This document shows positions 1-64,000 of a stretch of DNA of 64,000 nt, one piece after another. Position 1 is the stretch's first letter, and the number at the start of each line of letters is the position of its first letter. The stretch lies in NCBI GenBank assembly GCA_036426205.1, contig CM071573.1, positions 43,574,643 to 43,638,642 on the forward strand. Reading direction: 5' to 3'. Source of the stretch: Ascaphus truei (taxonomy: Eukaryota > Chordata > Amphibia > Anura > Ascaphidae). The notes under the pieces are model-generated. The model was not told the origin of the DNA and did not search any database. It worked only from the letters and a program-made list of their open reading frames with translations. Both the position numbers and the translations under genes were made by a program.

Positions 1-2
1 TA

Positions 3-133
3 TCGCCAATTCTGATGACGTCACTAGTGACGTGTCACGTTGCCCGACGAGCGTTTCGCGTGTGGTGAGTGTACACGCGAAACGATCGTCGGGCAACGTG
101 AAACGGAACTAGTGACGTCATCAGAAGTGGCGA
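3..133. repeat. 131-bp near-perfect palindrome
   Basis: The two halves are reverse complements: the left begins TCGCCAATTCTGATGACGTC and the right ends with the complement of that stretch, with very few mismatches. The centre is near base 68. Each arm carries a TGACGTCA (CRE-like) octamer and a CpG-rich block containing CGTTTCGCG or its complement. It looks like a short foldback MITE, but no target-site duplication can be checked because the left end abuts the window edge. Confidence 0.85.
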
Positions 134-2891
134 CATCTACGATCCCGGGCACAGACGGATGCTCAGTCAGGCTTAAATCCATTGCAGAATTTTCCGTGGC
201 ATATTAGACCCGCTGGGGTCAAGGTTTATTCATCCTGCGATGGTTAGGCTTTGCCTATTGGCGTGTGAGCACTGACTCTCAATAGCATTTAATTGCAAAA
301 CCTTACCTGCTATATGTACCTATAGGTATTTACTACCTGCAGTTACTCTATACTAAGACACCATTGCAGGAATACTCTACTGGCTATATAATACATCCTG
401 ACTTTCGAACATTATATGTGTCTCTTTGTTTATCAATTGAATGATATGTATATTTATATACAATGAAATATACCGAAAGGTATTAACCATTTACTATCTG
501 CCGGGATCACAATATTGATCTGATTATCACTGTGTTTAAATCGGAATAGATGTTTATAGATAGTGTTTTGAAATCTATGACGATATATAGATATACTTAT
601 CTTTATCAACCATCTATCTAGCCACTTCTATACGGGGTCATTTTAATGTATGAATGAAATTATGTGTGTTTTTAACGAATATTTGAATCAATAAAACTTA
701 ATTATTTTCTGATCTTCCCGGGTAAAATGGGTCTTAATACCCACACAGGAATTATCTGTTGGTCAATGTTATCCTTCTACTTAAACCCAGCATTGAGTGC
801 TATATATAGAGGTAACCTTTCTGATCCTCTTTTGGATCAACACTGTTATTACAAGTTTCTTTTCCCTCTGAGCACCTGCTTACAATAACCTTTATTATCA
901 TATGTACATATGGGATGAGCGGTCTCATCTCCTGTATTTTCTTATCCTTTAAGTATTGTAATTTATAATAAGCACCCAATACAAAGCATTAAAGAGAGCA
1001 TGTATTCTTTATTCTGTATAATTTGGTTTTGTGGATCCTGAGTTAGGATTTTGACGTTTAACTGTGGAAAATGGTTACAATGCTTCAAATGATGTTACAT
1101 ATACATGATGAAGACCCATATTTACAAAGCAGTAGTGTTCCATAAGACTTCTGATCGCACGGGAAGATACCTTAAGGCCTATTGAAGTGAATGTGCTATG
1201 TTTTCTTTAATAAATAAGTGCTTTCACTCTATAGCAAACCCATCAAGAGTCAGATATCTTTTGAAAAGAGATACAAAATCACTTCCTTTTGATGTCATTT
1301 CAACTAATACACATATAGGAAGGCAGAAAACATCACTTAACCCCTTTTGTGCCAGAAAGGTTAGCAATTTATGCATTTTTTTGCTATCACAAAAAACTTT
1401 AAGCTTTAAATGAGTATATCTTTAGCATTTGGCATTTTTAGGTATATTGTATAGTCTGTAGCTTTTGGAGTCTTAAAGTATCAAAATGCTTAAATTGTCT
1501 TAAATTATGCACTACTGCAGGGATCCATATACTTACGGTACAGTTCACGTTTCAGTTTGAAAAGTTACTGTCAGAAAGCTTTCCCAGACAAGCTGCATGT
1601 TTTCCAGCTTGCTATCCTGTTCCTATAGCAACAAGCACAGTTATTTAATGTTCTGTATGGACTGGCATAATTCATTCATCTTATTCATTTTGTTGTATTG
1701 CTAGAGCTTTGAAAAGCATTTCACTTTTTTCAAATTAGCACATACTGTACAATATTTACACAAAAATAGTAATCATATCCGGATGCTGTACCAGGAAACA
1801 TGCATAGTGATGCTTTGCACATTGTTAAGCCCATCTTAATATACAATGGAAGAAAAAAGCATTTAATTATGGAAATTAATATCTACTGTACACTCCTCCA
1901 TCTTATGGGCATCACAGACCCTGCTCTTTTTCACAAGCAAGTGGTATCAGCTGAGTAGCAATAATGTCCTTTAAAGTAAAATAGGGAACAGATTGTTTGG
2001 CTTAGTGACACTTTTTATCTTGGCGTCCAAAGCCTTGAACAGCCTATTATTTCAAATAAGTTATTAGAATCAATAAGGTAAATCAAAGAACCCAATGTTA
2101 ACGTGCTTATTAGAAAGGAAGTTTGACCTTTATGGGGAATGTCACATCTTCATGAACCACGGCTGACAGCCAATGATGAATGGGCAACTGTCCCCGATAT
2201 TTGTAGTACTGCACGTTCAGTTCCTGAAGGCTGTCCATCGGGCTTCAGATACTTAATCATCCTGACACTTACCTTTTAAACAAGACTGTCCCTCCACACA
2301 AAGCAGAACGAGTGTCTTAAAAAAAACAAGTGCAGTGAGTAGTGCGGTTGCTGAACAGAAACACTGGTGATGGTGTTATTGCCATCACACACCAAATGCA
2401 CAATTATTCAATCGAATGGCTATGTTTTTTTTTGTTTTTTTGCTCAATATACAGTATTTGGTCATTGCTACTGTCTGGAAAGAGCTGGTGACAAGTAACT
2501 TACATGTTCTATTTTCTAAATGGATGCCGATTAAGAAAATAGAGACGTATATATTTATATTGACATCTGATTTTCTTTTCCGTAGTGCAAGGAAATACAA
2601 ATGTAACATCATGTCAAACTTTTGTATAACCATCTAAAAGCAGCTATTAAAAGTACTAAAAAGAGGAGCAAGACTGGGCTAGAGTATAACTGTAATAAGG
2701 GCAGGTTAGTTACAGGGGCTATAGCAGGAAGTAGGCAAGGAAATATTTATCAGCATATCTGCCATAAACAAGTCCCTATGGAACTGCCTATTTGCCTATA
2801 TACCATGTACCTGGTTCAATCAGGAACCTGAGTTAATAGCAAATAAGGAATTGATTGCTGTTCAAAATACTGTTAGGGAGATAGTTTATAC
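134..2891. other. AT-rich intergenic DNA, no gene seen
   Basis: Long AT-rich stretch with only short scattered open frames and no domain-like translation. I recognise no repeat family in it. It may contain old unrecognisable repeats or distal regulatory DNA. Confidence 0.5.
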
Positions 2892-3523
2892 CAGAGGTAG
2901 CCAAATCCAGCCCTCAAGAGCTACCAACAGGTCAGGTTTTCAGGATATCCCTGCTTAAAGCTGCAGTTCAGTCTTTTTTTTTTTTTTTTTTTTACATTTA
3001 TTTTTTTACTTCAATAGTTTTATGTGTGCAATCTCTAATTACCTAAAGAACAGTATAGCTGCAGCTCAATTCGTTTTCCATGTATTGATAGGTCGAAATT
3101 TGGTGACATATTAAAAGCTGGCATTTGTTTATAATCTGCTTGACTGGCAGTGGAAGCTCATGAATATTCATGAGCATTCCTGCACTGACAAGTGCTAGAG
3201 GGAGGGCAGGGCTGACAAAGGGGTGTGCCAGAGCTTGTGACAGGACATGAAGGGGCAGTGCCTTAGCAAATGGCTGTTAAAATAGAATACAAGAAAATTG
3301 TTCTTTCAAAGTTGTTGTTTTTTAAAACAGAAAATGCTAAAAGTATTTTTTCTTACTACAGAACTGATTTATTAAAAAAAAAAAACATGCAGGATATTGA
3401 CTGAACTGCAGCTTTAAGCACAGGTCTTTGACTGAGCCACTAATTGAGCCCTGTGCTGAAGCAGGGATATCCTTAGAACCAGACCTGTTGGTAGCTCTTG
3501 AGGACTGGAGTTGGTTACATCTG
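2892..3523. mobile_element. hAT-like palindromic MITE, interrupted
   Basis: The outer ends (CAGAGGTAGCCAAATCCAG and its complement at 3505-3523) belong to a palindromic family seen again at 6330, 8039, 9241, 20271, 24246, 43613 and 60211. The family consensus starts CAGGGGTGGCCAACTCCAG and contains GGATATCCCTGCTTCAGCAC. The CAGGG terminus and 8-bp target duplications fit the hAT superfamily. Here the flanks are GTTTATAC and GTTTAGAT, 6 of 8 identical. The element is split by the insertion at 2959-3413. Confidence 0.75.
2959..3413. mobile_element. TTAA-flanked MITE nested in hAT MITE
   Basis: A 455-bp element with perfect 15-bp terminal inverted repeats, AGCTGCAGTTCAGTC at the left and its complement at the right, flanked on both sides by TTAA (2955-2958 and 3414-3417). 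A TTAA duplication is the hallmark of piggyBac-type transposition. No coding capacity is visible, so it would depend on a transposase elsewhere. It sits inside one arm of the older hAT-like palindrome, which dates it as the younger insertion. Confidence 0.8.
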
Positions 3524-5004
3524 GTTTAGATCATGAAACTGTAGCTGTCCGTGGTCCTGCACTGATTCCTGACACCCTCCCCCACACTGCTTCTTTAGCA
3601 AATAAGGTTCTGTCCAACAGACAAGGAACTCTCCGATTTAAAAAAATTTGTGGACCACTTTTCTCAATGCATTTAAAAGGTATATGTCTAAACTGTTTCC
3701 ATTCATTCAAACAGGGGACACTTTGCACACGAGACTGTGTAAAAAGAAGATTATCCGTCCAAATATCTTTAAAAATTGTAAGAATGCTCTTTCAAAGAAA
3801 CATACCATTTGCAAAATTGTGTTGGGGAAATACACAAATGTGGAGGTCCGTGTGCAGAAACAGGACATGGGAGCTTTCCCAGAAGCAGAACTACTTGTGT
3901 CTGATACATGGAAGAGACTGTTTGCTTTCCTGCTAAATTCATTTATGCATATTACAGTTTCAGACATTGCTAAATATACTTATTGCTACATCTTACATAC
4001 ACTTTTGTTAACAACTTTTTTCAGAGCTACATAGTTTAACTATAGAACTTTTCTATCCATTATTTGTGTGACTTGTTGCACTTTTGATTGTGTGAAATAC
4101 ATCTTATATCTCCAAATCTCTTTACAAATTACCAGAATGCTATATGAAAAAAATAAAACAGCATTTGTTCACTTGCTCTACATTTTGCTGATAAATGTGA
4201 ATTCACTCTAGCCCTGGATTCTATTCCATTAACTGAATGCATTTCACCCAGTATATTAATCCACTTTATCAACAGATTTTATTTTGTCAGGTTCCTTGGC
4301 CAATTCACTGTCACAGTAACTTCCAGTTCCTCTGGGTTTAGTTTTTCTGGCAAGTCTGATGTATATCTATCTTCAATTCAAACCATTGTAAAATGGGGAG
4401 GAGAGGCTCAGATAGACTGAATGGTTGAAAGATATCTCAATAGAATATGCAGTTTATAAGCAGAATATGTATTGAAGTAACTGGTGGCTGTTCTGGCTAC
4501 AGACTGTGTAATGGTATCCATATTAACTCATTCCCTGCATTACTGATGCACAGTATTCCCCAAATATATATTTTATTATGAATATTATTAAAGTTTTAAT
4601 GGACAATAATGACTCTTTTATACAGCTACAAATGAATGCAACCCTGTAAATAACCGAGGAATTGAGTGAACACTTGGCCTGAAGACCTTGCAATATAGTT
4701 TGTTATGTGGGTGACAGAGGCACACAGAAACTTGTTTGTGGATCCTTTCAGATTGTATTCATTTGTAGACTGAAAGCTTCCACTTCCCAACTCTTTAGTG
4801 ACAAGGCCACCTGCAAATATTATTTTGTGAGGCATTTTTGTCAGATATTCCTTCAGTTTCATTAAAAAAGTGTAAACAGAACAAATAATCTTTCACGTTG
4901 ACACCTCAGTTATCGGGAGAGGGTGCGTGGGGGTTGGCTTAACATATCAATTGAGCTAAAACATATTGTGCTTCCATATACGGACACGAAACATTTAAAC
5001 TTGC
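3524..5004. other. No gene seen
   Basis: Mostly AT-rich. Overlapping open frames of up to 141 codons at 3511-4034 run on both strands and show no recognisable domain, so I treat them as chance. A few AATAAA motifs are expected at this base composition. Confidence 0.45.
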
Positions 5005-5151
5005 AGGAGATACTGGCACCCGATACGGAGGCCTGTACCTCGGGAAGCAGGGCGTCCCTGGACCTGAAATTAATGCGGTACAGCTCTGGAGATCCCCTGC
5101 TTCAATCCTATGTGCTAATAAAAATAATAAAAATAGCGAGATTGGCTGTTA
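5005..5151 (+). repeat. GC-rich interspersed repeat R1
   Basis: Shares the phrases GGAGATAC-GGCACC, CTCGGGAAGCAGG, ACCTGAAATTAATGCGG and CTGCTTCAATCCTATG with stretches at 14217-14335 and 17668-17790. It leads directly into the 49-bp minisatellite, whose unit resembles the next part of the same repeat as seen at 17800-17860 (agagaggcggctctctctgtgcagctc). The minisatellite therefore probably arose by expansion inside this repeat. Confidence 0.65.
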
Positions 5152-5800
5152 GAGCTTTGTGGGGAGACACAGAGAGAGAGGGACAATTTCTCTCTGATCT
5201 CTCTGCTGAAAGAGCTGTGCGGGGAGACACAGATAGAAGGGCCACTTCTCTCTGCTGTAAGAGCTGTGTGGGGAGACAAAGATAGAGGGGCCACTTCTCT
5301 CTGCTGTAAGAGCTGTGCGGGGAGACACAGATAGAGGGGCCACTTCTCTCTGCTGTAAGAGCTGTGCGGGGAGACACAGATAGAGGGGCCACTTCTCTCT
5401 GCTGTAAGAGCTGTGCGGGGAGACACAGATAGAGGGGCCACTTCTCTCTGCTGTAAGAGCTTGGCGGCGGAGACACAGATAGAGGGGCCACTTCTCTCTG
5501 CTGTAAGAGCTGTGCGGGAGACACAGATAGAGGGGCCACTTCTCTCTGCTGTAAAGCTGTGCGGGGAGACACAGATAGAGGGGCCACTTCTCTCTCTGCT
5601 AAGTAGCTGTGCGGGGAGACACAGATAGAGGGGCCACTTCTCTCTGCTTAACGAGCTTCACTGCGGGGAGACACAGATAGAGGGGCCACTTCTCTCTGCT
5701 GTAAGAGCTGTGCGGGGAGACACAGATAGAGGGGCCACTTCTCTCTGCTGTAAGAGCTGTGTGGGGAGACACAGATAGAGGGGCCACTTGTCTCTGCAGC
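5152..5800. repeat. Minisatellite, 49-bp unit, about 13 copies
   Basis: Unit roughly AGCTGTGCGGGGAGACACAG followed by ATAGAGGGGCCACTTCTCTC and TGCTGTAAG. Successive copies start 49 bases apart in the regular part (5291, 5340, 5389), and the right side carries small indels. Because 49 is 3n+1, each copy is read in a new frame. This creates overlapping minus-strand open frames of up to 159 codons (5108-5587) repeating APLSVSP. These are artefacts, not genes. Confidence 0.92.
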
Positions 5801-6329
5801 TCTTCCAGACTGTGCGGCCCAGTAGGATTAACACCATGGGAGTCATATTCAGAAGCAGAGACCTCCGCTGTTTTATTCCCTTCAGGGCAGCCAGTCTACT
5901 GGGTTTTGGTGTGGAGAGGCTGCGATTGGGCCACAGTCAAGCTCCCTTCAGCTTCAGTTTCCTTGCGTCCAAAAATGCATTTAAATAACATTGCATCTGT
6001 ATCAGCCGTTTAGAGAAAGTGGTAAGAAATCAAATGTTCTCATCCTAGTAATTCAGATAGAGAAATAACCTATTTTCATACAGCAACTACATTATTACCC
6101 AAGCCACACATGACTACACAAACTTTGGTAACAGTGAAGGTAGTGACTAAGTGACCACACAATTTGCAATTCATTTGTGGCCTTTGACACTAAATTTTGA
6201 CTTCTTAATAAGGGAGAGGAGCATCCCTTCACCATTGTACGCCTGGTCTCGCGTTGGGGTTGAACTTATAATTTTCCATATTCGAAAGCAGTTTACTTAC
6301 TGTACCCTTATAGTTACAATAAAATAGAA
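5801..6329. other. No gene seen
   Basis: Sequence between the minisatellite and the next hAT-like MITE. Short overlapping frames near 5788-6013 look non-coding. Confidence 0.45.
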
Positions 6330-6500
6330 CAGGGCTGGGCAACTCCAGTCCATTAGGTCAGGTATTAAGGATATCCCTGCTTCAGCACATGTGGCTCAAT
6401 CAGTGACTCAGTTTAAGACTGCATCACCTGTGCCAAAGCATGGATATCCTGAAAACCTGACCTGCTGGTGGCCCTTAAGGACTGGAGTTGGCTAGCCCTG
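6330..6500. mobile_element. hAT-like palindromic MITE
   Basis: Starts CAGGGCTGGGCAACTCCAG and ends CTGGAGTTGGCTAGCCCTG, with GGATATCCCTGCTTCAGCAC and its complement in the middle. Same family as at 2892. The right half is also part of the inverted duplication with 7856-8087. Confidence 0.8.
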
Positions 6501-6692
6501 AACTTGCTTGGAAATCACTTTATACCTACTATTTGAGTTGCAATTTTAAAAACACAAATATAAAATATTGCTTGCACTGTATGTTATTTGTAAATAAAAT
6601 ATAGAATAATTAGTAAGGACTAAATAACACATTTTATCCATTAAAATTCCCCAGTAATGTCTTAGTACATCTCTAGTTATAGAGTTCCATCC
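6454..6692 (+). repeat. Left arm of large inverted duplication
   Basis: From the right half of the hAT-like MITE through GAGTTGCAATTTTAAAA, TTGCTTGCACTGTATGTTAT and CTCTAGTTATAGAGT. The same sequence returns in reverse complement at 7856-8087 with scattered differences. Both arms include the MITE half with the unusual spelling CTTAAGG/TTTAAGG where other family members read CTTGAGG, so the MITE was already present when the segment was duplicated. Confidence 0.8.
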
Positions 6693-7579
6693 GGACTTGC
6701 ATTTTTATTGCTAAAATAACAGGACATGGCAGTTTGTCAAATACTTAAAGCTTCGGACCAAGTAATATCCTACGTGTGTGTGTGTTTTTTTTTAAATAAA
6801 TCAGGTCTGTACTATGAGAAGATACTTGCAGCATTTTTTTTAAACACTCTGAATGACATTTTGAATGTATTATAATGTAACAAGAATGTTTTGTTTCTAT
6901 AGCAACCATTTACAAATTCACATCCCCTTCCTCTTCTGAAACAGGCTCCGGCACAACCCTTTTCGAGCCCTGCCCACTCTCTAGCAGTGCACCAATTGTA
7001 TCTAGTGACTGCCTGGTCACATGATCTTCCCCACATAACTTTTCATGTTTGGTCCTCTTCTGCTACACTGACAGCCATTTTGTGAACCCCCGAGTCGAAT
7101 CTTCACCAATCGATCACAGGAGAACGGATCGATCAGCAACTTAGCTAATTACTTATCATTGTGTGGATTGTATTGATGCACGTACAGTATTAAAGGGGGA
7201 ATAAAATAAAATGTAAAAAAAACGGCAGCTTGAACTCCTGCTTTAAGTCACCTCCAATATCTTCCTTGACCAAAAAGCACAACAAATGGATTATAGATGT
7301 GTCCTTCAGCCAATAATCATTTTCACTTGAGTGACAACTAAAATATCAAATTCTGATGCTGTCAGTCTCCTATCAAATTAACTGCTTTGCCCTTTGGCAT
7401 TTTTACTTTTCTTTAGCAATGGTAGCACCTTGAAATCAGTATTCAAAATCCAATTATATGCACAGTAGGCAGCTTATTTGGAAATTACTGATTAGAAATG
7501 CGCAGCAGTATCTGTGAACTATAAGTTAAGGGAAAGCCGAATGGACTCGTTTCTGTAATTTCCTAGAAAATGACTATGT
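6693..7579. other. Loop of the inverted duplication, no gene seen
   Basis: AT-rich DNA without recognisable coding sequence, ending at an (ATGT)n microsatellite that is the tail of the following LINE fragment. Confidence 0.45.
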
Positions 7580-7855
7580 TATGTATGTATGTATGTATGT
7601 ATGTATATCTTTATCCATATAGCACCCACTGTGTACTCAGCGCTTTACAAAAGAGACAATACAGTACAGGGAATTATAATCTAATAAATGTCACCACAGA
7701 CATTAGGAAAGGAAATCCCTGCCCCAGAGAGTTTACAATCTAAGTGGTATGTTGGGAGACTCACAGAGACAGCAGGTGAGGGAATATGTGCAGTAGATGG
7801 CAGTGCTTGGCTACAATGGTTGGTAAGAGCCTAGGTAGGATCAAGTCTGGATGGG
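7580..7855 (-). mobile_element. 5'-truncated L2-like LINE 3' end
   Basis: On the plus strand it reads (ATGT)n, then TATCTTTATCCATATAGCACC, then AATCCCTGCCC and TTACAATCTAAGTGG. The same order occurs at 31856-31987 plus 32454-32720. On the minus strand this is a LINE 3' region ending in a short tandem repeat tail, as in the larger L2-like element at 26213. It is 5'-truncated, the usual outcome of LINE integration. Confidence 0.7.
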
Positions 7856-8087
7856 ACTCTATAACTAGAGATGTATGAAGACATTACTGGGGAATTTAAA
7901 ATGGATAAAATGTGCTATTTAGCCCTTACTAATTATTCTATACTTTATTTACAAATAACATACAGTGCAAGCAATATTTTATATTTTAAAATTGCAACTC
8001 AAATTATGGGTATAATGTGATTTTGAAACAATATAGTTCGGGGGTGGCCAACTCCAGTCCTTAAAGGCCACCAACAGGTCAGTATCA
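7856..8087 (-). repeat. Right arm of large inverted duplication
   Basis: Reverse complement of 6454-6692, including the hAT-like MITE half that begins at 8039 (GGGGGTGGCCAACTCCAG). Homology stops abruptly at GGTCAG, after which unrelated sequence begins. The arms are about 230 bp with a spacer of about 1.16 kb. Confidence 0.8.
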
Positions 8088-8774
8088 CGTGACGCCGCAA
8101 TGTCCTACCAAGGCCCCGCTCTCTCCCCCGGCAATCAGTTTCATTGCTGTGGGGAAGAGTGTGGGGCCTCTGTAACCACATAGGGGGTTCATCACAAGTC
8201 GGAAGGGTCCCACCTCCCTTCGGGAGCTTGGACTGGTGCCCCGGTGTGGTAGTTATGCTACTGATAGAGAGTATGAAACTTCCAGAGATGTTAACTCTAA
8301 TATCACTTTACAGACACCTGAAGATATGATCAGAGGCACAAAGTTCTCAGTGTGTTCCCCTATAAAACCTCATCAATAAAACATGAACTGTCTGCAAAAT
8401 TCACAATTTACACTGTTATGCTCCAGAATCCTGATCACATCTCTAATAAATATATTCGGACTCAGAGCAGAATAGATGATGTTTCCTTAAACTGTACTGT
8501 CAATATGAATCTTCTATGCATTTTTAGCCTCTGAAGTAAATGTTAAGTTTATATAGGGAGTACTCCTGTACAGCACGTGTAGTGGTATAATTCCCCGTAG
8601 TTCTAATTATCGCACCTTCTCCAGACTCGGGGTGATACATTGTAAAAGCTGTAACGAGCCAGGAAAACCATGTTTTTTGGTTTGTTTGCTTTTGTATAAG
8701 TATGTGACTCATCTGTGCAGTCAAGTTTTAGCACAAACGTGTATCTTTCTATAAAAATAATGGTGTAAATATGT
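8088..8774. other. No gene seen
   Basis: A GC-richer patch (8095-8250) followed by AT-rich DNA. Short frames of 60-71 codons show no domain. Confidence 0.45.
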
Positions 8775-9048
8775 TTAACCCTTTGAGTGGGTGAGGGGCC
8801 AGGGCACCTAGGTGACATGACCCCTCCGGCATATCGCGATCACGTGACCGCTCTGAAGAACAACTGCGTGATTGCAAAGTCACTGATGATGGGAACGGAA
8901 AAGGAGTCCCCTTCTGTTCCTCTTTTGGCCAGATGTCCCCCCTACACAACAAGCAGAAAGCCCATGATGTATCAACAACATCATGGGACCCCTGGAGGGC
9001 CAGATCCCATGACAAGATGGCTACATCATGATGCATCCAAAGGGTTAA
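8775..9048. mobile_element. TTAA MITE, family B, copy 1
   Basis: Ends TTAACCCTTTG and CAAAGGGTTAA form perfect inverted termini, with TTAA as the likely duplicated target. The interior is CpG-bearing, with CATGACC, CCTCCGGC and ATCACGTGACCGCTC. A second copy, inverted, lies at 39341-39621 and also ends in TTAA on both sides. CCC-starting termini with TTAA targets fit piggyBac-type elements. No coding sequence is present. Confidence 0.75.
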
Positions 9049-9240
9049 ATAATGCCAAATTATTAAGAATTGCACAGATCAAATATCTGACCAATGCAAC
9101 ATTAATATTAGGAGTCATATTTAAAAAGCTGAACTGACATGTTCTGACACTGCTTCAGTGCTTAGGGAATATTTCCTTTTGCAGTCCAATCAAATAATTG
9201 GCCCAAGATGTGATATGGGGATAAAATATATAAGAACAAT

Positions 9241-9343
9241 CAGTCAGCAACTGAGCCACTGATTAAGCACCTGTGCTAATCAGGGCTATCCTTAACATCT
9301 GACCTGTTGATGGCCTTGAGGACCGGAGTTGGCCCACACTCCC
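9241..9343. mobile_element. Half copy of hAT-like palindromic MITE
   Basis: Contains TGAGCCACTGATTAAGCACC, CTGACCTGTTGATGG and CCGGAGTTGGCC. Only one half of the palindrome is present. It may be the displaced partner of the half at 8039-8087, separated by later insertions, or a separate truncated copy. Confidence 0.6.
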
Positions 9344-9922
9344 AGGTGTTTAGCATCTGTCCGAGGCACTTGATCTGAAAGTCGGTATGAGGTCTTCCAT
9401 TAATATTTTTACTGCACATTTCTACTTACTTCCATATTAATTTCCCCCCATTCAGCACCAGTTTGCAGTTCAATGAAGATTTGAGCATCCAGAAAACTGC
9501 AGATTTGACCAATGTTTTTTTATACCTAAGCTAAAAAAAATGCATGAATACTGTATCAGACTAATTTCTGCTAGTTGTTATCTTTGCACTTCTAATAGAC
9601 TGAATTCATTTTTCCGTTGCGAAAACCCATTAGTGACTAATTCTGTGGTTTCAAGCTGACTGGCTGATCGTTCTTGAATGCAATAAAAATTAACTATGCA
9701 TACATGAGATCATGTTAGATATATAGCACTGAAATAATACAAATAAAAGTACATTTTAAATAACTGTAAATATAAATACACGTATAGACGTCTGTGTATC
9801 TACTAAAAGTATATAAATTAAATCATTGCAATACATTGACATTTAAAGTAATACAAATACAGTTAAAATAATTTTACTTTAAAAAGCTAAATGTAAATAC
9901 AGCAAGGTTGCTATATTGCTAA
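9344..9922. other. AT-rich DNA, no gene seen
   Basis: Very AT-rich, with many ATACAAATA and TAAATATAAA type runs. Nothing recognisable. Confidence 0.45.
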
Positions 9923-9956
9923 ACCCAATAAAGAAACGTGAGAACCGAAACGTTGG
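9923..9956 (+). ncRNA. Decayed hammerhead-like module
   Basis: Reads CCCAATAAAG, a short weak stem, then CCGAAACGTTGG. It keeps the GAAA followed by a palindromic ACGT/AACGTT and ends with TTGG complementary to the upstream CCAA. The core is degenerate compared with the better copies, and the call rests on similarity to them. Confidence 0.3.
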
Positions 9957-10594
9957 TTTTGGTGTCCTGCGTTATCTTTAATACAGTTTTTTTCTATACT
10001 GCTGTGTGCTGTGTCTCTGTCACCGGAACACCAAACCAGTTCTGGCATGAAAGTTGTGGTAACAAAAATAATCCTGGATATAATTATATAACTTTACCAA
10101 CACACACTATTTATACAAAAGCAAAGAACATAGGATTTGTAATCTAGATTTCAATAATTATTTTTGCCAGAGATGCTTTGTGTTAGTTTATCACATCACT
10201 AGGTGTGTGGTCTTTATTTCCTAATAATGTGAAGGTTTAACCAGTCAATGAACATCAACTGGAATCATGGCACAGATTTTATATCTCACCTTTAACCCAT
10301 TTTAGCCAAAGAGGCCAGCAGCAAAGAATAATTCAGGTGATAAACAATAGTAAATAAAAATGTTGAGTTTTTGTTTATTTTATTTTTGTACCATTTTACT
10401 GCTGTAATTTGATTAGATGAAATGCTAACCATGTCACTAAAAGAGAATGCTCAGGCATAGTCACGTTCCTGCGAAATAACTTCTCCTTTAAAAACAAAAA
10501 AATGTATTTCTTATCATGGTGCCATCATGTACATTACAGGTAGTTATGGTGGAAATCGCCCACAAGACTCACTCCTGGACAAGTTGTTTGCTAA

Positions 10595-10868
10595 GATTTT
10601 CTGGTAGCCACAGGATGCGGTAGTACAGAGCACAGCGGAACGACAGGACTCCACAGGAAGAGTAAAACGTTTTCTTTATTGACACGTCATGGTGCAGACA
10701 GGTATGGGTGCAAGATCTGTGTGGAGAGGAGGAGATCTTGCACCCATACCTGTCTGCACCATGACGTGTCAATAAAGAAAACTTTTTACTCTTCATCACT
10801 GCTGTCCTGTGGAGTCCTGTCGTTCCTCTGTGCTCTGTACTACCGTATCCTGTGGCTACCAGAATATT
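10595..10868. repeat. 260-bp inverted repeat (foldback)
   Basis: The left arm from CTGGTAGCCACAGGATGCGG (10601) is returned as its complement ending at CTACCAG (10862), with few mismatches and almost no spacer (centre near 10731). Each arm carries GTGTCAATAAAGAAAAC, an AATAAA-bearing phrase like the sequence that follows the ribozyme-like modules elsewhere. It may be two tail-to-tail copies of a PLE-type terminal repeat. Open frames on both strands (10569-10895, 10679-10969) share peptides because of the palindrome and are not genes. Confidence 0.85.
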
Positions 10869-11334
10869 TACTTTACCAAGCAGAAGCACGCACATCCAGG
10901 AGAAAAACGGGCATGGTTCATGTGAGTTTTTTGCATTATTGCAATTACTGGGAGGTACTATACGGGTGATTTTAGGCGGTCTGAGACTGTGTCCTCATTG
11001 GGAGTGATGTGGTAGGGTTTATATATCTCTGCTCACAGCACTTACCAGGACCATATATACATGTCTTTTATGTACGCCCACCTGCATACCCCAGCACTCA
11101 CTTGTGTTAAAAAACCTACCGTTGATTAACGTTCTTCAATCAAGATTGTTTATATCGCTATCAACCGTGGTCATTAGTAGCACTATCTTAGAACATTGTT
11201 CTTTTACCCTGCAGTTTGCTAAGATTTGTAGGAATGTGGCCTGAAAAGTAATGCCAAATCTGGCAGCCTTCCTTACCAAGGGTTGGTTTGGTTCTAAAGC
11301 CACCGTGTAAAATTATTAGTGTATATCATTCTTC
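10869..11334. other. No gene seen
   Basis: Mixed composition, probably repeat-derived, with no coding signature. Confidence 0.4.
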
Positions 11335-11640
11335 TGTAACGACTTAAGTTTTCATTGTTGCTGCTATTCGCGACAAGGGAGAGTGTAGCAAAGGCTGAGA
11401 AGAGACTCAGGACTCCGGGTAAGCTTACTTAGGCTACGCTTTATTATACAGAACCCGAACACACAGCGGACAAGCACTATCCCTAAATGTCAATAGAGAA
11501 GGAGAGGACAAGGAGGACCGTGAGCCTAAGCCGACGATGTAGTGACTGCTCAACCTCCTTGTGCTCAATGCTCTCTCTCGATTCTGTAGACTGAAATATT
11601 CGAACTATTTATCTAAGAAATGTAACAATATACAGTACTA
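11335..11640 (-). mobile_element. Possible LTR fragment
   Basis: On the minus strand the order is a TATA-like GATAAATAG, a spacer, CTGTATAATAAAGCG (poly(A) signal), a block with GAGTCTCTTCTCAGCC, and a CGTTACA end. This is the order expected for the promoter, R and U5 of an LTR. The 5' border and target duplication cannot be fixed, since flanks near 11335 and 11751 do not match. Confidence 0.3.
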
Positions 11641-12776
11641 GTGGGACTGGTTACAGTACGTAAGATACAGGGAGTTAAACCTCTTGAGTTCCCAAATGCC
11701 ATTATGATTTTTATTGAACTGCTTGCTGACAGGGCGCTAATCACTGTAACATAGTGTCGGATTCCCTGCAGCCTTCTTTCCTTGCTTAGATTCAGTTTGG
11801 GCTCCTGCATGGCAGCTAATGAACGCTTTCAACCCCAGCTTTATAATGCTAATTAACACATTTGACAGGATAAAACAATAATGTAATTGCGTTGTGCAAT
11901 GCATTGGCCCTTCTATAACTAATAATAATTAAATATGGCAAATATGTTTTTAATGGCCGGATGCTTTCATTATGATACAAATCTATGTTTCTAATTGGGA
12001 CTTCAGTTTTATGTGTAGTTCAATTCTGTAAATTAAGGATTTACAAGTTTAAATTCTGCATAGATATCAGATCTTGAATCGTCAAGCAAATGGCACGAAA
12101 TTAATTATAAAACAAGCCAGCATTAATTATTGTACAAAATTCACATCCCCTGGGAAAATTACTTCTCGACACAAGGCAATTCCTTTGAGATTATAACAGG
12201 AGCATGTAGCAAAAGGAGGATTATAAATATCTTTATGATTTCAATTTGTAGCAGGTTTATTGTAGGTTGTGATATCTTTTAATGGCACAACAAGAGAGTT
12301 CATTCTATTTATTATGTAATAGTGTGTTAAGAAAGTTAAAATCCTAGCAGTTTTGGTTCATGAATTTGTAATAGAAATTAGGATTATCAACCTTTTAAGG
12401 GATCCATCAAACAGGAGATGCATTCAAACTATCATCCATAGGTGTCTTGTAACTCATTAAAAATAGGATTTAAAAACTGCTATAGGGATTGTATCAATAT
12501 TGGTGTTACTAAAGACAATACCAACTGCTTAAAAAAAGTAAAAGATGAGATCTTTACTGTGCAAAGCAACCTCCATCCTAAAATACATATAGCAGCGTCG
12601 CATGGGTTCTGTAATTGGAATTTTCTGGCCAAATAGAATAACAGTAAAACAAATAGTTAAAGAAACCTTACCTTATAGCACGTAAATGCAAAACAAAATA
12701 AGACTTATTTAAACCATCATTATTCACATAGTTGGCAATCATTTCAAAGTCGGTGTTACTATAGCTCTGCTGAGTA
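11641..12776. other. No gene; candidate conserved non-coding patch
   Basis: AT-rich and free of recognised repeats. About 12100-12270 is complex sequence with several homeodomain-type ATTA/TTAATTA motifs (CATTAATTATTGTACAAAA, AAAATTACTTCTCG), the look of vertebrate conserved non-coding elements. Conservation cannot be judged from one sequence. Confidence 0.3.
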
Positions 12777-13115
12777 TAAGGCTGTGTCCCCTGTGCCGCT
12801 GACCGCGCTCATGCTTGAGAGTGGTGATGTAACCAACTCTCCAAGCATGAGCGTTCGGTTGTCCGGCAACTTTTTCGGTAAGCACGAGTGGGGGGCGTGG
12901 CCTAACAGTGACTGGCGCTGATTGGCTGAGGAGGTCATGTGACCCCTTAGTGCACCTCAAACTCAATTTAATCTGTCTCGGCAAGCGCCCAGCGCCCGCG
13001 AGTGTACGTGCATGCTCACGGGCACGCACGCACCATGTGAGCGTGGCCGGACATATTTAAATTGATTGTGCTGAACGCGCCAAATGCAGTCAGCGTTAGC
13101 GTGGACCCAGCCTTA
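12777..13115. mobile_element. Harbinger-type MITE A
   Basis: Terminal repeats TAAGGCTGTGTCC and GGACCCAGCCTTA match at 12 of 13 positions when inverted. The interior is CpG-rich with GGGGGGCGTGGCC and CTGATTGGCTGAG. Trinucleotide ends of TWA type and GGC-starting termini fit PIF/Harbinger non-autonomous elements. The left and right triplets are TAA and TTA, so the duplication is imperfect. Related CpG-rich elements lie at 33426, 34038 and 55350. Confidence 0.7.
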
Positions 13116-13392
13116 GCCTGCTTCCTCTCGCTTCCATTCTACACAGGGTAAAACAATACGTTGAACAAACGCACTCAATAAAGTATTGCTATTATCCATT
13201 ATTTAGTCACTTCTGTCATCTTAAATAAAAATACAATATACTTTATTCCTAGCCTTTAGGGCCCTGTAGAGTAAAAGAGAGGTCACCAGAAAAAGAAATG
13301 TAGCACAGAAGTCAGTCTTCAGCCCTGGGACAAACTGCAGTCAGTTGAGAGAAGGGAAGCAGGATTATGCATTCAAATTTATTGTGCCAAAA
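13116..13392. other. No gene seen
   Basis: AT-rich then mixed. The right part (from about 13320) is probably the flank of the module at 13393. Confidence 0.35.
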
Positions 13393-13430
13393 GAGCTGTT
13401 TCGGCAGTATACAGCTGCCCTTTTCACGGA
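13393..13430 (-). ncRNA. Hammerhead-like module, variant
   Basis: On the minus strand: GTGAAAA, a perfect 5-bp hairpin stem GGCAG/CTGCC with a 7-nt loop, then GAAACAGCTC. It keeps the A at core position 8 and the palindromic AGCT after GAAA, but position 3 is G and the outer stem is unclear. It is followed by ACAATAAATTTG, an AATAAA at the distance seen in other copies. Confidence 0.35.
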
Positions 13431-14216
13431 GAGGGATACAGGACAAGAACATGTATACAAATATACTGTATACCTAACGAGTACTCACCCCACCGCGCTT
13501 TGAATGCTTAAGACCGTGTGCCTGCTTCCCTTCTCTCCATAGGTATACCTTGGGATGTCTGGACGTCCCTGGACCCAGCGCACCGGCAGAAAAGTACCCC
13601 CCTCCAGCACCATATTTCTGAGTGCGTGTTCTTCTCTCCATTACATACTGTGGTCAGGCAACTGTGGTGGCGGCCTCGGAGCCTGGAGGTTTAAAACAAT
13701 GGGGGGGGGGGATCCGCGAGCAAGAACCTCACCCCCACCCTCACAGCGGCTACGGTAGACACTATATCTAGAGCAGCACATTTTTGCTTTTTCATCCGCG
13801 GCTCCGGAGACTGTGCATCTGTCAAATGACTTTTAAAGTTAAGTGGAAAACCCTAAACATGTATTTTATAGTTTAAAAAAAGGAGCCATTTTCCATTTTG
13901 TTCTAAAAAGATTATGGGTATCAGTTCTCCCTTGTTCTTTCCCCAACTCTACCACTGTAGCGTCTTCATGGATTGGATACAAAGAACTTCGGGAAATCAA
14001 TAAGAATGCTTTGATTTCTGGAGCGTCGCTGAGCTGTTTGGAAGGAGCCCATATTATCATGAGAAATCAAATTTCTTTTAAATAATCATGAATATTAAAT
14101 GCTGCTATGATGTAACTGTTTGTAACCCTGTTCAGTCTACATGTGGCTGAATATAAGTGAGAACTTGCTCCCTCTCATGCCAGCCAATTCCTTCCTATAA
14201 ATAATGCAAGTCAAGT
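13431..14216. other. No gene seen
   Basis: Includes a GC-rich patch with a run of ten G (about 13700-13710). Open frames of 60-80 codons at 13555-14085 show no domain and overlap on both strands. Confidence 0.4.
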
Positions 14217-14335
14217 GGAGCAGCTACCAGCACCCCTTACGGAGGTACGTTTCTCAGGAAGCAGGAGGGCCCTGGAGCCGAAATTAATGGGGTTCAGCTC
14301 TGAAGACCTCCTGCTTCAATCCTATGGTTAAAAAA
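14217..14335 (+). repeat. Interspersed repeat R1, copy 2
   Basis: Shares TCTCAGGAAGCAGGAGGGCC, GAAATTAATGGGGTTCAGCTC and CTGCTTCAATCCTATGG with 5005-5151 and 17668-17790. It ends in an A-run after CCTATGGTT. Confidence 0.65.
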
Positions 14336-14892
14336 AAGCACAAGTAACAATCTTTATTAAGTTGATAAATGTAATTTTGCCTTTGAACTTAGCTGACTGT
14401 AAGTGGCAGAAAACTATTTGTGAGCAAATTAATTATAATTGTATCTGTGCTAGTATAAAAATGCAGACAAATTAAGACCGCGGGAAGGCTGATAGGAAAT
14501 AAAGAATCGGAACCAGCACGTCCAGAACATCACTGCTCTTCAGCCTAGGAAATTAGAGCTATGTAAATGTCTTCGTTTGCGATACCTTCTTATTGGACGA
14601 ACAAGTGCATTCTCCATAGATGCCAAAGTTTCTCCAGAGCTTTTTACGTAATTTATTTTTATAAAATGGACAAACTCATGGGTTTGTGGAAGGAGAATTG
14701 CAAATGTACGCAGAAAACTTTCTAATTTAAAAAAGTTTGCTAACATTTAGAAAAAATATCCTGCCTATTAGATTTTTCCATAATTCTTTACAAATCCACA
14801 GAGCTACAGGAAACACCAATACACACACCTTTGAAAGTGCCCACCCTTACTCCATGTAGTACAAAGGAGGAGAGGGAGTAGGGGATATGTTA
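14336..14892. other. No gene seen
   Basis: AT-rich. A 68-codon minus frame at 14540-14746 has no recognisable domain. Confidence 0.4.
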
Positions 14893-14972
14893 CCTTTTAT
14901 TGGACCAATAAGTAGTTGATATGTTAGAAACTTTCAAACCACTCAGGGTCCTTCATCAGGTCCAATAAAAGG
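14893..14972 (-). repeat. Inverted repeat framing a hammerhead-like core
   Basis: A perfect 14-bp inverted repeat, CCTTTTATTGGACC at 14893-14906 and GGTCCAATAAAAGG at 14959-14972. Its loop holds, on the minus strand, CTGATGA plus A, a hairpin GGACC/GGTTT (two G-U pairs), and GAAAGTTTC (14922-14960). CTGATGA is an exact hammerhead core. The GGTCCAATAAAAGG phrase resembles widespread vertebrate repeats that, as I recall, have the same CTGANGAA-hairpin-GAAAGCTT order. Confidence 0.5.
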
Positions 14973-16074
14973 CATCATACCACCTACTCCCTCTCCATCC
15001 TTTGTTGCTACATGGAAGAAAGGACCAACACGCCCCCCCACCCTTCTTTGCATCATTACTCTATATACTATTACATATATGAAGACCTTTGGACCATTCA
15101 AAAGTATTACAGCGAATTTACGCTTTCCAAAACGAATACTCAGTGGCCTATACTTTTCCTTAGAACTATTTATAAAAGTGCATTTTCGTACGTAATCATA
15201 CTTGAAAAAGTAGAATAAAATGATTACCGTGCTGCACAGCTCTCCAAAAGAAAAGGTGCTACATTTTATATGAACTGCTGGCAAACGTGATCTGAATTTC
15301 AGAACATTATATATATATATCTTTAGCTTGAAATAATATCAAAAGGCCTGTGCTGAATTGATTCCACAGGGAATGATATTGTTAAATTGAGAATAAATTT
15401 CCAGGTAAGAAGAACAGAAAGTGCTACAGACTTTGCCTTACCATCATTGATGGTTTATTGAATGTTCCATTCCCCTCTAGCTGTTGTCAAAATAACATGA
15501 ACCAATGAAGCAGCAAGCAAAGTGTCATCATTTTAGAAGTTATACCTTGGAGTACAGTACACAGTGATGCTCATAACAAAACCACTAGGCCTAATGTAAA
15601 GCATGTAATTTTTGATTGTCAATACTGCCCTGTGTGGGACTATCTCTGACCGAATAGAATTGCTGTTTTTTTTCATCTGCTGCAAAATCTTCCGAACACC
15701 TCTGGTTTATTATTTTGTGTCCTTTCAACGTTACAATACATAAAATAAATATGCCTTGGAGAAAGGTTAGTAGATGGTAGTGTATTGCTAGTCATCAGCT
15801 TGTTTTTGCTCACACTGCTAGATATGCTGCCTAGAAAAGCAGTGATTTGTGGGTTCTCCTGTTGGGTCTGACACCAGTACACCATTCCAGTCATTACAGT
15901 GCCTTAGGCTATCAACTCTATATAGCTGATAAGGAAATCCTTTTAGGAATTGTGGGATGGGACTCATTTAAAAATACTTTGCATATGTCTCAGGTGTGCT
16001 CCTGTTTCAGTACAGGAATGTCTCCCTAATTTGTTTGAGGGGGATAAATACACAACTGGAGACACTATTAAATT
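14973..16074. other. No gene seen
   Basis: AT-rich with a short TA run near 15310. Minus frame 14943-15284 (113 codons) and others lack recognisable domains. Confidence 0.4.
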
Positions 16075-16172
16075 CAAAAGTTCCTCCTTACCCCTCTCCT
16101 TCCCAGCCCCTTCCTCTCTCTCCCCCTCACTCCCCCCACTCTCCCCCCTCCTCTCCCTCTCTCCCCTGCCAG
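16075..16172 (+). repeat. Homopyrimidine tract
   Basis: About 90 bases almost entirely C and T on the plus strand (TCCTTACCCCTCTCCTTCCC and onward). Long homopurine-homopyrimidine tracts can form triplex (H-DNA). The charged frames on both strands are low-complexity artefacts. Confidence 0.75.
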
Positions 16173-17536
16173 GTGAGCGGTGATAAGCCCCTTTTCTGCA
16201 GGTTCTGAAACTCATGCAATTCTAGTAGCCTTGATTAGTTTATCAAGTCTAATCGCGGCTCTAAAATGGCGAGTTTCTCCCAAAATCCTTACGCCTGGAA
16301 AAGTTGGCGTGAAGCTGGGGAGAACTGCTTAGAAGGCGATGAGAAGGGACTCAGAAAAAAATGCTTTTTTCCTGCATTGGATTGATGCCGGGAGTCTCCG
16401 GAGCTGATACCCATTAATATCAGCACCGGAGACCCCCGGCATGAATCACATGCAATAAAAATGCATTTACAGGCAACTTCATTACCCTAGCGGCTGACCG
16501 CTAAGGCATTAAAGGGGTTAACTATCAGTACCATGTTAATTGTGGGTAGCGGGGGTGGATGAAGGTGGTGGGTGTTTAGGCCTTGCGAGGGGTTTGTGGG
16601 TGGAGTTAACGCCTTCATTACCTTTGCATTTAATACTGCTAAGGTAATGAAAGGGTTAACCCCTCCCGCTACCCACCCGGTAGGCATAAACACCTACCAA
16701 GAGCCAAATACCAACTTCAACCATCCTCGCTACCCACAATAAACATTAAATACACTACTACCCACCTCCTCTACCCCCAGCAACCCCCCACAACGCATAC
16801 AGTACATTAATGGGCAAAATAACTATTATCCAGATATGGATAATAGCTCATTTGCCCATTCTAAAAATCAAACATTAGCCAGCCAGCATAAATAAAGTAA
16901 ATTAAACTTTCTACTTACCTCTGCCATCATGAAGGGCGTCCTCGTCAGCATACTCCAAGTCCATGTCCTCCGTTGCCAGCAAGAGAACATGAAAAAATAC
17001 AATCTAATGGCCCCATATCCCTTAATCACCTTAGCAATTAATAACTGCTATAGTAATTAAGGGGTTAACCCACCCTCCCCCGCTACCCACCTGGGAGGCC
17101 AAACCACTCACCAAAGTGCCACTATGCCCACCCTCTACCCATTGATTGGCACAGTGGCACATCATACCCATATAATATGGGCATGATAAGCCACAATAGC
17201 ACTCAATGGTCAACCTAATAAAAATCAATGCCAAAAATACACAAGAATAAATTAAATACACAATTACCTAAACACCCCAACAATAAAAGAATTAAAAATT
17301 CTAATAGTACACATGAATAAAAATTATCTATCACCAAAACAGCAAAAGAATACAAATTATGTTATTCCAAAACATAAGAATTAAATTAAATAAACACCTA
17401 TCCAACAATTCAAGAAACTAGAGCAAAAAATATGCAAATAAATGCACAAAGCAGCGCACTGCCCAGGGAAACAGGTGTATAAAAATAGAAAAATATTTAT
17501 TGTCTATCACACATGACAAACAAGGAGGTGTGAACC

Positions 17537-17576
17537 CTCCAACGCGTTTCACACAACACAGTGCTTTATTAAGGAG
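17537..17576 (-). ncRNA. Hammerhead-like module
   Basis: On the minus strand: outer stem CTCC, core TTAATAA, an extra A, hairpin GCAC/GTGT (one G-U pair, 6-nt loop), GAA, palindrome ACGCGT, T, then GGAG pairing fully with the first CTCC. This follows the type-I hammerhead order of stem I, core, stem II, GAAA, stem III and cleavage triplet (GTT here). Core positions 3 and 8 are T and A, a compensated change of the usual C and G. Position 5 is A instead of G, which would probably impair cleavage of this copy. Confidence 0.45.
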
Positions 17577-17578
17577 TT

Positions 17579-17705
17579 CCCGAGATACAGGCCCCATTAT
17601 GGGGTGCCGGTATCTCCTATGCATTTTATTCCCACAGTCACGTGACGCAAGACGTTTAGATGCATTGGAGATACCGGCACCCCATAACGGGGCCTGTATC
17701 TCGGG
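17579..17705. repeat. Inverted repeat with 39-bp arms
   Basis: Arms at 17579-17617 and 17667-17705 (CCCGAGATACAGGCCCCATT and its complement) differ at one position. The 49-bp loop contains GTCACGTGAC, itself palindromic. The right arm continues into repeat R1, so the left arm is an inverted copy of the R1 start. Confidence 0.85.
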
Positions 17706-18045
17706 AAGCAGGGGGTCCGCAGACCTGAAATCAACGCGGTTCTGTTCCGGAGACCCCCATCTCACGTACACTAGTATTAAAATTTTATTAAAAGCCTGCG
17801 GTCACTGGCGAGATATGCGCAGGGAGAGGCGGCTCTCTCTGTGCAGCTCTCTCTGCAGCTGGAAGAAATCACCGGGTGAGCCCTTTTGAGAGAGGCGATC
17901 ATCACGTTGCTGGTTACTCGCCAGTTTGGGACTTTTGCTTTCACAGGTAAATCAAGGCTTTCTGAATACCGTGATAGCAACGCTCAAAAAACTGGCGGCG
18001 TAACCGGCTAGGCGATTTTTTTATGAGGGCTTACAGAATAGGCCC

Positions 18046-18834
18046 CTATACAGTATATTCAGGGGTATTCATCGCTATGGTTTTTATATTTAGTAGCTTT
18101 TTATCCTGAATTTGAATAACTATTATAATACATATAGTATACTAATTTCTGGATCTAATATTTGAAAGATCAGAGCTAAATGTTTTCATTTTATTGCTGC
18201 TCCAATGCATATTAGTAAGAAGAATTGTACAGCACCTTAATAGTAAACACACACTTTCCATTGTTTCAGATTACAGATGAGTGAAATAAAATCTCCTGAG
18301 TAATATGTTTCCTCCCCCAAAAAACTGTACTCCGTTTAAGCCAACCCCAAAAAACTCATGCTCCTGTCAGACCTGCTATAATTATTATTTACCAGGCACT
18401 CGAGAAGCAGAGTAAATGGGGCTTATCCTTTCCTGATGTCTGGCAAAGGAATGCATCACATGTAATTAATCCGTTCCATTTCCATGCTCTTCATTTAAAT
18501 GAGCTGCAAACAACGTGTTTGAAAGTAGATGTGCACGGAATGTCCCCTTTTGTATGCAATCATTAATTAACATTTTTTTAATCATCTTTTAGAGGTTAAT
18601 TGCATATATTGGTATCCAAGTTCCCAATAACACCACAGAAATGACCCTAATTTACTAGACATAATATTGATATGAGCCATAAAATGCTTGTTTTTCCAGC
18701 TCCACTGTTAATGACTCACATGGGGGTGGTATGCACGGAAACACTGATAGGCATCAATCTCCAACTCTGTTTCTTTTTTATTTTGTGAGATTCATGTTTA
18801 TTATTAAAAATCAGAAGCGTGAATAAGCCCAAAT
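18046..18834. other. No gene; candidate conserved non-coding patch
   Basis: 18400-18720 is complex, repeat-free and rich in ATTA-type sites (GTAATTAATCCG, CATTAATTAACATT, TTCATTTAAATGAGCTGC), typical of developmental enhancers. No coding sequence is visible. Conservation is untested. Confidence 0.3.
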
Positions 18835-18870
18835 CAGTACGCGTTTTGGAATGAGACCAGCAAAAAACTG
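18835..18870 (-). ncRNA. Decayed hammerhead-like module with ACGCGT
   Basis: On the minus strand an outer stem CAGT pairs with ACTG across 36 nt, with ACGCGT directly before the return strand. The core (TTTTTGCTGG) and the hairpin (GG/CC only) are badly eroded, so it is recognised mainly by ACGCGT, the outer stem and the total length. Confidence 0.3.
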
Positions 18871-19467
18871 GTAAAGGGAATTCAAAGATGGGTAGGTATG
18901 TTATAAGTGCAAAGCGGGCTTTATAAAGTGCATAATAAAGGAAGCAAATATACATATGAATCTTGTATTTAATAAGCTTTGCGGGTAACATTGGAGACCT
19001 TTATGAGATTGGCAAAAGGAACAAATGAAACAGAATAAAAATAACCACGAGTCCAGAGTTGGGGGATTAAGGGTTATTTTCCATTTTATTTTAATAAAAT
19101 GTTTGATGTTTATCGCTTATTTTCCTTTAAGCCCCAAAATGGGATTTTACGTGCTGGCACATGATGTTAATTGGTTGCTAACCCATTCAGTGCTAGAGGA
19201 ACATGAAATACACGGTTCTGACGCATAAAGATCTATATTAGTCCTAGTGAAACCATGAGCTTCCATCCATGCACGTAATATACTGTACACAAATTACTCA
19301 TATACATTTAACAGGTACTTTGCTCTAAATGAGTGTTTCTCAATGAAAGGTGACCTGGAGCCATGGTGAGCCGCTACTCTATGTCAAGTGTACCGTGATC
19401 CCAGGGGGAAAAAACTCTACTGGCTGCCCAGTGGGTGCCTCCTGCGCTCCTTGGAGAAGTAAAGGGT
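18871..19467. other. No gene seen
   Basis: AT-rich, then a GC-richer lead into the minisatellite at 19468. Confidence 0.4.
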
Positions 19468-19855
19468 GCAATTCGCCTCTCTTCTCTCAGCCCGGCACAG
19501 AGGCTGCGATCCGCCTCTCCTCTCTCAACCCGGCTCAGTGGTTGCGATCTGCCTCTCCTCTCTTAACCCGGCGCAGAGACTGCGATCCGCCTCTCCTCTC
19601 TCAGCCCGGCACAGAAGCTGCGATCCTCCTCTCCTCTCTCAGCCCAGCACAGAGGCTGCGATCCGCCTCTCCTCTCTCAGCCCAGCACAGAGGCTGCGAT
19701 CCACCTCTCCTCTCTCAGCCCGGCACAGAGGCTGCAATCTGCCTCTCCTCTCTCAGCCCAGCACAGAGGCTGCGATCCACCTCTCCTCTCCCTGCCCGGC
19801 ACAGAGGCTGCGATCCACCTTTCCTCTCTCAGCCCGGCACAGAGGAGAAAGAGGA
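19468..19855. repeat. Minisatellite, 38-bp unit, about 10 copies
   Basis: Unit roughly CCTCTCCTCTCTCAGCCCGG followed by CACAGAGGCTGCGATCCG. CCCGG occurs at 19491, 19529, 19567 and 19605, exactly 38 apart. Because 38 is 3n+2 the frame rotates, giving spurious open frames of 209 and 144 codons on the plus strand (19350-19979) that repeat LSSLSPAQRLRS. Not a gene. Confidence 0.92.
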
Positions 19856-20270
19856 GCCTCTCCATCTGCAAACAACACAGTGCTCTGCCTCAGCGGCTGA
19901 CATGTTTGAGGCATATGGGATGTGGGTGATGTTGCTATACATTTATCAAATACATATGTCTATTAATACCATTTTCTAATTAAGCTTGATACATTTGGTT
20001 CTACATATAACATTAACTGTACAATAGATGTAAAAGCCTGTTTTATTTAAACTAAGTGGAAGGCTGCTTCATGGTCTATTGAATATCCTTAGAATGAATT
20101 ATAGAAAATTGCACAAATAGTGTAGTTTGAATGTAAAGTTGATAGAACCATTGGCAGGCTCAAAGCCGCTCAAATATTTCCATCCACACAAAGATTGCCC
20201 AATATCCCTCTTCACATTTAAGATTCCACTGTGGCAAAACATTTTTCCATTCAAATAAAACAATGTAGAG
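19856..20270. other. No gene seen
   Basis: AT-rich spacer. Confidence 0.4.
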
Positions 20271-20443
20271 CAGGGGTGGCCAACTCCAGCCTCAAGGACC
20301 ACCAATGTGTCAAGTTTCTAGAATATCCCTGCTTCAGCACAGGTGGCTCAATCAGTGGCTCAGTTGTTGACTGTACTGAAGAAGGGATAGCCTTAAAATC
20401 TGACCTGTAGCTGGCCATTGAGGACTAGAGTTGGCCATGCCGG
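20271..20443. mobile_element. hAT-like palindromic MITE
   Basis: Starts CAGGGGTGGCCAACTCCAG and ends GGCCATGCCGG, with the CTGCTTCAGCACAGGTGGC centre. Flanking octamers ATGTAGAG (20263-20270) and AAGTAGAG (20444-20451) match at 7 of 8, a clear target duplication supporting hAT. Confidence 0.85.
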
Positions 20444-21284
20444 AAGTAGAGGTTCATTCCTCACACGTCTAAGGCCTCCCACTTCCAAGGCCTGTAGATG
20501 CTGGTGGTATTGGGCAGAGGATAGAAAGCAAAATAATTGTTTGGTTGAAAGATGGCAAAAGTGAGGCAATGTACACTTTTTATTGTGTGGGTTCAATAAC
20601 CAGATTTATGTGGAGATTGCCTACTAGATATTTATTCTTTGAGATGTTACTTTATTTTCATTTGTACATAATGCTGCCAGCGCATACAGTTCTCTGCAAG
20701 ACTCAGTGGCACTGATAAGCTTTATATCAGTGCTCTACGGATAAACTTGTCTTATTTGACAATTAAGTATCATTGATTGGAGTAAAGTTCTTACGTCAAA
20801 AATCTGCAGACACTTTAAAACACCGGATTCTCACATCTTTTAGTCGATATAGTTTAGAAAGTAATCTTTCTATAATTTTGTTTGTCTAATGAGTGGAACA
20901 GGTGGTCGCAGACTTTGCCATGTTAGATCTTTATCTGAGTATAGACTTTTCATAGGGCTATTTATATTGAGCCTGAAACTGGTTCAAACATTAAACCACG
21001 GCAGTATATTTCTTTCTTTTTAATTTCTGCAAGTGACTTGAATCAGATTTGAAAGATTTGTACTAAAAGCAAAATGCTGCACGTGGCTTGTACTGCCCAG
21101 AGCATTCATACACCCTCAATAATCACATGGAGCGGGCGACTAACGGAGCAAATTACATGATACTTGTGTTGGCTCAACTCAAGCAGTGTGTGGTACTGGA
21201 GCAGGGTATACTATCAAAGGGAACACACCAGTCAGTGGCAGAATTCTGGACTTTGGAACCTAGACCAAACATATATCTACTGTA
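20444..21284. other. No gene seen
   Basis: AT-rich, without recognisable coding or repeat sequence. Confidence 0.4.
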
Positions 21285-21573
21285 GTGCCGACGAGTATTC
21301 TAATACAAATCTGGGACAATCATCAACAAGACCCAGGTACATGCTGGGTACATGCTGCAACATTTCAGTGACATTTCTGCAGACAGACTAATGGCTCATC
21401 GGATTAACAGCGGGGGTCCCTGGCAGTCCCATTTAAACTAATTCAAACAGTCCCATTAATCCGATGGGCCACTAGTCTGCAGAAATGCCACTGAAATGTT
21501 GCAGCATGTACCTGGATCTTGTTGGTGATAGCCCCAGATATTCCAAGGCAAGTTTTAGAATACTCGTCGGCAC
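21285..21573. repeat. 289-bp foldback element
   Basis: Ends GTGCCGACGAGTATTCTAA and its complement; arms at about 21285-21408 and 21461-21573. Small indels break the symmetry, for example a local duplication GTACATGCTGG in the left arm. Probably a foldback MITE of unknown superfamily. Confidence 0.8.
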
Positions 21574-22700
21574 ACCTGTATACTAAAGGTAATCAAGCTA
21601 CTGAGGACAACCTGCAGGCCAGGTTGTCAAGATTTCTCTAATGCATACTTAACCAATTATAATAATCTTAATGATCCCTAAGACAACTTGGTTAGGTATG
21701 TGTTGTGCTGAAAACCTGTTATGTTGGTAAAGTAGTTCTGGATGACAGAACTTAAGCTTCCCTGTCCTATACTGTACATATCCCTATGATAGTTCTTCCT
21801 CTGACTCCCACCCTCTCTTCATAAAATCCACATAGGGATAAAAAGCAAATCAATATTTCTGTTAATCTTTCCTCAACAATAATTGTTCTATGACACTATG
21901 ACATTATTGTAGTAGATAAGAGGGTCCAAAGACAAAAACAACCTTTAGAACTTCTTCTAACATCTGGGACAGTCTCTAATATACTTAGGGGCATATTTTA
22001 AACACCTTCCAGCACAGTTTAGTTAAAAAAAAAAGTCTCTGTACAGCCCATTTAAGTGAATGGGCTATGTGTCATATGGAATAGAAAAAAAGAAAAAAAG
22101 AAAGATGGTGTATAAATAACGCTATAATGAATAAGTGTGTGATGACCCCTCTATAGGAGTTGGCCATCCTATTGGTGGGCTAGGCTGCCTGGTGGATGAT
22201 GATTTGTACAAATCAAAATAGACAATGGGAACAATAAAAGAAAAAAAACCGGCGCCTTACAAGTCCAATAACAGTAATTGTCCTGGAAATTCAATACGAA
22301 TTGGGAGAAATGTCCAAAGAGAAGTCCCTTCAATTCCTTGACCAGATACAGATTCCTCTGTGTGTTGCATGATATGAAAGAAAACAAAGAGAGAAATATA
22401 GTGCAACAATGCCAGCAATTGATTAAGGCTAACACTGTCTAGGAACATACAACAATGACTGACACACCTATACATTAAACAAACAAAACAAACATCAGAC
22501 AAACATTGACAAGGCTGGAATTATAAAAAGCTAATTTAATATAAGATATAAAACAATAAAAATTGATGATATGCGATTGACAAGTAGATCGCTGGTCCGG
22601 TAGGTTAAAACCGGGACCCTACTCACAGAATGGATGATGTAATCAGACAATGGATAACGGCCGCCAAAGAATACACAGTCCTCCTCCGGTCACACTGGAG
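21574..22700. other. No gene seen
   Basis: AT-rich. About 22140-22700 is probably PLE-type terminal-repeat leader leading into the inverted repeat. Minus frames at 22169-22502 are AT-driven and domain-free. Confidence 0.35.
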
Positions 22701-22952
22701 CTTTCATAAATGTGCTCCTTTGCTTCTCCGCGTTCCTCGGGCGGATGTTCCGTCACTGGGAGGCGGGCTTTGGGGAGGAAGGTACTTCCTGCTTCCGATC
22801 CCCTTCTGACGCACTGATCTCGTCAATATCGTCAATAACAAGCTCTGAAATTTGCCCTATGCTTTCGTGCGCATGCGCACACTTCTTCTGGGGGTATCCC
22901 CTGAACATCCGCCCGAGGAACGCGGAGAAGCGCAGGAGCACGTTTATGAAAG
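22701..22952. repeat. Inverted repeat, 50-bp arms
   Basis: Left arm 22701-22750 (CTTTCATAAATGTGCTCCTT onward, including TTCCTCGGGCGGATGTTC) returns in complement at 22903-22952 with few changes; spacer about 150 bp. The right arm ends two bases before the hammerhead-like module at 22955, so the 5' flank of that module is inverted-duplicated. Open frames on both strands here share peptides for this reason. Confidence 0.8.
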
Positions 22953-22954
22953 AG

Positions 22955-22992
22955 CTCTTTGACAAAGGGCTGCTGTCCGAAACGCGTCAGAG
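22955..22992 (+). ncRNA. Hammerhead-like module, best-preserved copy
   Basis: Outer stem CTCT (22955-22958), core TTGACAA (22959-22965), extra A, hairpin GGGC/GTCC with a TGCT loop (22967-22978), GAA, palindrome ACGCGT (22982-22987), C, then AGAG (22989-22992) pairing fully with CTCT. The putative cleavage triplet is GTC, the canonical one. Core positions 3 and 8 are T and A, a compensated change from C and G, which pair in the hammerhead fold. A CATTAAA-type stretch follows downstream. The extra A before the hairpin is not canonical, so activity is uncertain. Confidence 0.5.
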
Positions 22993-24245
22993 TGCTGACC
23001 TATTAGTTCACCATGATGTCTACCATAGATTAAAGTGTTTTTAACCCCATATTTGCTGGTGTCTAGCCCCCTAACCTTTACTGCTGTGCTCCGTTTTATT
23101 TCTACGTGAAATCTCCTTGGTGTCCTATACTGTATGTAGTTAGTTCTTTATGTAACTATGCTTTTTGAGTGTTTCCTATTGGGCCTGGTATTCCTTTGAT
23201 TAGAATATCAATTCCAGATATGACAGGTCATCCTGGATTCCCCAGTATGTGTATTTTGGGGAGCATGTAAAATGTTCCTGGTTTGGGTCATCAGGGATGA
23301 GACTGATACAGTTTTTGATATTTTTGGGGAATAGTTTGATCGTGTCCTCTAGTTCCTTGGTGTATTGTTCTGTGGGGTTGTTGGGTAATTCTGTGTAGTA
23401 CGTATAATCTGTTGTCTGTTTGTTTTTATAGATCTAGTCCTAATGGTTGTGAATAACAATTACACCCTTTTGTCTGCTGACTTCATGACAATATGTTTAT
23501 TTTTAAGGATTGTATTGCTCTTCCTTCCAATGGGGTAAGGTTGTTTTGTTATCTGTCTTGTGTGGTTTAGAGATAGAAATGAATGTACTGTAAGAAGTCC
23601 TCCGGCAGCAGCGGCGGCAGCAGAAGGGAGATTGTGACACAGCGCTGCGTAGTAGATATAGGCAATGATTCTGGTTTGTAATGTAGAGCTAATGCATTAA
23701 GGAAAATAGACTATGGCATGATGTCACAGAATGTTAATGTACAGTGCAGGCTGCAATTAGATTTAATGGTGTTGTTTTATATAAAGAAAGCAATGTTCTT
23801 TTTTTTCTAATAAAGGGACTTTCTGCTTTTCCTTTGCCAGTAAGTGTTTGGCTCGGATTATAAATCAACCCTTTTTCTGCAAAAAAAAAAAAAAAAGAGT
23901 ACATCACATTGAGTTTGATTTACTAGCATTAGGAACATACAGTGAGTGCTAGAAGGATGGTTAAGTGCTTTTACTGTACTTTACATTATTTCAACAACAG
24001 CACAGCTACTGGAAGAATTGTTAACCCATGAAACACTGTTTTTTTTTAAATCAGGTATATTCTTTGACATGTACAGATGTAGCAGATGTTATTGCACGTG
24101 TTAACGTGATGCATTGTTAATGCAACTTTGTAGCACCAACATTGAAAAACAATGATAGCATGTGTTATCTCCTTAAATATTAATGCATTTTTTGTGTTAT
24201 TCTGCATTATAATACATTAATGCACTATACTGGTTTGCCCTAGTA
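22993..24245. other. No gene seen
   Basis: The first 100 bp probably belong to the terminal repeat carrying the module. The rest is AT-rich with an A-run at 23880-23896. Confidence 0.4.
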
Positions 24246-24414
24246 TAGGGGTAGCCACTCCATCCTCAAGCCGCTGCCAACGGTCAGGTTTTCAGGATAT
24301 CCCTGCTTCAGCACAGGTGGTTCAGTCTTTGACTGAGCCACCTGTGCTGAAGCAGGGATATCCTGAAAACCTGACCTGTTGGTAGCTCTTGAGGACGGGA
24401 GTTGGCCATCCCTT
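24246..24414. mobile_element. hAT-like palindromic MITE, full copy
   Basis: The most regular palindrome of the family, with the left half (CTGCTTCAGCACAGGTGG) mirrored almost perfectly. It is flanked by an exact octamer duplication CCCTAGTA at 24238-24245 and 24415-24422, strong support for hAT-type transposition and for the element borders. Confidence 0.88.
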
Positions 24415-25029
24415 CCCTAGTATATTTGTGTGGTCATGTCCCTTTAAATTGTCCATCTACATATAGCATTTAATCACCCCATGTACCATATACAGCAAGA
24501 GCCCATACAGGATAACATGCTTGGGGACCCTCTCGTTTCATTCACTGCCTGGTTATGGGGTCCCTACTTATATAATTGCTTTCTAATTTGCCCTTATATG
24601 GCACTCTTTTGCGGGGGTCTCCACCGGCTACGCTTTGTCAGCTGTCGGTTTGCTTTGCTTCAATTATGATCTCTAAGTGATGGCGACCGTCTGATTAGGG
24701 TGTAATTCAGTACTGGTTTACTCTTAACTGAAGACCTTCTCTCCACACTGCTATGTGTTATTACCATTTCAGCCCTGTGATTGCATTTGCCATATTATTT
24801 GTTTCAAGTCTGCAGCTACATTGTTGTCATGATTAGAATGTACTCAATGTGTTTCTGTAATGGCTCTGTGACGTTCCCATTGCTTTTTATTCTCCTTGTG
24901 CACTTGTATTATAGCATTGTCTGTCACTGTTCATATTTGCTGACGTCTTGCTCGGAAATCTTTCCACTTCCCATGTTTGCACCCTTTTTCGTGGGGTTTA
25001 AATGAAGGCCTTTTATGTTTGTTCAGATT
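24415..25029. other. No gene seen
   Basis: Probable PLE-type terminal-repeat leader near the right end, with no recognisable coding sequence. Confidence 0.35.
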
Positions 25030-25069
25030 GGTCTTGAGAAAGGTCCCTATCGGGACCGAAACATCGATC
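25030..25069 (+). ncRNA. Hammerhead-like module
   Basis: Outer stem GGTC (25030-25033), core TTGAGAA, extra A, a perfect 6-bp hairpin GGTCCC/GGGACC with TATC loop, GAAACATC, then GATC (25066-25069) pairing with GGTC (one G-U). The triplet before the return strand is ATC, an allowed NUH site. Core positions 3 and 8 are again T and A. ACAT in place of palindromic ACGT could be one CpG-decay step. Confidence 0.48.
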
Positions 25070-26212
25070 TAATACATTGTGCACCTTTTCTTGTAAATCG
25101 GGTTTCTCCCTCTGGCTTCTGCACGCACCAAAACCCAAAGCAAATGCAGCAGGTCACACAATTCCTTTATCATCATGTGATATGTGCTGGCGATTCACTA
25201 GCTGCCTGGCGATTTTTTCTGTAAAAGCCTTCTAATTTGGCAGCTTTATGAGCCCTTAGGGATTTGCTAAACAATTTGCAACGAATCGAAGAAAACATGC
25301 TAAAATGTTGGCGATTGCACTTCAGATGGATTTGCACTTCTCTACGGTTCAGCTGGGTCAGGAGGGAAGTAAAGGAACTTGAAGACAGACTATCTATGTA
25401 GAGGATTGACAATTTGTAAAGCAGACCCAGGGCCGTACCCTGTACAGTGGAGGGGTTTTATCCCTTTTTTACCCACCATAACGTATTTAATGTGTGGTTG
25501 AAACCTATCCCAGCGTCACATTGCAAAGCCAGTATAACCAGCCTCACACTGATGTGACCAAATGGTTGAAAAACTGTCTGTGAGTAGGGTTACTGGCTTT
25601 GCAACCCAGGCTGTGCTGAAAATATGTGTACTGCGGCAGTCATAAGCTTATAGGGATCCATGTTAAAATGGACATGAAGAAAAAGGTGACACTATGTGCT
25701 CATTTGCATGTAATTTCCCAGAACCCATCGCTGCAGTGGAAGTACTGTATGCTATTGGCTAATCGGGAGGAGAAGCATTACAGACCTGTCTGAGACATGT
25801 GAATGTGCTCACAATAGATATTTTTATTTGCTGATGAACAGACCCCAAATACAACATGGCATAGAGTGAGAGTCTGCACCTCCAGTCTACCAGTATCAGT
25901 TGAGTAAACCAGGACATAGCAGATATGAAAATGGGTAGACAAAATGATCCAAGCTCTTTTTATGGTATCTGCCTTCAAATGTTTCTATGACACAGAGGGC
26001 TACTGTATGTATAGCTTTTTTTTTACGATTTGAAAGAGTAGATCAATTTCCCACCTGAAAGCACTAGTGGTATTATGTCATTAATTGTGTTCTTATATTT
26101 GATGCATGTTGGCTTATTCTTTGTACGGTGTGCTCATGTTCATACATATAAATACATTAAGAAAAGGCATCGCATATTTCCCTTTAGAAAATCCCATTGT
26201 ACAGTATTTTAT
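25070..26212. other. No gene seen
   Basis: Mixed composition without recognised repeats or coding sequence. Confidence 0.4.
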
Positions 26213-26499
26213 GTATGTATGTATGTTTGTATGTATGTCTGTCTTTATTTATATAGCACCATTAATGTACATACTGTAGCACTTCACAGCAGTAATTCAT
26301 GTGACAATCATATAAATAACAATAATACAAATACCAGATCATGGGAATAAGTTCTTCAGACATAAAAGTAACATTTAGGAAAAGGATTCCCTGCTCCGAA
26401 GAGCTTACAATCTAATTGTACAGATACAGTAGGAGGGCATTCAGATAAGTGCATCTGCAAGGGGCCAAGCTTTATGTATCAGGTGTATAGTGTTAGCCA

Positions 26500-27560
26500 C
26501 GGAGCTACTCATATGCTTCTTTAAGCAGGTGTGTTTTAAGGTGGGTATTAAAGGTGGATAGAGAGGGTGCTTGTCGGGTATTGAGGGGAAGGGCATAACA
26601 GAGGTGTGGGCAGTCAGTGAGAGGTTAAAGGCAGGAGAGGACTTTAGATAAAAGGGGGTAGAGAGAATAAATCCTTGAACAGAACGCAAGAGTCGGGATG
26701 GTGTATAGCGAGAAATTAGGGCTGAGATGTAAGGAGGGGCAGAAGAGTGTAAAGCTTTAAAAGTGAGGAGGAGAATTGAATGTGTGATACGGGATTTGAA
26801 AGGAAGCGAGGAGAGGGATTTCAGAAGGGGAGGCACTGACACAGATTTAGGAAAGAGTAGAGTGATTCTGGCAGCAGCGTATAGGTTATATTGTAGGGAA
26901 GACAGGTGAGAGGTAGGAAGGTCGGACAGCAGGAGGTTACAGTAATCGAGACGGGAGAGAATGAGGGCCTGTGTCAGAGTTTTAGAAGTCGAGCAACAGA
27001 GGAAAGGGTGTATCTTTGTAATATTGCGGAGTAAAAAGTGACAGGTTTTAGATACATTTTGAATGTGAGAGGAGAATGTGAGAGAGGAGTCGAGTGTGAC
27101 CCCTAGGCATCGTGCTTGCACTACTGGGTGTATGACTGAACTTCAAACAGTAATGTGGAAGGAGGTTTTGGGGCCAGGTTTTGGAGGCAGTATGAGGAGC
27201 TCTGTTTTTGTCATGTTAAGTTTAAGTCAGTGGAGGGCCATCCAGGATGATATTGCAGAGAGACATTCAGAAACATTGGTCTGTACAGCAGGTGTAAGGT
27301 CAGGGGTCAAGACTATGGAGAATGTGTAGGAGAAGAGGGTGGTCCACAGTATCAAATGCTGAAGAGTGGTCGATTAGTATGAGTAGGGTGTAATGACCCC
27401 TGTCTTTGTCAGCATGGAGGTCATTAGTTATTTTACTGAGGGCTGTTTCAGTGGAGTGAGCAGTGCGGAAGCCAGATTGTAGGGAGTCTAGGAGAGAATA
27501 GGTGTTTAGAAAATGGAGCAAGCGAGAGAATAAAAGACGTTCAAGGAGTTTAGAGGCAAA
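26500..27560 (-). pseudogene. L2-like reverse transcriptase, catalytic core deleted
   Basis: The N-terminal part translates to [20 protein letters not shown] and [16 protein letters not shown], the finger and motif A region with its aspartate. The C-terminal part reads SAISSWMAL, LKLNMTKTELLILPPKPGP, ARCLGVTLDSSLTFSSHI and LILSRLDYCNLLLSDLP, then FKSRITHSILLLTFKALHS. Between them, near 27300-27320, HSLDP jumps straight to LTPAVQTNVSECL. The stretch that should hold motif B (GVPQGS-like) and motif C (YADD) is missing, about 330 bp by comparison with typical L2 proteins. Several stops and frameshifts also occur. The enzyme polymerised cDNA at the nick in its day; this copy could not. Confidence 0.8.
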
Positions 27561-28419
27561 AGGCAGGAGGGAGACAGGCCGATAGTTAGAAAGACAGGTA
27601 GGGGGTCAAGCTTGCTGTTTTTGAGTAATGGTATGGCTGTTGCATGTTTGAGGAGGAGAAAAAGGTACCAGAGTAAAGAGAGGACTTAAAAATATGTGTG
27701 AGCATACGGATTATAGTAGGAGAAAGAGGTTTTAGGAGATGGTGGGAATGGGGTCAAGAGGGCAAGTGGCAGATGGAGAAGAGGAGAGGAGCAGTGCTAC
27801 ATCCTCCTCTGTGACAATGGAAAAATAATTAAAGAAGGCAGGAGGAGACTTAGGAAGAGGTGTAGGATGGGAGGAGGAAACAGAGGGGATGTTATGATGT
27901 ATGGATTCCACCTTTTAATTGAAATAGTCAGCAACGACCTGAGGTGAGATGGAGGAGGAAGAAGAGGCAGCTCAGTGTGGTCTGAGTGGGGAGTCAAAGA
28001 CAGAGAAGAGTCTGCATGTGTTAGACTTGTGCGTGTAGATTAGTGAAGAAAAATAGGTTTGTTTAGCCTGAGATAGGGCAGAGTTGAAACAGGATAGCAT
28101 AAATTTATAGTGAATGAAGTCTGCAAGAGTGTGAAATTTCCTCCAGAGGAACTAGTGCAGGAATGCAGCATGGGTGTGTGGGAATTTAGCCAAGATCTGG
28201 GGTTAGAAGGGCAAGAATGTCAGGGAGAAAGCGGGGCATGTAGATCAAGAGAGGAGGATAGGGCAAAGTTGTAGTTCTTGATCGGGTTATCAGGGTCTGG
28301 AGCAGAGCTCAGAGAGGAGAGGAACGAGCGTAAAGTGGAAACAAAAGCTGGTAAGTTAATAGGTCTCTGCAGAAGCAAGGGGTAGGTGGAGGCAGAGGAG
28401 GGAAGAAGCGAGAGAGAGT

Positions 28420-29208
28420 AGATGAGATGATGGTCAGAGAGAGGAAGGGGAAAATGAAGAAATCAGAGAGAGAAACGTTTTTAGTGAAAACCTGGTCTAG
28501 GTAGTAGCCATACTTGTTGTTGCTGGCTGCAGTCCACTGTTGATGGCCAAAGTAAGAGGTTAGAGAGAGAAAGTGGGAAGCCCAAGGGAGAGAGGGGTCA
28601 TCAATATGGCAGTTGAAGTCCCCAAGGAGAAGAACAGGGTAGTCAGAGAAGAGAAAGAAGGAGAGACAGGATTAAAAGGGAGAGAGAAAGACAGAAGGGG
28701 GATGAGTAGAGGTATGCGGGCAATAGATGACTGCCACGTGAACAGGGAGAGGGGAGAAAATCTGGACAGTGTGAGCCTCAACGGAGGGAAAAGCAAGAGA
28801 GGGAGGAATAGGAATGGTTCGGTAGCAGCATATAGAGGAGAGCAAGAGCCCCACACCTCCTCGGGGGTGAGGAGTGTGGGAGAAAGAGAGGCCACCATAA
28901 GAGAGGGCAGCTTCCAGAGCAGAGTCAGACTGAGTTAGCCAAATCTCAGTTATAGCAAAGAGAAGAAGAGAGTGAGAGAAAAAGAAGTCATGCACGGTGA
29001 GGAACTCGTTAGAAAGGGAGCAAGCATTCAAAAGGGCACAGGAGAATGGGAGAGAGGAGGGAGGGTGAGAGGGGATGGGTATGATGTTAGAGGGGTTCAT
29101 ACCAGAGGGAGTGGAAGTTGCATGAGGGAGGCGAGGACGAGAGCAAGTAGAAATAAGACAGGGACCAGGATTGTGAGAGATGCCCCCAGAAGCAAGGAGG
29201 AGAAGCAT
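28420..29208 (-). pseudogene. L2-like APE endonuclease with NPGP leader
   Basis: The minus-strand translation begins MLLLLASGGISHNPGP, then CALLNACSLSNEFLTVHD (start of the APE endonuclease), FAITEIWLTQSDS (the conserved glutamate region), GGVGLLLSS and HVAVIYCP. After a frameshift near 28700 it continues LLGDFNCHIDDPS (GDFN motif), YYLDQVFTKN and LSDHHLIYSL (SDH motif). So the main endonuclease motifs are recognisable in order but split between frames. NPGP at the N-terminus matches the end of 2A-like peptides known from some CR1/L2-group LINEs, though here the preceding residues (GGISH) are not the usual DxEx. Confidence 0.78.
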
Positions 29209-29330
29209 GGAAAGAAAGAGAATGTGTGTGGATGATATGTAGGGGTATATTTTAGTGCAAGGGGTGTAGCTGTGTAATGTCAGAGGGCGCAGGTAAGAGA
29301 GGAGTTCATGTGAACTGAAAAGGGGTGAAG

Positions 29331-30185
29331 GAAGTAGAGATGGAGATACAGTATATGAATAGAGTTAGAGACATATAAGGCTGGTAGAAAAAAGTGAGGT
29401 CACAGCAAATACAAAGAGAAAAGGTGGCATCCAAGCAATAGTTAAAATGTTTGCATCTTCTTGCATTTGTCTTTTACACCAAGAAAAAGTTGACCGTTTT
29501 GACGCATCTCTATTGCACAAAAGTGTAGCATGTTTTTCATTTTTTTTAGATATATTTGCATATATGTTCAACCAACATTTGAGGCACCATTAGAATTTGG
29601 TGTTTACCTGTGCACTTTCTTCCACTTTCCTTTCCCCGTGTGTCACCTTGGTCTCCTACCTATACAGTAGCTGGGATGCTACAAGAGGTGGAACTCCAAA
29701 TATAATAATGATTAGATTCCGGGTTTTATTGGTTATCACATTTCAATGGTTGTCTTTTTTATTCTTGGTGGGGAGGTTTGCAAAGGTGAAGGATTGAATT
29801 TTCAGCATGTTGACTTTTATCAAGAAGCCTTGCTGTTTCCATATGGTTAATAAAACGTTTCTGTCCATCATCCTTATGAACGCAAAGGTCACGTAGTTTA
29901 ACTGTACAAGAGTTGACACGTTTTGCCACTTGTAAGAACATGTTCAGGCCATTCCAAACTCATTAGGATCATCACTAGGACATTTTATTTCAAATTGATT
30001 TCACATTTAGAAGTAATTGCAGTTGAGCTTGGTTGCCTCTTTGCAACAGGGGCTGCTAATACTGTTGAAATCCTAATTAAACTCTGATTAAACGAGATTG
30101 CATGACATGAGCAGAAAGAGGGTAACATTTATTTCTCTCCTAGAGGCGCCAAGTGAGAATCAATTTGATTTCTCTTGAAACTGGT
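29331..30185. other. No gene; candidate conserved non-coding patch
   Basis: 29880-30130 is repeat-free, complex and ATTA-rich (CTAATTAAACTCTGATTAAACG, GTAATTGCAGTTGAGC-like phrases). It resembles a conserved enhancer more than decayed repeat. No coding sequence is visible. Confidence 0.3.
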
Positions 30186-30720
30186 TGTGGCAGGACCGCC
30201 TGTAGGCGAGGTTAGACTAGAGTCCACATGTCATTTTCAGGGTAAACCAAATGTTCAGTGATTTTATTTCTCCACAACACAAATAAACATTTAGGCACAC
30301 TCATAAAATACAAAACTCATAAAAAGAACGCTTACTCCTCAGAGGGAGATCTTGCTAAATATTCCAGGCCCTATCTATCGGGCTGGCTGGCTTTGTGCAG
30401 TTCCAAACCCCTAAACATATACACCACAATAGTTATGGAACAATATTAAGTCCTTACTGTATCTTTGGTTGGAAATCTCTGTCCCTAGAGAGTTGTTAGG
30501 AAATTCGTCTGGATAGGCGCGTGCAGAGGACAGCTCTGTAGTCTGAATCAGCCACCTACTACAAGCAGTAGCCTCATAATAAAGCTGGTTGTCAGCTGTC
30601 TCATCTTACTTCCTGATTGCCCAAGTATTCTTACTGGGTTAACCTTCTGAGTGCTGGACGAAGGACTCAGATGTATGTTTTCCAGGCATAATTATCAGTA
30701 CCTGACTTCACCCTGTCACA
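30186..30720 (-). mobile_element. Probable solo LTR, 535 bp
   Basis: On the minus strand it starts TGTGACAGGGTGAAGTCAGG and ends GGTCCTGCCACA, so it has TG...CA termini with a short TGTG.../...CACA inverted repeat. An AATAAA lies in the last quarter (GAGAAATAAAATCAC). Flanking pentamers CTGGT (30181-30185) and CAGGT (30721-30725) match at 4 of 5, as expected for a 5-bp target duplication. No internal retroviral or gypsy coding sequence adjoins it, so it is best read as a solo LTR left by recombination. Confidence 0.6.
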
Positions 30721-31784
30721 CAGGTCAAAAGAAAAGAGGAAACAATTAAGGTTCTTTGTTGCATCATAAATTTCCCACTGATATATAGCAATAATCTAAC
30801 CCCCGGCACTGTGGTAGGGTATTATTATTATTATTGAACTAAAGGACTCTTATTGTATATAATTAAGAAATATAGTACCAATACATTTTAACTGCTCAAT
30901 TTTAATATGTGGCTGGCCATGTAGGTGGCTCTATAGCAGGAATCCTATGGCATGGCTATGCAACCTCCTGTTATTCTCGTAAGCACAGGAATGATGTGCA
31001 TCCCTCTTTCCCGGGCTGTCAGCAAGAGACACCCAAGATGTAATGTATCAATTAAACCTGTACTACCCACTTCCAGTGGTTAACAGCAACCAGCAGGCCA
31101 GGTTTTCTTTATTTCTGGATTTACCATTTAATTAGAGCTAAGATAATTGTTTAATTATAGCTATACAACTTGCTTACTGTAGATATGTGTTGCTCTGAAA
31201 ACATGGCCTGCTGTCTGATCTTGATGACTGGACTTGGGCTTAAGTTGACTGAATACAAAAAGGGCTAGGTATCAAATGCCCAGAGCCTCATGGCCTGATA
31301 TTTTCTGTCTCTTTGTTCCAGAATCCATCCTAAGGTGATAATCATGCTATCGGCTCCCAGAGCTAACGAAGTTACAAAGATCTGCTTGATATCGAGCCCC
31401 AACAGCATACGGCACTGAGAGGGGTTTGTATTTCTCCATGGAAAAAGCCCTGTTTCATCTAGTGCATAAAAAGCAACAAGCATCTGGAATATTCATAGGA
31501 GGAAACATAAAACCTTGAGGCACAAGAAACAGATTCACAAAATTGCAATGATTGTACAGTATTTATCGAGCTGTGTTTGACCGACTTTCACTTGAGCATC
31601 AGTAACATCATCAATACACTAGGGAAATGGGAGATGTACAACTCATATTACAGAGACAAACATGCAGACTGCTCGCATTTCCACATTCATAACCATATAA
31701 ATTGAAACACTCATACAGTATTTGTACAATGAGTTCTGACTTCTCCCACACTAGCTGGATTAACCTCTTTGCTGCACACAATGG
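30721..31784. other. No gene seen
   Basis: AT-rich, with an (ATT)n microsatellite near 30818. No recognisable coding sequence. Confidence 0.4.
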
Positions 31785-31855
31785 GGGTTATTCATTAAAC
31801 TGTCATAGTGCTGTTAGGGGCACTATCTCAGGGAAACTCCCATTTGACTGCAGTA
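31785..31855. mobile_element. Fragment of small MITE
   Basis: GGGGTTATTCATTAAACTG and GCACTATCTCAGGG match the MITE at 60071-60205. Only one end is present. Confidence 0.5.
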
Positions 31856-32720
31856 TGTACTGTATATCTTTATTTATATAGCGCCCACAGCTGTACAAAA
31901 GAGGCAAAACAGTGCAGGGAATTATAATACAATAAGTGCAACAAGGAAAATCGGAAAGGAAATCCCTGCCCTGGAGGGCTTACAATCTAAGGCCCATTTT
32001 ATAGTGGTAGGCGCGGATTTTTAGTTGGCTGACGTCAGTCAGCCTTTCTATAGAAGGGCCGCGCGCGCGCACGGCAGGGAGAGGGGAGCCGACAGACAGC
32101 GGCGAAGATGAAGAAATTCATCTTTTCGCGCCGCTGCCTGCGCTCAAATGTATGTGTATGTGTGTATGTATGTATGCATGTATGCGTGGATGTGTGTTTG
32201 TATGGATGTGTGTGTGTGTGGGGGGGGGGGGTAAATAATTGCACACATAAAAATAAAAAAATTATTAAACTTTTTTTTTATTTAAAAAAATCTTACTTTA
32301 GACTTAATTTCACTCACACAACATATACACACATATACACACACATATACACTTACCTGCAGCTCCCGGCACTATATACAGGAAAAGCATGTGGCACGTG
32401 CACGCGCGTTCGCATAGGAACGCACGGACGCATCCTGTATATAACAGCCCTAAGTGGTATGTTGCGTGACTTACAGAGACAGCAGCTGAGAGACTAAGTG
32501 CAGTAGATGGCAGTGCTTGGCCACAATGGTTGGTAGGAGTGACTGTGGGTGGGAAGAAAGGGTGCTTGGCGTACACCGAGTGTGAGGAAGTTCCACAGGT
32601 ATGGGGCAGTGAGGGAAAAGGGTTTAAGGTAAGAAAGAGCAGTAGAGGTGAATGGAGATAGTTATGGGTAGAGAGCAGGAGACGAGCAGGGGCATAATGA
32701 GAGATCAGAGCTCAACGAAT
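31856..32720 (-). mobile_element. L2-like LINE 3' end, split by MITE
   Basis: Two parts, 31856-31987 and 32454-32720, join into the same order as the copy at 7580: TATATAGCGCCCAC, AAATCCCTGCCC, TTACAATCTAAGTGG, CAGTAGATGGCAGTGCTTGG. The minus strand of the second part still reads like the L2 C-terminus (LPHTCGTSSHSVYAKHPFF). The split is explained exactly by the TAA-flanked insertion at 31991-32450. Confidence 0.78.
31991..32450. mobile_element. Harbinger-type MITE B inside LINE tail
   Basis: Termini GGCCCATTTTATAG and CTGTATATAACAGCCC are imperfect inverted repeats, flanked by TAA at 31988-31990 and 32451-32453. The other L2 tail reads CTAAGTGG uninterrupted at the same point, giving the empty site. 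Inside are a GGCTGACGTCAGTCAGCC palindrome, a strong hairpin around AAGATGAAGAAATTCATCTT (32105-32145), TGTATG and G-run microsatellites, and a CGCG-rich right end. Confidence 0.82.
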
Positions 32721-33289
32721 AACCCCAAATGTGTATTATTCTTTAAAGTGATCTGCACATTAACGATTGCTAATGGCTTGCACAGTTTTTGTGAATAACC
32801 ACAATATGTTTAAGCCGCCTCTGGGACATTAGGGGTTACATTTGGCACATCTCTTTTATATTCCGTTAGCAAGTTCTAAATTGAAGTTTAACTTGCAAAT
32901 GTACTGTAATCAAATCCACTTTTAAAGCAATAAAAAAAAGCGACAGCTACTAAGTTTCTTAATGCGAATGCATAGCAAAATCAACATGTCAAGCTTCTTT
33001 TCTCTGATCCCTGAGAACTGTTAATGGAAACCTTTCACACAATCCAATTTTTCCCAGAGTAGTAAATGAAAATGAAATTGAAAGGTTATAATGTTTACAT
33101 TAAAAAATGTTATTCCATACATAAAGCTTTTACTTTGTAGGCAATTTCTGCAGGGGGGAAAAAATGCGGCATCCTGTACAGTACATGTTCATATGTTTAA
33201 ACCATTGGAGATGGTGGACCTTGGGTTAAGTGAAAACATGTGACCAGTTCGTTTACATACGGGAAAGAGAATTTCCAAATTCTCACCAT
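32721..33289. other. No gene seen
   Basis: AT-rich spacer without recognised repeats. Confidence 0.4.
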
Positions 33290-34000
33290 GGCCTAGATCC
33301 ACAGAGCTCTGTTATTGACACAACGAGGTATTAACCTAATTGAACACCTCGTTTAGTGCTAACGTGTATAGTTAAAGCTCGCTAAGTGCTATTTTCAGCC
33401 GGAAAGGGTCTTGCGTAAACTATAAGGCTTTGCCCCCGCTGCCTGCTACAGCGTCCGCTGTGGCGGACGCTGCGCTCACCAGAGCCCTCCCCGCATTGGC
33501 GCCGGGCCCGCTGCGAGGGGGGGCCGCAGCGCTCGCACGAGAGCTACACCTGCTCTCAATAGAATTGAGAGCAGGAACTCGCGTCGAGCGGCTAGGCACG
33601 CCCCCCGGCGGTTCAGCCAATGAGGGCGAACCTGCTGGGTGACGTCATGGCCGCGTCCCCGTCACTCCCCCGCCACGCCCCCTCCGGTCTCTCTCTCTGC
33701 AGCTCCCTGCAGACCAGATAATCGGCTGCACGCGCCGCCAATCTCGCGGGCGCGCGTTGCAGCTGATTTACCGGGGCCTTAGCCTAACGCAGTTAGTGCT
33801 AATGATATGCAAAGGGGTATTCCATCTAACAACTCATATCCACAGAGATCTGTTGTAGATAAGGTAGGGATTTAACGAGTCATTAGGTCAAACTAAGGGT
33901 GGTGTTACTCCCATCCAGACCCTGAAATAGTGACGAGGATATATCTCAGGTGTCTCTCCACGTGTTGAATAAACCTGTGTTTGTGGGGCTATATAAGCAG
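33290..34000. mobile_element. Family C element, interrupted
   Basis: The left end GGCCTAGATCCACAGAGC fits the family C terminus (GGGTCAGATGCACTAAGC at 47811; complement GCTTCGTGTATCTGGGCC at 44168-44185). The interior phrase GTTAGTGCTAATGATATGCAAAGG at 33795 matches 47965. A Harbinger MITE (33426-33778) lies within it. The right border is unclear. Confidence 0.55.
33426..33778 (+). mobile_element. CpG-rich Harbinger-type MITE C
   Basis: Flanked by TAA (33423-33425) and TTA (33779-33781), with GGCTTTGCCCC and GGGGCC ends. Very CpG-rich against an AT-rich background. It contains a CCAAT box in GGTTCAGCCAATGAGGGCG (33617) and a perfect CRE TGACGTCA (33640-33647) 23 nt further on, shared with the elements at 34038 and 55350. 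Frames on both strands are compositional. Confidence 0.75.
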
Positions 34001-34037
34001 CTTCGAACATGAGTCATATTATTTGAAGCTATTCTTA

Positions 34038-34370
34038 GGCTGCGGCCCGCTGCCTGCGCTGCACTCCAGCGAGGATGGCGTCAGCGAGGATAGCGGCGCG
34101 TGCAGCCGAGTCCCCCGGTCTGCAGTGAGCTGCAGGGGGAAAGACAGGGAGTGGGTGACGGGGCGCGGCCGTGACGTCACCTGGCAGATTCGCCCTAATT
34201 GGCTGAACCGCCGGGGGCGTGGCCTAGCACTCTGTCGCCCGTGGCCAGCTCAATTTTCAGGTATCCCTGAAAAACTTGGCGCATGGCGACCCCTGCCCCA
34301 TTGAGGGGCAGCTCTTGTCCCTGCAGTATCCGCCATAGTGGGCGCTGCAGTAGCCAGCGGGGACCTGGCC
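34038..34370 (-). mobile_element. CpG-rich Harbinger-type MITE D
   Basis: Inverted relative to the copy at 33426 and flanked by TTA at 34035-34037 and 34371-34373. On the minus strand it starts GGCCAGGTCCCCGCTGG, carries GGTTCAGCCAATTAGGGCG, then TGACGTCACGG, and ends GGGCCGCAGCC. CCAAT to CRE spacing is again 23 nt. Confidence 0.8.
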
Positions 34371-34894
34371 TTAGATACTGATAATCTAACATACCATTAA
34401 GTCTATACTAATCAGTTTTACAATGGCTGTTGTTGTTGCAGATAATTAGCTTTCTGGATGTTTGTGTTTTGAGTTGTCGTTTACCAAAACCTTTGCAAAG
34501 TTAGTTTTTTTAAATGTCTTAACAAATGTGGTGTGAATTCATTCAACACAGATATCGGTGCTAATTAATTCAAGAAAATGTGCACACTTTTATAGCGAAC
34601 CTGCTGTGATTCACTTTGACACAATATTTCTTGCCAGAAACTGTGCCAAAATGGTCCAAATTGTCAACTAAAAAGCAATTTTATTCTTTGTGAAGGGGCA
34701 ATCCAAGCAGCACTTTAAAAATATATATCTTTTTTTGTCTTAATATATGCAGCCTTTGATTACCTTTATTGACAACTAATTACCTACACTCAAAAATCTC
34801 ATAGTGTAGTATATACAGTATTATCAAATGAGTGTTCAATCATTAGGTAAGTATTACATGTACATCAATGGTGAAGTTTAAGGGCATGACATGT
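34371..34894. other. No gene seen
   Basis: AT-rich spacer. Confidence 0.4.
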
Positions 34895-35290
34895 TATGGC
34901 CATGTTACCACACTGGAAGTGATTACTGGTTCCCACACCGCTAGACCAATCCCACAGGTTCTGGCTGGATAGGACGTCTTGGACCTCCTCTCAGTATACA
35001 GCTGACCGCTGGTATCACCTGGTCTCAGCTTGTGTCCGGCCGTACCTCCTGTATCTCGAGCGCTAGTGCAGGGACCCGTACGGCAAACGCCGATCACACA
35101 TGCCAAACTCTGGCGGCCACTGATGACATCACGGCTTGTGTCATTTGTTACCGCAATTCGTCGATAGACTGACAAAAGTTTTTTTGCCCGCAAACTCATG
35201 CCAATAAAGTACAAGGATTTTACTATATAAATCCTACGCGTTTCGTAGCTACCAGCTACTTCTTCATGAAATAGTGGCAGTCTACAAATG
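34895..35290 (-). mobile_element. Probable PLE-type terminal repeat with ribozyme-like module
   Basis: On the minus strand the hammerhead-like module (35232-35270) is followed by TTGTACTTTATTGGCATGAG and then GC-rich sequence of the sort that follows other modules. No coding sequence is present. Extents are estimates. Confidence 0.4.
35232..35270 (-). ncRNA. Hammerhead-like module
   Basis: On the minus strand: TTC, core ATGAAGA, extra A, perfect 5-bp hairpin GTAGC/GCTAC with TGGTA loop, GAA, palindrome ACGCGT, A, then GGA pairing with TTC. The putative cleavage triplet is GTA. Core position 3 is A rather than C while position 8 is G, so this copy has lost the core pair. Confidence 0.42.
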
Positions 35291-36142
35291 GTGCAAAGTA
35301 TATATACACCCACTAACAATTTAATACATGTTTATACAATGAAACATAAAATACATAATAGCCTATTTAATGTACAATTAATAAACAGGAAACCTTAAAA
35401 AAAAATATATATATATATATATAATATATAAATGGAGTAAATTTGTTGTTAATTGACATGCTCTAGGATAAAAGAAAAATGTATACAGCTAAACACATCG
35501 CAGAAGAACAACACATACTGTCAGTAACAATATTGTATATGTGAGGAATAGAGATCAAGAAAGCCGAAATAACAGACTCATAATAATAATTAAATATAAT
35601 TGACCTATAAATATACATGAAATATAAGTAAATTGTTACAATGTCACAACGTACCTGATACTTCTGGATCTCGGTGGGACCCGAGGGGGGAGGAGGAAGC
35701 TTCTCACATCGCCGCGGACGTGTAGCGTCTATCTCCAACAATGGCGGGACTTGGAGTCTGACGAGTGGGTCTACTTTAGGAGGTAAGCAGGCTGTTGATA
35801 CCTCTATTACCCCTACCCAGTCCCCCGATGGAGCTAACAACAATACACCCGTGGGACTCTGTTTATATCTTCAATTGGAGGACAGTCACAGTACCAGCAA
35901 CTCCAAGACTACAACTACCCAAGACAGACTTTCCCTTATCCCTCCCCCCGATCCAGGTGTTTCTCTGCTTCACTGGAATCAGTGCACCCTGGAGCGCAAG
36001 ACAGATACTATTTTTATTATACATGAAATAAATGTTTCATATATATATAATTCGAATGACTAATGAATAAATATGAAAGTGGAGAGAAGAGAGGGTTAAC
36101 TATACACAAAAAAAATAAGGACAATCATAGTTACCAATTATA
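35291..36142. other. No gene; probable PLE-type leader at 35640-36010
   Basis: 35291-35640 is AT-rich with a (TA)n run at 35405-35425. 35640-36010 is GC-richer, with a splice-donor-like GGAGGTAAGC (35779) and open frames of 78 to 129 codons that show no domain. It resembles the leader of the retroelements carrying the modules, which I cannot prove. Confidence 0.3.
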
Positions 36143-36925
36143 AAAATGGTTAAAACTATGTACAATTAATTAATCCATCATATAAAATAGTTCCTAAAAA
36201 TCCTTTGTTAAAAAGTTTTGTATAAAAACTATTAAAATAAAAAATGTTATCAAATATTAATCTGGATTTAAAAAACTTTATTAAATTAAAAAATATTGTG
36301 GTATTAGATTCATATTGATCTCAATAAAGAGACCAAACGTCAATCTCCTCATTCAGGCCCAACAGGGCTAGTGTGTTCATTTTATAAATTCACAGACTCT
36401 CATGTCTTGATAAAGCCTTAATCCTGTCTCCTCCTCGTCTTTCTGCTTGGACGATCTGGATGCCCTTCTACTGTAGCTGTGAAGAATCACTATGATGTTT
36501 TAATTTAAATTAAAACATAATAGTGATTCTACACAGCTACAGTACCGTGGAAGGGCATCCCGATTGTCTAAGCAGAAAGACGAGGAGGAGACAGGATTAA
36601 GGCTTTATCAAGACATGAGAGTCTGTGGATTTAAAAATGAACACCCTAGCCCCGTTGGGCCTGAATGAAGAGATTGACGTTTGGTCTCTTTATTGAGTAG
36701 TTATCTCTGTACCATTATATATTATTAATTTTCTTTTTAGGATTCAATATAGATATAATACCACAATATTTTTTTTAATTTAATAAAGTTTTTTAAAATC
36801 CAAATTAATATTTTATAAAAATATGTATTTGTAATAATTTTTTAAACAAAACTTTTTTAACAAAGGATTTTTTAGGAACTATTTTATATGATGGATTAGG
36901 TCATTGTACATAGTTTTAACCATTT
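36143..36925. repeat. Giant palindrome, about 780 bp
   Basis: Two arms of about 365 and 420 bp are reverse complements around a centre at 36506/36507 (TTTAATTTAAATTAAA). Matching landmarks include ATGGTTAAAACTATGTACA with its complement at the far right, CAATAAAGAGACCAAACGTC with GACGTTTGGTCTCTTTATTG, and CTGTCTCCTCCTCGTCTTTC with its complement. Divergence is moderate, with several indels. No spacer separates the arms. No coding sequence. Confidence 0.9.
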
Positions 36926-38138
36926 GCTCTTATTACTCTTTTTTGTTGCAGAGAATTAGATTTTGACACAATGCAACCTTTCAATTTGCTTGTAAAAAAG
37001 CAATGACTGTATTTATACATAGCCGCAAAAGCCCAGTCTTCCCATCCAGCAATAAAGCAGTTAAGGGGGCATCTTGTTCTGGGCCTAGATTTCTCTGTGA
37101 TTGGAGGTTAGCCCAGTTGGCTTTTATTCCATTTCGTGCTCATAATTGTGATTCATGAAGTGCTAGTTAAAAAAAGAAACCCTGATGCTGCTTTGTAATA
37201 GTAGTTCAGCGAGTCCTTGGGAAAATAGCAGTGATTTATGAAGGAATCTAAATAAAATTCAAATAAAGACGATATTTCCACAAAATAATCCTAGAAATAG
37301 AAACTAAGTTCCTTTTAGTTTTATCTTTTCTGGCAGATTTCCAATTTGTTTATGTACTTTTTTTGTGTGTAGCAAAAAAATAGAGACTCCTTTTTAATAA
37401 AAAATGTAATTTAAACAAATGGCTTACTATTTTCAGGCTTTTGTTATGCCAAATCTGTAAAACCAGGTTCGGTATTTTTATTATTTTCAGTTAGCGGTCA
37501 CAGATATTTTTATTGCCTTGGATCCACAGTGTGAAATACGGTATATAATAGTTGGATGTTTTTACAAATCCCTACTCTTCAACACTAAAATTACATGTGT
37601 GTGTTACATGTAAAATATTACTCTGTGGCCACTATTCAATATGCTGTGAAGTCATCATCTCCTTGCTTTAGGAAGATGCAAAACCCATAACCCCATATAA
37701 ATGAATGGAACTTAAAGAGGTATATATATAATAATATATATTATATATCTATTACATAATATATATATATTAATATCTATATATATTAGATATAATATTA
37801 TATATGATTAATAGATAGCAACTGTAAATATTCCTGTATATTCATTTGCATGTCTTAGACAGGTCTGCAACCCTGTCTTTCACCATTATCACCCAGCCCA
37901 CAGCACTTCCACTGCAGCAAGGGATTCTGGGAAATGACATGCAAATGAGCACACAGTGCCACCTTTTATCTCAAGCTCACATTACATGAGCAACCCTATA
38001 TATATTAAAGAGTCCTAATCGTACAGACTGCTCTGATAGAGGAATCCAAGAGTTATTTCAAATAGATATCCACTTCCTTGCTGCTGATGCCTCTGAAGGC
38101 ACTCTGTTCACCTCCTGGGTGATCCGTGAAGATCTTGA
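36926..38138. other. AT-rich DNA with cruciform-prone patch, no gene
   Basis: 37720-37815 is an alternating (TA)-rich low-complexity tract able to form hairpins. 36950-37330 is complex, repeat-free sequence. No coding sequence is seen. Confidence 0.4.
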
Positions 38139-38546
38139 TCAAAGTAAATAAGAGGCACAGCGCACCGGAGTAAGTGGAAAAACAGGTGTATTAAAGACAC
38201 ACAAACACATATACAGTAGTAACTCACCTGAGATATAATTAAGAGCAAACTTCTCAAAGTCCCGGGTGAGAGCTGGACAAGTCCAAAGATGGTCTATAGA
38301 AGGGGCCCAGCGTGCCGGGTCCCCAGACATCCGCTCGCAGCACACGGGAGGTAGAGGAGATGCAAATTGATTGCTGAACAGCTGCTTACACCGCTGATGC
38401 GCCCAGCACGCGGCCGCGTGCACGGACGCCAAACGGGAGAATCCTGTACTCACAACAGCAAGCAGCAAACAGCTGCAACGCTCGTAGCTGACCAAGAGGG
38501 TCTCCCTGCATGCATGATGACGTAAGAGTATAGTGTGATGACTGTC
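38139..38546 (-). repeat. GC-rich repeat, possibly PLE-type leader
   Basis: Contains GGGGCCCAGCGTGCCGGGTC, GCACGCGGCCGCGTGC and AACAGGTGTATTAAAGACAC. The 176-codon minus frame has no domain I recognise. Composition differs sharply from the AT-rich flanks, so it is likely transposon-derived. Confidence 0.35.
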
Positions 38547-38997
38547 ACGGGAGACCAGTACTTTAACACCAAAACCACCGGGATCACTAGCACCAGACAG
38601 GACAAAGTTATTGAATAAAATGGGTTTTATTCTGGCACGCCAGCAGACAAACAAAGATGTACAAAACACAATACAATACCAACTGGGGGCCTGGGGAGTA
38701 GACTCTAGCCTCGCTAGGTGCAGGGGCCTGCTTCAAGCAGGCTTGCCCTGTCCGCTTCTCGTCCAGGATCTCAGAGGGCTGATCACACACAGCAGCCCCT
38801 CTGAGATATCTCTCCAGCTGGTCACTGTAAAGATCAAACTCCTTCACAAAATGTCTCTCAGTCTCTCTGATAGTCCTCTGAGGGTATATCTCCACACTCC
38901 TTCCCAGAGTGTCTCTCAGTCTGTTAGCCTCTCTGCTCTCAGATGCTCTCTGAAGGCAGATCTCCACACTCTTTCCCAGAGTGTCTCTCTGAAAGTG
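38547..38997 (-). mobile_element. Probable truncated LTR
   Basis: The plus strand starts TGTCACGGGAGACCAG and runs through GAATAAAATGGGTTTTATTC and AAAACACAATACAATA, similar in layout to the solo LTR at 30186 read from its 3' end. An imperfect tandem repeat of about 80 bp (CTCCACACTCYTTCCCAGAG) fills the right part. It stops at an L2 fragment without a matching TG/CA end. Confidence 0.4.
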
Positions 38998-39186
38998 TTT
39001 AGGATAGATTGTAGGGGAGACAGGTGAGAGGCAGGAAGGCCGGACAGTAAAAGGTTACAATAGAGAATGAGGTCCGGCTTAGAGTTTTAGCAGTAGAGTG
39101 ACAGAGGAAAGGGCGTATCTTTGCAATTTTACGGAGGTAAAAAACGATAGGTTTTAGCTACATTGTGAATGTGAGGGAGGAGTCAA
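38998..39186 (-). mobile_element. L2-like LINE internal fragment
   Basis: Closely matches 26880-27095 of the larger L2-like element (TTGTAGGGGAGACAGGTGAG, CAGAGGAAAGGGCGTATCTT, GGTTTTAGCTACATTGTGAA). It encodes part of the RT C-terminal region on the minus strand. Both ends are truncated. Confidence 0.8.
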
Positions 39187-39340
39187 TTATGCCATAAGGA
39201 AGACAATTTAAGGAATTTTCACAGATTGTAAAGAATGGTGGTTTTATTAACAGTGTATAAACATATAAAAAATAGAAATTTCAGTCAACATGATCTTTGC
39301 TTTAAGTAAAATGTATAAAAAAGCAGCATCCCTTTGCTTG

Positions 39341-39621
39341 TTAATCTTTTAGGCGTTCCAAGATGTAGCCACTACATCCCGGGATCTGGGACTCCAGGGG
39401 CCCCATAACATGGTGGCTATGTCACACCCGCATTGAGCTAGTTTTCTAGGGGAGATCGCTTTCTGCGGTCATATGGAGTCCAGAACGGGATCTGTAATGC
39501 ATGGAGAAAGAAGACTCCTCTTCTGTTTCTAGGTTAAGAGACTCCGCAGTCACGTGACCATTCGAAGGAGCGGTCATGTGACAATGGTTTGCCGGAGGGG
39601 GCGCAGAACCCAAAGTGTTAA
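39341..39621. mobile_element. TTAA MITE, family B, copy 2
   Basis: Inverted copy of 8775-9048. TTAA at both ends (39341-39344 and 39618-39621), CCGGAGGGGGCGCAGAACCC near the right end, and AGTCACGTGACCATTCG matching ATCACGTGACCGCTC of copy 1. No coding sequence. Confidence 0.72.
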
Positions 39622-40331
39622 GCAATACAGTGTGTTTATGTGGCAAGACAACTCATAAGTCTCCATAAATATTAAACGTTGATATTATTAGCATTCGTGC
39701 ATATTAAAACTTCACCAACTTCCTCTTAAGAAATGGTCATTTCTGTGCCAGTTTTGCAATGTGCTAAAAAAATTGCTGCATAATTTAAAATATTTTGTGT
39801 CTTGTGAACATTTCAAGTCGACAATATCAAAGAACAACAAATTGTGCAGAATACGGAGGTAAAAAAAAGCATATAAAAATGCATTATTCCATTTCTTTGT
39901 ATTTTCTTTCCTATGCAGCGTTGACAATAAACGTACAGTAGTGCTACGCATGGAATGTTCCAGGAATAATGAGTCCTGATTCCAAAGAGAGTTCAATCAC
40001 ATTTTCAGTGCCTGATGCACAGGGGATAAAAGGACTTGCCCAAGGTCACAAGGAGCTTACACCAGGATAGGCACAGGGGTTTAGCCACTTCAAATACTGT
40101 ATTCTTACAACTACAGTAAGCTACTCCTTTCCAATATTCAGTAGAAATGTTATTACACAACCCTCATACCGACTGCTTCAATGAGGACACATCAGTTCTA
40201 ATAAGTGGTAAAAAGCCTACAACTTTACAAGCACATACTATTGGCTTGCTACAGCAAGGAAATGAAAGAAAAGTGCCATAGTGCAAAGAATACAACTGTT
40301 CAAAACTAGCTATTTCAGTGACAAGACATGT
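39622..40331. other. No gene seen
   Basis: AT-rich, without recognised features. Confidence 0.4.
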
Positions 40332-40417
40332 AGGGCCATGTTTAGTAAGCAGTGCTATTCCATAGAACACCTTTTAGATGGCTTTTGAAATGCCCTTGCT
40401 TAGTAAATAAGGGCATG
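40332..40417. mobile_element. Short MITE, 86 bp
   Basis: GGGCCATGTTTAGTAAGC at the left and GCTTAGTAAATAAGGGCATG at the right are imperfect inverted repeats. Too short for anything but a minimal non-autonomous element. Confidence 0.45.
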
Positions 40418-41299
40418 TAGAGTAATTCACATTACTTGAGACTTCTAGCTAAGCTCTGGGCTTTATCTGATTTCAAGCATGTAACGACTTGTGTTATTAA
40501 TTCTCACAAGACTGGGCAACATTTACACACATTTTCCATAAACTGGTTTTCCTTATTTGGTCTGGCTTCTTATACTGTAGATCTTTTCATAAAGGTCGTA
40601 AAAACGGTTGTTGCTGTGTCTTGGATTCTTAAGACCTCTTATACGTACCATGTATAGATATTTTTTCTCCCTGGTCAAAATGTATTTCCTGGATCTTTTC
40701 CAAAAATGGATATATCTATACTCACCTCTGCTCTCTGGCTTCTGTTTGTAATCAAGAGCATATTTTCAATGTCTTGTATGTGCTTGTGTTAGTGTTGAGT
40801 TTAGAGAGATCATTGGGTTTCCTTATTTCTTTTCAACCACACAATGTGTCCCCTTTTTACAACTTTTTTATGTTTCTAAAATGAGAAAAATTCTCCTGGT
40901 TTATTTTGGAAAGTAAACAGGAACAAAACGTTATTACTGTTATAGTTATCGAAGAGTGGGATCTTAGTAAGAGCTATAACCAGGACATACTGTACGCAGA
41001 TAACAAGATGTGTACTAATAGAGTCTTAGTGGTTACAGGGGGAACCAAGACCCCTTCTACAATGGGTACCATTATATGGTCTTTATGAAAGGTGTAGTGG
41101 TCACAACTTCGTGGCACTTAATAGGATCAGGACCATATCTGAAGTAGAACATGTAAATAAGGAACCTGAGTGGGCCCTGAAACTGAACTCATCCGTTAGC
41201 TCCTAGATGTCAATCATTTGATTGTGTGTGTGTGTGTGGGGACCTTAGTAACACACTGCCAACGTGGATTAGGACTTTAGGTCGCAGCCTTTTTGTTGC
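40418..41299. other. No gene seen
   Basis: AT-rich, with a short (TG)n run near 41224. Confidence 0.4.
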
Positions 41300-41504
41300 T
41301 GTCGGCGTTTAGCCGCCACTCACCTTGCCACCGGGACATCTCACCGCTGGCCATTTGCCACTAAGGTAAGCCCCTAACCTTACCCTACAAACTCTTAATA
41401 TTAAACACTAATACTAACGCTACCCTAACGCTAAAAACCATAACCCCTTACCCTTATTCCTTACCCTAAAAACCTAACCCCCTACCCTAACCGTTAAAGC
41501 TCTT
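41300..41504 (+). repeat. Telomere-like interspersed repeat, copy 1
   Basis: Degenerate CCCTAA/CCTAAC motifs (CTAACCTTACCCTACAAACT, CCTAACCCCCTACCCTAACC) flanked by GCCGCCACTCACCTTGCC on the left and AAAGCTCTTTAAATGAACTT on the right. The copy at 50220-50470 has the same order in reverse complement, so this is an interspersed element, not a telomere. Confidence 0.65.
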
Positions 41505-41690
41505 TAAATGAACTTACCTTATTGGGGACTGAGTGTCCAGTGGTGGGACAGCCGCGACTGAGTGTCCAACGGTGGAGCGGCCATGACTGAATGCCAGTAG
41601 TGGGACAGCTGAGTGTCCAACGGTGGAGCGGCCGTGGCTGAGTGCCAGTGGTGGGACAGCTGAGTGTCCAACGGTGGGGCGTCCGCAGCA
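41505..41690. repeat. Minisatellite of GACTGAGTGTCCA units
   Basis: Alternating units of about 29 and 24 bp (CTGAGTGTCCAACGGTGGAG and CTGAGTGCCAGTGGTGGGAC) form a higher-order repeat of about 52 bp. It follows the telomere-like repeat directly. Confidence 0.8.
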
Positions 41691-42472
41691 AAGAGTCTAT
41701 TGGCTCAAACTGGCCGCAACCACATGCCCAATTCCGCCGCTAATGTAAGTCAAAATTTGCATAAATTCCTCCCTCGAACTTACTTTACATACATCAAAAC
41801 GTAACCTAAATTCACTACATTACGTATATGAACAATTGTCAGCAATTTAAAATAAAGGCATTTTAAAATGCATGCCACTAATTATTTAACATATTACAGA
41901 GCTATTTTTGAGAAGAGATGATGATTGTGGGAACATAAAGTATCATACTGTTACAAATAGTGTTAGTTATCTGGAGCAATGCAGTTAATTGTGTGGATAT
42001 GGCATTAAAAGGCTGCAACATTGGGACAAAAAGTGTGCAAAAACAGCACCAGATTAATAAAAGAACAAAATCCATCTGAAAGCAATGTGGTGTATGGTAC
42101 AGCATGTTTTGCGTTTGATAATTCTGGTGTTTTTTCACTCCATCTATATTGGTTTTGCACACAGGACATTATCATAAATAATGAGATCACTGGGAAAATA
42201 ATGAATACCTGTATTTACTTTTTCGCATATAAAACTATTCTTGGTCAAAGTTGCATATAAAAATGTTTTTTTTTTTTTTTTTTTAAAGAAGCAATTAGAT
42301 GCTCTTAGAATCCTGTTTTCGCAAAGTTTATTTTGGGAAAATAGGTAATTTTTTAAATAAATCCCATTTTCATTTTGTTACTAAAAGAGCAGTGATCCTA
42401 AGCATGCACTTATAACAGCACTTCAACTACAATAACATATGGTGTGTCTGTATAAGACAAATCTAATGGTGA
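41691..42472. other. No gene seen
   Basis: AT-rich, with a T-run at about 42267. Confidence 0.4.
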
Positions 42473-42588
42473 AGAGACGAAGACCTGTATTCTGTAAGAT
42501 GCGAAAGCGCCAATCCGGAAAGCCCCATTAACTCAATTGCTACATTGGCGCAATCACAGCATACAGAATACGGGTCTGGGTGTCTCTT
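42473..42588. mobile_element. Short MITE, about 115 bp
   Basis: AGAGACGAAGACCTGTATTCTG and the complement of CAGAATACGGGTCTGGGTGTCTCT form the termini. The interior includes two GGCGC/GCGCC pieces that also pair. Unknown superfamily. Confidence 0.6.
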
Positions 42589-42898
42589 TTATTTGAAATC
42601 TGTCTTGTTCACGGACTCCCTTTCCATTCAGTTGCTTGGCAACCATACCAGCAATAAAAAGGAAAGAAAGGGAGCATTATGAATAATAATTTACAAATTG
42701 CTAAGAAATCCCACAGGTATCTGTGTCTGTCCATACTGAGGATATGCTTCAAACTTGTAGCATCCACTCTGTTTTATTTCAAGTAATGTCGTGGAAGGAA
42801 AGAACTTTACCTCTGTTAAAAGTTGCATCTGCATTTAGATGTATTATTAATACAGACCTTCCAACATGTTGCATATAAATATACAGTAGATTGAGGTA

Positions 42899-43113
42899 CA
42901 GCTCAACCCCCTTATAACGCTGTGCTTGGGGTCCAAAGAATCACATTGCGCTATAAGCGGATCGTGTTAGACATAATGTACAATTGTTTGTATTGTACAA
43001 TAAAATATTTACGATACCAATAATCGTGTTGTAAAGTATTCATAAATACGAAAATTGGGAGCCACGCTTGCATCGCGTTATAAGCGGATTCGCGTTGTAA
43101 TGGGGTTGAGCTG
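42899..43113. mobile_element. pogo/Tigger-like MITE
   Basis: Termini CAGCTCAACCCCCTTATAAC and the complement of GTTGTAATGGGGTTGAGCTG match with two differences, bounded by TA on each side (42897-42898, 43114-43115). TA targets, CAG ends and internal GCGCTATAAGCGGA-type phrases fit pogo/Tigger elements of the Tc1/mariner group. No transposase is present. Confidence 0.75.
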
Positions 43114-43612
43114 TAGTACCTCTTCTAGTGCTGAATGGAGGTGCTTGCATGCAATTCCTAAGCATGTCCCCTAAACTAAGCAGTTTACCACCTACACACA
43201 ACTTTCTGTTTATTAGGTACAGCATGACATGTATATGGACATGTTACCACTACAGCAGACTGCAACTGTGTTGGATCACGTTGATTCAGCCCGGCAAACA
43301 GATCAGATCCCCTCTCTCTCTTTCTGGCAGCAGTCTCTGCAGTCCTTCCACTCGTTCACTGTGTAGTGAGGGTTCTGCTGTCGTGGATATGAAGAGAAAG
43401 GCGACGGAGCCTTCTGATGACGTCATCAGTGTGTGCACGGAGAGCCGATACCCGGAACCAGTAAGGAGTTTTCATTAGTCCTAACTTCTGTGCACTAAAG
43501 AGAATAATATTACGATAACTTTAGCCTTAACCAATATCAATACATTTCTATGGACGTTAGAATATACACCTATGCAAATAAGATGTTAATGACTTGGTAG
43601 CCCAGGGGTTCT
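43114..43612. other. No gene seen
   Basis: Contains a GC-richer patch at 43260-43480 with a TGATGACGTCATCA palindrome (43415), likely repeat-derived. Confidence 0.4.
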
Positions 43613-43761
43613 CAACTCCAGTCCTCAAGAACCCCCAAGAGATCAGATTTTCAGGATATCCAACTTCAGCACAGGTGGCTCAATCAGTGGCTCCCCACTT
43701 CAGCACAAGTGGCTCAAGCGAAGATTGAGCCACTGACTGAGCCACCTATGCTGACACTGGG
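43613..43761. mobile_element. hAT-like MITE, truncated
   Basis: CAGGGGTTCTCAACTCCAG start and the CACAGGTGGCTCAATCAGTG centre, with the right end missing. Belongs to the GGTTCTCAACTCC subfamily together with 60211. Confidence 0.75.
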
Positions 43762-44004
43762 ATAGCTGTAATGTAATATATCCTTAGGTATACTGTAAGT
43801 GATGCACTTTCTCAGAGCTGACTGTTTGCAGTACTTAACACAGCCTGAAGCCTTTTTTAATTACTTAATATAAAATGGCTTACAAACTTGCCTATGTGCT
43901 GTGAATTTTAGCATGCACATGGGCTACAACGAATGTGCATTAATTGGAAAGAATGTTACATTTTTCTCAATGTGCATGTACTGTATTGCTTAACCTGTCT
44001 CAGC

Positions 44005-44185
44005 GCTATTAACGTACCCGCTAAAGCATTTATCGCTACAATACTGCTTTTGGTGATGGGCGTGGATTTTGCATCTAATTAGCTTAGTGGAAACCCAATA
44101 AACTCAGGGCAAATAACAGTTGCTATCTATTTAGATAATGTCACGTTACTTGCCCTCATATAACAGAGCTTCGTGTATCTGGGCC
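44005..44185. mobile_element. Family C right-end fragment
   Basis: TTAGTGGAAACCCAATAAAC and CTCAGGGCAAATAAC match 49405-49435, and the terminus GCTTCGTGTATCTGGGCC is the complement of the family C left end. Confidence 0.6.
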
Positions 44186-44276
44186 TTAATACTCTACAAG
44201 GAAAAACACAAAGTTGTCATTCTCCACAGTGTACACAGAGGGTTACATGTTTTCTTTTTACATGAAGGCATCACAG

Positions 44277-44313
44277 CCCTGAAGAAGAGAGTGGACTCTC
44301 GCAACACGTAGGG
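44277..44313 (+). ncRNA. Hammerhead-like module upstream of PLE fragment
   Basis: CC, core CTGAAGA (44279-44285), extra A, perfect 5-bp hairpin GAGAG/CTCTC with TGGA loop, GCAA (GAAA with one change), CACGTA, then GG. Core positions 3 and 8 are the usual C and G. The outer stem is only 2 bp. It lies 1.3 kb upstream of PLE-like coding sequence on the same strand, with a splice-donor-like TAGTAAGTAG between them (44639). Confidence 0.42.
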
Positions 44314-45601
44314 TTAGTCTTTGTTGAATCTGCAAAGCCCATCAGTTCAGCGCACTGAGGCTGGCACGCACAGACAGCCTCTAGCTGAATTTCCTGATAC
44401 CGGAACCAGTTCCAACCCTTCTTGTGAGATCGGAGAGGGGAGCCTGTAGAAATGACAGGAAGCAGCAGGAGAGATCTGCGCGGACACAGGCATTTTCCAG
44501 CTCTGTCCTCGTGTACAACAACTCACTGCCATCAGCTGGTCTGAGACAAGACACAACGCAGGGATCATCGGGCTGACTTGCCACAGATGAGAGAGGATAT
44601 TCTCTTAATTTATCCGCTGCGCATATCCTACCTACATCTAGTAAGTAGGGTTCCAATTTTAATGCAGCGGACCACCTTTGGATCTTCACATTGCAATATT
44701 TATATTGTTGTTCATATTGCATATTTTATATTGTTTGTTATTTTAACTTTTAATGAATGTACGTTCCCCTTTTGTCACTTACCTTTATTTTCACCTATCT
44801 CTGAGGTCTTCTTCCAGGACCTTTAGTGCTGCTACATCATCAACAGTATTATGCTGTGTTTTGTCTTTTTCTCTCATTTCATGTACGGGAGTTCATCTGT
44901 ATTGAAGTCCGTTTGTAGTAACCAGGACATTGGTCTTCAACTAACATCCAACGGTTGTATATTACATAATATATAGCCTTATCTATACTGGATCTATACT
45001 GGATCTATACTGGATCTATACCGGGACTTTAATATCAGGCGCCAAATATATGTTCTTTGTTTTGCACAGTCACCATCTGACATAGGTAGTCAGTTATATA
45101 TATTTAAGGCAGCCGCCCAACACTAATTTATTTGTGTTTATTTGGGTTTACACATTTATTATATTTCAGTCACGTTAGCGCTACACTATTCTTCTTTTTC
45201 TCACATGTTCAGATGTAGCTTGGCTTATTCTCTCCGGTGCTAGGTACGGTCACCGCAGCAGAAGATTAACACAGCGGAGGGTTGCATTCGGAAGCATCGA
45301 GCCCCCATCGGCATGATCGCGGCAGACACAGTCTCCGGCACTGAGGACAGCGAGTATCGCTACTTCTGTACTTAGAGGAATGTAGTCATTCATCAAAGAA
45401 CAAGAAGGGATCAGTGTATGCCATTGTAGTGTTAATTCCATTGTTCAAAATGGTCGGGATGTCAACCCGGTGATTGCCTTATGTACAGTAATGTAATGTT
45501 CTAATCTGTGTCAGTTAAAACAGCTGATTGCCAGGTAAGGTAACATACAGAATTTTACTGAACATTTGCCTCCAGTTTGTTACTGGCACAGAGCCAACAT
45601 C
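44314..45601 (+). mobile_element. Probable PLE leader region
   Basis: Sequence between the module and the coding fragment. A phrase at 45015-45062 (GGGACTTTAATATCAGGCGC) recurs at 48196-48238 inside another element, so it is interspersed. No coding sequence is recognised here. Assignment to the same retroelement is inferred from position. Confidence 0.35.
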
Positions 45602-45695
45602 CCAGGAGCCTCATAGCAGGTATCCCAATAGGGCAGTACCTCCGTCTTCCAGGAGCCTCATAGCAGGTATCCCAATAGGGCAGTACCTCCGTCTT
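45602..45695 (+). repeat. Exact 47-bp tandem duplication
   Basis: CCAGGAGCCTCATAGCAGGT and the next 27 bases occur twice back to back (45602-45648 and 45649-45695). As 47 is not a multiple of three, it shifts the frame of the PLE-like coding sequence: the first copy reads EPHSRYPNRAV, the second the family-like SLIAGIPIGQYLRLRRNCS. Confidence 0.9.
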
Positions 45696-45920
45696 CGGCG
45701 TAACTGCTCGACGATTGAGGAATTCACTACCCAATCCAAAGAACTTCGATCTAGGTTCCTCAACCGTGGGTATAGCATCAAGACATTGAATAAGGCTTAT
45801 CATCGGGCACTACACAGCGATAGGGTCTCACTTTTGTCCAGTAATAATGAGAAGGTGAAGGACAATACAATCAGAGTCATTGGCACCTTTAATAAAAGAT
45901 GGTGCTTGCACAGCACTGCC
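45649..45920 (+). pseudogene. PLE-like reverse transcriptase C-terminal fragment
   Basis: Translates to IAGIPIGQYLRLRRNCSTIE, EEFTTQSKELRSRFLNRGYS and KTLNKAYHRALHSDRVSLL, then IRVIGTFNKRW. The pattern (S/G)IPxGQxLRLRRxCS, followed by F..RGY and A..RAL, is one I associate with the region between RT and the GIY-YIG nuclease of Penelope-like (Neptune-type) proteins common in amphibians. No GIY-YIG domain follows and no RT palm precedes it intact. The clade call is from memory of the family and could be wrong; the alternative is another RT element with the same thumb motif. Confidence 0.55.
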
Positions 45921-47810
45921 GTGTCTGGCAGGTCTATGCTGCAGTGTATGTACTACCATTATCACTGCATTTGCCAGCTTTATCACTCTAGCACTCTTAT
46001 TTTAACACACTAAAGTCTCCATTATAGTGCGCAGTGCTGGCTGATCTAGCAAGGTAGCTGGACATTTAACCCATTGGCCACTCACTTGTGTACATCTATA
46101 CACTTCCATTATTGGGTCTCACCGTTGCTCCAGAGGGGTTAACACCCTGACTCCTAGCAACCTGTGTCCTCCATATCCCACCATTATTAAGTGGTTAACT
46201 GGGATAGTATGAACTTATAACTGACGACATGGTTGCCTGATAGCGTTGATTTAATATATTTTTTAATTCACATTACACATTACTTTGGTAATATATGTTT
46301 TAAGTAAATTTATTAAAAGCTCATTTTTACACTGTTATGGTGTGCATTTAAGTGAATTCTTTTAGGGGGCACATCCATTTTGTGTTTCCCTTCACCTTTT
46401 CTGATTCACTTTTCAGTTCACAGTTTGCACCCATTACTTGATTACCGCATTTATGTATTTGACTACTTCATTTAATTAGTATGGTTCTGTGATCACTCCC
46501 TATCCCTTTGTTGTTACATTATTATATTGCAATTAGGTTTGAATCCGGTGTATAAAAACAGATGTCACACATATGAATTATTCTGATTTGCAACAATTCT
46601 TTAATACAGACTGTCGCATACTTGAATTATTTTAATAGTAAATGAATCTTCTCTGTAGATTCATTGTTACATTAGGATAGGGTTTAAGTTATAATGGGAT
46701 TGCAGCTGTGCTGGGTTGTCTGGGGAAGGGGCCTGCAAGTAACATTTGAGTTGCCATTGACACCTGTGGATAAATCTGATGTAATCAACACTGATAATAA
46801 CTAGTTTATTTCCTTATATATACATGGGCAGGTATGACATCTTGTTAAAGGGACTGGGGTATTCTGAAAGACACATGGTTCCATATCTGCTCATGGAATT
46901 AGGAGTAGGAAGGCTGAGTCTGATTTTGTTTGGATAAATATCCAGCAGTTTTTAACTAGTTAAAAGAGACTGGATAACACCAGAAGAGAGGAGTAGCCAG
47001 GTTTAGTCTCACGATACCAAGATCGGCCAGAAGGATTCCACCCAGGAATGATTATGCAACCATCTTTTTAATGTTTGTTTATGTAAGTAATTATCCTTGA
47101 AATAAACATTTATTTTTGTGTGCTAAAACTGGGATGCAGAGTTCTGTTATGCTGCTGTGATAATACAAAAGACATATGAAAATTTTACAAGCCCTCCCCT
47201 GAGGGGACTGTAAGGTTAGGATAGGGGCGAGGGTCAGAAGATTACTTAAGGAGGGGGGAAGGGATCTTACTTCCTCTTGACCCATCTCCAGAGAATTTCC
47301 TGCCCACCCTCCCTGGATTTTCTGTTTTGTTGGGTTAAAGATGTTGTGGGATTGAGCATTGATTATTGTAATTTTCACAGTTAAAAGGGAATTGTACTGT
47401 AGGAGTAATGTGGCATGGGGGGGGGGGGGGGGGCTGGGGACGTGGTTAGTATTGACTTCTTTAAGTGAGGTGTCTTGGACATATTAATTGGGAGTGTTGG
47501 GGAAGGGGGTGTCATTCCTGGCATGGGCGGCCGGAATGATAGAGTGCTTCCATGTTTGTGATTATGTGCCTTGGGGTTTGGGCGGATAGTGATGATGAGA
47601 GGTACGAGTCGAGGGTATGCCTCAGGCTCGTGTTATGTGATGACGGAGCAGGTTCTGTTAATTGTCGTTTTTAATACTGTATGTTGATTGGTTCTTAATG
47701 AAGCTGTGACCGGTTTCTCCTCCCAAGAAGTGGTGTGGTTTTTGGTACTTGGGGAAGGGACCGGCTTAGTGCATGGGTTAGTCGAGCATTTCCAGTCTGT
47801 GGGTCAGATG
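45921..47810. other. No gene seen
   Basis: 45921-46330 may be the PLE 3' region. Further right is AT-rich, then a G-rich section with a run of about 17 G near 47417-47433. Open frames are short and domain-free. Confidence 0.4.
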
Positions 47811-48120
47811 CACTAAGCTACGTTACCCTAGTGTATATAACCAAAAGTTAACCTAAATTAACGTTAGATTAATCATAACACCTATCCACTAAAGCACATC
47901 ACGTAACGTTACCCCAGTGCTACTCCTTAAATAATGTGTTGCTCATCTTGTTGTGCCCGTTAGTGCTAATGACATGCAAAGGAGGCGTTCCCCCTAACAC
48001 CGCATATCCACTAAAGGCCGGTCAGGTTAACGCAGGGATTTAGCCTAGTGTTAGCTCCATTCAAACCCTGAAATATCAGGGGGGGGGGATGGAGAAGAGA
48101 GATCTGTGCTTAAAATGGAG

Positions 48121-48292
48121 CACACCTGAGATACCTTGGAGATATGTTAATAGGGGTCATTAAAATATACTTTGTATATTTCCAAATTGTACCGAGACTT
48201 TAACTATCAGGTGCCAAATGTATTCCTCTTTGGTTTGTAAAATATACTTAACATATCCTATTAGCATATCTCCCAGGTATCTCAGGTGTCTC
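48121..48292. repeat. Inverted repeat inside family C element
   Basis: ACACCTGAGATACCTTGGAG and CTCCCAGGTATCTCAGGTGT form the arms with GATATGTTAATAGG/CCTATTAGCATATC inside. The loop includes 48196-48238, a phrase shared with the PLE-associated region at 45015. Confidence 0.65.
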
Positions 48293-48689
48293 TCCAGGTG
48301 GATTTGAGAGGATATGTATAGTACTTAGGAGAAAGAGAGATGTTTTACTGGAGTCCCAACACACAGCAGTGCTAAATTATCCTAATGTTAACCCTAAACT
48401 AATGTGTTAAAGGCAGTTCTTTTTGCAGCTAGTTAGCTTAGTCAGGGCAGTTTTCGCCGGGCCTAGTAGTTTCTATTGGGCCCCCCCACCCAGTGTGTCG
48501 GTGGCCTTGCAAGCCCCCACCTCTTTAACACCTCCACTCTCTTACCCCACTCTTCATCTCCTCTCTCCTCTCACACTCCCCCCACTACTATCACTCAAGG
48601 ACCTCCCCTGACTCAAGCCCGCTCTCTCAATCCCCCCCCCCTTCTCCCACTCATTCCACCCTCCGCCCTCCCCCCTGGACACCCCCCCA

Positions 48690-48858
48690 CTTCCCACCCC
48701 CACAATACAATAACACACATGCCATACAAATCCTCCCACAATACAATAACCCCGCTCCCCCACACACACACACACACACAATTCCACATAAATCCTCCCC
48801 ACAAAACAATAACACACATGCCACACAAATCCTCCCACAATAAAATAACCCGCCCCCC

Positions 48859-48894
<36 letters not shown>

Positions 48895-49110
48895 TCCACA
48901 TAAATCCTCCCCACAATACAATAATCCCCCCACACACATACAATACCCCCCCCCCACACACACACACACACACAAACACAATAACCCCCCACAAAATACA
49001 TTAACACACCAACACAATACAAGTCACACACAATCTACCCAATACATACACACACAAGCAATTCCCCACAATTCAATAATCTCCGTCACCCCCCTCCAAC
49101 CCCCCCCCCC
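48690..49110. repeat. CA-rich tandem repeat
   Basis: Alternating ACAATACAATAACACACATG and AATTCCACATAAATCCTCCCC units, the latter expanded by (CA)n tracts, give a composite unit of roughly 110 bp. It generates spurious frames up to 287 codons on plus (48476-49339, PPTHTHTHTH-like) and 146 on minus (VCVCVCVC-like). Confidence 0.88.
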
Positions 49111-49473
49111 ACAAACACACACACTAATCCCCCTCTTCCATCACAGAATACAATTTTTTTTAAAAATCCAATTAAAAAAACACACACCTTACCTTTGGGG
49201 AGGGGGTGTTTCAGTAAGACATCTGGTGTGGCGCCAATCTGCACGCGGAAGCTGGGTGACTTCCAAGCGAGTCAGGCTTCCGGCACGCACTGGAGGGGGA
49301 GGGGGCTGCAACAGATGGGGAGAGCTAGGTCCCCGGTGACAATCAGGTGGCCCCCGCAGGCACCGGGACATTTCTCGGGCTCTTTAATGTCAGCAAACTG
49401 ACCTTACTGGATACCCATAAAACTCAGGGAAAATAACGTCTGGTACATTAATGGAGATTAGGGCATCTGACCC

Positions 49474-50219
49474 TGTCTGTGTATACAAATGTGTGTAAAG
49501 TTACAAATACACACATAATCCAGACAGATGCTTAAAGCACTTTTAATAGAAATTATATCACCACAATAAAATATTATGGAGACTACATACAGATTTTATA
49601 TCTTATTGTGTTCTAAAGAAAGAATTAGGTAGTTTGTGGTTACAAACCAGTTCTGAGACACAGCAAAAAAGGCAAGTTCTTATTTGTACTGCACAACTGA
49701 GATCTATATGTTCTGTTAACTGTATTGTCAGACAACACATGCAGGTATCTGCAAAAGCCAACATTTTTTACTAATGTATGGAATTGTAACTGTAACAATG
49801 TTTTACCTGAATCCTGATAGCTCGCACCCTTTCACATGAATATTGGATGCAATTTTGCAGCTGAGATTGGCGATAGAGTCAATATTTGAAGTTAAAGGGT
49901 CTGGAAGTGCTCTTGGTTAGTGGGATATTCCGCAGAAGGGAATTTGGAGATTTTGTTCAACGCTATCTGCAGTACTGACTATTTGTACATTTATTTATCA
50001 TTTCCGATGTCCAGGAATCATGACCCTTTATACCCTTTATACCTTCTGCTAGGAAAATTCTGCTGTTTCTCGAACACAAAATCTCCTGTGAAAGTGTTTG
50101 AAAGTAAAAGCATTATTTGAAAATATCCCACAGAAGCCTTTCTCTTAACACAAGCCCAGATTTGCTTACTATTTCCCAAAATCGGGCACTTGGCCGTGAC
50201 CCTCCGCCACCGGCCTCTT
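49474..50219. other. No gene seen
   Basis: AT-rich, without recognised features. Confidence 0.4.
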
Positions 50220-50470
50220 CGCCAAGGCAAATTAATTTAAGAGCTAATTTAGTGGTTAGGGTAGGGGATTCATTATGGATAAGGGATTTAGGGTAAGGGG
50301 TTCTGTTTTTTAGGTTAGGGTTTAGGGTAAGGGTTTAAGGTTTTTTGGGTTGGGGGTAGCGTTAGTTTTAGAGGTTAAGAATGGGGTTTTATATGGTTAG
50401 GTTTAAGGTTAAGAATTTACTTTGGTGGTGAAATGGCCGACAGCAAGATGAGTGGTGGCCAAACACCGGC
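50220..50470 (-). repeat. Telomere-like interspersed repeat, copy 2
   Basis: Degenerate TTAGGG motifs (GGTTAGGGTAGGGG, GGTTAGGGTTTAGGGTAAGG) with the same flanks as 41300-41504 in reverse complement: GCTAATTT-type sequence on one side, CAAGATGAGTGGTGGCC on the other. Confidence 0.65.
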
Positions 50471-51898
50471 AGAGATTTGGTCAAGGAAAAAAGACTGTGA
50501 CCAAATTTCCTAGGCCGAATATTTCGGCCAACCCAACCATGTACAGATGTAGCGCAGTATTGCACCCATTTCCGCAGTGTGACGAGTTAACGCTACCACC
50601 ATATTTATCGCAAGTAATACCATGGCTCCATTGAAAACAATGTTAATGTGTGCGGTTTTTTTCTGCATTATTTCTTGCATTAACGGGATAATAATAGCTG
50701 TTTCATCGGTAATATTTGCCCACCATGAGAGGAAAGAGCGTTAACGTGAAAATTGAATAGGAATTATCCAGATACAGTATAATTGAAAAAGTTATTTTTA
50801 ATGGTAATTTTGTCTTTGAACAATGGTGCAGAGTTTTTCCAGGTTTGCCCCATTTTGCACATGTATACATTATTACCCCCACCCCCTATTTTCTTGGTAA
50901 CAGCCTGCTTGCAGTGCATCAAGGTTTGAGAACTCCGATATGGAATGAAAATGTGTTCTGAAAATATGACCAGTTCAGCTTAATCTCCGGCAAAGCACGA
51001 TTCAATGAAAGTTTTATTATGTTTTTCAAAACTGTTGCCTCATCATCTTTACTCCTTGCGTGCGCTCAGTAACGCATTTATAAGTCACACAACATTTCTC
51101 TTTGTTGCTTTGAAGGTTTTTGTATACCAACGCTGGCGAACGCCTCAGCACATCCTAAATGTATTCTGCAATGGAGGGGTTAATGGCTTTAGAATGAAAT
51201 CTGCAGCCTGTATACAATTTAGGGGATGTGTCCAAATGAAGATGAAATGAGAAATAAGCGTTTTTGTGCAAAGCGGCAGCCCAAGGCTCCCGCCTGTTTT
51301 CCACAACTGCTGGCATTAAGTTGAGAAATAGAGCAACATATTTTATCTTACCTGATATGAAAACAGCCATGCATGCAATTCAATAAGTAGAGAAGAAATA
51401 CAGGTCTTACTTAGAGATTGCTTCCTGCTACAGTACAGACGAAGGCTGCAAACTGTGCTGGAACTAGAGAAAATACACTGAGATCTGACCTCTAATAAAC
51501 CCCCAGGGACCACTTGTAATTGAAAATGGAGGCAAAGTGCAGTGATTGTGAATGGGGTTCCTTATTTAGCAAAGATTTATAGAATGTTTGTGCTAAAGAG
51601 GGCTTCAAAAGTGTGGTACAGTTGTGTATTTTTGTAGGCACATACTTACTATAATTAATTTGATATAGGATGATATACAGCAGTATTTTTAATCAGCTTC
51701 ATAATAAATAAACACATTACTTAATACAAATACTGGATGAAACTCTTTGGGATACAAAAGTACAGCGAAAATCTGTATTAGATTCATCAAAGCAAAAATC
51801 TAATTGATCTCTGGTGTTTTTCTTGCTTTTTTTTTTTTTACAAATCTGATGCAGTTTTTTCATCCAAGCTGTGATTTCTTTCAGATATTAACCACTTA
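50471..51898. other. No gene; candidate conserved non-coding patch
   Basis: 50930-51400 is complex, repeat-free and balanced in composition (CTTACTCCTTGCGTGCGCTC-like, ATGAAATCTGCAGCCTGTAT). Frames of about 70-81 codons there are not clearly coding. Confidence 0.3.
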
Positions 51899-51982
51899 GG
51901 GCCTTATTCTATAAAGTCAATGGGGATTTTTTTTCTGAAAACATTTCGAAACGGCCATTTCAGACTATATAGAATTACCCCC
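51899..51982. mobile_element. Harbinger-type MITE, 84 bp
   Basis: Termini GGGCCTTATTCTATAAAG and the complement of CTATATAGAATTACCCCC, flanked by TTA at 51896-51898 and 51983-51985. One of the smallest complete MITEs in the window. Confidence 0.7.
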
Positions 51983-52034
51983 TTAATGTTTTTTCCTGTT
52001 TTTAACTTCTGTTTATAAAGTATCTTTTTATTAG

Positions 52035-52240
52035 GGTGTTGTATTGTATTGTATGTCTTTATTTATATAGCGCCATTAATGTACATAGCGCTTCACAGTA
52101 GTAATACACGGGGTAATCAAATAAATAACAGATAATATAAATAACAGATCATGGGAATAAGTGCTTTTTGTTAAAAGTAACATTAAGGAAGAGGAGTCCC
52201 TGCCCCGAGGAGCTTACAGTCTAATTACAGTGTTTACAGA
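52035..52240 (-). mobile_element. 5'-truncated L2-like LINE 3' end
   Basis: GTATTGTATGTCTTTATTTA, TAGCGCCATTAATGTACATA, AACAGATCATGGGAATAAGT and CCCCGAGGAGCTTACAGTCT match the 3' region of the L2-like element at 26213-26440. It abuts the broken end of the Tx1/L1-like LINE, so it probably inserted into that older element. Confidence 0.8.
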
Positions 52241-52254
52241 TACATTTCAAAACA

Positions 52255-53760
52255 TTTCATTGTAGCACGGGACATCTGATTTCCCTGTATAGGTAGTACA
52301 GTAATTTGGAAATTGTGTAAGACAATTTAAACTTTTTCCTAATTATTCGCCACGTAACCACTGTGTCCCTAATCAATATGTTGGATTAGATCTCTTGGGG
52401 CATTTTATTCCAGCTTGTGTGTAGTAGTTCTGCCAGTGAGAACTGAGTAATAGTCTTTCCCTTGGGTCCAATCCCCCACATGCCTTAGCATGCAGGCTAG
52501 GTTATAGGCTTGTATACAGTATTTAGTATGTTAATTCCTTCCCTTTCTTTGGCCATCTGTAGTTTTATCAGCACTATTTTTGTTTCGTTTTTCTTTGCAA
52601 AGGAATTTGCTCATCCCCTTATTTAGTTCATTAACATTGCTATGTTTGATTAGCAGTGGGAGTGTTTGGAGGGGATATAGTAGCCCTGCGAATAATATCA
52701 TTTTTATGACACATGCTCTGCAAAAAAATGGCAGGGGAAATGTTATCCAGGATCTCATCTCTTCCAGGATTTTTTTTAACTATTGGCTTGATGTTATTTT
52801 CATATAATTTCATGAGATCTGTTTCTAGGTATATTCCTAGGTATTTAATTGGGGCCTTTGCTATTTTTATCGATAGAACCACAAACAACAACAGGCTATC
52901 TGGTGTATTTATGTACATGAGCTCAGTTTTGGATACATTTATTTTAAATCCAGCAAAGGAGCCGAACCTTGTGATAGTCTCGAGAATTTTCTCTAATGAT
53001 CTATTGGGGTTCGATAGGAATAGAAGAATATCGTCCGCGAACATTGCTAATTTTAAATTGTTTTTTCCCTTTATCTTTACTCCCTCAAATTCTGTTAGCT
53101 GTCGCAAAAAGTGGGCTAGAGGCTCTATAGCGAGATTAAAAAGTAAAGGGGACAGTGGGCATCCTTGTTTTGTGCCTCTGTGTAGGGCGAAGGATTCAGA
53201 TAGGCATCCAGCCACGATAGTTCTAGCCTTAGGTTTGTTATATAGGGTCCTTATTACATCGTTAAACTTCCCTTTAAATACAAATTTTTCGAAGGTGTAT
53301 ATTACATGATCCCAATGTATGTTATCAAATGCTTTCTCGGCATCGATGGCCATCAGGGCTGAGTGTTTTATTTGAGTTATTTGTGCCGACTTTATTACGG
53401 AGATGGTCTTTCTTATATTCTTCACTGCGGATCTGCCTTTGATAAATCCCGATTGGTCTACGTGTATAATTTGGGGTAGTATCTGGGCCAATCTGTCTGC
53501 AATTATTTTGGTAAAGAGTTTAATGTCCTGATTGATCAGGGAAATTGGTCTGTATGACTCGGTAGTAATGGTTTTTTCCCATGTTTATGAATTATTTTAA
53601 TATGGGCCATTTCGTTAGAGGTCAGTGATTCATTTTTCTTTAGTATTTTTTGTACTGTTTTCTCTAGCGGGACACTTATTTCTTCTCTAAGTATTTTGAA
53701 GTATTTTGAAGTATTCTCCCGAGAGCCCATCAGGGCCTGGGGCATTGAAGTTTTACAGGT
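52255..53760 (-). pseudogene. Tx1/L1-like reverse transcriptase
   Basis: In order: YFKILREEISVPLEKTVQKI and MAHIKIIHKHGKKPLLPS (RT N-terminal blocks, one frame), then DQSGFIKGRSAVKNIRKTIS, AIDAEKAFDNIHWDHVI (motif A), HRGTKQGCPLSPLLFNLAIE (motif B), LAMFADDILLFLSNP (motif C, the FADD catalytic pair intact), GFKINVSKTELMYI and APIKYLGIYL. After another frame change come IKMILFAGLLYPLQTLPLL, QMAKEREGINI and SNILIRDTVVTWRIIRKKF of the C-terminal extension. Function: target-primed reverse transcription. At least three frame changes and several stops make it a pseudogene despite an intact catalytic motif. Confidence 0.85.
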
Positions 53761-53827
53761 TCCGAATTGCTCCTATGACTTCCTTGGGTGTAATTGGAAT
53801 TGATAAATTCCAATTGCACTCCACTAA

Positions 53828-54935
53828 TTATTGGTAGTTTAGTTCTTTGAATAAGTTTTCTCTTTCCTCTATATTGATATTTCCCTTGCTATACAGTTTT
53901 TCGTAGTATTCTTTGAAGACGTTACTGATTTGCTCTGGTATAATTGTGGTTTGGCCTTTTGTGTATGTCACTTTGGTAATGGGTTTTATATTGTTGAAGC
54001 CTCTCATGAGGTTTCTCAATAGTCTGCTCGTTTTAGTCCCATATTTAAAGAATGATATTTCCCTGGCTGTTTTTTCTTCTTGCTTTTCTAGCCATATTTC
54101 GCAATCTGCTTTTTTCTGAGAGTAGTTCTCCCTGTTTTCTTGTGTGTCTTTATTTTTTAGCGTTTTATGTGCCTTGATTAAATCTGTGCTAGCAAGGTTG
54201 AACCCCCTGTTGGCTTCCTTTTTGTAATTATTGACAAATGAAATAATGTGTCCTCTCATTACTGCCTTGGAGGCCTCCCAGAACAGCACTGGGTTATCTC
54301 TGTGTGTTTCATTGCTGGTTTTGTAATCCTTCCAGCTTTTGATTAGGAATTCCTTAAAATTTTTATTTTGTGCGAGGTAATTGGGAAACCTCCAGAAATT
54401 TGGGCCTTTCACAGATATAGCCAAGTCAATCTCAATTAGTACCGGGGCATGGTCTGACCGAATAATCTCACTGATTTCCATTTTAGAGATTTTACTTAGC
54501 ATCCCTTTGCCCACTAGGATTGCATCTATTCTAGAGAAGGTGGAGTATACTTCTCAATAGAATGAGTATTCCCTCTCTATTGGATTGTAGGTTCTCCAGG
54601 TGTCCACCATGTTTAATGCATCTTTTATGAGTGTCATGTTTTTTGTTTGGATATTTACTAATGGGGTCTTTCCTCTTCCTGATCTATCTAAATATGTATC
54701 TTGTATTGCATTCCAGTCTCCTCCTATCACTGTGTTTCTGCATTTATAGCTTAGTAATATTTGGGTTAGGTCTTTAAAATATTGAGGATCATGATTTTTA
54801 GGGCCATATATATTTCTCAATATATATTCCTTCCCCATGCTAGTGACTCTGGCAATCAGTAGTCTTCCTTCTGTGTCCACTTCTGTGGCTATTATTTCTA
54901 TTGGGATGTTTAGTTGGGGCATTAAAAGGTATCAC
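53828..54935 (-). pseudogene. Tx1/L1-like endonuclease, N-terminus missing
   Basis: Reads IIATEVDTEGRLLIARVTSM, EYILRNIYGPKNHDP (NIYGPN motif), VIGGDWNAIQD (GDWN, catalytic aspartate and asparagine) and NPIEREYSFY. A frame change near 54550 leads to SRIDAILVGKGMLSKISKME and IIRSDHAPVLIEI (the SDH motif, catalytic histidine), then the linker PNFWRFPNYLAQNKNFKEFL. The first third, with the LQETH region, is absent through 5' truncation. In life it would nick the genomic target. Confidence 0.82.
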
Positions 54936-55349
54936 AGCTTATAATGCATCTATACTTCCAATAAGGGAAACCATAGCATTGAATACTAAGCAGAGAAACC
55001 AAAGAAAGTGAACGCAGACATCTCTAGAGTCTTACAGCCTAAACAGGGGGAAAAAAGAACCTTAGCAGAAAGCATAAAAGAGCTTGTTAAAAAGCACCAT
55101 CAAACATTAAAATGTCACTTTAAAGTCCAAGAATGAAAAGACAGCAAAGGAAACAGCTACATTGTACAGTACTTGTATGTGTGGTTTGGTAAATGGGGAT
55201 TTTTACTGTTTTTATGGATAACATTTGTTGAAATAATTGAAAATAAATGACTGTGGGTTGGGTTTGAATTGTGATGTGTGTGTCTTGCTGTGTGAAGCAT
55301 ATTTAAGGCTACAGTCATTGCTCTATTTATTCATTTGCGTCACCCCTTA
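54936..55349. other. No gene seen
   Basis: AT-rich spacer between the LINE and the CpG-rich MITE. Confidence 0.4.
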
Positions 55350-55739
55350 GGCCCTGGACATGTTTGCTGCGTGCTTGCGGAAGCGTGCTGACGCGCGCTC
55401 CCGCTCAGCACTGAGCCCCTGCAGCCGCAATTAGAGCGGCTTTAGTAGGGGCTCACCTGCGCTTCCGCGCGCTTGCGGAAGCGCAGGTCTTGGGGGAATT
55501 TAAAATTCCCCCGCTTGCCGGCGAGACAGGCCGGTCACGTGAGCGGTTCGCCCAATGAGGGCGAACCAGCTCCGTGACGTCTCTGGCCCGCCCCCGGACA
55601 GTGACGCGCCCGCCCCCGGACTGCCCCCTGACGGCCGCTGAGAGCGCTTGCGGTAAGCAACCGCAAGGCCAGGGAAAGCACCCGCTTTCCCTGCGCCTCA
55701 GCGCGCCTCAGCACGCCAGCAGGGACCATGGACTCGGCC
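55350..55739 (+). mobile_element. CpG-rich Harbinger-type MITE E
   Basis: TTA on both sides (55347-55349, 55740-55742), GGCCCTGGACATG and CCATGGACTCGGCC ends. Contains GGTTCGCCCAATGAGGGCGA (CCAAT at 55552) and TGACGT at 55575, the same 23-nt spacing as in MITEs C and D, plus CTTGCGGAAGCGC hairpins. Strong local CpG island on an AT-rich background. Confidence 0.78.
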
Positions 55740-56829
55740 TTAGATTTGATCAATGACCCCCCAGTGTTTTTATGCACCACTGTAATCATCACAGCTTGAA
55801 CTTCTTTATCTTTGCGCATATTCTTTGCCCTGTGCTATTGAACCATGATCAATTAACTCCCTAATAGAGAATGTCAGCATGGAGAAAAAGAGACAGATTA
55901 AAAGATCAGAGAGGATGTGACTGAGCTGAAGGAACAAACTGAATGAAACCATTCTCCCTTTCCACACTTTGTACTGTATCTTCAGACATTAATATAGACA
56001 CAAAGGGGAGGGAGGGGAGAGACAAGAGCTGTGAAGCCCAAGACTATAATAATAGGTTGAAAGCACAGACCTAGCCATTCCCAAGATTTTCACACCAGGA
56101 GTTATAATATAGTGAACCATACAGAACACTATCCAACAGAGATCTCGTGAGGATCTGTGCAAATACAGAAAGGGACAGAGATATATTTACCTTTACTGAC
56201 TGTCACACACAATGGTACAGAACACAGACTGGGGGGTTAGCAATCATGGTATTGCTAAAGCATTCCATAGAAGTTGTGTTCTGAAACCAGCACATGTCAC
56301 AGAGTTGGATGTCAAATCAGTATGGGCTTGAGTTAACATGCGTAAAGAAAACGTTACCATGTCCTTTCAGATCTTAGCAATGCAGTATTAGCCAAATAAA
56401 CCCTTACCATTACCGTTCCAGGGTTTCCCCGCCCTTTCTGCATCTTTTGGTCGCTCCTGGAGTGATCACATGATTTGGCTGGTGACCAAATGACGAAAAC
56501 TTTCAATTGGGCCGGCCACTTTGTTAGAGTAGTTAGGTCAATTTGCCCCTACTAAATGGAGCAGGTACGTCACAAGAGCTGCTGGCATGTCAGGGCTCAT
56601 GCCATACCAGCTATATCATAAGGGCATGGAAAAGCTAATAATAACTCCCTAGTGTAGAGACAGTGTTTTGGTAATCTTGTATTTTATTACCTCCTAGTTC
56701 ATTTACATGTATTTAATATGAAATGAATATTGTTGTTATGATCCTAATGTACATTGGTTCCCTCAATGCAAATTTAATTTACAGAGCAGGATGACTTCAT
56801 GCTTGTGTGTATTGCAGAGCTTTCTGCGT
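55740..56829. other. No gene seen
   Basis: AT-rich to mixed, without recognised features. Confidence 0.4.
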
Positions 56830-57625
56830 TAAACCAGCCTCTTCCCCTCAGGACCGCCGATGGGGGGGACAGATGGGACAGGTGTCCCAGTCGCAGTGGC
56901 TACGGGGGCCCAGCCGGTGCTGAACGTTGGGCCCGACCCTCTGGCCAGCTCTCCCCCAACTACAGGCCTCTTCCTTACTTTGTCCCATTCCGAGCTTCCA
57001 ACGTTGGTATGTGATGGGCCTTTCTAACGTCAGCGCGCCGGAAGTAAGGTGGGCTTAGCTTCCGGCGTGCGCCGGCATTACAGCGAGGCCCGGTGTGGGA
57101 CAGAGTAAGGAAGAGACCTGCAGCTGAGCGAGAGCCAGGGCCGACCACGAGAAGATAGAGGTCGGCCCAACTTGCAGCGCTGTCCGGCACCCCGCAGCCA
57201 CAGGGACCGGCCCGGCCTGACCATCCACAAAGTCTGTTTTTATTTAAATATATATTTGGGGGCTGGGGGTATTTTTTAATATGTATTGGGGGGTGTATTT
57301 TGTATATGTATTGGGGGGGATATTTTTTATATGTATTGGTGGGGTGTATTTTTATTATGTATTGGGGGTGGGGTTATATGTATTTACGTGGGTTGTTTTT
57401 TTTTGGTATGTATTGTGTGGAGTGGGGGATTGAGTGAGAGTGGGGTAATTGACGGAAGGTGGTGGCGAGTGAGAGGAGAGAAGGGGGGAGGGAGTGAATG
57501 AGGAAAAGAGGGAGTAAGAGTGAGATGCAGGGGAGGGAAATACATCGGAAGAAGGTGGGAAATAGAGGGGGCTCGTTAGGTGTGAAATGGGGGGGGCGCT
57601 CACTATAGTCCTGGCCCCCAGGAAA
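56830..57625. repeat. GC-rich composite repeat with G-rich minisatellite
   Basis: A GC-rich left part (GGGGGCCCAGCCGGTGC, CTTCCGGCGTGCGCCGG) resembles, inverted, the GC-rich ends at 48470 and 49240-49370 (CTTCCGGCACGCACTGG). It is followed by 57262-57390, a roughly 28-bp tandem repeat of ATGTATTGGGGGGTGTATTT, and a purine-rich tail to 57600. Frames are low-complexity. Confidence 0.6.
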
Positions 57626-58429
57626 TCTATCCACTAACAAAATCAATAACCCCTCCTTCCAGCCACTTCAGGGAATACATGTATAGCAGAGATCTTCTAG
57701 CGGTATTCCAGGCAGCTCAAGTCATTACCATTAACGCCAGCATGATATACAAGAGGGAGATTTCTTTAAGGGCTGACTATGAAGCAAAGGCCCTTTTTGC
57801 TATTGAATGGACAATACAGTAAATGTATCATTTTCCTGTGGTGGCACCTCTGTATTGATTAAAGCGATTTGCCCCAACCTCTCTCAATGAGAGATTTGAG
57901 GAGACGTTATTTAATTTTTTATTGCGCTTTTCTGATACAAATAATCCATCAATAATTTTTTTTTTTTTTTTTTTAGATTTAAACCTCTTCGGTGGTTAAT
58001 CTGCATATAAGAATATAAGAATCTGTTTCTTACATGTCACGCAGCGGTGAGCAGCAAAATGGCGCAAAGCATCAAAACATACTTTGCTGTGTGTTGATAA
58101 AAAAAAAAAAAAGACATCGGACTCCTTGTAATTGCAATTGTTTCCGAAATGATTTGCCATTTTCTAATGTAACCCAGGCCAAACAATGTGTTTCATGGCA
58201 CTATGAAAGGTCGAGTCCCAGCCTTTTTATTTAAAGAAGCAGCAGCATAGACCCTGGGAAGAATGAAAGAGGCTTTTGCTGTTCTCTGAACCTTTTTTTT
58301 TTTTTATTAGATATTTCACATTCAGATGTACAACAACCAGTTCCCCCAGCGTGATGTCTCCAGCCACAGAGTAGCCAGCAATATCTGCATTAGAAAGTTT
58401 GCATCCTTTCACTGAAGTTTCACAGACAC
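57626..58429. other. No gene seen
   Basis: AT-rich, with T-runs at 57955 and 58290. Confidence 0.4.
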
Positions 58430-58560
58430 CCTCACATCACATAACAGCAAAAAGGCGTGCAGAAAGAGGCCAACATCATATCACATAGCAGCAGCAAGGA
58501 GTGCAGAAGGGGACAACCTCATATCACATAGCAGCCATAAGGAGTGCAGCAGGCCAGGAA
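58430..58560. repeat. Short tandem repeat, about 45-bp unit, three copies
   Basis: ATCACATAACAGCAAAAAGG, ATCACATAGCAGCAGCAAGG and ATCACATAGCAGCCATAAGG begin successive units, each followed by a GTGCAG phrase. Confidence 0.75.
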
Positions 58561-60070
58561 AAGAAACCCCTCACCCCCCTCCCCCTATCCCCTCCACCCC
58601 CTACAATTTTCTATAGCAAGCCCAAAATAAACAACATAACCTATCACAAAAATAAAAATGCATGTCTTTACTCTGCAAAATAAATGACATTCAGTATCAC
58701 TTACTTTAATCCCCCCTACCCCCCATACCATGGTATAATCTACCCTGGATGGTATGCAGGAAGGAAACACCCTTTTCCTTTTTTAACAGAGACTGCCCCA
58801 TGGATGTGTAACATCAAATTGTGTTGAACATTAACTATACCTGCATTATACTGACTGACCTCAGGACACCACATTAAAGGTTAGTAAAGTTTCAGATAAG
58901 GAAACAAAAAAGATTGCTGGGCCCAGCAAAAAAACAAAACAGAAGGAAAGAAAGGTGGTGCACTGGATGCCAAAAAGCAAACATGCATTTAACTTACACA
59001 ATAGTACAAGAAACCCATGTCACAGACATCTTCCTTGGAAAGTATGTTTCAAATAAAAAGATACATCGTTTTGTTGATTTGAACATCCCTCTTCATGACT
59101 TAATGTATTAGTGCTTTTCTCTGGACCTGTACAAACCAGGACAATATTTCATGTGTCTGTCCCCAAAAAGAAGACGTTATCACCGCAGAATAGGCCAAAT
59201 AAAACTGCTTGCAAACAGACACTGCTAGAAGCTCAGATCTCATTTATTTCCAGCGTGTGAAGTCCATTACATAAACGTGGGAATAGCTTTGCCACAGCTC
59301 TATTACCAACATACACTATGAAAACTGTCATTCTAGAAGTATGTTTATTTTACTTTAAGTGTGGAAGATTGCATTTCCCCTTCCGTTTATTGCAACACAG
59401 GGGAAACTGCAATATTAACCAATGGATCACACATTTCTTCTGAATGTGAGCTGAAGCTGAATGTTGGCCGTTCTGCGCTGCAAATAACTTCAAGTGTTTA
59501 TTTTCATTTATTTGAATTTATTGTTACGAGTTATTTACTGCTTGGAATATAAATAAGATGAGTAGAAGAGACCTTTTCACCTTGTGTTATTTAAGGTTTT
59601 CACCCTCCTGATATGACAGATGAAAGGAGTCACACTAAGTAAAAATTATTACCCTAATAATATGTTGTATTTATATATAACTTTTTGGTTCTAATAATAT
59701 TACTAACCAGTTACAGCTATACAAGATAATGTAAAAAATCCCACAAAGTGAATACTAAATATACACTTTAATGGAAATGATACCTTAATAAATACTAATA
59801 CCTAGTCAAGCCGCCTCCTTGGTCGAGTTAAAAAAAAAAAGGATCTATTAATCTATAGCAGTAAACACAGCAGTAATGTGAGACCAATTAATAAATGTCC
59901 AACCACTTTCACAAAGAGATATATCACTCAGGGCTTACATTATTATTACATTATTTGCATATCACTACTTGTCAATGTCATGTTTTGGGTCATGTCTGTG
60001 CTGCAAAATCCACATGACACCCACATCATTTCGGTTTGTATAGGTGACTAACATAGCCCATCGCCACTTA
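58561..60070. other. No gene seen
   Basis: AT-rich. Short frames without domains. Confidence 0.4.
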
Positions 60071-60205
60071 GGGGTTATTCAATAAACTGGGACAGTGCCA
60101 ATCATGACACTATCACACAGGCACACCCATTGACTTCAATTTGCGTTTCTGTGCATTAGTGCCCAGATCGGCACTATCTCAGTTTAATGGATAACCTCCC
60201 CCCCC
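60071..60205. mobile_element. MITE with GGGGTTATTCAATAAACTG ends
   Basis: Left terminus GGGGTTATTCAATAAACTG and right CAGTTTAATGGATAACCTCC are imperfect inverted repeats; TTA precedes the left end. A partial copy lies at 31785. Probably Harbinger-like. Confidence 0.6.
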
Positions 60206-60210
60206 TAGTA

Positions 60211-60435
60211 CAGGGGTTCTCAATCAACTCCAGTCCTCAAGACACCCCTGCCCAAAATGTCAGATTTTCAGGATATCCCTGCTACAGCACAAGAAGCTCA
60301 ATCAGTGGCTCAGTTGAAGACTACACCCCCTGTGCTGAAGCAGGGTCTGATTGAGACACCTGTGCTGAAGCTAGGATATCCTGAATACCTTACCTGTTTG
60401 GGGGGGGGGGGAGAGACTGGGGTTGAGAACCCCTG
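60211..60435. mobile_element. hAT-like MITE, expanded copy
   Basis: Starts CAGGGGTTCTC and ends GAGAACCCCTG, with the GGATATCCCTGC centre partly duplicated and a G-run near the right end. Flanks CCCTAGTA and CCCTGTGA match at 5 of 8. CCCTAGTA is also the exact duplication around the copy at 24246. Confidence 0.78.
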
Positions 60436-61394
60436 CCCTGTGACTTGGTCTTCTGAGCTGCACTCTGGATGTAAATTCTGCCCAATCTGGTCCGCTCGCC
60501 CCTCGAACAACTAGTGACAGGAAATAGTTTATTTCTAAAAAGCTATTCCATTCACAAGAAATTGTTACTAATTTCTTTTCACCACACTTTTCTAATCTTC
60601 TGTAGAAAACCCATTAGCTGCAAGATTCACAGTAACTTGGTAATGAAAAATGTAATTCACACGACAGGAGCAGCTGGAATCCTTTAAATGTTGTTTGAAT
60701 AAAATGTTTCAAAAATCTAAATGTATATGTGTAGACTGTCATAATACCCAACTTGTGAAATCCTTGAATACACTGAAATCTCCTTTTCTTTAAGGACCAT
60801 CTGGAGTAGCCCTGATATTAGGGCTTCAGGGTTTATTTAACGGAAAAAACAATTATATTTCAGTGAAAATAATCAAATGATTGAATTTGACCCTAACAGT
60901 ATGTAACCCGGTCCCCCCCATGGTCCTCTGGTACGTGGGTGCATGGCTGCTCTGGTGCAGGGAGCAAGGAGACTGGCGAGCGGGTCGACGAGCTCTGCTG
61001 AGGGCACCGCCATCTTGAAAATGCTGTGCATGCGCAAAAGCAACTTGCACATGCGTAGAGAGGTACGGGTAGTCAGCGGCAGTAGTTGCCCTAGGCACGG
61101 TGGATAGGGGGCTACAAGTATATGTTTAAATCCTAACTACCGATGCAGCCAGATTGTCGCATAGTCTTCACGGGAGGTGCATCTCCCCCCCACCCCCACA
61201 TCCGCCCCCCATGCATTTATTAGTTGCTCGCGTTTGGCATGCGAATGTGACACAGTGACACAGAGTGACAGGGGAGTGACAATGGCGTTTTAGCATTGGT
61301 TGCAATTCTGCTCAGAAATGATAGTAGGCGCTAGTGTGCTATTATGTCTTCAAAATCTAAATGCAATGTAACCCATCCCTTATTCCTGTTCAAG
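60436..61394. other. No gene seen
   Basis: AT-rich, then a GC-richer patch at 60900-61090 that is probably repeat-derived. Confidence 0.4.
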
Positions 61395-61680
61395 CGTCAC
61401 AGTAACGGCACACCGCGGCACAGTAATGGACAGTAACGGCACACCGCGGCACAGTAACAGCACACTGCAGCACAGTAACGGACAGTAACAACACACTGCG
61501 GCATAGTAACGTCACACTGCGGCATAGTAACGTCACACTGCGGCATAGTAACGTCACACTGAGGCATAGTAATGTCACACTGCGGCACAGTAATGGCACA
61601 TGGCGGCACAGTAATGTCACATCGCGGCACAATGACGGCATACCACGGCACAGTGACGACACACCGTGGCGCAGTTGTGC
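61395..61680. repeat. Minisatellite, 21-bp unit, about 13 copies
   Basis: Unit about GGCACAGTAACGTCACACTG plus C. Being a multiple of three, it keeps frames open and yields a minus-strand heptapeptide repeat like SVTLLCR (61390-61662). I regard this as an artefact of unit length. Confidence 0.9.
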
Positions 61681-62329
61681 TTGCTACACAGAGTGACAGT
61701 GGAGGGCGTGTTGAGTACAAAAGATCTCTTTACCAGCACATTTATGAACTACTAAACACCTTTAATAAAGGCAAGACACAGAAAGGGTTGGGTACTTGTG
61801 TATACAGTGCGTATGAGCAGTCAGGCTATGTGACATTAAGCACAGTTTTATTATCACACTCGTATAACTTTGAGTGGTTGAAATGCATCACCAGAATGGA
61901 CAGCAAATCGGTATGATTGAAGGATAAGATTTAAGGGAAGAATAATTTGGATGTGTAAGAGAAGCTGGTTGCAGTCATTTGGCAGCTGGAAAGTCTAAAG
62001 CAATGACTTCTTTTTTATTTGATACCCTATTTTATGAGCTATATTACTTATGAGCTTTATCAATCTCTGCACTTTTTTTTCTTAAGAAAGAAAATTCATA
62101 CAGTAATATCCTGTTATATACTGTACCTGTATTGGAAACCCCCTATGCACTCCCCAACTTTGTAAGGATACCATTTAACCCTGTTTAAGGCCGAGAGGAC
62201 AGCAATGTTGTCTCCTTTGAAGGGGTTAAAATCCTAGGGGATGATCTCACCCACCTCTTAAAGGAAAGAGGAGAAAGGAACCTCTGCCTACATTTACAAT
62301 CGAAGGGCTGGGGAGCATTGTGAGCCCAC
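61681..62329. other. No gene seen
   Basis: Spacer without recognised features. Confidence 0.4.
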
Positions 62330-62432
62330 AGGCAGTGCAAGAGGGGCCACGGCAATGCAAGAGAGGCCACGGGCAGTGCAAGAGGGGCCACGGGCAGTGC
62401 AAGAGGGGCCACGGCAATGCAAGAGAGGCTAT
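62330..62432. repeat. Minisatellite, 21-bp unit, about 5 copies
   Basis: Unit about GGGCAGTGCAAGAGGGGCCA plus C, with alternating GGCAATGCAAGAGAGGCCAC variants. It creates a short RGHGQCK peptide repeat on the plus strand, an artefact. Confidence 0.88.
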
Positions 62433-64000
62433 GTCATGTCCTCCTCATGTTTCCAACAAGAAACTCCATAAAAGTGATTATGACATTGATAGAAAATGGA
62501 GCTGGAATACAACTGAGGAGAGAGTGATTAATACTTTTTCTACCACATTGTGTCATTTAAAACAGAATTATTTTTTGTAGTGTAAATGTAAATACATTTT
62601 CCCGGCACCTTTCTCCCTACAAAAAGACAGCTGTAAAAACAAACATGGTGTAGCATCTCCGGCTGAGTTGCAGCATGTTACTGGAAGTAAAATGGTACAA
62701 TGAAAAATAATTGATAACTTGGTCAGTGTAGCCTCAGGCCTTTAATAGTGTTCATAAAACGTTTAGTAACCTCTTGCAGCCAGCAGCTTTTAACACATTA
62801 CCGTGCAGCTCCGATGACCGCAAGACAGTTATGCAAAAGTGAACATCTATTAAATTAAACCCATTCTGCATTTAGTTTTTTTAGAAATTGGGGGGGGGGG
62901 GGGAATCCTATGTATTGTATGTAACTAAATTGTCAAGTCTGAGAAGTGTCCACATACGCATCAACAGCTGAAACGTGTAGCTCAAAGGTTGATCATGCCG
63001 CCTGGTAATAGAAACACCCCCCACTTCTTTATACTGATGTCAGAGAAGGAGCAGGGAAATGTTATACCAAGCAAATATCCACTCTCTGCTAGGGTGAGGC
63101 ATGTCAGAAATATCTCTGTGGTTGCAATATTTTGGTATTTGCAGAAACAGCGCACATTGCCAAAGAGAAATACAACACACAAGTGCTTAAAAAATGTAAG
63201 CATTTCTTAAATGAACAGATACTGTCTGTACGGACTGATTAGATGTTTAGTAAGGCCAAGCGGCGTGTTTCCTAATGTGTGTTTTGTACAAGCTCTGTAA
63301 GTATTCCTTTATTACATTTTGGTTTTCAAGCCCTTGTGTTGTATTTCTTTTTTGGCTAAGGGCACGGTTTCTACATATGCCATATGTGACTTGTTTGGGA
63401 AGTCGGAGAAGTGTACAGTATTAAAAGAAAACAGATTGCACAATCAATGTTTTCCAGTCCTTTGGGCTTATTATTTTTTCACAAGAACAGCAGATTGACA
63501 CTCTAACAAGTCGGAATACAGATCAGCACATGCTGTGATCAGCACTGAATTGTTAAGGCAGCAAACTTTGGACCCGCTGTCACATGCTGATTGAGTGCTA
63601 GCCAATGGGAGACGACAGGCATCTCGGCGAAGCCTCTAGATGTGCTCAGGTTTTTCAGAACTCAAGCCAGTTTATCTCGGAGGGCTACACAGAATCAGCA
63701 GCTACAGGGTTTAATTGAGATGCATGTCAGGGGGTGGGTTTCAAATATCTCTAGCAAAGAAGGAGTGTAACTAAGATAAATACAGAGTACACTTATGACA
63801 ATGAGGAGGTGCAGTGGACTGTAGAATAATGCTTGAATTTAGACACATTTGGATTGGATTCTATGCAATGATGATTTATACAGAGTTGTGAATTGTAGGC
63901 ATTCTGGAAGTGAAAGGAAGTGATGGAAATTTGGAAGGAATGATGTGTTACACCTTGCTGATATAGAAGGGGGGCATGGTTGAAGGGATGGATACATAAT
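62433..64000. other. No gene seen; possible weak module at 62945-62985
   Basis: AT-rich with a G-run at 62890-62903. GTCTGAGAAG followed by AGCTGAAACGTGTAGCTC near 62938-62985 keeps a CTGAGAA core and GAAACGT, but the hairpin is poor, so I do not call it separately. No coding sequence is recognised to the window end. Confidence 0.4.

What the first reader, a model, noticed from the sequence alone, without database searches (positions are those of the whole stretch)
9923..44313. Recurrent 36-40 nt hammerhead-like RNA module, about ten copies on both strands
At 9923, 13393, 14922, 17537, 18835, 22955, 25030, 35232 and 44277 (and weakly 62945) the same order appears: short outer stem, TTGANAA or CTGANGA, extra A, hairpin of 4-6 bp, GAAA, small palindrome, NUH-like triplet, return strand of the outer stem. 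Hairpin sequences differ between copies while pairing is kept, which is a structural rather than sequence similarity. The order is that of a type-I hammerhead ribozyme with a very short stem III. An extra A between core and stem II in every readable copy departs from the textbook hammerhead, so this may be a variant class or a fold with another role.
Basis: partly seen in the sequence, partly recalled or inferred. Interest (0 to 1): 0.88.

Follow-up and report, generated by a model that had tools for sequence, protein, structure and literature searches.

The report
Minimal hammerhead ribozymes of frog Penelope elements
The repeated RNA fold is real and is most likely the short hammerhead-type ribozyme that Penelope-like retrotransposons carry in their terminal repeats; this genome, probably a frog's, holds tens of thousands of copies, with an unusual extra adenine and, in one large lineage, a swapped core base pair.

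Summary
Five of the ten listed places are recovered by a covariance model built without window copies: four clearly (22950+, 35226-, 17532-, 44270+; E 7e-8 to 0.0012), 25025+ marginally (0.067). The other five are not recovered at E<=10. In the 2.82-Gb genome two exact patterns give 22,296 and 17,261 copies, against 3 and 2 for reversed controls. In 98 distinct copies stems I and II covary and position 17 obeys the hammerhead NUH rule in 96. Positions 3 and 8, which pair in the folded hammerhead, are C-G or U-A and seldom mixed. The extra A after A9 is present in 97.9% of C3-G8 copies counted. Protein of Penelope-like elements (PLEs) lies within 1.5 kb of 18 of 58 copies, and one locus shows ORF-motif-ORF in tandem. 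This fits the known PLE minimal hammerhead, reported to cleave as a dimer. The extra A has a viroid precedent (PMC3705267). What may be new is the large U3-A8 lineage and its poly(A) signal just downstream of the motif. Cleavage was not tested.

The parts
22954..22993 (+). hammerhead-like motif, U3-A8 type: stem I GCUCU/AGAGU, UUGACAA, extra A, stem II GGGC/GUCC, GAAA, ACGCGU palindrome, GUC
   Evidence: R1 hit 22950-22997, E 7.2e-8; stems; matches L009, L013, L022 and others from stem I onward
23029..23034 (+). ATTAAA poly(A)-signal-like site, 70 nt from the start of the core of the 22954 copy
   Evidence: the same offset is usual in the U3-A8 lineage
35226..35276 (-). hammerhead-like motif, AUGAAGA core, extra A, stem II GUAGCU/AGCUAC, GAAACGCGUA
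   Evidence: R1 E 4.4e-6; 83% over 46 nt to L053
35299..35306 (-). TATATATA, TATA-like, starting 39 nt upstream of the core of the 35226 copy
   Evidence: position agrees
17532..17581 (-). hammerhead-like motif, U3-A8 type with G5 changed to A; stem I CUCC/GGAG, stem II GCAC/GUGU, GAAACGCGUU
   Evidence: R1 E 2.5e-5; 71% over 101 nt to L023
17496..17501 (-). AATAAA, 71 nt from the start of the core of the 17532 copy
44270..44319 (+). hammerhead-like motif, C3-G8 type, GCAA instead of GAAA, ACACGUA
   Evidence: R1 E 0.0012
25025..25074 (+). hammerhead-like motif, U3-A8 type, 6-bp stem II GGUCCC/GGGACC, GAAAC with an AUCGAU palindrome in place of ACGCGU
   Evidence: R1 E 0.067, marginal; also found by the stem scan
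45630..45902 (+). Penelope-like element protein fragment, same strand as the 44270 motif and about 1.3 kb downstream of it
   Evidence: tblastn 52% over 77 aa to an L059 ORF, E 1e-15; 47% over 81 aa to P0003, E 4e-15

Best explanation
The motif is the minimal type-I hammerhead ribozyme of Penelope-like retrotransposons, left in the window as remains of their pseudo-LTRs. Stem I is short (about 3-4 pairs), the core is YUGANRA plus one inserted A (A10), stem II has about 4-5 pairs and starts with G10.1-C11.1, then GAAA, and the return strand holds the palindrome ACGCGU in place of stem III, followed by H17 and the other strand of stem I. One copy alone cannot form stem III. Two copies can: the two ACGCGU palindromes pair into a 6-bp shared stem III, each active site is built from two strands, and cleavage would fall after H17. 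TATA-like sites 31-40 nt upstream suggest that transcription starts at or near the 5' strand of stem I. In one large lineage (U3-A8) a poly(A) signal lies 50-90 nt downstream, so the motif would lie in an R-like segment present at both ends of the RNA, where cleavage would cut tandem or read-through transcripts at element boundaries. Shown here: anatomy, covariation, copy number, PLE association. Inferred: dimerisation, cleavage, transcript ends. The element's own protein may be needed, as reported in vitro for the Anolis PLE PAc (PMC11167929).
For: Copies: 22,296 (CTGANGAA...CGAAACGCGT) and 17,261 (TTGANAAA...), with 3 and 2 for the reversed patterns. Stem II positions 2-4 pair in 95, 94 and 87% of 98 copies against 41-45% when partners are shuffled; stem I positions 1-4 in 90, 83, 81 and 63% against 70, 68, 48 and 41%. 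With every partner slid by 1-3 columns pairing falls from 84% to 36-44% and the covariation score from 0.61 to 0.13-0.17 (82 sequences, 6 pairs). H at position 17 in 96 of 98 and G10.1 in 98 of 98; neither was imposed by the pattern. Positions 3/8: C-G 22,296, U-A 17,261, U-G 1,057, C-A 1,141; odds ratio about 319. PLE: an L059 ORF piece finds 6 proteins, 5 of them named frog proteins, two listing GIY-YIG (confirmed in P0003); PLE protein near 18 of 58 copies against 1 of 21 window tiles; L059 has PLE ORF, motif at 4000, PLE ORF in tandem. TATA-like in the -40 to -31 bin in 29 of 91 copies; AATAAA/ATTAAA at +50 to +99 in 26 of 32 U3-A8 copies and 0 of 28 C3-G8 copies. The double-hammerhead dimer is within 1 kcal/mol of the dimer minimum in 10 of 60 copies and within 6 in 47 of 60.
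Against: No cleavage or expression data. Rfam hammerhead models do not accept it: no hammerhead match in the window even at E<=10 and, in 20 loci with known copies, one RF00008 match of 18.1 bits against a gathering score of 48.5. The core letters U4, G5, A6, A9, GAAA and U16.1 were imposed by the search patterns, so their conservation was not tested. 40 of 58 copies had no recognisable PLE protein within 1.5 kb; solo copies would explain this, but it was not shown. The association test is modest (Fisher p 0.017; the loci are not all independent, L031 and L032 are neighbours) and the orientation test, 13 of 18, is not significant (p 0.10). Other retroelement pieces also lie near copies: Gypsy-type RNase H (L002) and integrase (L003), an RVT_1 ORF (L026), an endonuclease piece (L027). 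Pfam found no RT domain in the PLE-like ORF pieces themselves. In one search two of five measures do not exceed shuffles (pairs changed on both sides 5 against 4.9; further pair types 20 against 17.6). 38 of 98 copies lack three unbroken pairs in one stem or the other. The 3/8 coupling may rest on one ancestral switch. The lone 38-nt copy at 22955 does not have the hammerhead as its free-energy minimum (-10.7 against -6.4 kcal/mol).
Confidence: 0.87

Rival explanations
1. The fold is kept for a job other than self-cleavage, for example as a dimerisation or strand-transfer element at the RNA ends (the palindrome acting as a kissing site), or as the site that the PLE protein binds. The hammerhead shape would be a relic.
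For: The motif lies at the likely transcript start and, in the U3-A8 lineage, just before a poly(A) signal. Palindromic ACGCGU favours RNA dimers: dimer more than 4.1 kcal/mol better than two monomers in 50 of 60 copies. In PAc, hammerhead mutants do not affect insertion in vitro (PMC11167929).
Against: A dimer site alone does not explain H17 in 96 of 98 copies, G10.1 in 98 of 98, or the coupling of positions 3 and 8, which are marks of the hammerhead active fold.
Confidence: 0.2
2. Retrozymes or newt-type satellite repeats (canonical type-I hammerheads in 170-400 bp tandem repeats), not PLEs.
For: Amphibian genomes carry such repeats; 126,247 motifs reported in axolotl (PMC7229834, passages).
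Against: In the listed hits (about the first 100 places of 22,296 and of 17,261) I saw by eye no head-to-tail arrays at that spacing. PLE protein lies near part of the copies. The A10 insertion is not in the textbook core.
Confidence: 0.05
3. A DNA-level element: terminal inverted repeat of a foldback or DNA transposon whose palindromes look like an RNA fold.
For: 9 of 58 copies are head-to-head inverted pairs; window copies at 17532 and 22954 lie beside palindromic or inverted repeats.
Against: Inverted pseudo-LTRs and palindromic pLTR ends are described for PLEs (PMC3846280, passages). The base preference at position 17 and the coupling of positions 3 and 8, which lie outside both stems, are not expected of a DNA cruciform.
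Confidence: 0.03
4. Chance similarity of short words, as five of the ten listed places may be.
For: The window alone is weak: my strict scan gave 3 hits against 0-3 per shuffle; 14922 sits in an unrelated inverted repeat.
Against: Tens of thousands of exact genome copies against 2-3 for reversed patterns, and low E-values for four window copies.
Confidence: 0.02

Closest known systems
Minimal hammerhead ribozymes of Penelope-like elements (Cervera & de la Pena 2014, doi 10.1093/molbev/msu232; Lunse, Weinberg & Breaker 2017, doi 10.1080/15476286.2016.1251002; neither text held, seen only through citing papers and titles)
   Same: Short hammerhead with helix III all but missing, in PLE terminal repeats (passages), reported in the 2017 title to cleave as dimers and to be numerous.
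   Different: Whether their published consensus already has A10 and the U3-A8 lineage could not be checked.
PAc hammerhead of the Anolis carolinensis PLE (PMC11167929, passages read)
   Same: PLE pseudo-LTR, stems I and II present; a C3G/G8C double change partly restores cleavage there, while here nature uses C3-G8 and U3-A8.
   Different: The PAc ORF starts at stem II; at L059 the next long PLE reading frame opens about 220 nt downstream of the motif core (start codon not determined).
Chrysanthemum chlorotic mottle viroid (+) hammerhead (PMC3705267, passages read; original de la Pena & Flores 2001 not read)
   Same: One extra A between A9 and G10.1; reported to lower the cleavage rate moderately, while C or G there is harmful.
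   Different: A viroid ribozyme with loop-loop contacts; here the extra A is a trait of a whole repeat family.
Newt and axolotl type-I hammerheads, retrozymes (PMC7229834, passages read)
   Same: Amphibian, very weak palindromic helix III, better as dimers.
   Different: 330-350 bp tandem repeats, tertiary loop contacts; different mobile element.

Membership tests
Hammerhead ribozyme (type I layout) | Stems I and II around the core, kept by covariation | tested here: met
   stem II positions 2-4 87-95% paired against 41-45% shuffled; slid controls fall to 36-44%; two of five measures do not exceed shuffles
Hammerhead ribozyme (type I layout) | C3-G8 Watson-Crick pair in the active fold | tested here: met
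   C-G 22,296, U-A 17,261, mixed 1,057 and 1,141; possibly one ancestral switch
Hammerhead ribozyme (type I layout) | Cleavage triplet NUH (H at 17) | tested here: met
   A 52, U 28, C 16, G 2 of 98; U16.1 was imposed by the pattern
Hammerhead ribozyme (type I layout) | Core CUGANGA directly followed by G10.1 | tested here: not met
   an extra A follows CUGANGA in 22,296 of 22,775 C3-G8 copies counted; known natural exception in CChMVd(+)
Hammerhead ribozyme (type I layout) | Strictly conserved U4, G5, A6, A9, GAAA | not tested
   imposed by the search patterns
Hammerhead ribozyme (type I layout) | Stem III | tested here: inconclusive
   within one copy only 2 bp with a 2-nt loop; can form between two copies through ACGCGU
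Hammerhead ribozyme (type I layout) | Self-cleavage | not testable with these tools
   needs RNA transcription and assay
Rfam hammerhead families | Score above the gathering threshold | tested here: not met
   0 in the window, none at E<=10; in 20 loci with copies one RF00008 match of 18.1 bits against 48.5
Penelope-like element pseudo-LTR | PLE reverse transcriptase / GIY-YIG protein next to the motif | tested here: met
   18 of 58 loci against 1 of 21 window tiles, Fisher p 0.017; relatives carry GIY-YIG; 40 of 58 had none within 1.5 kb
Penelope-like element pseudo-LTR | Tandem or inverted terminal repeats | tested here: met
   L059 ORF-motif-ORF; 9 of 58 copies head-to-head
Retrozyme | 170-400 bp head-to-tail repeats with the ribozyme | tested here: inconclusive
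   no such spacing seen by eye in about the first 100 listed places each; the other hits were not listed

The most novel reading that the evidence does not exclude
The U3-A8 copies are a natural hammerhead subclass in which G8, whose 2'-OH is proposed to act as general acid (PMC6155905), is replaced together with its partner by A8-U3, along with A10, and which is housed in a promoter-plus-poly(A)-signal R-like segment. A PLE lineage would then make LTR-like transcripts whose two ends each carry half of a ribozyme that works only when the two ends, or two RNAs, meet.
Probability: 0.3. Interest if true: 0.62.

Novelty: new member of a known kind. Interest (0 to 1): 0.42.

Why it matters
The class is known, but this genome offers a natural experiment on it: 39,557 exact matches in two core states, a covarying 3-8 pair, and a nearly invariant A10 in the C3-G8 type. 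That makes the open question of what PLE hammerheads do testable, by asking whether cleavage competence or only shape is kept. The copies tested here are missed by Rfam 15 models at their thresholds, so such copies may stay unannotated in genomes of this kind.

Tried and rejected
Rejected: LTR (Gypsy) retrotransposon R region. The TATA and poly(A) signals and the Gypsy integrase next to the motif in L003 first suggested it; PLE ORFs in other loci replaced it. Rejected: DNA-transposon inverted repeat, from the head-to-head pairs, because PLEs can show this. Retrozyme arrays: not seen in the listed places. The alternative hairpin UUGAC/GUCAG in the 22955 copy is not general: the N7 x N17 table shows C7 with C17 in 11 of 98. 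A designed hammerhead with an added core A (PMC12531169, passages) was set aside: its extra A appears, from the printed sequence, to lie in the GAAA strand and not after A9.

Led nowhere: paper search for the motif's letters (23 papers listed, none looked relevant from the listing); Pfam on PLE pieces; a count of copies with other palindromes (pattern CTGANGAAGN{7,23}CGAAACNNGT) and a PLE-centred protein search of the genome (neither was ever answered). MAFFT misaligned part of stem II in A1, so stem II was judged from ungapped anchors.
Full report
What was claimed. Rfam found no hammerhead in the window at gathering scores or at E<=10. A strict scan of mine found 3 copies with the extra A, against 0-3 in each of 20 dinucleotide shuffles, one of which reached 3, so the window by itself was not decisive.

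Genome-wide test. The window is part of a 2.82-Gb genome. Exact pattern counts, both strands, with the reversed pattern as control: CTGANGAAN{8,24}CGAAACGCGT 22,296 (control 3); TTGANAAAN{8,24}CGAAACGCGT 17,261 (control 2). The tool calls its counts of large families lower bounds. Together this is about one exact match per 71 kb; the window has one. In the places listed, the letters between the fixed words differ widely from copy to copy.

Covariation. From the fetched loci except L059 (which overlaps L005) I took every exact match with enough flank: 101 instances, 98 after dropping identical ones. Without any alignment, counting outward from the fixed words, stem II positions 1-5 pair in 100, 95, 94, 87 and 61% (shuffled partners: 100, 41, 45, 43, 40%) and stem I positions 1-4 in 90, 83, 81 and 63% (shuffled 70, 68, 48, 41%); beyond that pairing is near chance. 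On alignment A1 (82 of the 98; I left out 16, mostly near-duplicates and long-loop copies) six robustly aligned pairs are 84% paired, and 36-44% when slid by 1-3 columns. Three of five measures beat all 500 shuffles (cells paired, cells changed on both sides 136 against 45, covariation score); two do not (pairs changed on both sides 5 against 4.9, further pair types 20 against 17.6). I read this as an RNA fold that is or was under selection.

Hammerhead-specific marks. Position 17 was not imposed: A 52, U 28, C 16, G 2. G10.1 was not imposed: 98 of 98. Positions 3 and 8, which pair in the full hammerhead structure (recalled; double-mutant rescue reported for PAc in PMC11167929), are C-G 22,296, U-A 17,261, U-G 1,057 (control 2) and C-A 1,141 (control 1). 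The odds ratio is about 319. In a small tree of PLE protein pieces near motif copies, 8 of 9 pieces labelled U3-A8 group together (local support 0.97, L005 and L059 being one locus; the frog protein P0001 falls inside), the ninth being a second fragment at L013, and the 7 labelled C3-G8 fall outside. So the switch may have happened once and been kept; the counts are copies, not events. U4, G5, A6, A9, GAAA and U16.1 were imposed by the patterns and are therefore not independent evidence.

The extra A. CTGANGA is followed by A in 22,296 and by another base in 479 (control 7) copies that otherwise match. It is a family trait, not decay. For U3-A8 copies the A was part of the pattern and this was not tested. 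One natural viroid hammerhead has the same insertion, A10 between A9 and G10.1, with a moderate loss of rate (PMC3705267, passages).

Where the motif sits. ORFs near several copies looked like Penelope-like elements. One piece (L059:1813-2559) searched against 5.8 billion proteins gave 6 relatives, 5 of them named frog proteins; two list GIY-YIG and the best is Ascaphus truei at 66%. GIY-YIG was confirmed in P0003, not in P0001 or P0006. Pfam found no RT domain in the PLE-like pieces themselves. With these six proteins as queries, 18 of 58 loci have PLE protein within about 1.5 kb of the motif, against 1 of 21 window tiles (Fisher p 0.017; neighbours such as L031 and L032 are not independent); 13 of 18 lie in the same direction (p 0.10) and 11 of 18 are both in the same direction and upstream. 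With L059's own ORFs added as queries and whole loci searched, 22 of 60 sources, window included, had a hit. Other retroelement pieces also occur near copies: Gypsy-type RNase H in L002 and integrase in L003, an RVT_1 ORF in L026 and an endonuclease piece in L027. L059 shows PLE ORFs, motif at 4000, next PLE ORF from 4224. 9 of 58 copies are head-to-head pairs, two of them by short matches of 18 and 29 nt; inverted pseudo-LTRs are described for PLEs (PMC3846280, passages).

Promoter and poly(A) signals. TATA-like words fall in the -40 to -31 bin in 13 of 46 U3-A8 and 16 of 45 C3-G8 copies, and in 0-2 copies in every other 10-nt bin from -90 to +129. In 50-nt bins over 1.8 kb the bin just upstream has 9 of 32 and 12 of 28, the others 0-7 and 0-6, so the peak is clear but the words are common. 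AATAAA/ATTAAA falls at +50 to +99 in 26 of 32 U3-A8 copies (other 50-nt bins 0-6) and 0 of 28 C3-G8 copies. I infer that RNA starts at stem I and that U3-A8 elements have an R-like segment; no RNA data were available.

Window copies. Model R1 (A1), with filters off, finds 22950-22997 + (7.2e-8), 35226-35276 - (4.4e-6), 17532-17581 - (2.5e-5), 44270-44319 + (0.0012), 25025-25074 + (0.067), then noise from 2.5. Two have a poly(A)-like signal at +70 and +71, one a TATATATA at -39. The 44270 copy has a PLE protein fragment about 1.3 kb downstream on the same strand. 9923, 13393, 14922, 18835 and 62945 are not supported.

How it most likely works. Within one copy stem III would be two pairs closed by two bases, which cannot form. 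Two copies can share a 6-bp stem III through ACGCGU, with stem I formed across strands. The nested double-hammerhead is within 1 kcal/mol of the dimer minimum in 10, within 3 in 27 and within 6 in 47 of the 60 copies that had at least three unbroken pairs in both stems; 38 of 98 were left out for shorter stems. This agrees with the title claim of Lunse et al. 2017, which I could not read. In PAc the hammerhead cleaved only with its protein and was not needed for insertion in vitro, so the shape-only rival keeps weight.

Known or new. PLE minimal hammerheads are known (PMC6155905, passages), and PMC7229834 (passages) notes minimal copies in tandem in axolotl PLEs. In the passages read I found no statement about A10 or a U3-A8 lineage in PLE hammerheads; the two primary papers are not held, so no claim of absence from print is made. 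Papers were read as passages only.

Noticed in passing
window 52643-53584, strand -: Reverse transcriptase of a LINE-like element (RVT_1, E 6e-44), with further ORFs to 54931.
   Followed up: partly
window 28312-28671, strand -: Endonuclease/exonuclease/phosphatase domain fragment (E 2e-5), probably a LINE remnant.
   Followed up: partly
window 36144-36925: Nested inverted repeats with a near-palindromic core that scores as mir-122-like on both strands (E 9e-7 and 3e-6, below the gathering score); looks like a palindromic transposon remnant, not a miRNA gene.
   Followed up: no
window 17589-17695: 107-bp palindrome immediately upstream of the 17532 hammerhead copy, matching mir-8489 below its gathering score on both strands.
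   Followed up: no
window 22701-22750 and 22903-22952: 50-nt inverted repeat (94%) ending just before the 22954 hammerhead copy.
   Followed up: no
window 5169-5846, 19387-19918, 61398-61680: Tandem arrays with 49-, 38- and 21-bp units.
   Followed up: no
L003, motif at 1530 (-): A motif copy lies close to a Gypsy integrase fragment, perhaps a chimeric or nested insertion.
   Followed up: no
L012:3284 (+): A C3-G8 copy flanked by longer inverted arms, so that the motif lies at the tip of a large hairpin (by eye).
   Followed up: no
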